A stretch of 38,726 bases of DNA, taken from assembly GCA_947382875.1 (NCBI GenBank), contig CANDBG010000020.1, forward strand, positions 1 to 38,726, given 5' to 3'. The translations under genes and the position numbers were made by a program. Source of the stretch: an uncultured Oscillibacter sp. GTDB taxonomy: Bacteria > Bacillota > Clostridia > Oscillospirales > Oscillospiraceae. Under the pieces are notes generated by a model that saw nothing but the letters and a program-made list of their open reading frames with translations, did not search any database and was not told the origin of the DNA. This document shows, piece after piece, positions 1 through 38,726 of the stretch; position 1 is the stretch's first letter, and each line of letters begins with the position of its first letter.

Positions 1-48
1 ACCCGAGTCTGCAAACCGTGTCTTTCTTTTTGCGAAATTTATTCTACC

Positions 49-144
49 TTATCGCGTAAAAGCAGCGGTTGCGTGTTCCAGATTCCCCTGAACCGTTTTG
101 ATATCGTCTCCGCTCCTGATTGCAGTAACGGCGCAGCTATGCCC
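49..144 (-). pseudogene. Tyrosine recombinase, C-terminal remnant
   Basis: Reading the minus strand from 144 to the stop at 49-51 gives the C-terminal core of a phage/ICE-type tyrosine integrase: HSC, then AVTAIRSGDDIKTVQGNLEH and ATAAFTR. Intact relatives have RHS(Y/C)AV..., then GHATAAFTLDVYGH, which carries the catalytic Tyr. Here the Arg before His is Gly, a stop lies just upstream (145-147), and the Tyr-bearing tail is gone. It is therefore a dead fragment. The N-terminal part of what is probably the same gene lies at 567-656 on the same strand. Confidence 0.7.
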
Positions 145-268
145 TTACGGTATAATAAGGACAAATCAGGAAATCCCCTGTTTGCAATAGTTTCCAGGGT
201 TGACCTTATTCTTTTTCCATTTATTTTCCCTGTAAAAACAGGCATAGTGAGAGATTGTTGGAAAGTAA

Positions 269-415
269 GGTGTACCATTAAGGACAAATGAATTGATACA
301 CGCCACGCTTGAGGGTACAATCGCAAAATATCGGAGCATCCTAAACCTCGACAAAGAACAGCTTAAAAAGCTGAATCAATTCCGAGAAGGGGAGGGATTA
401 TTCCCGTTGACGTGA
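269..415 (+). other. Short unidentified ORF fragment
   Basis: Between a stop at 266-268 and the TGA at 413-415 there is an open frame of 48 codons with no good start. It reads ELIHATLEGTIAKYRSIL and continues with a hydrophilic Lys/Glu-rich stretch ending EGEGLFPLT. The composition looks like real protein (an amphipathic helix), and it lies among integrase fragments, so it may be the tail of another decayed mobile-element gene. I do not recognise the family. Confidence 0.25.
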
Positions 416-566
416 CAAAACCAAAACAAATACAGCTAAAAATATCTGAGGTTTGATTGAATGAACAGCGAACATTTTCTAACCAATGGAACGTCGTGTG
501 CGGTGAAGGTCGCGCGCACGGCGTGGGGTGGGAGAAAAGCCTGAGATTGTATCAGAGGCTTACCTA

Positions 567-656
567 TCACCATATGATCCGTTTTCCGGTTTCGGGATCA
601 TAGCCTGCGTTGTAGCGCCCTTCCCATCGGCCATCCTTTCGCTTGCGGATATTGCC
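567..656 (-). pseudogene. Tyrosine recombinase, N-terminal remnant
   Basis: The minus-strand frame reads GNIRKRKDGRWEGRYNAGYD, then PETGKRIIW and a stop. This is the typical start of Clostridia site-specific integrases (arm-type DNA-binding domain, consensus NIRKRKDGRWEGRY). It has no Met of its own and is fused in frame to the end of the DUF6809 remnant upstream. The body of the integrase (about 250 residues) is missing, and only a C-terminal scrap survives at 49-144. Confidence 0.7.
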
Positions 657-659
657 TTC

Positions 660-948
660 CCCGTTTGTTAGGTTGCCATTGTTTTCATCCATGCATTCTG
701 CCATCAATCGGACGCCCGGCCTGAATCCAAGGATAAATTTTTCCATGGATGTGATGCTGTTGATCTCATGCTGTGCGGTTGTTCGTACACGAAGCATCTG
801 CTGCTCCGTGTTGTTGAGTTGTTTTGTCAGTTGCTTTTCGACATCAGAGATTCGTTTTCACCAACGGCCTTAGCTCCGAGTTGGCTGGCATTTGGTTGTC
901 GTAGGGAGCGATGTTGCCGAAATATAAATCTTCCAGAGTTTCTCGCAT
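660..948 (-). pseudogene. DUF6809-family protein, frameshifted
   Basis: Translation from ATG 948 gives MRETLEDLYFGNIAPYDNQM and runs to a premature TGA near 846. The other frame picks up directly (KRISDVEKQLTKQLNNTEQQ) and ends with the family's conserved SITSMEKFILGFRPGVRLMA block. One base is missing near 850. DUF6809 proteins are small proteins of unknown function, common beside integrases and conjugative elements of Clostridia, which matches the integrase scrap that follows. The identification is from remembered family sequence. Confidence 0.6.
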
Positions 949-984
949 ACCTCTGCCTCCTCGTATAATAAGTTTCAAGTTAAT

Positions 985-1280
985 CGGTTTTAGATATCAA
1001 AGTATCAGCAGGCTAAGAGATGCCCGTGATGCAATAGCAGCAGGGAGAAGCTCTCCTGCCTCCTGTAGAGCCGAAAGGCTGCTGTACGAAAAGTTCGTCC
1101 CCCTGAACCGGCAGTTCGCTGCAAACTCGCTGGCCGTTTGCAGCGGCAGGGCCGCTCCTTTAGCAGTGGCATTGGCCCACCCTGGAATGATTCTGATACA
1201 CAAGGCTGCGGATGTTCCGGTTATCATGGGTATCTCAAAGCCTGCCGGCCTGAAATCCCAACACAGGGAAGGTGAAAATG
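985..1280 (+). other. Non-coding leader of the IS110 remnant, possible bridge-RNA relic
   Basis: About 300 bases with no convincing protein precede the IS110 transposase start. A long open frame spans 911-1306, but its Arg/Ser/Ala-rich product has no recognisable family and looks like chance. In IS110-group elements this is the position of the structured non-coding (bridge/seek) RNA that guides recombination. I could not fold the sequence, so the assignment rests on position only. The element is decayed, so at best this is a relic. Confidence 0.3.
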
Positions 1281-2210
1281 ATGAATCCACTATTCGTTGG
1301 CATTGACGTGGGAAGCTAAAGCAATGCGGTGTACCTGATGAAGCCGGACGGCGAAAGGTCAAAAGCTTCCGGATGCAAAATAACCTCGGTGGTGCGAAAC
1401 TGTTGACAGAGGAGATTGTGTCGGCGGTTCAGTCCTAGGGGTTGGAGGGCGTGGTGGTCGGCATGAAAGCCACGTCCATCTATGGGGACAGCCTGTTCTA
1501 CGCGCTCCGAGAGGACGGGAAGCTGGGCTGGTACCCCAGGAAAATCCATGTGCTCAACCCCAAGCAGGTCAGCAAATTCAAGGAATCCTATTCCGATCTG
1601 CCAAAGAACGACGATGTGGACGCCTTTGTGATTGCCGACAAGCTCCGGTTTGGCCGGATCATCAAGGAGGTTACATGGGTGATTATCGTTACAAAGCCCT
1701 GCAAACATTAACCAGATCCAGATTCTACGCGGTTCAGGGCCTGACCCGAGAAAAACAGCGATTTGTTAATTATTTGTCTTTGAAATGCTCTGGTTTGGCA
1801 CAGGACAAGGACATTATCAACACCAGTGCCGCAACGCTTGCTCTTATGGAACACTTTGAGACAGCGGATGCTCTGTCCTATTGTGACCTGGATGAGCTGA
1901 CAGCGTTCATCAGCAAGGCTGGCCGGGGGCAGTTTGCTGACCCAGAGGCCACCGCCAAAGCGGTTCAGGCAGCGGCCAGAAGTTTCTGCCGCCTGCCTAA
2001 GACGGCGAATGATTCCGTGAACTAGGCCGTGTCGGTTTCCATCGCCACTATGAGGGCGCTGAACGGCCAAATCAAGGTGTTGGACAAGGACATTGAGCAG
2101 CAATTTGAAATCATTCCGAATACATTGACCTCTATCCCCGACATCGGCAAGGTCTGCTCCACCGGTATCATCACCGAAATCGGCGATATCAACCCTTTCG
2201 ACTGCTGAAG
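1281..2210 (+). pseudogene. IS110-family transposase, multiply disrupted
   Basis: Starts MNPLFVGIDVGS (RuvC-like DEDD N-terminus of IS110 transposases) and is cut at once by TAA at codon 13. Coding resumes as SNAVYLMKPDGE, then after frameshifts and a TAG near 1436 as VVVGMKATSIYGD and HVLNPKQVSKFKESYSDLPK. A further frameshift near 1675-1711 leads to a long stretch ending at a TAG near 2023. The Transposase_20 part follows as LTSIPDIGKVCSTGIITEIG and stops at 2210, before the Ser-bearing C-terminal region. At least five lesions are visible, so the gene is dead. A shorter relative lies near 34.1 kb on the opposite strand. Confidence 0.9.
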
Positions 2211-2370
2211 GACGACCGTCTGTATAAGCCACTGGAGGGCTGAGCGGACGCTCACCGCTCTGACAAACAGGCCCTGTTTCAAAAATTCGCAGAGGCAGGG
2301 CTTGGGTTAGTGTTGCCTTTTCCTGTACCACTACGCTATTTCCGCTGTTTTTCTCTGATGTTTTTCTTTA

Positions 2371-2400
2371 ATCACCCCTTGACTTCTTACCACTGAACTT
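2371..2400 (+). repeat. Shared 3' end of the IS110-type remnants (copy 1)
   Basis: A 21-bp block at 2375-2395 (core CCCCTTGACTTC, one variable base, TACCACTG) matches 20 of 21 positions of the reverse complement of 33905-33925. In both places it lies just downstream of an IS110 transposase remnant, and the two sequences diverge right after CACTGnACTT. It is therefore most simply the right terminus of the element, placing the insertion boundary near 2400. Confidence 0.55.
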
Positions 2401-2419
2401 TTCTTTCCCGAAAGAAAAG
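2398..2419. repeat. Perfect 10-bp inverted repeat
   Basis: CTTTTCTTTC, two C residues, then GAAAGAAAAG form a perfect hairpin at 2398-2419. It lies directly at the inferred right end of the IS110 remnant and about 70 bp before the ParB-like gene. It could be a host site recognised by the element, or a structured leader/terminator. There is no following T-run on the plus strand. Confidence 0.5.
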
Positions 2420-2489
2420 CAGGCGGAATGCGACGGATTTCTTTCGTTTTATACGGTAAAATGAAAGGAACTTGAAAGGAGGCGTTCTC

Positions 2490-3287
2490 ATGGATGGAAG
2501 GGACGAAAAGCGGGTGCTGCGTCTGCCTGTGGATGAACTGCATCCAAATCCCCGTCAGCCCCGGAAAGTCTTTGATGAAACCGCCCTGCGGGAATTGGCG
2601 GCCTCCATCCGCCGTCATGGTATCTTACAACCCCTTACGGTCCGCCGCCGCCCCGACGGCTGGGAGCTGGTCGCCGGTGAACGCCGGCTCCGTGCCGCAC
2701 GTCTGGCCGGCCTCGATTTTGTGCCCTGTATCGAAGCCGTTGTCGATGAACGTGAGTCCGCTTTGCTCGCACTCGTCGAAAACTTGCAGCGTCAGGACCT
2801 CCACTACTTCGAAGAAGCTGCCGCGATCGCTGATTACCTCCACCGTTCCGGCTCCACCCAGGAGGAAGCCGCCGCCCAATTGGGCCGCTCCCCTTCCGCT
2901 GTGGCCAATAAGCTCCGCCTTCTGCGGCTTTCCGCGCCTTGCCGTGAGCTCCTCATCTCCCGCGGCCTTACCGAACGTCACGCCCGCGCCCTCCTGCGCC
3001 TGGAGGACGAGGAGGAACGTCTTGCCGCAGCACGTCATGTTGCAGAACGTCACATGAACGTTGCTCAAACCGAACAATACATAGAACGCCGTCTTACTGC
3101 TCTGCAAACCACTCCCCCCGCCGGACGCCGTACCTTTATTATCAAAGACGTCCGTCTCTTCCTCAACAGCATCGACCGGGGCATTCGTATTGTGCAGGAA
3201 GCCGGAATCGACGCCCAGTGCCGCCGTGAAGACACCGACGACGAAATCTTCCTCACCATCCGTATTCCCAGAAGAAAAAAACCATAA
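2490..3287 (+). CDS. ParB/Noc-like CTP-dependent DNA-binding protein
   Basis: 265-residue ParB/Spo0J/Noc-family protein. The N-terminal ParB domain shows the box-I region NPRQPRKVFDETALRELAAS and the CTP-binding box II GERRLRAARLAG. A central helix-turn-helix (EEAAAQLGRSPSAVANKLRL) would read a parS- or NBS-like site, and a short C-terminal domain would dimerise. Such proteins load at specific sites and slide as CTP-gated clamps, in chromosome segregation or nucleoid occlusion. ATG 2490 is chosen because AAAGGAGG at 2475-2482 stands just before it; TTG 2472 lies upstream of that site. No parA partner is adjacent, so it is either Noc-like or a stand-alone ParB. The preceding sequence is IS remnant, so the original upstream neighbour may be lost. 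Confidence 0.88.
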   Translation: MDGRDEKRVLRLPVDELHPNPRQPRKVFDETALRELAASIRRHGILQPLTVRRRPDGWELVAGERRLRAARLAGLDFVPCIEAVVDERESALLALVENLQRQDLHYFEEAAAIADYLHRSGSTQEEAAAQLGRSPSAVANKLRLLRLSAPCRELLISRGLTERHARALLRLEDEEERLAAARHVAERHMNVAQTEQYIERRLTALQTTPPAGRRTFIIKDVRLFLNSIDRGIRIVQEAGIDAQCRREDTDDEIFLTIRIPRRKKP

Positions 3288-3429
3288 CGGTTTTCCGGAA
3301 GGCAGCCGTAAACAATTTTTTCCGTTTGTAACTACATTGTAATCTCTTTTTTCGACAGACTGTGCTAAAATAGCAAAGGAGACCTTGTGTGGCGGTCTCA
3401 AATTCCATAGCGGCAGCAGGAGGGACTTC

Positions 3430-5265
3430 ATGGAACAAACAAAAGGTGAAGTCAAAATACCCCATGCGGGCGGTGCCCGTGTCAAAAAAGGAGGCAGCCT
3501 GCCCTGGATCGTTCTGGGCGTGACCGCGGCAGTCCTGGTGGGCGCCTACGGCGGCTTGTGCGCCTTGGCAACCTACGGCGGCAGCCTTTGGAGAAACACT
3601 CAGGTTCTTGGCCAGGACGTAGGCGGCCTGACCCCTGAGGAAGCCGTAGCCGTCGTGGAGGACTCCCTGGAAGGCAGGGAAATCGGCTTGTACCTCTACG
3701 ACGGTACCCTTGCGGCAGCCCCTGAACGGGGCGAAAGGCCAGATGCTTCCATCGCTTTGGCCGACTTGGGCGCGGAAATCGATGTGCCTGGCCTGGTCGA
3801 ACTCGCACAACAGCAAAACCATAACGGCTCTGTCCTTACTTCCGGATGGCGCTACCTCACAAATAAAGGAACCACCAGTTACGGTCTGGGGAACCATTTG
3901 CAGGTCGACGCGGCTCAAACCGCCGCTGCCGCCGAAGCAGCGGCCAGTGCCCTCTCCTGGGACGCGCAGGACACCTCCTACACCCTGACGGATGACACCG
4001 TTGAGGTCACGATGGCCCAGGATGGACGGAGTGTCAACGCGCAGGACATTCAAAACGCCCTGACCCGCGGCGACTGGGACCTGGACATGAGCCTGGATAT
4101 CGGCTATCAGACTACAAACGGTCAGAATCAAACCGCCCAGCAGATTCATGACCAGGTTTTCGGCGAAATGAAAAATGCCCGGTACGATATCGAAACCGGC
4201 AGCATCATCCCTGAACAGACCGGCGCGGATTTCGATATCCCAGCCGCGCAAAAGCTGCTGGACGCCGCCGCGCCCGGTGAGACTGTACGCATTTCCGCCC
4301 AAATCCAGTTCCCCGCCGTCACGGCGGAGACCTTGGAAGCCGTTCTGTTCCGGGATGTGCTTGGCGAATGCACCACCATCGCCGGCGGTACTGGCGGCCG
4401 TCAGACCAATATCCGTTTGTCCTCTGCCGGAATCAATGGCTACGTGATGAATACCGGAGATGTTTTTTCGTACAATGATGTCCTCGGCCAGCGGACGGCG
4501 GCCAAAGGGTATCAGCTTGCCTCCGCATACATCCAGGGCGAAACGGTCGACACCATTGGCGGAGGAATCTGTCAGACTTCCTCGACCCTTTACCTCGCCT
4601 GTCTCCGGGCCAACCTCGAAATTACCGAACGTTACGCCCATCGCTATACGCCTTCCTACATCGACTGGGGAATGGATGCAACCGTTTCCTGGGGCGGCCC
4701 CAATTATCGCTTTACCAACAATACCGATTATCCAATTAAAATTGTAACCTCTTATGAGGGCGGAAAGTTAACCATCAAAATTTTGGGGACCAATGTAGAT
4801 GGCAGTTATGTCAAAATGACCAATAAGGTCCTGTCGACTACGCCCTTCGAAACCGTTTACCAGGATGACCCCAGCCTCCCCGCCGGAACCCAGCAGGTGA
4901 AAACCACGCCTTACACCGGTCATACCGTGCGGAGCTACCGGAACGTGTACAGCGCCAGCGGTGAACTCATTTCCAGCGAGTTGGAGGCCGTGAGCAATTA
5001 CAAATCCCGGAACAAGGTAATTCTGCGCGGTCCCGCGCCGGCGGCGGCCCCGGAAGAAATTCCGACCGAAACACAACCGCCTGCCGATACTACGGCGCCG
5101 CCTGCGGATACGACTCCGCCCCCCGCTAACCCGACGGAACCGAATCCGCCGGCTGTGACCGAACCGCCCGTCGACGTGCCCGCCAGCAATCCGACGGATA
5201 TCCCTTCAGAACCTGCGGTTGAACCGCCGGTGGTCGTTATCCCGATCCAGCCGGAGGAGCCGTAA
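3430..5265 (+). CDS. VanW-family membrane-anchored cell-wall protein
   Basis: 611 residues. A short Lys-rich cytoplasmic tail is followed by one membrane segment at about 24-48 (WIVLGVTAAVLVGAYGGLC). Then comes a long extracellular region with PG_binding_4-like repeats (about 60-300), the VanW domain at about 303-440 (INGYVMNTGDVFSYNDVLG; GGGICQTSSTLY), a G5-like segment and a Pro/Thr-rich tail (about 540-611) suited to crossing the wall. VanW domains occur in vancomycin-resistance clusters and in many Firmicutes envelope proteins; the biochemical role is not settled. Start ATG 3430 has AGGAGGGA at 3418-3424; a TTG at 3385 is in frame but lacks a site. A TGCTAAAAT extended -10 element stands near 3361-3372. 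It is a single-gene unit ending at a strong hairpin. Confidence 0.9.
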   Translation: MEQTKGEVKIPHAGGARVKKGGSLPWIVLGVTAAVLVGAYGGLCALATYGGSLWRNTQVLGQDVGGLTPEEAVAVVEDSLEGREIGLYLYDGTLAAAPERGERPDASIALADLGAEIDVPGLVELAQQQNHNGSVLTSGWRYLTNKGTTSYGLGNHLQVDAAQTAAAAEAAASALSWDAQDTSYTLTDDTVEVTMAQDGRSVNAQDIQNALTRGDWDLDMSLDIGYQTTNGQNQTAQQIHDQVFGEMKNARYDIETGSIIPEQTGADFDIPAAQKLLDAAAPGETVRISAQIQFPAVTAETLEAVLFRDVLGECTTIAGGTGGRQTNIRLSSAGINGYVMNTGDVFSYNDVLGQRTAAKGYQLASAYIQGETVDTIGGGICQTSSTLYLACLRANLEITERYAHRYTPSYIDWGMDATVSWGGPNYRFTNNTDYPIKIVTSYEGGKLTIKILGTNVDGSYVKMTNKVLSTTPFETVYQDDPSLPAGTQQVKTTPYTGHTVRSYRNVYSASGELISSELEAVSNYKSRNKVILRGPAPAAAPEEIPTETQPPADTTAPPADTTPPPANPTEPNPPAVTEPPVDVPASNPTDIPSEPAVEPPVVVIPIQPEEP

Positions 5266-5286
5266 GCAAAAGTCGATTTCTCTTAG

Positions 5287-5337
5287 AAAAACCCCCTTTC
5301 CCGTCTCCATTGCGAAATACGGGAAAGGGGGCTTTTT
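5287..5337. terminator. Bidirectional intrinsic terminator
   Basis: CCCCCTTTCCCGT (5292-5304) pairs perfectly with ACGGGAAAGGGGG (5319-5331). It is followed by CTTTTT on the plus strand and preceded by AAAAA, which is a T-run on the minus strand. It sits between the convergent VanW gene and sbcC and would serve both. Confidence 0.9.
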
Positions 5338-5361
5338 ACGCTTCTTGCTTTTTCAAACGTC

Positions 5362-8139
5362 TCAACAGCGGATTTCTGTGCGGCTGCCTCCGGTACGGGC
5401 CTTTTTAACAACAATCTGTCGGTCAATCCGCTCCTTCAGTTCGCTGACATGGGATATGATTCCGACGAGCCGTCTGCCTTCGCTTAAACCGGTTAACACC
5501 CGCAAAGCTTGCTGTAAGGAATCTTCGTCCAGAGAGCCGAAGCCTTCGTCGACAAACATCGTGTCAAGCTCCACGCCCCCGGCGGAAGACTGAATTTCAT
5601 CCGACATTCCCAGCGCCAGCGCCAGCGACGCCATGAACGATTCCCCGCCGGACAGCGTCAGTACATCGCGCACGGTTCCGTTGTAGTAGTCAATCACATC
5701 CAAGTCGAGGCCGAACTGACTCCGTTTGTTGTCCGCTGCCTTGCGGCGGCTTAAACGGTACTGTCCTTCGCTCATGACCAAAAGACGCGTATTGGCCTGC
5801 TCCAGTACCCGGTCCAGAAAGGCCGTCTGCACAAACGTTTCCAGCATCAGCTTTTCCCGGCCGTCGCCGGACTGGCCGTTTGCTGTGCCCGACAGCTCGT
5901 TCAGCCAGATCGACCGGGCTTCGGCTTCGTCCAGACGGGCGCTGCATTCCCGCAGCTTTTTTTCCGTCTCCTGGTTCGACGCCAGACGCTCCCACAGCTT
6001 TTTACGCGCGTTCTCCAGCTGCACCTGCTTTGCACGGCATTTGTCCCGCGCCGCTTCAACCGCCTCCATGTCGACAGGTTCCCCGGCCTCCAGCTGCTTC
6101 TTGTAGGTCTCAATCTGACTCTCTAATGCCGTTTTCCGGGCTTCCAGCTCCTTCTGACGGTTTCGGGCGTCCTCAATCTGACGCTCCCAGAGCGCGGCCT
6201 GCTGCTTCAATGCCGACAGCCTCGCCTGTGCCGCCTCACGGCTTTCGCAAGGGAGCTGCTTCCGCTGGACGGAAATCTGTTGTTCCAATTCGCTGCATCT
6301 CGCCTGCAGCGCGGCCCGCTCGTTTTGCAGCGCTTCCGCTTGCCTGGACTGCTCCTGTTCCCGCTGCTCGCTCTGCGGGATCGTCTCTTTCAGCCCGGCG
6401 GCCATGGACGCCCGAACTTCCGCTTCCTGCTTCTGCTGCTGCGCCTCGCACAGACGCGCCTCCTGTTCCTTCACGGCCCGCTCGACCTCCAACGGTTCCG
6501 GCAGCGTGCCCGCGGGCAAGTCCGGGAACTGTACCGCCGTCCGCTTGAGCAATTCTTCTTTCAGCTTCTGGCCTTCGCCGCGCAGATGCCCCGCTTTTGT
6601 ACTGGCGTCAACCTCTTTCTGGTGGGCGGAATCCGAGGCGGCTTTCGCCTGTTTGAGCGCGGCTTCACTGGGCGCTTCCCGTGCCGCCTGCGCCGGAGCT
6701 GGATGGTGCGGCGAACCGCACACCGGACATGGGGTTCCCTCCTGAAGATCCCTTGCCAAAATGCCCGCCTGGGCGTCCAGAAAGGCTTTGTTCAACTCTT
6801 CCCAGGTTCTCAGACGCTCGCTGGCCGTCTGGCGCGCCGCTTCATAGCCCCCCTGCGCCTGCTTCCATTGCTGGCGCAGCCTTTCCAGCGCGGCGAGGTC
6901 CGCGGTCAGACTGGAAAGCTCGTTTCGGGCTGCTTGCAGGGCTTCCACCGTATGCCGCGCCTTTTCGACCTCCGCCGCCGCGCCGCTTAACGCCTTTTCC
7001 TTTTCTTTGTCCTGCTGCAAGGTCTCCCGCAGCTTCTTCAAAGCCGCAAGGACTGTCTCTTGTGTACGATCTTTTTCCGCCAGATCCCGCTTTGCACGGT
7101 CTAAATTCTGAACCAGGCCGTCCATGATCTCGTACTGCGGAAGTTGGTTCTCCAATACGGCGGCTTCGGAACGGGTTCCGTCGATGTCCTTCTGACGCGT
7201 CTGGGCCTCTGACAGCTTTTGCGCCGCGGCCTCAAGATTTGGCGCGTGGTTTTCCAAAGCGCGTTCCGCCGCTGTCAGACCGTCGGCAATCTTTTTGCGT
7301 TCCGCGCCTTGGGCGGCCTGAGCCATCCAGACGGAAAGCTCCTGCTCCAGCGCCGCTTTTTCCTGCTCCAGCGCCGCCTGACGTTTTTGGTCGTCTGCAA
7401 TCAGCTCCTTCAGCAGCACGAGGATTTCTCCCCAAAGCATTTGTCCGGCCCGCGCCCGTTCCGCGTCAGCCTGCCGGGGATGGTCGTCCGCACAAAGAAT
7501 CCTGGCCGCGTACTGCCTGAGGGATGTACGAAGTTCCGCGCATTCCTTTCCCAGCTCGGAAGCATCCTTTTTCAATGCCTCCTGCAGTCTTTGATAGAAA
7601 CCGGTATTGAAAATCTCGCGGAAAATTTCCCGGCGCTCGTTGGTGCGCGTCTGCAAGAGCTTCCGGAACTCGCCCTGTGCAATCATCGCAAGCTGTGAAA
7701 ACTGCCTGCTGTCCACGCCAAGCAGTTTCTCTACCGCGTCTGTCACCTCCGAAAGGGAGTGATCCACTGTTTTTCCGTCCGGGCAGTAAAGACACGCTTT
7801 GGGGGTCTCCTTTGTGAAACCCTCGCCTCGCTGCTTTGGCTTCATGTACTCCGGAGACCGCTGAATCTTATATAATTCCCCGCGGCAGACAAATTCCAGT
7901 TCCACAAAGGTCGGCGTCTTCGGGTCGGCGTACTTGCTGCGGAACATTTTTGCCTCACGGCCCTCGCCGCTGGCCGCGCCGTAGAGGGCGTAGGTGACGG
8001 CATCAAAAATGGTGGTTTTGCCTGCGCCGGTGTCGCCGCAAATCAGGTAGATTCCATGCTCTCCCAACTTGTCCAGTTCCAGGGTTTCCCGGCCTGCGTA
8101 CGGCCCAAAGGCCGACATGGTCAGTCGTACCGGTCTCAT
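5362..8139 (-). CDS. sbcC: Exonuclease SbcCD, ATPase subunit SbcC
   Basis: 925-residue SMC/Rad50-like ATPase that, with SbcD, cleaves DNA hairpins and processes double-strand ends. The order is classical: Walker A ICGDTGAGKTT (about 33-43), first coiled coil, zinc hook CPVCG with C471 and C474 midway, second coiled coil, ABC signature LSGGESF (about 829), Walker B MFVDEGFGSLD (about 861) and ISHVSEL near the end. Two such heads joined through the zinc hook hold the DNA. The length is near the family norm (about 1000). It overlaps sbcD by 4 bp (ATGA at 8136-8139), so the pair is translationally coupled. Confidence 0.96.
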   Translation of the reverse strand: MRPVRLTMSAFGPYAGRETLELDKLGEHGIYLICGDTGAGKTTIFDAVTYALYGAASGEGREAKMFRSKYADPKTPTFVELEFVCRGELYKIQRSPEYMKPKQRGEGFTKETPKACLYCPDGKTVDHSLSEVTDAVEKLLGVDSRQFSQLAMIAQGEFRKLLQTRTNERREIFREIFNTGFYQRLQEALKKDASELGKECAELRTSLRQYAARILCADDHPRQADAERARAGQMLWGEILVLLKELIADDQKRQAALEQEKAALEQELSVWMAQAAQGAERKKIADGLTAAERALENHAPNLEAAAQKLSEAQTRQKDIDGTRSEAAVLENQLPQYEIMDGLVQNLDRAKRDLAEKDRTQETVLAALKKLRETLQQDKEKEKALSGAAAEVEKARHTVEALQAARNELSSLTADLAALERLRQQWKQAQGGYEAARQTASERLRTWEELNKAFLDAQAGILARDLQEGTPCPVCGSPHHPAPAQAAREAPSEAALKQAKAASDSAHQKEVDASTKAGHLRGEGQKLKEELLKRTAVQFPDLPAGTLPEPLEVERAVKEQEARLCEAQQQKQEAEVRASMAAGLKETIPQSEQREQEQSRQAEALQNERAALQARCSELEQQISVQRKQLPCESREAAQARLSALKQQAALWERQIEDARNRQKELEARKTALESQIETYKKQLEAGEPVDMEAVEAARDKCRAKQVQLENARKKLWERLASNQETEKKLRECSARLDEAEARSIWLNELSGTANGQSGDGREKLMLETFVQTAFLDRVLEQANTRLLVMSEGQYRLSRRKAADNKRSQFGLDLDVIDYYNGTVRDVLTLSGGESFMASLALALGMSDEIQSSAGGVELDTMFVDEGFGSLDEDSLQQALRVLTGLSEGRRLVGIISHVSELKERIDRQIVVKKARTGGSRTEIRC

Positions 8140-9266
8140 TCCTCCGCCTCCTGTACCTGCTTCATTTTTTTCGCAAGATATTCCCGCTGCACATCCAACA
8201 GCGGTACGCCGTTTTGCTGCTCATAAAAGGCCGCGAACAGCTCCATCGGGGATTGCTGCGCCGTGACCTCCGCGCTGGCGCGGGGGCCTCCGCCCCGGGT
8301 GCGCTGGTTATCGTAATCCAGGCCCATTAAGTTCGGGTAGACCGTCCGCAGCTTGTTCATGGCGTCCGGCACGATGCTTTCATCGGTGAGAATGATGTGG
8401 AGGTATGCCTCCTGTTCCTCCGGAATCCGCCGTTCGAGAAACTCCTGGAAACTCCCGCGGCGTTCCAGCATATCCCGGCGGGGTTTCAGGGGGATGGTCC
8501 GTACGGTACGCCGGCCCTTTGCCCCAAGCTCCGCCAGTGTAACCGATTTTTCCTGTCGGGACTCGGAAAAGGAATATTTCAATGGTGTCCCGCAATACCG
8601 GATACGGTCGTCCCCGATGTTCTGGGGACCGTGCAGGTGGCCCAGGGCCACGTAATCGAAGGGTGCGAAAACCGCAGCATCCACATTGTCGGTTCCGCCA
8701 ACGGATACATCTTCCGAATCGCAGCGTTCCGCGCCGGTGACGAACTGATGCGTTATCAGCACGTTCCGGCGGCTGGCATCCAGGTCCATATGCGCAATCG
8801 CACAGGCGATGGCGTCCGTGTAACTCTCCGCCGGCTCCTCCGGGAACCAGCGGCGGATGTGCATCGGCTTGAGGAAGGGCAGCAAATAGATATCCACCGG
8901 ACCGAATTCGTCTTCCAGCGTCACCGGCGTGACCGTTCCGTTGTATACGGGAGAAATGTAAATTTTGCTCTTTTCCAAAAACTGCGCCCCAAACGCCAGA
9001 CGTTCCGGCGAGTCGTGGTTCCCGCTGATCAACAGCACCGGGAGCGCTCGTTCCGCCAGGGAAACCAGAAAACGGTCCAGCAGCTCCACCGCTTCCGTGG
9101 ACGGCGTGGAGCGGTCGTAGACATCTCCGGCAATGAGAACAGCGTCCGGACGCTCTTCGTCGAGGATGGTCAGAATGGCTTGCAGTATGTACGCCTGATC
9201 TTCCAGCAATGAAAAATTCTTGATCCGTTTTCCCAGATGCAGGTCTGAAAGATGAAGCAGCTTCAT
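8136..9266 (-). CDS. sbcD: Exonuclease SbcCD, nuclease subunit SbcD
   Basis: 376-residue Mre11-like metallophosphoesterase. The five metal-binding motifs are visible: SDLHLGKR near the start, AGDVYDRS, SGNHDSPERL, ITHQF and ALGHLHGPQ, which hold two Mn ions for 3'-5' exonuclease and hairpin endonuclease activity. The C-terminal third is the SbcD capping domain that contacts SbcC. Start ATG 9266 has GGAAG about 7 bases upstream. The stop codon of a broken P-loop kinase gene overlaps this start by 4 bp, suggesting sbcD was once coupled to an upstream gene. Confidence 0.96.
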   Translation of the reverse strand: MKLLHLSDLHLGKRIKNFSLLEDQAYILQAILTILDEERPDAVLIAGDVYDRSTPSTEAVELLDRFLVSLAERALPVLLISGNHDSPERLAFGAQFLEKSKIYISPVYNGTVTPVTLEDEFGPVDIYLLPFLKPMHIRRWFPEEPAESYTDAIACAIAHMDLDASRRNVLITHQFVTGAERCDSEDVSVGGTDNVDAAVFAPFDYVALGHLHGPQNIGDDRIRYCGTPLKYSFSESRQEKSVTLAELGAKGRRTVRTIPLKPRRDMLERRGSFQEFLERRIPEEQEAYLHIILTDESIVPDAMNKLRTVYPNLMGLDYDNQRTRGGGPRASAEVTAQQSPMELFAAFYEQQNGVPLLDVQREYLAKKMKQVQEAEE

Positions 9267-9609
9267 AGGACACTTCCTTTCGGTTGTTTATTGATGATTT
9301 CTCTTGCAATTTGTGAAACGGTTTTGCCGTCCGTATGCGCTTTTATACTGTGAATGGATTCATACAGGGGAATTCTTACAGCGCTTCGTTCAAGAACATC
9401 CTCGCCGCGGATTCCCTTTGCAATATCCTTCCGAATGCGTTCCTCCAGGGTTCCTTTCGTTTTGGCCGTCGCTTGAAATGGATCGGCGTCCCAGCGCCAG
9501 CCGCCGCCGGGAAATACCGCGTCTGGCAATTCCTTCTTTATCTGCTGGTTTCCGCCGTTTTTCCAACGCCCAACGTACCGCCGATTAAATACAGGTTTTT
9601 TATCGGAAT
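9263..9609 (-). pseudogene. Broken AAA/P-loop nucleotide kinase gene
   Basis: On the minus strand a P-loop reads KNLYLIGGTLGVGKTA (to about 9552), then one base is lost. In the next frame the protein continues LPDAVFPGGGWRWDADPFQ and, after a jump, RIRKDIAKGIRGEDVLERSA and RIPLYESIHSIKAHTDGKTV. This is the layout of a Clostridia family of small AAA-type ATPases annotated as nucleotide kinases. Intact members, as I recall them, carry about 45 more residues between the DADPFQ motif and the RLEADVAKGIR-like motif. No ATG precedes the P-loop (ATT at 9607-9609 sits where one is expected). Frameshift, internal deletion and lost start together indicate a pseudogene. Confidence 0.65.
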
Positions 9610-9813
9610 GCCTTCACAAATGCTTGTTTGTATAGGTTGTATCGTACGGAAGTTATTTTATAACATTCGTTCGCGGTTTGCAAGGTGTTTTGGCCATTTG
9701 TTCCCAAATTGCAGGCCCGCTGCATTTTTTTACGCTTTATTCATATTCTTTTAAGGAATCAGGCGTATCCTAACTAAGCAGCGTAAAACCCCGGATTCAT
9801 CAGGAGGTCATGA

Positions 9814-10176
9814 ATGGATATCAGAATGCGGCAGGCAGAGGCGCTCTATCTGGAACGCCTGGCCCGGGAAGCTGAGACGGACGGATCGCTGGAGGACTTC
9901 GCCGGTATGGAAATATTCAGCGAAACCGAGAACCATACAAAAGCGGCCGAAAAGCCCGGACAGGCTCTCCCTCAGACGGGCGCGGAAACGTCCCCAAAGG
10001 TCCCTCGAACGTCGAAGCCGTCGTGCGACAAATTTGTTCCGGAAAAACAGGAGGACCTGCAGTCTTTTGGATGTTATCACCCCGTATCCGACGGAAAGGG
10101 CGGCGTTCAGATTCGCTTCGACGCCCCCGTGGAAGAACCGGCGTCCCCTGAAAAAGACCGCGGGGCAGACAAATAG
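9814..10176 (+). CDS. Small hydrophilic protein of unknown function
   Basis: 120 residues, no recognised domain. The N-terminal 50 residues are acidic and probably helical (MRQAEALYLERLAREAETDG), the middle is Pro/Thr/Lys-rich and probably disordered, and the C-terminal part includes GCYHPVSDGKGGVQIRFD, which could form a short beta unit. There is no signal peptide or membrane segment. AGGAGG at 9802-9807 is well placed for ATG 9814, which supports expression. It stands alone between the sbcDC promoter side and a bidirectional terminator, with about 190 bp of AT-rich, otherwise featureless DNA upstream. Confidence 0.6.
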   Translation: MDIRMRQAEALYLERLAREAETDGSLEDFAGMEIFSETENHTKAAEKPGQALPQTGAETSPKVPRTSKPSCDKFVPEKQEDLQSFGCYHPVSDGKGGVQIRFDAPVEEPASPEKDRGADK

Positions 10177-10186
10177 ACAGAAATAA

Positions 10187-10233
10187 AATCCGAGAGGCTG
10201 TTCGGTGTGGACAGCCTCCCGGATTCTTTCTTT
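10187..10233. terminator. Intrinsic terminator between convergent genes
   Basis: AATCCGAGAGGCTGT (10187-10201) and ACAGCCTCCCGGATT (10211-10225) form a 15-bp stem with one mismatch, followed by CTTTCTTTCT. It lies between the small unknown gene and the end of the asparaginase gene, so it probably serves both strands. Confidence 0.75.
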
Positions 10234-10264
10234 CTGCGGTTCCGCGGAAACGCCGCAGGGCGCG

Positions 10265-11263
10265 TCACGGGTTGACTGCCGGCCATAAGATGTCCCGGGC
10301 GACCGGCGTGTAAAAAAGACGCTCCGCCTGCGCCAAATCCTGCGTCTGGCCTAAAATCCACATCAGTTTTGCCGTTACCGCTTCCGTCGTCATGTCGTAG
10401 GCTTCCAGAACCTGGAGGTCACTTTTCAGCCGCCGTCCTACATAGTACACGTCCAGATCGCTGCCCTCGTTGGCGACCTGCGTCGTCAGAACTAGCAGCT
10501 TTCCCGCGTCACGCCAGCGGCGGATGCAGTCGAAAAAGCCGCCCTCATCCGGCAGGCCGCCTACGCCAAAGCTCTCGATAATTAAAGCGTCGTTTCGCTC
10601 CAGAAGAAAATCCGCCTGTTCACGGCCTGCGCCGGGAACCAGCTTCATCAGGGCTACCCGGCTGTTCAGACGGTCATAGAATACCGGCCTTTCATAGCAC
10701 TCCTGCCGGATGTAGCGCAGAAGAACGCCGTCTCGCAGAATGCCAAGATTTGGATAGTTAATGCTGGAAAACGCTTGGAAACTTTTGGTGTGGGTCTTCC
10801 GCGCCCGGACGCCTAAAATCACCTGATGATTGAACACAATCGATACGCCCGGCAGGTCCGACGCAGCGCAGCGGAAGGCGTCCGTCAGGTTGTCCTTCGA
10901 GTCGGTGGTCTCAAAGCCGATAGGTTTCTGTGCGCCGGTGAGCACAATCGGTTTCGGGCTGCCCTGGATCAGATAACTTAACGCCGCCGCCGTGTATGCC
11001 ATGGTGTCCGTGCCGTGGGTCAGAACAAAGCCGTCGCAGGCATCATAATGCGTCTGAATACAGCGGGCCATCTGCAGCCAGTGACGGGGACTGATGTTGG
11101 TGCTGTCCAGGTTCATCAGCTCCACGCAATAAACCTCACAGATTTCCGTCAGGGCCGGAACCAGCGCCGCCAGCTGTTGGGCCGTCAGCTCCGGCGCAAG
11201 ACCGTTGGAGGTCATTTCGGAAGCAATCGTGCCGCCGGTGCCGATCAAAAGAATTTTTTTCAT
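10265..11263 (-). CDS. ansA: L-asparaginase, type I-like
   Basis: 332-residue asparaginase hydrolysing L-asparagine to aspartate and ammonia in the cytoplasm. The two threonine motifs are present: GTGGTIAS at the N-terminus (T12) and LTHGTDTMAYTAAALS (T82 and T85 region). The family block VRARKTHTKSFQAFSSINYP is also present. There is no signal peptide, so it is the cytoplasmic type. The start has GGAG 8 bases upstream. It follows the ROK regulator gene by 33 bp on the same strand and probably shares its transcript, an unexpected pairing for an amidohydrolase. Confidence 0.92.
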   Translation of the reverse strand: MKKILLIGTGGTIASEMTSNGLAPELTAQQLAALVPALTEICEVYCVELMNLDSTNISPRHWLQMARCIQTHYDACDGFVLTHGTDTMAYTAAALSYLIQGSPKPIVLTGAQKPIGFETTDSKDNLTDAFRCAASDLPGVSIVFNHQVILGVRARKTHTKSFQAFSSINYPNLGILRDGVLLRYIRQECYERPVFYDRLNSRVALMKLVPGAGREQADFLLERNDALIIESFGVGGLPDEGGFFDCIRRWRDAGKLLVLTTQVANEGSDLDVYYVGRRLKSDLQVLEAYDMTTEAVTAKLMWILGQTQDLAQAERLFYTPVARDILWPAVNP

Positions 11264-11296
11264 GAAAGGCCGCTCCTTTTTGCCGTTCTGTGCGCG

Positions 11297-12550
11297 TCAG
11301 GAATTCCGGTGCGTCTGCCGGGCGCTGCTTCCCAGGTCCTTCCAGGGCAGAAGAATCTGCTCCACCACAATCGCCGCCGCTCCCGCGTACTTCTTCCCGG
11401 CGGACGCCCGCGCCATGGCGCAGAGGTCCGGCTGAAGACGCGGGTTGATCGCCTGAAGCTGACTTTCAAACAGCTCTTTTACCGGCTCCATGGCAAAGAG
11501 GTCGCCGGTCAGAAGCAGCTTATCCGGCGAGAGCAAATGAATTGCGTTTCCGGTGACAGATGCAAGCGCGTGCGCCCGTTCCTGCATGAACGTCCACAGC
11601 GTTTCGGAATCGGATTCCAGATATTGGGGCAGATTCTTCCGGGTGGGCGTTCCCAGAACGTTCGACAGCTTTGCCAGTTCCCCGGTGGGATTTTGGGCGA
11701 TTTCTTCCGCGATGAAAGCGACGATTGCATCCACCGAAACCGTAGGCTCCAGACAGCCTGCCGCTCCGCAGTTGCAGCGCAGGCCGTTCCGTTCGGAAAT
11801 AAGGTTGTGGCCGATTTCCGGGGACTGATAGTGATAGCCCTTGTAAATCTGGTCATGAATCGCCATGGCCGAACCTACGCCCGGACCCCATTTTAACATC
11901 AGAATGTTATGCGAATCTTCGGTAATGTCCGTGTATACCAATTCACTGAGCAAAATGGCGCAGACGTTGTTTTCCACCGCTACCGGGAATGGAAATTCCG
12001 CCTCAAAGTAACTGCGGATCGGAAACGGGTCGTCGAACAGGCGGAAGACATGAAGCGCAATTCCGTCCCGCTGGTTGATCGGGCCAATGACGGTCACGCC
12101 GGCCCCCAGAACCTTCTCCATGGAAATGCCGGACTCCCAGAGCATTTTGATGCACTCCTTGGCAATCCCGGAACAGAGGGCTTCCGGCGTGCCGCCCTTG
12201 GGGGCTAAAGAGCGCTCTGTGAGAACATCCCCCTTCATGTTCGTTACGCCGATATTTATATAGTAAGAGTGTACGTCAATCGCCAGGATATAACGCCAGT
12301 CGTAGTTGATGGCAATGGGCAGACGGCGGCGTCCGACGGGCTTCTGGCTTTCCAGAACCGCTTCCTGCTGCACCAATAAGCCCTCGTCCAGAAAATCGCT
12401 GACAATGGAGGTGACGGCGGCGGTGGTAATTCCCAAGTAATGCGCAATGTCCGTGCGGGACATGACGCCGCGGGAAAATAAAAGCTGCAAGGTCTGGGAG
12501 CGGTTGTTCATCAGAATCGCCGCGCCCCGCGGCAGCCAGGAGTTTTTCAT
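11297..12550 (-). CDS. ROK-family transcriptional regulator
   Basis: 417 residues. An N-terminal winged helix-turn-helix (SRTDIAHYLGITTAAVTSIV, about 35-60) is followed by the ROK sugar-kinase-like fold with the structural zinc motif CNCGAAGCLEP. This is the XylR/NagC type of repressor, which usually releases its operator on binding a sugar or sugar phosphate. Start ATG 12550 is chosen over an in-frame upstream codon at 12589 because AGGAGG lies 8 bases before it. The gene points away from the sulfosugar operon and a perfect inverted repeat lies between them, so it is the best candidate for repressor of that operon and of itself. The inducer is unknown; a sulfosugar or a downstream intermediate is an inference. 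Confidence 0.88.
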   Translation of the reverse strand: MKNSWLPRGAAILMNNRSQTLQLLFSRGVMSRTDIAHYLGITTAAVTSIVSDFLDEGLLVQQEAVLESQKPVGRRRLPIAINYDWRYILAIDVHSYYINIGVTNMKGDVLTERSLAPKGGTPEALCSGIAKECIKMLWESGISMEKVLGAGVTVIGPINQRDGIALHVFRLFDDPFPIRSYFEAEFPFPVAVENNVCAILLSELVYTDITEDSHNILMLKWGPGVGSAMAIHDQIYKGYHYQSPEIGHNLISERNGLRCNCGAAGCLEPTVSVDAIVAFIAEEIAQNPTGELAKLSNVLGTPTRKNLPQYLESDSETLWTFMQERAHALASVTGNAIHLLSPDKLLLTGDLFAMEPVKELFESQLQAINPRLQPDLCAMARASAGKKYAGAAAIVVEQILLPWKDLGSSARQTHRNS

Positions 12551-12601
12551 AGGATACGCCTCCTTCGCGCCATGCAAAAAAACAGGCACGGCCGAAAATA
12601 G

Positions 12602-12643
12602 TAATTTAAGTTAATTATATAATCGTTTAACTACGATTATATA
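12602..12643. promoter_or_regulatory. Candidate ROK operator: 11-bp perfect inverted repeat
   Basis: TATATAATCGT (12616-12626), spacer TTAACT, ACGATTATATA (12633-12643): perfect 11-bp arms in an AT-rich stretch upstream of the ROK gene. The repeat carries minus-strand -10-like TATAAT elements, so a bound repressor would block its own promoter. The spacer gives TTAACTA, the complement of the TAGTTAA found near 12786 downstream of the operon promoter. AAGTTAATTA at 12608-12617 is a further related half-site. Confidence 0.6.
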
Positions 12644-12746
12644 CGGGAATTGGAAAAGATACAATATAGATTTTGTTAAAGAAGCGGTTAAAATATTTGT
12701 GCAGAATGCCTAAAATAAGAGGGAAAATATCATGGAAAATCGCGAG

Positions 12747-12798
12747 TTGACATTTGGAGTACGGAAGATTATTATTTAATCAAGTTAGTTAATTTTTC
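12747..12798 (+). promoter_or_regulatory. Sigma-A-type promoter of the sulfosugar operon with operator-like site
   Basis: TTGACA (12747-12752), 17-bp spacer, TATTAT (12770-12775): a near-consensus promoter about 75 bp before the first operon gene. Directly downstream, at 12776-12798, TTAATCAAGTTAGTTAATTT repeats the TTAA/TAGTTAA motif seen in the inverted repeat near the ROK gene. A repressor there would block transcription start. The rest of 12551-12848 shows no gene. Confidence 0.75.
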
Positions 12799-12848
12799 GG
12801 GCGCGCCTCCGCGCACCGGGAAAGTTGACAAAAATGAGGTGTGAAAGT

Positions 12849-13322
12849 ATGAAAGTAATCATCGGTTCTGACAAATCCGGATTCCCCCTGAAGGAAGCCA
12901 TCAAGGCTCACCTGACCGAAAAGGGCCACACAGTCGAAGACTGCGGCACTCTCGACCTGGACAACGTAAAGCCTTATTTCGTCACTGCGGCGGCCCTGGC
13001 TCCCAGAGTGCAGAGCGGCGAGTTTGAAAAGGGTATCCTCATCTGCGGCACCGGCGCAGGTATGGAGATCGTCGCCAACAAATACAAGGGCGTGTACGCC
13101 GTCCTCTGCAACGATATCTACGACGCCCGGATGTGCCGCGCCATCAACGACGCCAACGTCATGACCATGGGCGGCTGGAAGATCGCTCCCGAAGTCGGCT
13201 GCGAAATGGCTGACACCTTCCTCGCCACCGATTTCACCCAGGGCCTGGAAGAATGGCGTCAGGAATTCCTCAAGGGCGCAAAGGAAAAGGTCAAGGGACT
13301 GGAAGCCGAAATTTACGGCTAA
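12849..13322 (+). CDS. sqwI: RpiB/LacA-like isomerase, likely sulfoerythrose isomerase
   Basis: 157-residue RpiB/LacAB-family sugar isomerase. The catalytic Cys is kept (LICGTGAGM, C66, the same number as in E. coli RpiB), as is the NDANVMTMGG block. Two family positions differ: the usual SDHAG motif is SDKSG (K9), and the His of the usual HND motif is Ile (I99, RAINDANV). Both positions help bind or open phosphosugars in RpiB, so a non-phosphorylated substrate is plausible. In the sulfo-TK pathway a protein of this family (SqwI) converts 4-deoxy-4-sulfoerythrose to sulfoerythrulose. First gene of the operon; ATG 12849 follows GAGGTG. The assignment rests on context and these substitutions. 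Confidence 0.8.
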   Translation: MKVIIGSDKSGFPLKEAIKAHLTEKGHTVEDCGTLDLDNVKPYFVTAAALAPRVQSGEFEKGILICGTGAGMEIVANKYKGVYAVLCNDIYDARMCRAINDANVMTMGGWKIAPEVGCEMADTFLATDFTQGLEEWRQEFLKGAKEKVKGLEAEIYG

Positions 13323-13344
13323 TCACCGAAAGGAAGTGCAGAAC

Positions 13345-14175
13345 GTGAACGAAGTCAAAAAGTTTGCCGTGGACATCCGCAAGGAAACCATCAAGTGCAT
13401 CGGTAATCTGGGCGTGGGACACATCGGCGGCGCCCTCTCCATCGTGGACGTGCTGGCGGTGCTGTACGGCGGCGAAATGAACATCGACCCCAAGAACCCC
13501 CAGAAGGATGACCGGGATATGCTGGTCTGCTCCAAGGGCCACGCCGGCCCGGCTGTGTATGCCACCCTCGCGCTGAAGGGATATTTCCCGATGGAAATGC
13601 TGGACACGCTGAACAAGCCCGGCACCAGGCTTCCCAGCCACTGCGACATGAACCGGACCCCCGGCATCGATATGACCACCGGTTCCCTGGGCCAGGGCGC
13701 AAGCTCCGCCATGGGCATTGCCTGCGCCAACCGCCTCAAGGGGTACAACAACTATACATACCTGATTCTGGGTGACGGCGAAATTGAAGAAGGTCAGGTC
13801 TGGGAAGCCGCCATGTTCGCTGCCGCGAAGAAGCTCTCCCACATGATCGCGTTCGTCGACTACAACAAGGCCCAGATCGACGATACCCCGGAAAACCTCT
13901 GCGCCCTGGGCGATGTCGCGAAAAAGTTTGAGAGCTTCGGCTGGTTCGCTCAGAACGTCGCGGACGGCAACGACGTGGAACAGATTTCCGCCGCCATCGC
14001 CAAGGCCAAGGCCGAAGCGGGCGAACGTCCCTCCGTCATCGTGCTGAACACGGTGAAGGGCAAGGGTTACAGCAAGATCGAAGGTTCCCTCGGCTCCCAC
14101 AATATGCCGGTAACGGCCGAGATGGTGGAAGAAGCCGTGGCCGAACTGGACAAAGCCGCCGCAGCCCTCGCCTGA
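13345..14175 (+). CDS. sqwG: Transketolase, N-terminal (TPP-binding) subunit
   Basis: 276-residue N-terminal half of a split transketolase. It has the thiamine-diphosphate motif starting GDGEIEEGQ (G143-D144-G145) and ending with N174, and the conserved CSKGHAGPAVYA and HCDMNRTPGID segments. With the next gene it forms one enzyme. In the sulfo-TK pathway the pair (SqwGH) takes C2 units from sulfofructose and then sulfoerythrulose, passing them to glyceraldehyde-3-phosphate to give xylulose-5-phosphate. Start GTG 13345 is preferred over GTG 13336 because the GAAAGGA site ends 10 bases before the former and only 2 before the latter. Sequence alone cannot separate this from an ordinary split transketolase; neighbours support the specialised role. 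Confidence 0.85.
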   Translation: MNEVKKFAVDIRKETIKCIGNLGVGHIGGALSIVDVLAVLYGGEMNIDPKNPQKDDRDMLVCSKGHAGPAVYATLALKGYFPMEMLDTLNKPGTRLPSHCDMNRTPGIDMTTGSLGQGASSAMGIACANRLKGYNNYTYLILGDGEIEEGQVWEAAMFAAAKKLSHMIAFVDYNKAQIDDTPENLCALGDVAKKFESFGWFAQNVADGNDVEQISAAIAKAKAEAGERPSVIVLNTVKGKGYSKIEGSLGSHNMPVTAEMVEEAVAELDKAAAALA

Positions 14176-14213
14176 GCGCCTGCGGACCGAATTTTGACGA
14201 GGAGGATAATAGC

Positions 14214-15182
14214 ATGAGCGTAAAAGTGGCGCAAAATCATGCGGTGAGCGATAAGGAACTGCGGAAGGAATTCTGCGATACGCTGCTGGCGATGGCGGCG
14301 GAGGACGATAAGGTTGTCGTGCTGGACGCGGACCTGATGAATGCGGCGGGTACAAAGCCGTTCCGGGCCGCCTATCCTGAGCGGACCTTCGACTGTGGCG
14401 TGCAGGAAGCGAACATGATTGGCGTGGCGGCAGGCCTGTCGTCCCGCGGGTTCGTTCCCTTTACGCATACTTTCGGACCCTTCGCGGCCCGCCGCGCCTG
14501 CGATCAGATCTTCATGTCCTGCGCGTATGCAAAGCAGAACGTGAAGGTCGTGGGTTCGGACCCCGGCATCACCGCTGCCCTGAACGGCGGCACACATATG
14601 CCCTTTGAGGATATGGGCATCATGAGCACCATTCCCGAAATGACCGTCGTGGAGCCCTGCGATCTGGTTTCCGTGGGCAAAGTGACCCGTCTGGCGAAGG
14701 AAACCAAGGGCTGCTGGTACATCCGCCTGCACCGCAAGGGCGCGCCGACTGTCTATGAGGAAGGCACCGATTTCACCGTCGGCAAGGCAAACCTGCTGAA
14801 AGACGGCAAGGACGTTACCATTATTGCCATGGGTTATCTGGTGGCTGAGGCTCTGAAGGCCGCCGAGGCCCTGGAAAAGGAAGGCATTTCCGCCCGTGTG
14901 CTGGATATGTGGTGCTTGAAGCCTCTGGATGAGGAAGCCGTCCTCGCGGCCGCGAAGGAAACCGGCGCGATTGTCACCGCAGAGAACCACAACGTCAAGA
15001 ACGGCCTGGGCAGCGCGGTTGCATCCACCCTGGCCCAGAACTGCCCCGCCATCCTGGAGATGGTTGGCGTGCAGGACGAGTTCGGTGAAGTCGGCCCCAC
15101 CCCGTACCTGGCCGAACGCTTCAAGCTGACCGCCGACGAAATCGTCGCCAAGGTGAAAAAGGCCGTCGCCCGCAAGGCGTAA
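14214..15182 (+). CDS. sqwH: Transketolase, C-terminal (pyrimidine-binding) subunit
   Basis: 322-residue partner of the preceding gene. It contains the Pyr domain with the cofactor-activating Glu in CGVQEANMIGVAAGLSSRG (E65), followed by the transketolase C-terminal domain. ATG 14214 follows GAGGAGGATAATAGC, a strong site, 38 bp after the N-subunit gene. Together the two chains make a full-length-equivalent transketolase of about 600 residues. Split transketolases are usual in Clostridia for pentose metabolism; here co-transcription with a sulfoquinovosidase suggests the sulfosugar-specific form. Confidence 0.86.
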   Translation: MSVKVAQNHAVSDKELRKEFCDTLLAMAAEDDKVVVLDADLMNAAGTKPFRAAYPERTFDCGVQEANMIGVAAGLSSRGFVPFTHTFGPFAARRACDQIFMSCAYAKQNVKVVGSDPGITAALNGGTHMPFEDMGIMSTIPEMTVVEPCDLVSVGKVTRLAKETKGCWYIRLHRKGAPTVYEEGTDFTVGKANLLKDGKDVTIIAMGYLVAEALKAAEALEKEGISARVLDMWCLKPLDEEAVLAAAKETGAIVTAENHNVKNGLGSAVASTLAQNCPAILEMVGVQDEFGEVGPTPYLAERFKLTADEIVAKVKKAVARKA

Positions 15183-15200
15183 CAGAGGAGGAGCACAGTA

Positions 15201-16322
15201 ATGTGGGAGTATTTGCAGCCGGTAACGATCCGGTTTGGCGAGGGCGTTGTCAAGGAACTGCAAAAAGCAGCGGAGTCCCTTGGCTGTAAGCGCGGCCTGC
15301 TGGTCAGCGACCCCTTTTTCATGAAGAGCGGTCTTGCGGACAGCATTCTGCAGTCCAGCGGCGGCGTCCTGGCCGGCGTGTACAGCGAGATTTCCCCGAA
15401 CCCGGAAACCGTGGAGGTCGACGCCTGTGCGAAGAAAATCCGTGAGGAGAACATTGACTTCCTGGTCGCCCTGGGCGGCGGCAGCGCCCTGGACTGCGCC
15501 AAGGCGGCGGGTTCCATCTGCTTTACCGAGGACTCCATCCGTAAGTACCACGGCACCGGCGTTCCGATGCCCCAGAAGCACCTGCCCCTGATTGCCATTC
15601 CTACGACGGCAGGCACCGGCAGTGAAGTTACCTGCGTGTCCGTCCTGAGCGACCACGAGCTGGGGAAAAAAGGTCCCATCGTGTCCAACGCGTTTTATCC
15701 GGCCCTGGCCCTGGTGGACCCGGAGCTGACCTACACCCTGCCTCCCTACATGACCGCCAGCACCGGCATTGATGTCCTGTGCCATGCGGTGGAGGGCTTC
15801 TGGAGCAAGGGCCATCAGCCCATCTGCGACGCCCTGGCGCTCCACGCCAGCAAGATCGTGTTCCAGTATCTGCGCACGGCCTGCAAGGAGCCGGAGAACA
15901 AAGAGGCCCGGGCTAAAATGGCGGAGGCTTCCGTGATTGCGGGTCTGGCCTTCACCCTGCCCAAGACCACCAGTTCCCATGCCTGCTCCTTCCCCCTGAC
16001 GAACCTGTTCCACATCCCTCACGGCGAAGCCTGCGGCCTGACTCTGGACTACTTTGCCCGCGTCAACGCCGATGCCGAGCCCAAGGATGGACGGATTCAC
16101 ACGTTCGCACGGGAACTGGGCTTCAAGGATATGTACGACATGGCCGACGCCATTGCCCAGCTGAAAAAGGATCTGGGCCTGCGTACCGACCTGAAGGAGT
16201 TCCGCCTCACTGACGAGCAGGTCGCCGAGCTGGTCAAGACCAGCCATCACCCCAATATGCTCAACAATCCCGTGGAGATTACCGACGAGATTCTGGATAA
16301 GATGTATCAGTCCATGCGCTGA
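15201..16322 (+). CDS. sqwF: Iron-containing alcohol dehydrogenase, likely sulfoacetaldehyde reductase
   Basis: 373-residue group III alcohol dehydrogenase. NAD-binding motif GGGSALDCAKAAG (about 92-104), PTTAGTGSEVT, and the four metal ligands D191, H195, H260 and H274 (GIDVLCHAVEGF; SHACSF; HIPHGEACG) are all present. The family includes phosphonoacetaldehyde reductases and the sulfoacetaldehyde reductases that make isethionate. In this operon the expected substrate is sulfoacetaldehyde from the second transketolase step; its reduction regenerates NAD in an anaerobe. ATG 15201 follows AGAGGAGGAGC. A 3-sulfolactaldehyde reductase is the main alternative, but no aldolase or transaldolase to make that substrate is present. 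Confidence 0.8.
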   Translation: MWEYLQPVTIRFGEGVVKELQKAAESLGCKRGLLVSDPFFMKSGLADSILQSSGGVLAGVYSEISPNPETVEVDACAKKIREENIDFLVALGGGSALDCAKAAGSICFTEDSIRKYHGTGVPMPQKHLPLIAIPTTAGTGSEVTCVSVLSDHELGKKGPIVSNAFYPALALVDPELTYTLPPYMTASTGIDVLCHAVEGFWSKGHQPICDALALHASKIVFQYLRTACKEPENKEARAKMAEASVIAGLAFTLPKTTSSHACSFPLTNLFHIPHGEACGLTLDYFARVNADAEPKDGRIHTFARELGFKDMYDMADAIAQLKKDLGLRTDLKEFRLTDEQVAELVKTSHHPNMLNNPVEITDEILDKMYQSMR

Positions 16323-16337
16323 GCGGGGAGTGGGAAC

Positions 16338-17003
16338 ATGATTGAACGGCTGAATCAAGTAAATGATGTGCCGGTTTTGTCCGTGAAGGACGCGGCGTTC
16401 GCCCCCTACGGACGGATTATCACCGGCTATGATTTCAGCGGCTTGATTTCCTACCTCACGGAAAAAACCGAAATCCCCGGGACGGGCAATATTTACGTTG
16501 CCTCCGTCCCGGAGATGGAGGCCGACCCCGTGGCCGCCGAGCTGAAAACCGTTTTCTACGGCGGTATGGACATGGAAATCGGCTACTGCAACGGAAGAAA
16601 TTCCACCTATAACGGCTTTGAATACCACAAAGGCAGTGAAATCAACATCGCCGTGACGGACTTCATGCTGGTCCTGGGCCACACTTGGCAGATCAGGGAC
16701 CTCACCTTCAAGGCGGAGGATGCTCAGGTCTTTTTTGTGGAAAAAGGTACCGCCATTGAGATGTATCAGACAACACTGCACTTGTCCCCCTGCAAGGTGA
16801 CGGACGAGGGATTCAAAGGCGTCGTCATTCTGCCCAGAGGAACGAATACGCCCCTGCCGGAAAAGCACGTGACCGACGACCCGGAAAGCCGTCTGCTTTT
16901 GCAGCGGAACAAATGGGTTCTGGCTCACCCGGACCGGGAACCGCTGATGAAACAGGGTGCGCATCCCGGCCTGCTGGGCGAAAACAAAGAGCTGTTTTAC
17001 TGA
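16338..17003 (+). CDS. DUF4867-family cupin-like protein, possible sulfosugar isomerase or mutarotase
   Basis: 221 residues matching the DUF4867 pattern: beta-rich, with EYHKGSEINIAVTDFMLVLG in the middle followed by FFVEKGTAIEMYQTTLHLSP. The spaced His/Glu residues (H and E in EYHKGSE, E in FFVEKG, H in TLHLSP) resemble the metal-binding set of cupin sugar isomerases. It lies between the sulfoacetaldehyde reductase and sulfoquinovosidase genes with 15- and 34-bp gaps. My recollection is that such proteins recur in Firmicutes sulfoquinovose clusters; I could not check this. Candidate roles are sulfoquinovose-to-sulfofructose isomerase or anomer mutarotase. The FucI-like gene at 23212 competes for the isomerase role. 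Confidence 0.7.
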   Translation: MIERLNQVNDVPVLSVKDAAFAPYGRIITGYDFSGLISYLTEKTEIPGTGNIYVASVPEMEADPVAAELKTVFYGGMDMEIGYCNGRNSTYNGFEYHKGSEINIAVTDFMLVLGHTWQIRDLTFKAEDAQVFFVEKGTAIEMYQTTLHLSPCKVTDEGFKGVVILPRGTNTPLPEKHVTDDPESRLLLQRNKWVLAHPDREPLMKQGAHPGLLGENKELFY

Positions 17004-17037
17004 ATCATCAAGCTGAACAGAAAGGAGGCGAGGCGCC

Positions 17038-19044
17038 ATGAAATTTGTGCGAAACGGTTCCGCCTGGACCCTGGAGCATGACGGAAAAATTCTTCTGGAA
17101 TGCGGGGAATCCACGCCGCTTCTGTATGTCGGCTGCGGCAAGGAAACCGTCGATATGTACCGCGGCAACTACAAGATTGAAGATTACGTCGTCGAACGCC
17201 GCCCGCTGGCGGTGAAGGAAATCGCGGAGACGGAGAACGGCGCGGCGCTGGACTTCGGCGAAGTGAAGGTCTCCCTCACCATCGAGGGCGACTGCGCAAC
17301 GCTGCGCTTCTGGCAGGAAAATCCGGAGATTAATCGTTTCTGGTTCCGAGTGAAGGCCGAGGCCGACGAGTTCTGCTACGGCTGCGGCGAGCAGATGTCG
17401 TACTTCAATCTGCGGGGACGGCATTTTCCGCTCTGGACGTCCGAGCCGGGCGTGGGACGGGACAAAACCACTTATGTTACCTGGCGGTCCGACGTAGAAA
17501 ACAAGGCGGGCGGCGATTATTACAACACCTATTTCCCCCAGCCAACTTACGTTTCCAGCCGTCATTACTATCTGCACACAGATACCACCGCTTATGCCGA
17601 TTTTGACTTCCGGAATGCGGATTTCCATGAACTGCAAATCTGGGAGGTCCCGGCTTCCATCCGCATTGAGGCGGCTTCCACATTCGTGGACCTGCTGAAA
17701 AAGGAAAGCGCGTTCTTCGGCCGCCAGCCGGAACTGCCGGACTGGGTTTACGACGGCCTGATTATCGGCGTCCAGGGCGGCAGCGAGCGTTCCTTCGGCC
17801 TGATGGATAAGACGCTGGAACATGGCATCAAGGTCTGCGGCGTCTGGTGCCAGGACTGGAGCGGCAAGCGGATTACCAGTTTCGGAAAACGCCTGCAATG
17901 GGACTGGCATTTCAACCAGGAAATGTACCCCAATCTCCCCCAGGAGATTGAAAAGCTGCACCAGCGGGGCATCAAGTTCCTGGGCTACATCAACCCTTAC
18001 CTCGTCAATGACGGCGAGCTTTACAAGGAAGGTCTCGAAAAGGATGTATTCGCGAAAAAATCCGACGGCAGCGTGTATCTGGTGGACTTCGGCGAGTTTG
18101 ACTGCGCCATTCCCGACCTCACCAAGCCGGAGGCGTACCAGTGGTACAAGGACCGGGTAATCAAGGAGTGCAGTCTGGACATCGGCATCGACGGCTGGAT
18201 GGCCGATTTCGGCGAATATATGCCGACCGATGACATCGTTCTGCACAGCGGCAAGCCCGCCATGATCGAACATAACCATTATCCGGCTCTGTGGGCGAAG
18301 TGCAACTATGAGGCCCTGGCGGAAACCGGCAGACTGGGCGAAGTCCTGTACTTCATGCGGGCCGGCTACACCGGAAACCAGAAATATTGCGTTCTTATGT
18401 GGGAGGGCGACCAGTCCGTTGACTTCTCCATCCATGACGGTCTGGCTTCCGTGGTCTGCGGCGCGCTGAGTCTCGGTATGACCGGCTGCGGCCTCACACA
18501 CAGCGATATTGGCGGTTACACATCCCTGTTTGACAACTGCCGTACAAAGGAAGTGTTCCTCCGCTGGGCGGAAATGGCCGCCTTTACTGCGGTGATGCGT
18601 ACGCATGAATGCAACCGTCCGGAACAGAACTTCCAGTATTACGACGACGAGGACTGCATGAAACAGCTGGCCCGGCTGGTGGATGTTTACACTATGCTCA
18701 AGCCCTACATCAAAGCCCTCGTTCACGAAAACTGCACCGACGGCATTCCGGTTCAGCGTCCGCTGTTCCTCCACAACGAGGACGACCCGCGCTGTTATGA
18801 AATCCAGTACCAGTACCTGCTGGGACCGGACATGTTGGTTGCGCCGGTGTATCTGGCGGACCAGACGGAATGGCCCGTCTATCTCCCCGAGGGCGAATGG
18901 GTCCACCTGTGGACCGGCAAGACCTGCGGAAAAGGCGATCACACCGTTCCGGCCGCCCTGGGCGACACGCCGGTTTTCTACAAAAAAGATTCCAAGTACG
19001 CGGAACTTTTCGCGGAAATCGGCAAAAAACATGGCCGGGCGTAA
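17038..19044 (+). CDS. yihQ: Sulfoquinovosidase, GH31 family (YihQ type)
   Basis: 668-residue retaining alpha-glycosidase close to E. coli YihQ along its length. The sulfonate-reading residues are present: Q272 in CQDWSGKR, then R285 and W288 in FGKRLQW, matching YihQ Q288, R301 and W304. The nucleophile is D390 (GWMADFGEY) and the acid/base D458 (WEGDQSVD); LTHSDIGGYT is also conserved. The enzyme releases sulfoquinovose from sulfoquinovosyl glycerol, the deacylated plant sulfolipid. There is no signal peptide, so it acts in the cytoplasm and the glycoside must be imported intact; the glycerol appears inside the cell, which fits the gldA and dhaKL genes later in the operon. Ordinary alpha-glucosidases lack the Q/R/W set, so the call is strong. 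Confidence 0.95.
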   Translation: MKFVRNGSAWTLEHDGKILLECGESTPLLYVGCGKETVDMYRGNYKIEDYVVERRPLAVKEIAETENGAALDFGEVKVSLTIEGDCATLRFWQENPEINRFWFRVKAEADEFCYGCGEQMSYFNLRGRHFPLWTSEPGVGRDKTTYVTWRSDVENKAGGDYYNTYFPQPTYVSSRHYYLHTDTTAYADFDFRNADFHELQIWEVPASIRIEAASTFVDLLKKESAFFGRQPELPDWVYDGLIIGVQGGSERSFGLMDKTLEHGIKVCGVWCQDWSGKRITSFGKRLQWDWHFNQEMYPNLPQEIEKLHQRGIKFLGYINPYLVNDGELYKEGLEKDVFAKKSDGSVYLVDFGEFDCAIPDLTKPEAYQWYKDRVIKECSLDIGIDGWMADFGEYMPTDDIVLHSGKPAMIEHNHYPALWAKCNYEALAETGRLGEVLYFMRAGYTGNQKYCVLMWEGDQSVDFSIHDGLASVVCGALSLGMTGCGLTHSDIGGYTSLFDNCRTKEVFLRWAEMAAFTAVMRTHECNRPEQNFQYYDDEDCMKQLARLVDVYTMLKPYIKALVHENCTDGIPVQRPLFLHNEDDPRCYEIQYQYLLGPDMLVAPVYLADQTEWPVYLPEGEWVHLWTGKTCGKGDHTVPAALGDTPVFYKKDSKYAELFAEIGKKHGRA

Positions 19045-19080
19045 GCCTGTGGGAAAACCCGCGGCAGGGGGGGAACCATC

Positions 19081-19827
19081 ATGTTGAATTACATACTGTT
19101 CCTGTTGGTTATCTTAGGGGCGAACATCATGCAGGGAATCACCGGCTTTGCCGGTACGATTCTTGCCATGTCTCCCAGTCTGCTGCTGGTGGGATATCCC
19201 GTCGCAAAGCCGGTGCTGAACGTACTGGCGCTGATCTCCGGTTTTTACGTGTTTATCGGCAACGTGAAAAACGTGAACTGGAAAGAGTTATGGAAAATCG
19301 TCGCCTGGATGGCGGCCGGCATTGCAGGCGGTATTTTTATACAGGGCCTGTTTGCTGAACAACAGCAGATTTTGCAAAAACTGCTGGGTGTGTTCGTGGT
19401 ATTCCTGGCGGCCCAGGGCATCTATAAGACGTTCCGTCCCGCAAAGGACGGCGAACCCGATGCTCCGAAACCGCCCTCCAAAGCCACCGTCCTGTTTCTG
19501 CCCGCGGCGGGTATTGTACACGGTATTTTCGTCTCCGGCGGGCCGCTGCTGGTGAGTTACCTGACGAAGAAAAACCTCGACAAGGTGACGTTCCGGGCGA
19601 CCATTTCCACGGTTTGGGTATTTCTCAACACCCTGGTTCTGTTTGATGACATTCGTACGGGGCTGTGGAACCCCTCGCTTCTGAAGGTCCAATTGGTGTC
19701 GATCCCCTTCCTTCTTGCGGGAATGTTCATCGGAAGCAAACTGTATGCGAGAATGAGCCAGCAGTTATTCATGAAAATCACGTATGTACTGCTGCTCATT
19801 TCTGGTATATCCCTGCTGGTCAAGTGA
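19081..19827 (+). CDS. TauE/SafE-family membrane exporter
   Basis: 248 residues with about eight hydrophobic segments and the two-fold TauE/SafE pattern: ANIMQGITGFAGTILAMSPS in the first repeat and GIVHGIFVSGGPLLVSYLTK in the second. The family exports sulfite, sulfoacetate and other organosulfonates, and members are common in sulfoglycolysis gene clusters. Here the likely cargo is isethionate, the predicted sulfonated end product, which an anaerobe without sulfite-releasing enzymes must discard. It is 36 bp after yihQ with a GGGGGGG-type site. Uptake instead of export cannot be ruled out from sequence. Confidence 0.85.
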   Translation: MLNYILFLLVILGANIMQGITGFAGTILAMSPSLLLVGYPVAKPVLNVLALISGFYVFIGNVKNVNWKELWKIVAWMAAGIAGGIFIQGLFAEQQQILQKLLGVFVVFLAAQGIYKTFRPAKDGEPDAPKPPSKATVLFLPAAGIVHGIFVSGGPLLVSYLTKKNLDKVTFRATISTVWVFLNTLVLFDDIRTGLWNPSLLKVQLVSIPFLLAGMFIGSKLYARMSQQLFMKITYVLLLISGISLLVK

Positions 19828-19857
19828 CCGGCAACAAAATTAAAGGAGGATCCTGTG

Positions 19858-20952
19858 ATGAAGAAAAGAACGTTAGCGCTCATCCTGACCCTGGCCATGT
19901 CTCTGGCCCTGCTCCTGACCGCCTGCGGCGGCGACTCCGGTTCCGGCGGCACCACCGGCGGTACGACCGGCGGCGACGCCCAGACCGAAGGCGAAGACAC
20001 CGGCGGCAATCCCGATGCGGCCGGCGGCACCGTGAAGATCATCTGCCCCTACGGCGTAGGCGGCACGGCCGACGCCATTGGCCGTAAGTTTGCCCTGATT
20101 GCCAACAAGACCCACCCCGAATACAACTTCATCGTTGAGAACATGACCGGCGGCGACGGCTTCGCGGCTGCCGACTACTACACCGACCAAGACCCCTCCA
20201 CCAAGGAGCTGCTGGTCTATGGCTACGGCGTTGCGTACCGTCATGACCTTGGCAAGAAGTACGGCACTGAGGTCGTGGACTTCGACCGTGAGGACATTTA
20301 TCCCATCGCGGCCATCGATGACCGGACCTGGATTCTGTACAGCACTCCCGACATGACCCTGGCGGACGTGATTGCCAAGGCCCAGGAGAGCGGTATCAAG
20401 ATGTCCGGCGGCAACCCCCTCTCGGACCCCCACCTCGCTCTGGGCTCCCTGATGACCCAGATGGGCGGCAAGGTCATGGTTGTTCCCTATGACGGCGGCG
20501 CGGCCCAGAAGAAGGGCCTGACCGACGGCGAAGTCGACGTGTTTGTCGGCACCACCCAGGCCGCTCAGGACGAAGTCGAAGCGGGCACCCTGGTTCCTAT
20601 CCTGGCTTTCTCTGAAAACACCTTCGAAGGCTTCACCACGCCCAATGGCGCCATCAGCGTTCCTTCCATCGCCGGTTCCGGCATGGCTCCCGAACTGGAT
20701 TCCAGCAAGGACTTCACCGGTTCCATCCTCCGTGGCGGCGGCTACATTGCCACCCGCACCGGTGCGGATCAGGCCTGGATTGACGAGATGGTTCAGATTG
20801 CCAAGGACGTTTGGGCCGACCCCGAATATTCCGACTGGATTGCTTCCATCCTCCTCAACAAGTTTGAGGAATACGGCGAGGACGCCGTGGCAGGTCTGAA
20901 TCAGGCTTGCGAAAAGGCCGTGGCCGCTTATGACCTCATGAGCGCCGGCTGA
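19858..20952 (+). CDS. tctC: TTT transporter substrate-binding lipoprotein (TctC)
   Basis: 364 residues. A lipoprotein signal (MKKR, hydrophobic stretch, LLTAC lipobox, acylated C23) is followed by a Gly/Ser/Thr-rich linker and a Bug/TctC binding domain: VKIICPYGVGGTADAIGRKF, then GGDGFAAADYY. Proteins of this fold capture small carboxylates or similar anions outside the membrane and hand them to TctAB. ATG 19858 is preferred over GTG 19855 because AAAGGAGG at 19842-19849 is ideally spaced for either and ATG is stronger. Sitting inside the sulfoquinovose operon, it may bind sulfoquinovosyl glycerol or sulfoquinovose; the substrate is inferred from context only. Confidence 0.9.
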   Translation: MKKRTLALILTLAMSLALLLTACGGDSGSGGTTGGTTGGDAQTEGEDTGGNPDAAGGTVKIICPYGVGGTADAIGRKFALIANKTHPEYNFIVENMTGGDGFAAADYYTDQDPSTKELLVYGYGVAYRHDLGKKYGTEVVDFDREDIYPIAAIDDRTWILYSTPDMTLADVIAKAQESGIKMSGGNPLSDPHLALGSLMTQMGGKVMVVPYDGGAAQKKGLTDGEVDVFVGTTQAAQDEVEAGTLVPILAFSENTFEGFTTPNGAISVPSIAGSGMAPELDSSKDFTGSILRGGGYIATRTGADQAWIDEMVQIAKDVWADPEYSDWIASILLNKFEEYGEDAVAGLNQACEKAVAAYDLMSAG

Positions 20953-20965
20953 TTTTGAACCCAGC

Positions 20966-20993
20966 CCCGGAGGCGCGTGTGTGCGCCTCCGGG
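20966..20993 (+). other. Strong intercistronic hairpin after tctC
   Basis: CCCGGAGGCGC (20966-20976), loop GTGTGT, GCGCCTCCGGG (20983-20993): a perfect 11-bp GC-rich stem with no T-run. In the gap between a binding-protein gene and its membrane-component genes, such a stem typically protects the upstream mRNA or partly attenuates transcription, giving more TctC than TctB/TctA. Confidence 0.75.
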
Positions 20994-21021
20994 AAACTGA
21001 ACGACAGAGGGAGATTTTTCT

Positions 21022-21489
21022 ATGAAGGTCAAAATCAAAACCAACCTCTGGTCAGGCATTGTTATGGGCGCGTTCAGCATTATCATGCTGCTGCTGCTGC
21101 CCACCCAGGTACGGGTGCCCGCTTACGATTCCGGTGCGCCAAGCCCCCGGATTATTCCTGCGATCTGCCTGGTCGGTATGCTGATCTGCGCCGCGGCCCT
21201 GATCATCCAGAGCCTGGTATTCAAAAAGGAAAAGGAATTTGAATTCGATTGGGCAGTCGAAAAGCCCTGTATCCTCATGATTCTGATGCTGTGCGTTTAC
21301 ACGGCCATGATTATTTACCTGGGCTTTGTGATTGCCTCCGTTGTCATCTTCCCCCTGATGCTTTTCTATTGCGGCGAGCGCAAGCCCCCGATCTATATCT
21401 TTACCGTTGCGGCGGCTGTCGGCATTTTCTTCCTGTTCAAGTTTGTGTTCCATGTGTCCCTCCCCGCGATTCCGTTCTTAGGAGGTTAA
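21022..21489 (+). CDS. tctB: TTT transporter small membrane subunit (TctB)
   Basis: 155 residues with four predicted membrane helices (about 10-30, 45-65, 85-105, 115-150) in the TctB arrangement, including the conserved APSPRIIPAICLVGMLICAA region. It is the small integral subunit that pairs with TctA. The gene follows the hairpin after tctC and ends 4 bp before tctA, whose AGGAGG site lies over its stop codon. Short membrane proteins of this type are only recognisable by context, which here is clear. Confidence 0.85.
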   Translation: MKVKIKTNLWSGIVMGAFSIIMLLLLPTQVRVPAYDSGAPSPRIIPAICLVGMLICAAALIIQSLVFKKEKEFEFDWAVEKPCILMILMLCVYTAMIIYLGFVIASVVIFPLMLFYCGERKPPIYIFTVAAAVGIFFLFKFVFHVSLPAIPFLGG

Positions 21490-21493
21490 CGCT

Positions 21494-23143
21494 ATGGGCG
21501 ACATTCAAATGATTATTCAGGCTGTTGGCATGGTCTTCAGTCCCCTGAACATCGCCATGATTTTCGGCGGTCTGGTTCTGGGCATGATCGTGGGCTGCAT
21601 CCCCGGCCTGAGCGTTACCCTGGGTATTATTCTGCTGCTGCCCCTGACCTATTCCTTCCCCTCCGCTGACACGGCCATCATTGCCCTGCTGGCGGTATAC
21701 GTGGGCGGTATGTACGGCGGTTCCATCAGCGCCATCACGCTGAACACCCCCGGTACAAACTCCGCCATCGCAACCACTTTCGACGGCTATCCCCTGGCGA
21801 AGCAGGGCAAGGTGAAAAAGGCGCTGGATACGTCTTTGTTCGCCTCCACCTTCGGCGGATTGTTCTCCGCTGTGCTTCTGCTGGTCTGCGCCTCCTTCAT
21901 CACGAAGCTGGTGGCAAACTTCGCCTCGGTTGAATATTTCTCCATGGCCATTCTGGGTATCTCCCTGATTGCCGGCGTCAGCGGCGACAGCCTGCCCAAA
22001 GGCGTGCTGTCGGGTCTGCTGGGCATCCTGATTGCCTCCATCGGCATGGACGCCATCACCGGCGTGACCCGGTTCTCCTTTGGCCTGGATACGCTGAAAT
22101 TCGGCGTCGATATGCTGCCCGCCATGATTGCCCTGATCGCTCTGACCCAGGTGGTGCAGAAGCTGCGGGATTTCGTGGTCAGTCACGGCAAGCTCGACGA
22201 CGCAAACAAAATCGACAACGAGGGCCTGACTCTCAAAGAGATGAAGGCGATTACCCCCGCCTGCACCCGTTCTTCCGCGATTGCCTCCATTCTGGGCGCA
22301 ATGCCCGGCGTGGGCGGCGGCGTGGCGCAGTTCATGTGCTACAACGAGTGCCGCCGGGCCTCCAAACACCCGGAAATGTTCGGCAAGGGCAGTCTGGAAG
22401 GCATTGCCGCTGCGGAATCCAGCAACAATGCCGTCGTTGGCTCCGCCATGATTCCCCTGCTGACCCTCGGCATCCCCGGCGACGGCGTTACGGCTCTGCT
22501 GCTGGGCGCATTCATCCTCCACGGCATTCAGCCCGGCCCCACGATGTTCACAAAGCAGGGCGTCATTGCCTATTCGATCATCCTGGGCTGCCTCGTGGCG
22601 AACCTGTTCCTGTATCCCATCGGTATGCTGCTGACCCGGGCGGTTGCAAAAATCATTCAGGTGCGGTATACTTACCTTGCTCCTGTGATTATCATGTTCT
22701 GCTTCGCGGGCGCGTTCGCCGCCACCGGCAACACCAAGGAGCTTGTTCTGGTTGCAGCGATTCTGGTGTTCAGCTATGTGCTGGTTGTGCTGGATATTTC
22801 CTCCACGCCCCTCATGCTGGGTATGATTCTGGCGGACATCATGGAAATGAACTTTGTCACCAGCATGATGAGCTATGACCGGGACTATCTGATTTTCTTC
22901 AAGCGTCCCATTTCCTGCGTCATTCTGATTCTGACCGTTATTCTGGTTATCTCCATGATCCGCATTAACAAGAAGGTGGAAGCCCTCAACAAGGCTCAGC
23001 TCGAGGAAATGCAGAAAGAACATGAAGAAACCGGAAAGCCCTCCGAGGAGCCCCGCGAAAAGGGTACCGACTGGGCCGGTCTGGAAAAACTGGACGAGGC
23101 GGCGGAAAAGCCGGTCGAAAGTCCAGCGGACAAACCCAAATAA
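21494..23143 (+). CDS. tctA: TTT transporter large membrane subunit (TctA)
   Basis: 549 residues, the large permease with about twelve membrane helices. The two TctA signature regions are present: VGCIPGLSVTLGIILLLPLT with GGMYGGSISAITLNTPGT near the N-terminus, and AMPGVGGGVAQFM with LTLGIPGDGVTALLLGA in the second half. Both Pro/Gly loops belong to the ion and substrate path. The last 45 residues are a charged cytoplasmic tail (Glu/Lys/Pro) longer than I expect for the family. With TctB and TctC it forms a cation-driven importer of small anions. A strict citrate role seems unlikely given the operon. Confidence 0.93.
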   Translation: MGDIQMIIQAVGMVFSPLNIAMIFGGLVLGMIVGCIPGLSVTLGIILLLPLTYSFPSADTAIIALLAVYVGGMYGGSISAITLNTPGTNSAIATTFDGYPLAKQGKVKKALDTSLFASTFGGLFSAVLLLVCASFITKLVANFASVEYFSMAILGISLIAGVSGDSLPKGVLSGLLGILIASIGMDAITGVTRFSFGLDTLKFGVDMLPAMIALIALTQVVQKLRDFVVSHGKLDDANKIDNEGLTLKEMKAITPACTRSSAIASILGAMPGVGGGVAQFMCYNECRRASKHPEMFGKGSLEGIAAAESSNNAVVGSAMIPLLTLGIPGDGVTALLLGAFILHGIQPGPTMFTKQGVIAYSIILGCLVANLFLYPIGMLLTRAVAKIIQVRYTYLAPVIIMFCFAGAFAATGNTKELVLVAAILVFSYVLVVLDISSTPLMLGMILADIMEMNFVTSMMSYDRDYLIFFKRPISCVILILTVILVISMIRINKKVEALNKAQLEEMQKEHEETGKPSEEPREKGTDWAGLEKLDEAAEKPVESPADKPK

Positions 23144-23157
23144 CCGAACCCATATCC

Positions 23158-23188
23158 GCGGCCGCTCGGAGCAAAACTGGGCGGCCGC
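23158..23188 (+). other. Intercistronic inverted repeat before the FucI-like gene
   Basis: GCGGCCGC occurs at 23158-23165 and again at 23181-23188. Each is its own reverse complement, so the pair can form an 8-bp GC stem with a 15-base loop in the 68-bp gap after tctA. There is no T-run, so an mRNA-processing or stability role is more likely than full termination. Confidence 0.45.
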
Positions 23189-23211
23189 TCCAAAAAAGGA
23201 GATGACAACCA

Positions 23212-24549
23212 ATGAGCTTTCAGGTTGCCTATGTGCCCATCGGTGTGGGTACCTTCCATCTGGAAAGCGCACAGGTGCAGTTTGACCAGTCCGTTCAGCT
23301 CATCAAGTCCCTGACGGACAGCGGGGCATATCCCGATAAAATGCTGCTGACTCTGGATGACCTCAACGCGTATCTAGACACCATTCAGCCCAGCCTGATT
23401 GTGCTGCAAAACATCACATTCGCCAACGCCGCTTATGCGACGGAGGTTCTGAAGCGTTTTGAGTGCCCCATTTTGCTGTGGACCCTGCGGGAACCCGTCA
23501 TTGACGGCGGCCGTCTGCGTCTGAACTCCTTGACCGGCGCGTATTCCGCCGCCAACGCCATCCGGGCGTTCCGGGAAGGCGAGTTTGAGTACCTGTTCGG
23601 CGCGCCCGGCGACGAGGAAACCCGTCAGGAGATTGGCGCGGCGATTCAGGCGGCGAAGATCAAATACGACCTGCGGCATCTGAAACTGGCCTCCATCGGC
23701 CATACGCCCCAGGGCTTCGGCTTTGGACGGGCGCTGGATTCGGAAATCGCCAGCAAGTTCGGCGTTACGCTGGAATCCATCGAAGTCCGCGAGCTGATCG
23801 ACCGGGCCAAGGGTTACAGCGACGAGGAGTGCGCTGAGGACCTGGCGGAAGCCAAAAAGATTCTCGTCGGCCTGGACAAGACCCCGGAAAAGAACGTCAA
23901 GGACTTTGCACGGCTGTATAAGGCATACAAGGCGTACATTCAGGAAAACGACATCGGGGCGGTTTCCTCCCGCTGCTGGCCCGACCTGTTCACGTCTTAC
24001 GGCACGCCGGTCTGTGCGGTTCTGTCCCTGCTGAACAACGGCAAGACCGTCGCAAGCTGCGAGTCCGATACCTACGGCGCGCTGTCCATGTACATTGGCT
24101 CCCAGCTCTCCGGGAAGGCCGCTTTCTTTGGCGACCCCGTTTCCATGGACGAAAAAGAAAATACTGTTACCTTCTGGCACTGCGGCATGGCGGCCTGCTC
24201 CCTGGCCCGGGAAGACACCGGCGCGCAGGTGGGCGTCCACCCAAACCGCAAGCTGGGTCCGGCAATGGACTTCGGCTGCAAAGCCTGCGGCGAAGCCACC
24301 ATTTTCCGCGTGGGCCGCAAGCCTGACGGCACGTTCCGTTTCTTCATCGCGGGCGGCGAGGCCATGGATAAGCCGAAGCAGTTCTGCGGCACGTCCGTCG
24401 TGGTGAAGCCAGAGGGCAGCGCAAAGGAACTGGTATACAACAGCGTAAAGGACGGCTGGGAACCTCATTTCGTGGTGGTTTACGCCGATGTGAAAAACGA
24501 GCTGGAAAAACTCGCCCATATGCTGGGCATGGAAGTCTGCCGCTATTAA
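23212..24549 (+). CDS. L-fucose/L-arabinose isomerase-like protein
   Basis: 445 residues, COG2407-like two-domain aldose-ketose isomerase fold. The metal-binding positions of the FucI/AraA group are kept: E284 and D286 in ASCESDTYGALS, and H323 in FWHCGMAACSLA, so it should be an active Mn-type isomerase. SRCWPDLFTSYGTPVCAVLS is another family block. It is about 100 residues shorter than FucI. In this operon it could interconvert sulfoquinovose and sulfofructose, the step needed before the transketolase, or isomerise another sulfo- or pentose sugar. ATG 23212 follows AAAAGGAG. No fucose- or arabinose-specific kinase or aldolase lies nearby. Confidence 0.8.
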   Translation: MSFQVAYVPIGVGTFHLESAQVQFDQSVQLIKSLTDSGAYPDKMLLTLDDLNAYLDTIQPSLIVLQNITFANAAYATEVLKRFECPILLWTLREPVIDGGRLRLNSLTGAYSAANAIRAFREGEFEYLFGAPGDEETRQEIGAAIQAAKIKYDLRHLKLASIGHTPQGFGFGRALDSEIASKFGVTLESIEVRELIDRAKGYSDEECAEDLAEAKKILVGLDKTPEKNVKDFARLYKAYKAYIQENDIGAVSSRCWPDLFTSYGTPVCAVLSLLNNGKTVASCESDTYGALSMYIGSQLSGKAAFFGDPVSMDEKENTVTFWHCGMAACSLAREDTGAQVGVHPNRKLGPAMDFGCKACGEATIFRVGRKPDGTFRFFIAGGEAMDKPKQFCGTSVVVKPEGSAKELVYNSVKDGWEPHFVVVYADVKNELEKLAHMLGMEVCRY

Positions 24550-24609
24550 GCAAGTTCAAACGCAGCCGCCGGAAGCGGTCTGCAAAATTTAATATGGAGG
24601 TTTCTAGTT

Positions 24610-25737
24610 ATGAGAAAAGCCTTTATCTGCCCGACGAAGTATGTACAGGGCGAGGACGAACTGCTGAACCTTGGCTACTTTGTCAAGACCTTTGGCGATT
24701 CCGCCCTGCTGATCGCGCTGGACAGCGATGTGGAGCGCGTGAAAGACAAGCTGGACAAAACGGCGGAAAAATTCGGCGTGAAGTTTGTGCCGAGCAACTT
24801 CCGCGGCCAGTGCTCCCGTCAGGAAGTGGAGCGGCTCAAGGAAGTGGCCGCCCAGAACAAGTGCGCCTGCATTGTCGGCATGGGCGGCGGCAAAGCCATT
24901 GACACCTCCAAGTGTGTGGGACAGGGCGACGGCGTGATTATTGTCCCCACCATCGCCGCCACTGACGCCCCGACGAGCCATTCCGCCGTGTTGTACACCG
25001 AGGAAGGCGAGTTTGACGATTACGCTTACTTCAAGCAAAGCCCCAGCGTGGTGCTGGTTGACACGACGGTCGTTGCCAACGCGCCGTCCCGGTTTCTGGT
25101 CTCCGGTATGGGCGACGCCCTGTCCACCTATTTCGAGGCCCGGGCCAATGTTCGTTCGTTCTCCCGCGTCAACGCCAGCCTCCCCTGCGGCGCACGGGAA
25201 GGACTCTGCGCCCCCGGCATGGGCACCAACGCGGCGTTTGCCCTGGCAGCCCAGTGCTACCAGACTTTGCTGGAAGACGGCGTAAAGGCAAAGCAGGCCT
25301 GCGACATGAACATTGTGACGCCGGCTCTGGAAAATATTATTGAAGCCAACATCCTCCTCTCCGGCCTTGGCTTTGAGAGCGGCGGCCTGGCGGCGGCGCA
25401 CGGCATCGTCGACGGTCTGACCATCCTCCCCGGCACGCATAAGTATATGCATGGCGAAGAAGTGGCCTTCGGCACCCTCTGCCATTTGATGCTGGAGAAT
25501 GCTCCCAGCGCGGAGATTGAGGAAGTTCTGGAATTCTGCCTGTCCGTGGGTCTGCCGGTCTGCCTGAAAGATCTGGGCGTCGACAGCGTAAGCCCCGAAG
25601 AACTGCGTCAGGTGGCCGAAAAGGCCAGCATCCCCGAGGAATCCACCCACGCCATGCCGTTCCCCGTCACACCGGAGACCGTGGCCGCCGCGATTGTTGC
25701 CGCCGATAAAATTGGCAGCACCTTCAAACAGGAGCAT
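24610..25737 (+). CDS. gldA: Glycerol dehydrogenase
   Basis: Annotated here to the last shared codons; the frame ends at 25746. 378-residue GldA-type dehydrogenase oxidising glycerol to dihydroxyacetone with NAD. NAD-binding GMGGGKAIDTSK (about 96-107), PTIAATDAPTSHSAVLYT, and the zinc ligands D169 (GMGDALSTY), H264 (AAAHGIVDGL) and H281 (HGEEVAFG) are all present. The ATG follows TATGGAGGTT. The stop overlaps the start of the kinase gene (ATGA, 25743-25746), so the two are translationally coupled and must work in sequence. Glycerol freed by the cytoplasmic sulfoquinovosidase is the obvious substrate. Confidence 0.92.
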
Positions 25738-25742
25738 ACGGC

Positions 25743-27491
25743 ATGAAAAAGATTATCAATGATCCCTTGACCGTCGTCCGGGAAATGTGCGCCGGTATCG
25801 TCGAGGCGCATCCCGAACTGACCATGGATGTCAAGTATAAAGTCATCCACAAAAAAGAGCTGAACAAGGGCAAAGTGACCCTCATCAGCGGCGGCGGCAG
25901 CGGTCACGAACCCGCGCACGCCGGATTTGTCGGCAAGGGCATGCTGGATGCGGCGGTATGCGGCGACGTGTTTGCGTCTCCGTCCCAGATTCAGGTATAC
26001 AAGGCCATCCAGCAGACTGCCAGCGACGCGGGCACGCTGCTCATCATCAAGAATTACAGCGGCGACATCATGAACTTCCGCAACGCCGCGTTTCTCGCCC
26101 AGGAAGACGGCATTCACGTTGACTATGTGAAGGTCGACGACGATATTGCCGTCAAGGACAGCCTGTACACCGTAGGCCGCCGGGGCGTGGCGGGCACCGT
26201 GTTTGTCCATAAGATCGCCGGCGCGGCGGCGGAAGCCGGTAAGAACCTGGCGGAAGTCAAGGCCGTCGCGGAAAAGGCCGCGGCCAATGTCAAGAGCATC
26301 GGCTTCGCCTTCACCTCCTGCACGGTCCCGGCCAAGGGCACGCCTACCTTTGATATTGGCGAGGGTGAAATGGAATACGGCGTGGGCATTCACGGTGAAC
26401 CGGGCATTCGCCGGGAAGCGGTGGCGTCTGCGGCGGAACTGGCGTCCCGGATGGTGGAATCTCTCAGCCAGGAGCTGGGACTTCAGGGCAAGGAGCGGGT
26501 TGCCGTTCTGGTGAACGGCTTCGGCGCGACGCCCCTGATGGAGCTGTATCTGTTCAACCATGCGGTCACGAAAGAACTCGCCAAGAAGGGCGTGACCATT
26601 GCCCGCGTGTTTGCAGGCAACTACATGACCAGTATCGACATGGCGGGCGCGTCCCTGTCCATTTTGAAGCTGGACGACGAGCTGGAAAGCTATCTGAACG
26701 CTCCAAGCGACGCGCCGGCGTTCAAGGTGAGCGGTCCGGTGGCGGCTACGGAGCTGCTGGACATTGCGCAGACCGCCTCTGCGGGCGAGGCGGACTACGG
26801 CATCGAAACGCCGGCGGATTACGCAGTCGTGGGCGAGTCCCTGACGCTGAAAAACGTCATGTACATGGTGGACGCGATGTGTGAGTCTGCCATTCGGAAC
26901 GAGGTTCCGTTCTGCGAACTTGACTCCCACGCCGGCGACGGCGACTTCGGCATGAGCATTGCCAAGGGCTTCCGTCAGCTGAAAGCGGAATGGAAATCCA
27001 TCGTGTCGGCGGAGAATCTGGATATTTCCAGCTTCCTCAACGCCTGCTCTCTGGTAATCATGGAGCATTGCGGCGGCGCGTCCGGCCCGATTTGGGGCAG
27101 TGCGTTCCGCGCCGCGGCCCGGAGCGCACGGGGCAAGGAAACGCTGTCTGTCAGCGACTTTGCAGAGCTGATGCAGGCGGCTGTAAGCGGCATTCAGGCC
27201 ACTGGCGAGCGTTCCTTCGGACGCGGCGCCGTCGTGGGCGACAAGACGCTGATTGACGCGCTGGTTCCCTGCGCCGACGCCTGGACGGAAAACGCCAAGA
27301 AGGGCATCTCCTGGAAGGACGGCTTTTCCGCGGGTGCGGAGGCAGCCATGGCAGGCGCCAAGAGCACGGAAAAGATTGCCGCCCGTATGGGCCGTGCCGG
27401 CACGGTAGGCGAGCGCAGCATCGGCTGGGCCGACGCAGGCGCTTATGGTCTGGCGGTCATCTTCGGCGACGTCACCAACGGGCTGAAATAA
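25743..27491 (+). CDS. Dihydroxyacetone kinase, fused DhaK-DhaL (ATP-dependent type)
   Basis: 582 residues in one chain. The DhaK domain (about 1-330) has the SGGGSGHEPAHAGFVGKGML motif and the covalent substrate His H217 (GVGIHGEPGI). The DhaL domain (about 360-582) has the Mg-ATP aspartates D394, D399 and D401 (ELDSHAGDGDFG) and the CGGASGPIWGSAFR loop. Fusion of both domains without a PTS DhaM points to ATP as phosphate donor. The product, dihydroxyacetone phosphate, becomes glyceraldehyde-3-phosphate, the C2 acceptor of the sulfo-TK transketolase. Last gene of the operon, followed by a strong terminator. Other trioses or tetruloses are possible substrates for this family. Confidence 0.93.
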   Translation: MKKIINDPLTVVREMCAGIVEAHPELTMDVKYKVIHKKELNKGKVTLISGGGSGHEPAHAGFVGKGMLDAAVCGDVFASPSQIQVYKAIQQTASDAGTLLIIKNYSGDIMNFRNAAFLAQEDGIHVDYVKVDDDIAVKDSLYTVGRRGVAGTVFVHKIAGAAAEAGKNLAEVKAVAEKAAANVKSIGFAFTSCTVPAKGTPTFDIGEGEMEYGVGIHGEPGIRREAVASAAELASRMVESLSQELGLQGKERVAVLVNGFGATPLMELYLFNHAVTKELAKKGVTIARVFAGNYMTSIDMAGASLSILKLDDELESYLNAPSDAPAFKVSGPVAATELLDIAQTASAGEADYGIETPADYAVVGESLTLKNVMYMVDAMCESAIRNEVPFCELDSHAGDGDFGMSIAKGFRQLKAEWKSIVSAENLDISSFLNACSLVIMEHCGGASGPIWGSAFRAAARSARGKETLSVSDFAELMQAAVSGIQATGERSFGRGAVVGDKTLIDALVPCADAWTENAKKGISWKDGFSAGAEAAMAGAKSTEKIAARMGRAGTVGERSIGWADAGAYGLAVIFGDVTNGLK

Positions 27492-27517
27492 TCTCATACT
27501 CCCAAAAAACGGGAAAG

Positions 27518-27557
27518 CAGCTGCTGGTCAGAAGATTCTGACCGGCAGTTGTTTTTT
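27518..27557 (+). terminator. Terminator of the sulfosugar operon
   Basis: CAGCTGCTGGTCAGAA (27518-27533) pairs with TTCTGACCGGCAGTTG (27536-27551) with two G-T wobbles, and TTTTTT follows directly. It closes the 13-gene operon. Confidence 0.9.
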
Positions 27558-27650
27558 GCGTCAAACTCGCTTTTTCGCAAAGGAACGGAAGGAATTTCCT
27601 TTTTGCATTCTTCCAAATATCAGTAAATAGTTGAGTTTTTCACCGGTAAT

Positions 27651-27699
27651 TTGCATTTTTTGCATTTTGTATTGGATTCTGAAAAAAGTGTGATATACT
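27651..27699 (+). promoter_or_regulatory. Promoter of the AraC-family gene with TTTGCATTTT direct repeats
   Basis: TTGGAT (27672-27677), 16-bp spacer, TATACT (27694-27699) with an extended TGA just before it. Upstream, TTTGCATTTT occurs twice in tandem at about 27651-27671, overlapping the -35 side. Such direct repeats are a typical AraC-family binding layout, so autoregulation is possible. Confidence 0.55.
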
Positions 27700-27737
27700 G
27701 CATCTAAAATTTCTACAAGCGGAAAGGAAGGGTCCCC

Positions 27738-28589
27738 ATGGATGATATATCCTTCTCCATTTTCCCGAACGAAAATTTTCTGGACCTCCGCCCTTACCAG
27801 TACGGCTGGGAGCAATGCGCCCCGCTTCATTCCTTTGGTCCCTTTGTCCGGAATCACTACCTTTTTCATTACGTCATTTCGGGCCGCGGCAGCCTGGACG
27901 CAACCGCCCCTGACGGAATTGACCGTCGTTATGAACTTGGAGCGAACCAGGGCTTTTTGATCTGTCCCGGACTGGTCAACACCTATTCCGCTGACAAATA
28001 CGACCCCTGGAAATACACGTGGGTGGAATTCGACGGTCTCCGCGCACAGGAGTACCTGAACTGCGCCGGTCTTGGCCCGGCAAAACCGATTTACATTCCT
28101 CAAACCATCCCACAGGGCGAGGCCGTCCGCGACCGGATGCTGTATATCACAGAACATGCGAAGGCGTCGCCCCTGCACCTCGTCGGACAGTTTTTCCTCT
28201 TTCTCGACGCTCTGATTCAATCGTCGTCCTCTCGCCGCACAACCGCCGGCAATCAGCTTCATGACTTCTACATCCATGAGGCCGTCACGTATATGGAGCA
28301 GAATTATAAGCGCAGCCTGACCGTTGAGGAAATTGCCGATGTGTGCAATCTGAACCGCAGCTATTTCAGCAAGTTATTCAAGGATCACCTGGGCTGTTCG
28401 CCGCAGGAGTTTCTGATTCGGATGCGTCTGTCCAAAGCGACCGAACTTATGAAAACCAGCGCAAACTCCATCGGTGACATTGCCTCGGTCTGCGGGTATC
28501 CGAACCAGCTCCATTTCTCCCGCGCCTTCAAAAAGCGTTACGGCATCTCGCCGCGGGAGTGGCGTATGCAGCATAAAAACCAATCCTGA
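27738..28589 (+). CDS. AraC-family transcriptional regulator
   Basis: 283 residues. The N-terminal half is a cupin-type ligand-binding domain with the HYVISGRGSLDA block. The C-terminal 100 residues carry two helix-turn-helix motifs: SLTVEEIADVCNLNRSYFSK and, after the linker, SIGDIASVCGYPNQLHFSRA with FKKRYGISPREWR. Such proteins usually activate sugar-use genes when ligand is present. It lies between the sulfosugar operon and the sugar-kinase-like gene, with its own promoter and terminator, so it could act on either. ATG 27738 follows GGAAAGGAAGGG. Confidence 0.92.
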   Translation: MDDISFSIFPNENFLDLRPYQYGWEQCAPLHSFGPFVRNHYLFHYVISGRGSLDATAPDGIDRRYELGANQGFLICPGLVNTYSADKYDPWKYTWVEFDGLRAQEYLNCAGLGPAKPIYIPQTIPQGEAVRDRMLYITEHAKASPLHLVGQFFLFLDALIQSSSSRRTTAGNQLHDFYIHEAVTYMEQNYKRSLTVEEIADVCNLNRSYFSKLFKDHLGCSPQEFLIRMRLSKATELMKTSANSIGDIASVCGYPNQLHFSRAFKKRYGISPREWRMQHKNQS

Positions 28590-28590
28590 A

Positions 28591-28637
28591 AAAACGATTC
28601 CCCTTGTCCGTCCGGCGCGGATAAGGGGACGATTTTA
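28591..28637 (+). terminator. Hairpin after the AraC-family gene
   Basis: CCCCTTGTCCG (28600-28610) and CGGATAAGGGG (28618-28628) pair with one wobble; flanking AAAACGAT and ACGATTTT give a short T-run. Likely an intrinsic terminator, moderately strong. Confidence 0.7.
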
Positions 28638-28677
28638 TGTCACTGGAACGGTGTGGACGTACAAAAAGGAATTGGGA

Positions 28678-28706
28678 TTGAAAACTGGATAAATTTGTGA
28701 TATCAT
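28678..28706 (+). promoter_or_regulatory. Promoter of the sugar-kinase-like gene
   Basis: TTGAAA (28678-28683), exactly 17 bp, TATCAT (28701-28706), about 69 bp before the ATG at 28775. Confidence 0.6.
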
Positions 28707-28774
28707 CCTCTTATTACCCCTTGCACGTCCCTGCGGTGCGCCGCGAAACAAATAACGGATAAAGGAGCGTCATT

Positions 28775-30154
28775 ATGGATCGATTTGGCATCAATGTGAC
28801 TCTGAAACACACGCCTCCCCTGGACCCGGATTTTATTCCTCTCATGCGATTCAACCGCGCTTTTCTGGCCACGGCCAAAAAGCCGGTAGCCATTGCCGTG
28901 GAGCGGGCCGACGGCCAAATGGCTTCCTGTGAGACTTTTATCCACGGCACGCCGGAAATGGCTCAGGCAGATCACTACTACATCGAGCGGTTAGTGAAGA
29001 CGCTTCTATGGATGAAGGGCGGCTTCAAGGTTTACGTCAGCGGCGACGAGGGCGTTTACGAATACCTGAACTCCGTCTACTGCGCCGGAGGCCGGCAGGA
29101 ATTTGACTGGGACTATATGGCAAATGTCTTCGAGCGCCCCTTTGAGGTGGTGCTGGTGGATACGATTCCGGCGGCCAAGGACGCCCCCAAAGCCATCGGC
29201 GGTCATCTGGAAGGCTGCCGCATCGGCTTCGACGCCGGCGGTTCCGATCGGAAGGTTTCCGCGGTCATCGACGGCGAAACCGTTTACTCCGAAGAAGTGG
29301 TGTGGTTCCCGAAAATCAATTCCGACCCGGATTATCATTACGACGGCATTGTAAGCGCCCTGAAATCCGCCGCCGAACATATGCCGCGTGTTGACGCCGT
29401 GGGCGTAAGCTCTGCGGGCGTGTTCATCAATAACCGGACTATGAGCGCCTCGCTGTTCCTCAAGGTTCCCAAGGAAATTTACGACGAAAAGGTCAAGGAT
29501 ATTTATATGCGGGCAATCCGCGACACCTTTGGCGGCGTGCCCTATTGCGTCATCAATGACGGCGACGTGTCGGCTCTGGCCGGAGCCATGAGCCTGAACG
29601 ACAACAGCGTGCTTGGCATTGCCATGGGCACCAGTGAAGCCGTGGGCTATGTGGACGAGGAAGGCCGTATCACCGGCTGGCTGAACGAGTTGGCGTTTGT
29701 TCCCGTGGACGCCCAGCCCGACGCCATGCGGGACGAGTGGAGCGGCGACATTGGCTGCGGCGTCAAATATTTCTCCCAGGACGGCGTAATCAAGCTGGCG
29801 CCCCGGGCGGGGATTCAGCTGGACGAAAGTGCGTCTCCGGCTGAAAAGCTGAAAGCTGTGCAAAAGCTGATGGCCGAGGGCAGTGAGGCTGCCGCCAGGG
29901 TTTACGAATCCATTGGCGTGTACCTGGGCCACACTCTGGCGTATTACTACGAGCTGTACAACTGCCGTCATGTTCTGCTGCTGGGCCGCGTCATGAGCGG
30001 AAAGGGCGGCGACCTCATTCTGGACACCGCAAAAAAGGTGCTGGCTGACGAGTATCCGGAGCTGAACGGCAAAATCACCCCCGAGCTGCCGGACGAAAAG
30101 TTCCGTCGGGTAGGACAATCCATGGCCGCCGCCAGTCTGCCGGAGGTCCGGTAA
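28775..30154 (+). CDS. Sugar-kinase-like (ASKHA/ROK-type) protein with extra N-terminal domain
   Basis: 459 residues. The first 145 or so form a domain I cannot assign ([20 protein letters not shown] near the start). The ASKHA fold then begins with the phosphate-1-like [51 protein letters not shown] and [14 protein letters not shown] match ROK-type kinase motifs, including the catalytic-type Asp in INDGD. The usual ROK zinc motif (CxCGxxGC) is absent. It may phosphorylate a sugar or act as a sensor. It has its own promoter after the AraC gene. The transketolase route needs no sugar kinase, so its link to that pathway is open. Confidence 0.7.
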
Positions 30155-30210
30155 GGCGGCTGTGTGACCTGCGGCGGACGCCGCAATTCGGAGGAAAGGC
30201 GGGGGCCGGT

Positions 30211-30522
30211 ATGACGAATGAATCAGAGGAAGCCTTTCTGCGGGACTATCGTGGACTCCCGCAGGAATACAAAGAAAAGGCGTGGAAGTACCTGAAAAAG
30301 CTCCTGGAGCTTCAGCGTGCGGAGAACGAGTTGGACGGCAAGGTAAAGGGGCTGGAGGGAACGCCGTACAGCTGCAGCGGACAATGGGGAATCCGCTGTA
30401 ATTTCTGCGGCAGGCGGCAGGAGGACGTTGCCCGGCTGATTGCCGGTGCGGGCGTGTGCATATGCGAGCAATGCGTCGCGCTTTGCAGCAGCATTCTGGA
30501 AAAACCGGAAATGAGGCAGTGA
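30211..30522 (+). CDS. Small ClpX-type zinc-finger protein
   Basis: 103 residues. The C-terminal half is a ClpX-type C4 zinc-binding domain: [19 protein letters not shown], then [10 protein letters not shown], with ligands C63, C66, C85 and C88 at the family's 2-18-2 spacing. The AAA+ ATPase part of ClpX is absent. The N-terminal half is a charged helix ([19 protein letters not shown]). In ClpX this zinc domain dimerises and binds adaptors and substrates, so a free copy might modulate ClpXP or serve as an adaptor; that is inference. GGAGGAAAGG precedes the ATG by about 12 bases, a slightly long spacing. Confidence 0.8.
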
Positions 30523-30526
30523 GAAA

Positions 30527-30883
30527 TCAGGGGTGTTTTCTCAGGATTTTGTCCATCGATTTGCCTTTTGCCAGTTCGTCAATCAGCTTATCCAGATATC
30601 GGATTTCCCGCATCAGAGGGTCGTCGACGTTCTCCACCCGTACCCCGCAGACCACGCCTCTGATCAACTGACGGTTTTCGTTAGGCGCGGGAGCATTGCG
30701 AAAGAAATCGCCATAGGCAACTTCCTTCCGGCAGCATTCCGTAAGCGTATCCTGACTGTAACCGGTCAGCCAGCAAATGATTTCGTCCACATCTTCTTTA
30801 GTACGGCCCTTGCGTTCCGCTTTGTTCACAAGAAGCTGATACACTTTTGGGAAGCTCATTTGAAACACTTTCTCGTTGTTCAT
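30527..30883 (-). CDS. DUF2200-family protein
   Basis: 118 residues starting [20 protein letters not shown] and containing [20 protein letters not shown] with GYSQDTL, the DUF2200 pattern. The tail [20 protein letters not shown] is also typical. The family is small, soluble and widespread in bacteria, with no established function. Start ATG 30883 has AGGAGCGG upstream; the open frame extends further to 31138 but that part has no matching site and overlaps the next gene. It converges on the zinc-finger gene with a 4-bp gap and no clear terminator between. Confidence 0.85.
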
Positions 30884-31035
30884 GTTGTTTATCCGCTCCT
30901 GAATTCTGAAATTTACAGGAAAAGTATAGCATATGCAAACGCTGGAAGTAAAGACGCAGATTTCCGGTTCAAAACCGGTACGTACCACGGAAAGGCGGAT
31001 GCGGTATAAAAGGATTTGAACGCAAAGATCCATGG

Positions 31036-31548
31036 TTGTCCCTTTGCGGGCTGAACTGCGGACTGTGTCCGATGCATTTGGGAAAGCACTGTCCCGGCTG
31101 CGGCGGCGGGGAAGGGAATGCGTCGTGTAAAATTGCAAAATGCAGCTTGGAGCACGGCGGGATGGAATATTGTTGCCTATGCGCTGAATTTCCCTGCGAA
31201 CGCTACGACGGAATTGACGAATACGATTCCTTCATCACCCACCAACGTCAGCGGGCTGATCTGGAAAAGGTCCGTCAGATGGGCGTGGAGGCTTATCAGC
31301 GAGAGCAGATGGAGCGGGTGCGTATTCTGGGGCGTCTGATGGAGGGCTGCAACAACGGACGGCAAAAAACGCTTTTTTGCTTGGCGGCGAACCTGCTGGA
31401 GCTGCAAAGTCTCCGTGAAATCCTGGCGGCGCTGGAGGCGTCCGACGGCCCGGCAAAGGTAAAAAGCGCACAGGCGGCGCAGCTTTTCCAGACGGCGGCG
31501 GAGACGCAGGGTGTGTCCCTCAGGCTGCGGAAAAAGGGCCGCGGGTAA
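31036..31548 (+). CDS. DUF3795-family cysteine-rich protein
   Basis: 170 residues. The N-terminal 65 residues hold ten or so Cys in the DUF3795 pattern: [20 protein letters not shown], then [11 protein letters not shown] and [12 protein letters not shown]. These probably bind zinc or an iron-sulfur cluster. The C-terminal part is helical and Arg/Glu-rich. Function unknown. The start is uncertain: the first usable codon in frame is TTG 31036, placing the Cys motif at the very N-terminus as usual for the family; the only Shine-Dalgarno-like sequence (AAAGGA, 31009-31014) is rather far away. Confidence 0.75.
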
Positions 31549-31654
31549 ATTTAAGACTTTTGTAACAATTGACGCTAGTTTGTTTAACATCTTTCCGATA
31601 TCTTAATACTTGCAAGAGACAAAACTTCTTTTCATCCAATCTTCCTAAACCATA

Positions 31655-31690
31655 GGAAAGCGGGTCCGTCCAACAACGGACCCGCTTTCC
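31655..31690 (+). terminator. Perfect 15-bp inverted repeat, probable terminator
   Basis: GGAAAGCGGGTCCGT (31655-31669), loop CAACA-like, ACGGACCCGCTTTCC (31676-31690). The stem is perfect but no long T-run follows (only TCATCC). It lies in the 326-bp gap between the DUF3795 gene and the next transcript; the rest of 31549-31654 shows nothing recognisable. Confidence 0.6.
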
Positions 31691-31729
31691 TCATCCTGAC
31701 AGGATGGGTAAAATTTGCCGGATGGCCTA

Positions 31730-31758
31730 TTGTTTTTTGTAGAATGTGCCGATATACT
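31730..31758 (+). promoter_or_regulatory. Promoter for the coiled-coil protein and rlmI
   Basis: TTGTTT (31730-31735), 17-bp spacer, TATACT (31753-31758), leaving a leader of about 110 bases before ATG 31875. Confidence 0.55.
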
Positions 31759-31874
31759 ATATAAAGAGTGTTTGTAAAAACGAAACCCGTCCGGTCAGAG
31801 GCGTATGCAGCTGGCCGTCAGGCCCGCAAACCGTCGTTTTTGACGTTTGCCTTGATTCGATCAGGAGGATTGCA

Positions 31875-32597
31875 ATGGACATTACCAGCGTACCGGCAGC
31901 GGCTCCGCAGGTCCAGCCGCAAACCGCTCCCGCCGCAAGGGAGAAACCCGCCGGCACGTCCGGCGGCAGCGACGAAAAAACGCTCTACGAAATGATGCGG
32001 GACGCACAGGAGAAAATCGGCGCGCACAAGGACCGTCTGAAGGCCGCAAAGCCGAAGACGTCTTATGGCGACGTGCCAATGATGGCCTATTCGCGTTTGT
32101 CCCGCGCCAAAAACCGTGCGCAGGTGAACGCGGCGGCTGGCTACGCCCGACGACAGATTGCGCGTCTCAAGGCCGCTAAACACACCGACAGCGACAATGC
32201 CAAACAAATTCAGGCGGCCATTAACCAGCTGCAAAAGGCCGTCACCCGCGCCGGAAAGAAAAACCGCGAGCTGGACCGTGAAAAGCTGGCGGAATCCCGG
32301 CAGAAAAAGCTGGAAGCGGAACACCGTACGCGTCAGGCAAAGCGGGAACGCTTGGAGCTGCGCCGGAAACAGACGGCACGGATGCTTCGGGAATCCGGCT
32401 ATGTGCGGGAAGCGGAAATTGATAAACGGATGCAGTCCCACATAGCCGCCACACAGGCGGAGCTGCGGAATCAGGCGCAGGCGTTGTCGGCAGCGTTTCA
32501 GCCGCCGCCGGAAACGGTGGCGCAGGAGTACGCCGCCACGCAGGCAGCCGCCGCGCCGGAGGTCTCCGCCGATGGCGCGTTGGATCTGCAGGCATAA
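31875..32597 (+). CDS. Basic coiled-coil protein of unknown function
   Basis: 240 residues. A Pro/Ala-rich N-terminus (about 1-35) is followed by a long Lys/Arg/Gln-rich helical region, probably coiled coil (about 40-205): RLSRAKNRAQVNAAAGYARR, then KKNRELDREKLAESRQKKLE. An Ala-rich C-terminal tail follows. No signal peptide, membrane segment or known domain is seen. Start ATG 31875 is set by CAGGAGG at 31862-31868; the frame is open upstream to 31746 without a site. It stands 27 bp before the methyltransferase gene, likely on one transcript. The strong basic charge would suit nucleic-acid binding, but nothing more specific can be said. Confidence 0.7.
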   Translation: MDITSVPAAAPQVQPQTAPAAREKPAGTSGGSDEKTLYEMMRDAQEKIGAHKDRLKAAKPKTSYGDVPMMAYSRLSRAKNRAQVNAAAGYARRQIARLKAAKHTDSDNAKQIQAAINQLQKAVTRAGKKNRELDREKLAESRQKKLEAEHRTRQAKRERLELRRKQTARMLRESGYVREAEIDKRMQSHIAATQAELRNQAQALSAAFQPPPETVAQEYAATQAAAAPEVSADGALDLQA

Positions 32598-32624
32598 TTT
32601 GTCCGAAAAAGGAAGACCGAGCTT

Positions 32625-33854
32625 ATGAGAACAGAACGCGCGTATCCAAGCGTTTCCGTCACCTCCAAAGCGGAGGCCGCCATCCGGCGGGGGCACCCTT
32701 GGGTTTATGACGCCGAAATTGTGGCTGTTTCCGGCACGCCCGAGAACGGCGGATATGTGGATGTATTGGGGCGAAAGGGACAGTATCTGGGCACCGGATT
32801 TTTTTCCGGCGCATCGAAAATCCGGGTTCGTCTGCTGACCCGCAACGCCAACGACCGTTTTGACGCCGCCTTCTGGGAACGAAAGCTCCGCTGGGCCTGG
32901 GAGTTCCGGAAAACGGTTCTGGAACCGGAGGATTTGGACGCCTGTCGGGTGGTGTTCGGCGAGGCCGACGCCTTTCCCGGCCTGACAGCTGACAAGTTCC
33001 ACGACCTGTTGAGCGTACAGATTTTGTCAGTGGGCATGGAGCGCATAAAAGGTGAGTTACTGCCTAAGCTGGTGCAAATTCTGCGGGAAGACGGGCAGGC
33101 AATTCGCGGCGTTTATGAACGCAACGACGTTGCCCTGCGGGAAAAAGAGGGTTTGACACAGTTCAAAGGCTGGTTTTCCCTGCCGGGCGAGGCCGTGCCG
33201 GAATCCGCGGTGACGGAGATTGTCGAAAATGGTGTCAAATATTTGGTAGACATTGAAAACGGACAGAAAACCGGCTTTTTCCTGGACCAGAAGTATAACC
33301 GCCGAGCCGTGGCGCGTCTGGCGAAGGGCCGGGCGGTGCTGGATTGTTTTACCCATACCGGCTCCTTTGCGCTCAACGCGGCGCGGGGCGGCGCGAAGCA
33401 TGTAACCGCGGTGGATGTATCCAGGGCGGCGGTGGAACTGGCGCGGGCCAACGTGGAACGAAATGGTTTATCCGACGTGGTAGAATGCGTGGCGGCGAAT
33501 GTGTTCGATTTTTTGCCCGCGCTGGAAAAAGAGCCATCCTGTTATGATTTTATCATCCTGGACCCGCCCGCGTTTACCAAATCCCGGAAGACCGCAGCCA
33601 ACGCCATGGCCGGCTATAAGGAAATCAACTACCGCGCAATGAAGCTCCTGCCCCGCGGGGGCTATCTGGCAACCTGTTCCTGCTCGCACTTTGCGTCGGA
33701 GGAAGCCTTCGTTTCTATGCTGAAAGCCGCCGCGAAGGATGCAAACGTCCGGCTGCGGCAGATTGAGGCGCGGCAGCAAAGCGGTGATCATCCCATCCTC
33801 TGGGGCGTGGAGGAAACGAATTATTTGAAATTTTATTTGTTTCAGGTCGTTTGA
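32625..33854 (+). CDS. Class I SAM-dependent rRNA methyltransferase, RlmI-like
   Basis: 409 residues. An N-terminal PUA RNA-binding domain (about 1-75, RGHPWVYDAEI...) is followed by a RlmI/RlmK-type central domain (GQKTGFFLDQKYNR) and a Rossmann methyltransferase: motif I DCFTHTGSFALNAARGG, DVSRAAVELARANVERNG and catalytic LDPPAFTKS, then YLATCSCSHF. E. coli RlmI methylates C1962 of 23S rRNA; Firmicutes relatives are assumed to do similar cytosine-C5 modification. ATG 32625 follows AAGGAAG. No terminator is evident before the IS remnant downstream. Confidence 0.9.
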   Translation: MRTERAYPSVSVTSKAEAAIRRGHPWVYDAEIVAVSGTPENGGYVDVLGRKGQYLGTGFFSGASKIRVRLLTRNANDRFDAAFWERKLRWAWEFRKTVLEPEDLDACRVVFGEADAFPGLTADKFHDLLSVQILSVGMERIKGELLPKLVQILREDGQAIRGVYERNDVALREKEGLTQFKGWFSLPGEAVPESAVTEIVENGVKYLVDIENGQKTGFFLDQKYNRRAVARLAKGRAVLDCFTHTGSFALNAARGGAKHVTAVDVSRAAVELARANVERNGLSDVVECVAANVFDFLPALEKEPSCYDFIILDPPAFTKSRKTAANAMAGYKEINYRAMKLLPRGGYLATCSCSHFASEEAFVSMLKAAAKDANVRLRQIEARQQSGDHPILWGVEETNYLKFYLFQVV

Positions 33855-33900
33855 CCGGAGTTATTTCTCTTTGTTCAATGTGTATACGTACAGAAACGCA

Positions 33901-33930
33901 AGTCCAGTGGTATGAAGTCAAGGGGCGGTT
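33901..33930 (-). repeat. Shared 3' end of the IS110-type remnants (copy 2)
   Basis: The reverse complement of 33905-33925 matches 2375-2395 at 20 of 21 positions and occupies the same place, just past an IS110 transposase fragment. Divergence begins after CACTGnACTT, so the element boundary is near 33901. Confidence 0.55.
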
Positions 33931-33987
33931 AGAGGGCATAGCAGCGTCGGAATTCGGAGCCTCGTCCTCTCGCTGAGTTGGTTGCTT

Positions 33988-34215
33988 TCAGATAATATAG
34001 GAGGAAACGGTTTGCCAGATTTGATAGGCAAAGGCATCCATATCGTCGTTCTTGGGCAGGTCGGAATAGGCTTCCTTGAATTTGCGGACCTGCTTGGGAT
34101 TGAGTGCGTGGATTTCCCCGGGGTATTGGACCAGTTTGACGTCCTCGCAAAGCGCGTCCCCATAGATGGACGTAACTTCCATGCCAATTACCACCAACTT
34201 ATTTCGTGCGGCTGT
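33988..34215 (-). pseudogene. IS110-family transposase fragment
   Basis: The minus-strand frame reads LVVIGMEVTSIYGDALCEDV, then a stretch ending HALNPKQVRKFKEAYSDLPK and NDDMDAFAYQIW, then a stop at 33988. It aligns with 1450-1650 of the first remnant (VVVGMKATSIYGD, HVLNPKQVSKFKESYSDLPK) but has lost a few residues after GDAL and both the N-terminal part and nearly all downstream coding sequence. Only about 70 bp separate it from the shared end sequence, so roughly 640 bp were deleted internally relative to copy 1. Confidence 0.8.
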
Positions 34216-34242
34216 TTCCCATTGCAGGAGACAGCCGCTTTT
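34208..34242 (+). terminator. Possible intrinsic terminator
   Basis: GCGGCTGT (34208-34215) pairs with ACAGCCGC (34231-34238) and TTTT follows. It could end read-through from rlmI before the restriction locus. The remainder of 34240-34400 is AT-rich with no recognisable gene. Confidence 0.4.
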
Positions 34243-34411
34243 CCTTCTTCTGTTAAGATATGCAGAAAATAAATGTCAGGCGTTCTCCCATTCAGAAACT
34301 GCGCCGCAGTAAACAAAGAATTAGACTTATTCCCCCTGAAGAATTTTTTAGCAGATTGCAGAAATAACAGGCAGCCCATATGCAAAGAAGGGTACCGTTT
34401 CGGAATTTTAG

Positions 34412-34440
34412 TTGTAATATTACAAAAACTGTACTATAAT
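34412..34440 (+). promoter_or_regulatory. hsdRM promoter overlapped by a perfect palindrome
   Basis: TTGTAA (34412-34417), exactly 17 bp, TATAAT (34435-34440): a strong promoter. TTGTAATATTACAA (34412-34425) is a perfect 14-bp palindrome covering the -35 element, so a dimeric repressor could control the restriction genes. No regulator gene is seen in this part of the window. Confidence 0.75.
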
Positions 34441-34496
34441 GTAAAAAAACAAGCAATTTTCACCAATGATGCGGTTTTATGCAAGGGAGTGATTCT

Positions 34497-37400
34497 ATGA
34501 AAAGCAACTTTCTTTTTTTAGAAAAGGATTTTCCTGTTCTTGCTCAGTTTGGAGAGAATGCGGAAGCCTATCTTTATTCCGATTCCAATTCCTGTTTAAT
34601 GAAGTTGGGAATGATAGGGGAAACCATCGTTAATTTGATGTTTACCTATGACAGAATCCCTCTGCCGGTCGAAAATACTGCCGTCAAGCGGATTGACATT
34701 CTAAGCCGAGAGGGATTTCTGACAAAAGATCTGACGGATATCCTCCATGCGCTTCGGAAGGCCAGAAACCGGGCGGTTCATGAGAATTACGAATCCATCT
34801 CCGACAGCAAAGCGCTCCTGGAAATGGCGCACGGCCTTTGTGAATGGTTCATGCAGACCTACGGTGATTGGAGCTATCAGAATCAGCCGTTTCTTCTGCC
34901 CTCTGAAACATCGAAACCCGTCAGCAGCGATACACAGAATGAAAAAGACCAGGAAGAACATTTGATAGAAGAAGCGGAAAAGATAGCGGCAGCGGCTCCC
35001 GCCGTTGAAAAAGAAACGAGAAAAAGGCGGTCTGGCAAAGCGGCAAGCCAGCGAATGAAATCTGAGGCGGAGACACGCTATCTGATTGACGAACAGCTCC
35101 GCAAGGTTGGCTGGGAGGCTGATACGGAATTGCTGCGCTATTCCAAGGGAACCCGTCCCGCAAAGGGGCGCAATCTTGCAATTGCCGAATGGCCCACCGA
35201 TTCCACAATTGGTACAGGTCATGTGGACTATGCCCTGTTTATTGGAACACAAATGGCGGCTGTCATCGAGGCGAAAGCCATCCATAAAGATATTCCCTCG
35301 GTTATCGATTATCAGTGCAAGGATTATTCCAAAAACATCCGGAATGCTGATCAAGCCTATCAATTTGGTACATGGGGCAGCTATAAGGTACCGTTCACCT
35401 TTGCCACCAACGGCAGGCCCTATTTAGAGCAGTACGACACAAAGAGCGGCATATGGTTTCTGGATCTGAGACAGCCCGACAATGCACCCAAAGCGCTGCG
35501 AGGCTGGATGAGTCCGCAGGGTATGTTGGAGCTGCTGGAAAAAGACATTCCCGCGCGAAACCAGGAGTTACAGAAAATGTCCTATGATTTGCTGCGGGAC
35601 AAAGATGGCCTGAACCTTCGCGCGTACCAGATCAAGGCGATTGAAGAAGCCGAGAAAGCGGTCATCAACGGGCAGACCAGCATTTTGCTTGCTATGGCAA
35701 CGGGTACCGGCAAGACCCGTACCATCCTGGGCATGATCTATCGTTTTCTGAAGACCGAGCGTTTTCGCAGGATTTTGTTTCTCGTGGACAGAAACGCTTT
35801 GGGAGAGCAGGCGTCCGACGTATTCAAAGAGGTCAGGCTGGAAGAATTGAGGACCCTTGACAACATATACAGCATCAAGGGGCTGGAAGACAAAGAGACC
35901 GACCGTGAAACGCGCATCCAGATTGCTACGGTTCAAAGCATGGTAAAGCGAATTCTGTACAATGACGGGGATACGATGCCCGCGGTCTCGGACTTTGATT
36001 TGGTCATCATTGACGAGGCGCACAGAGGTTACATTCTGGATAAAGAAATGGGGGAGGATGAAATCCTCTATCGTGACCAGCTCGATTACCAAAGCAAATA
36101 CCGCAGCGTCGTGGAATACTTTGACGCCGTTAAAATTGCGCTGACCGCAACCCCGGCTTTGCAGACAACGGAAATTTTTGGACAGCCTGTATTCAAATAT
36201 ACATACCGTGAGGCGGTGATTGAAGGCTATCTGGTTGACCACGACGCGCCTCATAAACTGTCCACGAAACTGAGCACAGAGGGCATCCACTATGAAAAGG
36301 GCGACACCGTCACACTCTATGACCCCGTGACGGGAGAGATCACGAATTCGGAACTGCTGGCCGATGAATTGGATTTTGATGTAGAAGCATTCAACAAGAA
36401 AGTCATTGTTGAATCGTTCAATCGTGCGGTTTTGGCCGAAATTGCCCGTGACATTGACCCGGAAAGTCCGGATATACAGGGCAAAACCCTGATTTATGCC
36501 GTTAATGATGATCATGCGGATATGATTGTAAAAATCCTGAAGGAGATTTATACAAAAAAGGGTGTGGATAATGACGCCATTATGAAAATCACCGGTTCGG
36601 TTGGCGGCGGCAACAAAAAGAAGGTCCGGGATGCGATCAAGCATTTTAAGAACGAACGCTTTCCCAGTGTGGCTGTTACGGTTGACTTGCTGACAACAGG
36701 AGTCGATATTCCCGAAATTACAACGTTGGTATTCATGCGCCGGGTGAAGTCCCGCATTCTGTTTGAGCAGATGATGGGCCGCGCGACCCGTCTGTGTCCT
36801 GAAATTCATAAGACACATTTTGAAATCTATGATCCTGTTGGCGTTTATGATTCTCTGAAAGAAGTCAACACCATGAAGCCGGTTGCGGTCAACCCTGCCG
36901 CAACATTTGCACAGCTTTTAGAAGGGTTGGAAGTTTTGGAAGATGAAAAACAAGTGCAGAATCAGGTTGACCAAATTGTCGCAAAATTGCAGCGGAGCAA
37001 GCGGCACATGGACCGTAAAGCCATGGAGCATTTTATCAGCCTGACCGGAGGGCAAAACCCAACTCAGTTCATTGCCGGTATTCAGCAGCGCAAGCCAGCG
37101 GATGCAAAGGATTGCCTGCTTGCCAATATGGAACTGTTCAAAATGCTGGGGCAGTTCACTCCGGACAACCGCCGTCCGGTTGTGATTTCCGACCATGCGG
37201 ATGAACTTTTGGAGCATAGCAGAGGCTACGGGAAAGGCAGCAAACCCGAAGATTATCTGGACGCATTCGCGGACTTTGTAAAGTCCAATCTGAACGAGAT
37301 TGCTGCGCTGAATATCGTTTGCACCAGACCAAAAGAGCTGACCCGTGAAAGCCTGCGTTCCCTGCGCCTGACGCTGGACCGTGAGGGGTTTACCACCCGG

Positions 37401-37760
37401 CAGCTCAACACCGCTGTTTCCCAGATGACCAATGAAGAAATTGCCGCCGATATGATCAGTTTGATCCGCCGGTATGCCATCGGCTCCACCCTGATTTCGC
37501 ATGAGGCCAGAATCAAGCGGGCGGTGGACAAGCTGAAAAAAGCGCATCCATTCTCCAAGCAGGAACTGAACTGGATTGGCAGGATGGAAAAATATCTGAT
37601 GGAAGAATCTGTGTTGAATGTGACTGTATTTGATGAAGATGGACGCTTTAAGGCGCAGGGCGGTTTCGCAAAAATCAACAAAGTGTTTGGAAATAATCTT
37701 GAAAATATTGTTTTGGAACTTAACGAGTATCTGTACGATGATGGAGGGAGAAGCGCATGA
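34497..37760 (+). CDS. hsdR: Type I restriction enzyme, R subunit (HsdR)
   Basis: 1087 residues. An N-terminal DUF4145/HEPN-like helical domain (about 1-140, ALRKARNRAVHENY) precedes the HsdR nuclease domain (about 190-300; D in TGHVDYALF and EAKA are the PD-(D/E)xK residues). The SF2 helicase motor follows: Walker A MATGTGKTRT with K406, DEAH box IIDEAHRG (D506 to H509), ALTATPA and QMMGRATR. The EcoEI-type C-terminal domain ends the protein. It translocates and cuts unmodified DNA with HsdM and HsdS. ATG 34497 follows AAGGGAG. Its stop overlaps the hsdM start (ATGA). Less GC-rich codons than its neighbours, plus the IS remnant upstream, suggest acquisition. Confidence 0.95.
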   Translation: MKSNFLFLEKDFPVLAQFGENAEAYLYSDSNSCLMKLGMIGETIVNLMFTYDRIPLPVENTAVKRIDILSREGFLTKDLTDILHALRKARNRAVHENYESISDSKALLEMAHGLCEWFMQTYGDWSYQNQPFLLPSETSKPVSSDTQNEKDQEEHLIEEAEKIAAAAPAVEKETRKRRSGKAASQRMKSEAETRYLIDEQLRKVGWEADTELLRYSKGTRPAKGRNLAIAEWPTDSTIGTGHVDYALFIGTQMAAVIEAKAIHKDIPSVIDYQCKDYSKNIRNADQAYQFGTWGSYKVPFTFATNGRPYLEQYDTKSGIWFLDLRQPDNAPKALRGWMSPQGMLELLEKDIPARNQELQKMSYDLLRDKDGLNLRAYQIKAIEEAEKAVINGQTSILLAMATGTGKTRTILGMIYRFLKTERFRRILFLVDRNALGEQASDVFKEVRLEELRTLDNIYSIKGLEDKETDRETRIQIATVQSMVKRILYNDGDTMPAVSDFDLVIIDEAHRGYILDKEMGEDEILYRDQLDYQSKYRSVVEYFDAVKIALTATPALQTTEIFGQPVFKYTYREAVIEGYLVDHDAPHKLSTKLSTEGIHYEKGDTVTLYDPVTGEITNSELLADELDFDVEAFNKKVIVESFNRAVLAEIARDIDPESPDIQGKTLIYAVNDDHADMIVKILKEIYTKKGVDNDAIMKITGSVGGGNKKKVRDAIKHFKNERFPSVAVTVDLLTTGVDIPEITTLVFMRRVKSRILFEQMMGRATRLCPEIHKTHFEIYDPVGVYDSLKEVNTMKPVAVNPAATFAQLLEGLEVLEDEKQVQNQVDQIVAKLQRSKRHMDRKAMEHFISLTGGQNPTQFIAGIQQRKPADAKDCLLANMELFKMLGQFTPDNRRPVVISDHADELLEHSRGYGKGSKPEDYLDAFADFVKSNLNEIAALNIVCTRPKELTRESLRSLRLTLDREGFTTRQLNTAVSQMTNEEIAADMISLIRRYAIGSTLISHEARIKRAVDKLKKAHPFSKQELNWIGRMEKYLMEESVLNVTVFDEDGRFKAQGGFAKINKVFGNNLENIVLELNEYLYDDGGRSA

Positions 37761-38726
37761 CGACACAGGAAATTGTTTCCAAGCTCTGGAACCTCTGCAA
37801 TGTTCTTCGTGATGACGGAATCACGTATCATCAGTACGTCACAGAGCTGACCTATATTCTGTTTCTGAAAATGGCGAAGGAGACCGGGAATGAGAATCCG
37901 ATTCCTGAGGATTACCGCTGGAACAAGCTGACGGCCAAGAGCGGAATTGAACTGAAAAAGTTCTATAAAGAGCTGCTGAACCATCTGGGTGAGAACTGCA
38001 CGGGCCGCGTGCGGGAAATCTACCAGGGAGCCGCCACCAACATTGACGAACCGAAAAATCTGGAAAAAATCATCACCGCCATTGACGAGCTGGACTGGTT
38101 TTCCGCCCGTGAAGAAGGACTCGGCAATCTGTACGAGGGGCTTTTGGAGAAGAACGCCAATGAGAAAAAATCCGGAGCGGGGCAGTATTTTACGCCCCGT
38201 GTGCTGATTGATGTGATGACCCGTCTGGTAAAGCCGCAGCCGAAGGAACGCTGCAACGACCCTGCCTGCGGCACGTTCGGTTTTATGATTGCGGCACATC
38301 AATACGTCGCGGAGCAGACCGATGACTTTTTTGACCTCGATTCGGATACCGCCGTCTTTGAGCGCACAGGGGCTTTTACCGGCACGGAGCTGGTACACGA
38401 CACCCACCGTCTGGCGCTGATGAACGCCATGCTGCACAATATAGAAGGGGAAATTCTCTTGGGGGATACCCTGTCCAATCTGGGTAAGAGTATGCGGGGG
38501 TATGATGTGGTTCTTACCAATCCCCCGTTCGGGACCAAAAAGGGCGGTGAGCGCACCACCCGGGACGACTTCACCTATACCACCAGCAACAAGCAGCTCA
38601 ATTTTTTGCAGCATATCTACCGCAGCCTGAACGCGGACGGCAAAGCCCGTGCCGCTGTGGTGCTGCCGGACAACGTCCTCTTTGCGGACGGGGACGGAGA
38701 AAAAATCCGTATTGACCTGATGGACA
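37757..38726 (+). CDS. hsdM: Type I DNA methyltransferase, M subunit (HsdM), cut by window end
   Basis: The first 323 residues are visible; the gene runs past the window. The N-terminal HsdM_N helical domain (TTQEIVSKLWNLCNVLRDDG) leads into the N6-adenine methyltransferase domain with SAM motif I DPACGTFGF (from D168) and catalytic NPPF (N255 to F258). GAGQYFTPRVLIDVM, just before motif I, is typical. HsdM methylates the host target so that HsdR does not cut it. The gene order R-M places the specificity subunit hsdS, expected next, outside the window. Confidence 0.95.
   Translation, partial: MTTQEIVSKLWNLCNVLRDDGITYHQYVTELTYILFLKMAKETGNENPIPEDYRWNKLTAKSGIELKKFYKELLNHLGENCTGRVREIYQGAATNIDEPKNLEKIITAIDELDWFSAREEGLGNLYEGLLEKNANEKKSGAGQYFTPRVLIDVMTRLVKPQPKERCNDPACGTFGFMIAAHQYVAEQTDDFFDLDSDTAVFERTGAFTGTELVHDTHRLALMNAMLHNIEGEILLGDTLSNLGKSMRGYDVVLTNPPFGTKKGGERTTRDDFTYTTSNKQLNFLQHIYRSLNADGKARAAVVLPDNVLFADGDGEKIRIDLMD

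Follow-up and report, generated by a model that had tools for sequence, protein, structure and literature searches.

A 13-gene operon of an uncultured Oscillibacter sp. is with good confidence predicted to serve the fermentation of sulfoquinovosyl glycerol (SQGro) to isethionate by a gut anaerobe resembling Oscillibacter, via the sulfo-transketolase (sulfo-TK) pathway, with a glycerol branch included. The operon is a mosaic that combines a transketolase (TK) cassette of the type found in two other Oscillospiraceae loci with an import, hydrolysis and isomerase set arranged in the same order as in Lachnospiraceae transaldolase operons. Gene content, family membership, conserved residues and conflict between trees were observed directly. 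The analysed stretch of 38,726 nucleotides, hereafter the window, contains the following features:

11297 to 12589, minus strand: ROK-family regulator, divergent from the operon (PF00480, 103 bits)
12620 to 12639, no strand: palindrome with two 6-base arms separated by 8 bases, candidate operator, conserved in locus L004
12747 to 12775, plus strand: promoter-like site TTGACA-17-TATTAT (11/12 consensus matches)
12849 to 13322, plus strand: putative SqwI, LacAB_rpiB family (PF02502; SDKSG and GGW motifs)
13336 to 14175, plus strand: putative SqwG, N-terminal half of a split transketolase (PF00456, 176 bits)
14214 to 15182, plus strand: putative SqwH, C-terminal half of the split transketolase (best solved match 6yaj)
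15201 to 16322, plus strand: putative sulfoacetaldehyde reductase, BkTauF type, SqwF role (identity to 6JKO, substrate residues)
16338 to 17003, plus strand: DUF4867 cupin, SqvB/SftX (PF16161, 253 bits)
17038 to 19044, plus strand: putative GH31 sulfoquinovosidase (SQase), YihQ (PRK10426, YihQ residues)
19081 to 19827, plus strand: TauE/SafE-family permease, candidate isethionate exporter (PF01925, 92 bits)
19855 to 20952, plus strand: TctC solute-binding lipoprotein of a TTT transporter (PF03401, 28.5 bits)
21022 to 21489, plus strand: TctB (PF07331, 63 bits)
21494 to 23143, plus strand: TctA permease (PF01970, 443 bits; tree)
23212 to 24549, plus strand: putative SftI/SqvD sulfoquinovose isomerase (NF048012, AF2 fold, family tree)
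24610 to 25746, plus strand: putative glycerol dehydrogenase GldA (NF006941, 508 bits, cut-off 336)
25743 to 27491, plus strand: putative fused dihydroxyacetone kinase, Dak1-Dak2 (NF011049, 734 bits, cut-off 492)
27514 to 27558, plus strand: intrinsic terminator hairpin and U run (fold of 27505-27565)

All 13 genes lie on the plus strand (12849-27491) in the family order LacAB_rpiB, Transketolase_N, Transket_pyr+Transketolase_C, Fe-ADH, DUF4867, GH31, TauE, TctC, TctB, TctA, Fucose_iso_C, Fe-ADH/GldA and Dak1+Dak2, with spacers of 13, 38, 18, 15, 34, 36, 27, 69, 4, 68, 60 and -4 bases. The initial annotation had described a one-directional operon with short gaps, a single promoter at 12747 and a terminator after the last gene, and this layout was recovered in full. 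The promoter-like site is the top-scoring of 14 in the interval 12400-28800, where shuffled sequence averages 6.2 sites. The terminator was absent from the list of a pattern scan and was revealed by folding of the region 27505-27565 (-34.9 kcal/mol, z -7.3, U run present). In the ORF list the first gene begins at TTG 12825, and the alternative ATG at 12849, preceded by GAGGTG, is the likelier true start. An orthologous 13-gene operon is found in an Oscillibacter MAG (L004) with 74-95% identity per protein. The divergent ROK protein belongs to a cluster present in 31 of 54 SQase loci, the window among them, and is a candidate SQ-responsive repressor. The upstream palindrome differs in L004 by a single change in its centre; it was rejected as a general ROK operator, its arm pattern occurring in 2 of 63 sequences, the window and L004.

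The GH31 protein scores 959 bits (cut-off 553) against PRK10426, a model titled alpha-glucosidase that we take to be the YihQ model. It keeps the E. coli YihQ positions Q288, R301, W304, D405, D472 and Y508, which are presumably the diagnostic ones, and combines the catalytic Asp pair with the sulfonate-site residues, in agreement with its earlier identification as a YihQ-type sulfoquinovosidase. No signal peptide is visible by eye at its N-terminus, so glycerol would be released within the cell. SftI reaches 424 bits against NF048012, under the cut-off of 700; its AF2 model adopts a predicted arabinose/fucose isomerase fold and it is 61-94% identical to 35 SftI proteins from SQase loci, which by sequence points to the SqvD/SftI-type conversion of SQ to sulfofructose. 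The DUF4867 cupin matches structure 9gyy with 238 bits and keeps the metal-ligand pattern named in PMC11968277. Both proteins had been left unnamed in the initial annotation, and they complete the pathway.

The proposed split transketolase and RpiB-like isomerase are confirmed by family, structure match and motifs. SqwH has the split transketolase 6yaj as its best solved structure (269 bits), and among aligned SqwI proteins SDKSG is kept in 16 of 18 and GGW in all 18, with changes that are common to other sulfo-TK loci. In the SqwGH tree, built from the 16 loci with both halves (a length filter was passed by 20 SqwG and 17 SqwH), the window is grouped with L004, L018 and L054. The iron alcohol dehydrogenase had been equated with SqwF; the role stands, but the protein is of the BkTauF type. 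It is identical to BkTauF (6JKO) at 235 of 368 positions (63.9%), against just 37-38% identity to Faecalispora SqwF, and is expected to catalyse the same reaction as the latter despite this distance. It keeps the BkTauF metal and substrate residues, among them D192, F252, T257, H261, F265 and H275, and carries His in place of Q196, a change also seen in BkTauF homologues (PMC6616044). BkTauF differs in that it sits in a putative taurine nitrogen-assimilation cluster (PMC6616044). The reductase would supply the NADH-dependent metal alcohol dehydrogenase of sulfo-TK.

A fitting protein for every core step is predicted in the operon, as the initial annotation had proposed. TctCBA would bring in SQGro or SQ, and a cytoplasmic sulfoquinovosidase would split SQGro into SQ and glycerol. 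SftI, perhaps with the aid of the DUF4867 cupin, would convert SQ to sulfofructose, from which SqwGH would transfer two C2 units in turn to glyceraldehyde-3-phosphate; after the first transfer SqwI would isomerise sulfoerythrose, and the second would leave two xylulose-5-phosphate and sulfoacetaldehyde in all. The BkTauF-type enzyme would reduce sulfoacetaldehyde with NADH to isethionate, which would leave via TauE. Glycerol would be converted by GldA and DhaK to DHAP, yielding one NADH per sulfoacetaldehyde awaiting reduction, and its triose phosphate could replenish the acceptor pool. If a route to pyruvate is assumed, the calculated ATP yield per head group would rise from 1.33 for SQ to 2.33 for SQGro. 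A phosphoketolase that would make the transketolase cycle self-refilling was considered and dropped, since the genome (87.5% complete) holds no match.

The annotated TTT transporter is present with TctA, TctB and a TctC-fold binding protein. TctC barely passes the PF03401 cut-off of 27, and its AF2 model (pLDDT 85.9) matches TctC/Bug structures; it is a candidate SQ/SQGro receptor. Importer types in 63 loci comprise TTT (21), ABC (20), SSF (7), GPH (3) and none (12), and no locus holds two counted types together when GPH is counted only above 500 bits, which leaves out weak GPH-like proteins of 23-28% identity in L019, L028, L049, L084 and L087-L090; with these counted, L019, L084, L087 and L088 would hold two types. 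Of the 300 family genomes sampled, three hold a TctA of at least 60% identity, and each of them also has an SQase; the next best is 44%. The TTT system is common to gut Lachnospiraceae, Oscillospiraceae and a Treponema. As a candidate SQ importer a TTT was not found in the open-licence literature searched; the search on sulfoquinovose and TTT matched work on a taurine respirer.

The annotated TauE exporter is likewise present as a TauE-family protein, for which export is a candidate role. TauE occurs in loci of the TTT (9), SSF (6), GPH (3), ABC (2) and no-importer (2) classes, whereas EamA is found in 13 loci and never alongside TauE, which fits the behaviour of an exporter slot. An alternative that is unlikely keeps the same pathway but has TctCBA move another anion, isethionate or a tricarboxylate, with SQ entering via TauE or another permease. 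PMC12330013 ascribes import in Enterocloster clostridioformis to SftA, not TctCBA, the direction of TauE transport is itself predicted, and unlabelled neighbour genes may encode further permeases. The spread of TauE over all importer classes, its avoidance of EamA and the mutual exclusion of counted importer types speak against this alternative, as does the TTT SlcGFH, described as a putative sulfolactate importer (PMC10507020).

The glycerol branch that had been read into the operon is supported by the two family matches and by a score of up to 345 bits for GldA against PDB glycerol dehydrogenases, and the pair is predicted from these to oxidise glycerol. The same branch was earlier proposed for Faecalicatena (PMC11659671). 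The GldA-DhaK pair is found in 6 of the 63 SQase loci, at two different positions, and the GldA proteins of these six cluster together, weakly (support 60/88), in a tree whose rows for other genomes are tblastn segments. Stand-alone pairs of the same clade are present in genomes without an SQase match (G106, G223 and G263, with GldA 71-74% identical), so the pair is not SQ-specific, and the GldA clade was ruled out as an SQ-specific marker. These stand-alone pairs would suit passengers that process dihydroxyacetone or glycerol of other origin and merely ride in the operon, and the pair has also been tied to dihydroxyacetone from F6P cleavage (PMC11659671). Such a passenger role is nonetheless judged improbable in view of the recurrence of the pair at two positions in SQase loci, the weak clustering of its GldA and the apparently cytoplasmic SQase that would release glycerol.

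The end product is predicted to be isethionate. The initial annotation had noted the absence of a transaldolase, a sulfofructose kinase and a sulfofructose aldolase, and none was found among the window proteins scanned (those other than small ORFs), nor was the sulfo-TAL pair, an SftT transaldolase plus an SLA reductase or dehydrogenase. The sole PF00923 protein of the genome, on a different contig beside a zinc-type alcohol dehydrogenase, is FSA-like and 26% identical to SftT, and was rejected as an SftT. An isethionate sulfite-lyase was also rejected; the one glycyl radical enzyme of PFL type detected scores far higher against glycerol dehydratase 1r8w (620 bits) than against isethionate sulfite-lyase 7kq3 (365 bits). 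As far as this incomplete genome goes, the cell is therefore expected to excrete its isethionate. Sulfoacetate would be the product of a variant described for Acholeplasma sulfo-TK (PMC12890257), but this outcome is very improbable here, as the operon has neither an acylating dehydrogenase nor a CoA ligase and its reductase is of the BkTauF type with the substrate residues kept. Breakdown of a non-sulfonated sugar glycoside, conceivable given the breadth of the RpiB, transketolase, Fe-ADH and isomerase families, is hardly credible beside the kept YihQ sulfonate-site residues, the occurrence of relatives of SftI and DUF4867 in SQase loci and the BkTauF-type reductase.

Among known systems, the cluster of Clostridium sp. 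MSTE9 / Faecalispora (SqvD, SqwGH, SqwI, SqwF, SqwE) has all pathway steps in common with the window; Faecalispora loci L035 and L036 stand in for that of MSTE9, which we take to be Faecalispora-like. These loci resemble the window in SqwG (57-58%), SqwH (55-56%), SqwI (63%), SQase (63%) and SftI (63-65%), but differ in their ABC importer, mixed orientations, reductase (37-38%), TauE (32%) and lack of GldA/DhaK. The sulfo-TAL operons of E. clostridioformis and Otoolea symbiosa (L005, L014) share the order DUF4867-SQase-TauE-TctC-TctB-TctA-SftI with the window, at 87% identity for TctA and 73-76% for SQase. There, an SftT transaldolase and a sulfolactaldehyde reductase replace the upstream SqwI-G-H-reductase genes, ROK lies downstream and GldA/DhaK are missing; E. 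clostridioformis is reported to produce DHPS (PMC12330013). The bifurcated TK/TAL cluster of Faecalicatena is described as having sulfo-TK enzymes and SQ-induced glycerol dehydrogenase and dihydroxyacetone kinase with a proposed G3P feed, but differs in its additional transaldolase, predicted ABC importer and NAD-dependent SQase (PMC11659671). Another group of TK loci (L007, L011, L017, L044, L047, L082, L084, L087, L088) has EamA and is without GldA/DhaK.

The trees conflict. Grouping of the window with the two other Oscillospiraceae TK loci is rejected by TctA (p-AU 3.4e-10), SQase (6.6e-141) and SftI (0.0018), whereas for DUF4867 grouping with L018 is not rejected (p 0.176). A common history of TK operons is rejected by TctA (6.8e-13), SftI (7.8e-5) and DUF4867 (1.9e-7), and for TauE grouping with other TK loci is not (p 0.297). 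Conversely, the TTT loci as one group are rejected on the SqwGH tree (2e-10). The window falls among transaldolase operons of Lachnospiraceae in the TctA tree (20 of 21 rows, >400 aa), and in the SftI tree (46 rows, >380 aa and >350 bits) its group mixes TAL and TK loci, L018 and L054 included, and is separate from the Lachnospiraceae operons. In the SQase tree (49 rows, 600-760 aa, >700 bits, LG+G4 without mixture) no starred group contains the window beyond L004. SqvB and SqvD are reported as common to sulfo-TAL, EMP2 and TK, and isozymes of the two sulfo-EMP routes as often interchanged (PMC9594981). It is tentatively suggested, as a possibility that falls short of a favoured account, that importer, cleavage cassette and exporter are exchangeable slots, that a TK cassette recombined into the transaldolase position, that the TTT represents an undescribed class of SQ/SQGro importer and that NADH from glycerol pays for isethionate. 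All activities, transport directions, regulation and the direction of gene exchange are predictions from sequence.

Sulfo-TK and the idea of a glycerol branch are already published; the pathway is also reported in one sentence for 6 Oscillibacter MAGs (PMC12330013), and rumen clusters of Ca. Limivicinus, also Oscillospiraceae, are described with an isethionate route (PMC13219744). What sets this gene set apart is the unusual joining of known modules, with a TTT as candidate importer. The thirteen genes very probably allow a gut bacterium to feed on both the sugar and the glycerol of the plant sulfolipid head group, excreting isethionate. The presence of transketolase or transaldolase decides whether isethionate or DHPS is passed to hydrogen-sulfide producers. 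If the cassette is exchangeable with import and hydrolysis left in place, neither taxonomy nor the glycosidase gene alone could tell which sulfonate is produced, and a TTT importer for SQ, if true, would also point to how SQ enters common gut species, E. clostridioformis among them.

The thirteen genes of the operon lie on one strand with intergenic gaps of -4 to 69 bases, in a genome of 2.77 Mb and 87.5% completeness, and a promoter-like site and a terminator hairpin were found at the two ends where the initial annotation had placed a promoter and a terminator:

11297-12589, divergent from the operon: ROK regulator
12747-12775: promoter-like site, the best-scoring of 14 in the region
12849-27491, + strand: SqwI, SqwG, SqwH, iron-type alcohol dehydrogenase, DUF4867, GH31, TauE, TctC, TctB, TctA, fucose-isomerase-like protein, GldA and fused dihydroxyacetone kinase, in this order
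27505-27565, 3' of the last gene: terminator hairpin with a U run (-34.9 kcal/mol, z -7.3), seen by folding this segment and absent from the pattern-scan list

A regulator of the AraC family and another ROK-like protein (27738-28589 and 28775-30154) lie right past the terminator. On the other side are paired SbcC/SbcD genes together with a type I asparaginase (5362-9266 and 10265-11263), the latter also adjoining the orthologous operon of L004, an Oscillibacter MAG. The contig ends in an ordinary-looking HsdR-like type I restriction subunit followed by the start of HsdM (34479-38725).

The initial proposal that the operon encodes the sulfo-transketolase (TK) pathway was correct at its core, judging from gene families and kept residues. 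Its assignment to this already published pathway is well supported; for the pathway, isethionate and sulfoacetate ends have been described, as has SqvB/DUF4867 in sulfoquinovose (SQ) clusters (PMC9594981, PMC12890257). The pathway is reported from 4.7% of 3230 Oscillospiraceae genomes and from rumen Ca. Limivicinus (PMC13219744), as well as from six Oscillibacter MAGs of a mouse catalogue (PMC12330013).

The GH31 protein matches the model PRK10426 with 959 bits (cut-off 553), and no signal peptide is visible by eye at its N-terminus. It keeps the YihQ residues Q288, R301, W304, D405, D472 and Y508, the diagnostic positions of that enzyme. The fucose-isomerase-like protein at 23212, initially left unnamed, reaches 424 bits against the SQ isomerase (SftI) model, under its cut-off of 700, and a PDB sequence search returned no relative. 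Its AF2 model (pLDDT 89.8) resembles arabinose/fucose isomerases (TM 0.73-0.82 on the query) and 35 relatives from loci encoding a GH31 sulfoquinovosidase (SQase) are 61-94% identical to it; by sequence, it is a predicted SQ isomerase. DUF4867 matches the solved DUF4867 protein 9gyy with 238 bits and retains the E-x-H-x3-E ... H metal pattern of B. megaterium SqvB, for which PMC11968277 describes a search for mutarotase and kinase activities that detected neither.

SqwH, the C-terminal transketolase half, matches the solved split transketolase 6yaj with 269 bits. SqwI keeps the RpiB core and carries SDKSGF and GGW in place of CDHVGF (E. coli) and GSR of RpiB, presumably at phosphate-site positions; among the SqwI proteins of SQase loci SDKSG recurs in 16 of 18 (L043 has SDLSG and L018 is cut) and GGW in all 18. 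The reductase is 63.9% identical (235/368) to BkTauF, whose entry 6JKO carries the database name methanol dehydrogenase and which is a sulfoacetaldehyde reductase according to PMC6616044. BkTauF metal residues D192, H261 and H275 correspond to D191, H260 and H274, and F252, T257 and F265, probed there by mutation, to F251, T256 and F264; H195 stands in place of Q196. With a BkTauF-type reductase and these kept residues, isethionate is the product to be expected. Identity to the reductases of other TK loci (L004, L018 and L054 excepted) is 28-42%, hence the last pathway step belongs to a different lineage.

GldA matches the glycerol dehydrogenase model (508 bits, cut-off 336) and the dihydroxyacetone kinase its own (734 bits, cut-off 492). 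Induction by SQ of a glycerol dehydrogenase and a dihydroxyacetone kinase has been reported, with a proposed supply of G3P from sulfoquinovosyl glycerol (SQGro) (PMC11659671). If Xu5P is assumed to be converted back to triose phosphate by the pentose phosphate pathway, the computed yield per SQ is 1.33 ATP and 0.33 NADH; per SQGro it is 2.33 of each, and glycerol supplies one NADH for every sulfoacetaldehyde. Further transketolase-domain matches are present, and this 87.5% complete genome gave no phosphoketolase match and no clear transaldolase, so that the route stays an assumption. The same GldA clade adjoins DhaK, with no labelled SQ genes nearby, in three genomes (G106, G223, G263). A single PFL-like glycyl radical enzyme turned up in the window's genome (L058:1075-3450); its nearest solved structure is a B12-independent glycerol dehydratase.

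SQase occurs in 2 of 86 genomes of the genus and 14 of 400 in the family sample, and the trait is therefore patchy. The window was compared with 53 loci from a glycosidase scan of named genomes and nine same-family additions (63 in all), with gene calls based on codon usage and labels assigned by BLAST; the whole operon recurs in L004. Counting labelled genes only, importers were of the tripartite tricarboxylate (TTT) type in 21 loci, ABC in 20, sodium symporter in seven and GPH in three, with none in 12 (several loci are cut, and L042, ending within its TTT genes, is counted here). No locus had two types at a GPH threshold of over 500 bits; counting weak GPH-like proteins (23-28% identity) would give two in L019, L084, L087 and L088. 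TauE is the candidate exporter in 22 loci and EamA in 13, never together; the gene caller overlooked one TauE, in L036, that tblastn detected. TTT loci comprise seven of TK type, nine of sulfo-transaldolase (TAL) type and five with neither in reach. The GldA-DhaK pair occurs in six of the 63: four TAL loci carry it between TauE and SftI, and in L004 and the window it follows SftI.

Several loci depart from these layouts. In L021 (9863-17085), as in L020 and L042, a DUF4867-SQase operon stands beside a divergent block with an amidohydrolase; the L021 operon includes TTT and SftI, and no transaldolase or transketolase is labelled within 22 kb, implying cleavage genes located elsewhere or another fate of sulfofructose. 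The sulfo-TAL operon of L053 (7000-19149; Candidatus Epulonipiscium viviparus per its record) has a radical-SAM protein and Fe-ADH between TauE and SftI and looks like an extended DHPS-fermenting type; Faecalicatena faecalis (L015) has such a pair after SftI. L032 (1-6000), combining a transketolase half, SqwI and transaldolase with an ABC importer, is possibly another bifurcated TK/TAL cluster.

That the TTT imports SQ or SQGro is our proposal. TctA at ≥60% identity occurs in three of 300 sampled family genomes (G000, G278, G275), all with SQase (next best 44%), and the TctC AF2 model (pLDDT 85.9) resembles the TctC/Bug-type binding proteins TphC, MatC and Bug27. The TTT SlcGFH is a putative importer of the organosulfonate sulfolactate (PMC10507020), and Enterocloster clostridioformis takes up SQ via SftA (PMC12330013); the open-licence papers searched yielded no TTT tied to SQ.

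The order DUF4867-SQase-TauE-TctC-TctB-TctA-SftI is common to the window and TAL operons including L005, L006, L010, L014, L031 and L034. SftT and sulfolactaldehyde reductase precede DUF4867 in the latter, whereas the window and L004 have SqwI-G-H-reductase in that place. Across 16 loci, the SqwGH tree unites the window, L004, L018 and L054 in one starred group (100/99). The tree of TctA, with 20 rows, places the window and L004 together with TAL operons of Lachnospiraceae type (86/84), and a starred branch (100/98) separates them from L018 and L054. The four-locus grouping was defined from the SqwGH tree at a point when those of TctA and SftI had already been inspected; it was rejected for TctA (p-AU 3.4e-10) and SftI (0.0018), and for SQase so was the grouping of the three loci that have this gene whole (6.6e-141). 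Grouping with L018 for DUF4867 (p 0.176) and a single group of TK loci for TauE (p 0.297) were not rejected. The closest SQase rows after L004 are TAL operons (L006, L010, L005, L014), and beyond L004 no starred group in that tree contains the window. A mixed ancestry of the operon is well supported, with donor and direction not settled by these unrooted trees.

Within the reach of these searches, what is new is how the genes are combined, a reductase of this type in such a setting, the proposed role of the TTT as importer and the evidence that the operon's ancestry is mixed. Isozymes are reported to be interchanged between sulfo-EMP routes (PMC9594981). The operon may, on a tentative reading that we place somewhat short of even, be a natural recombinant with exchangeable slots, a reading made slightly less probable by the SftI tree, where TAL and TK loci, L018 and L054 among them, share one group with the window (100/93). 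The TTT would then be an undescribed class of SQ/SQGro importer, and NADH from glycerol would pay for isethionate.
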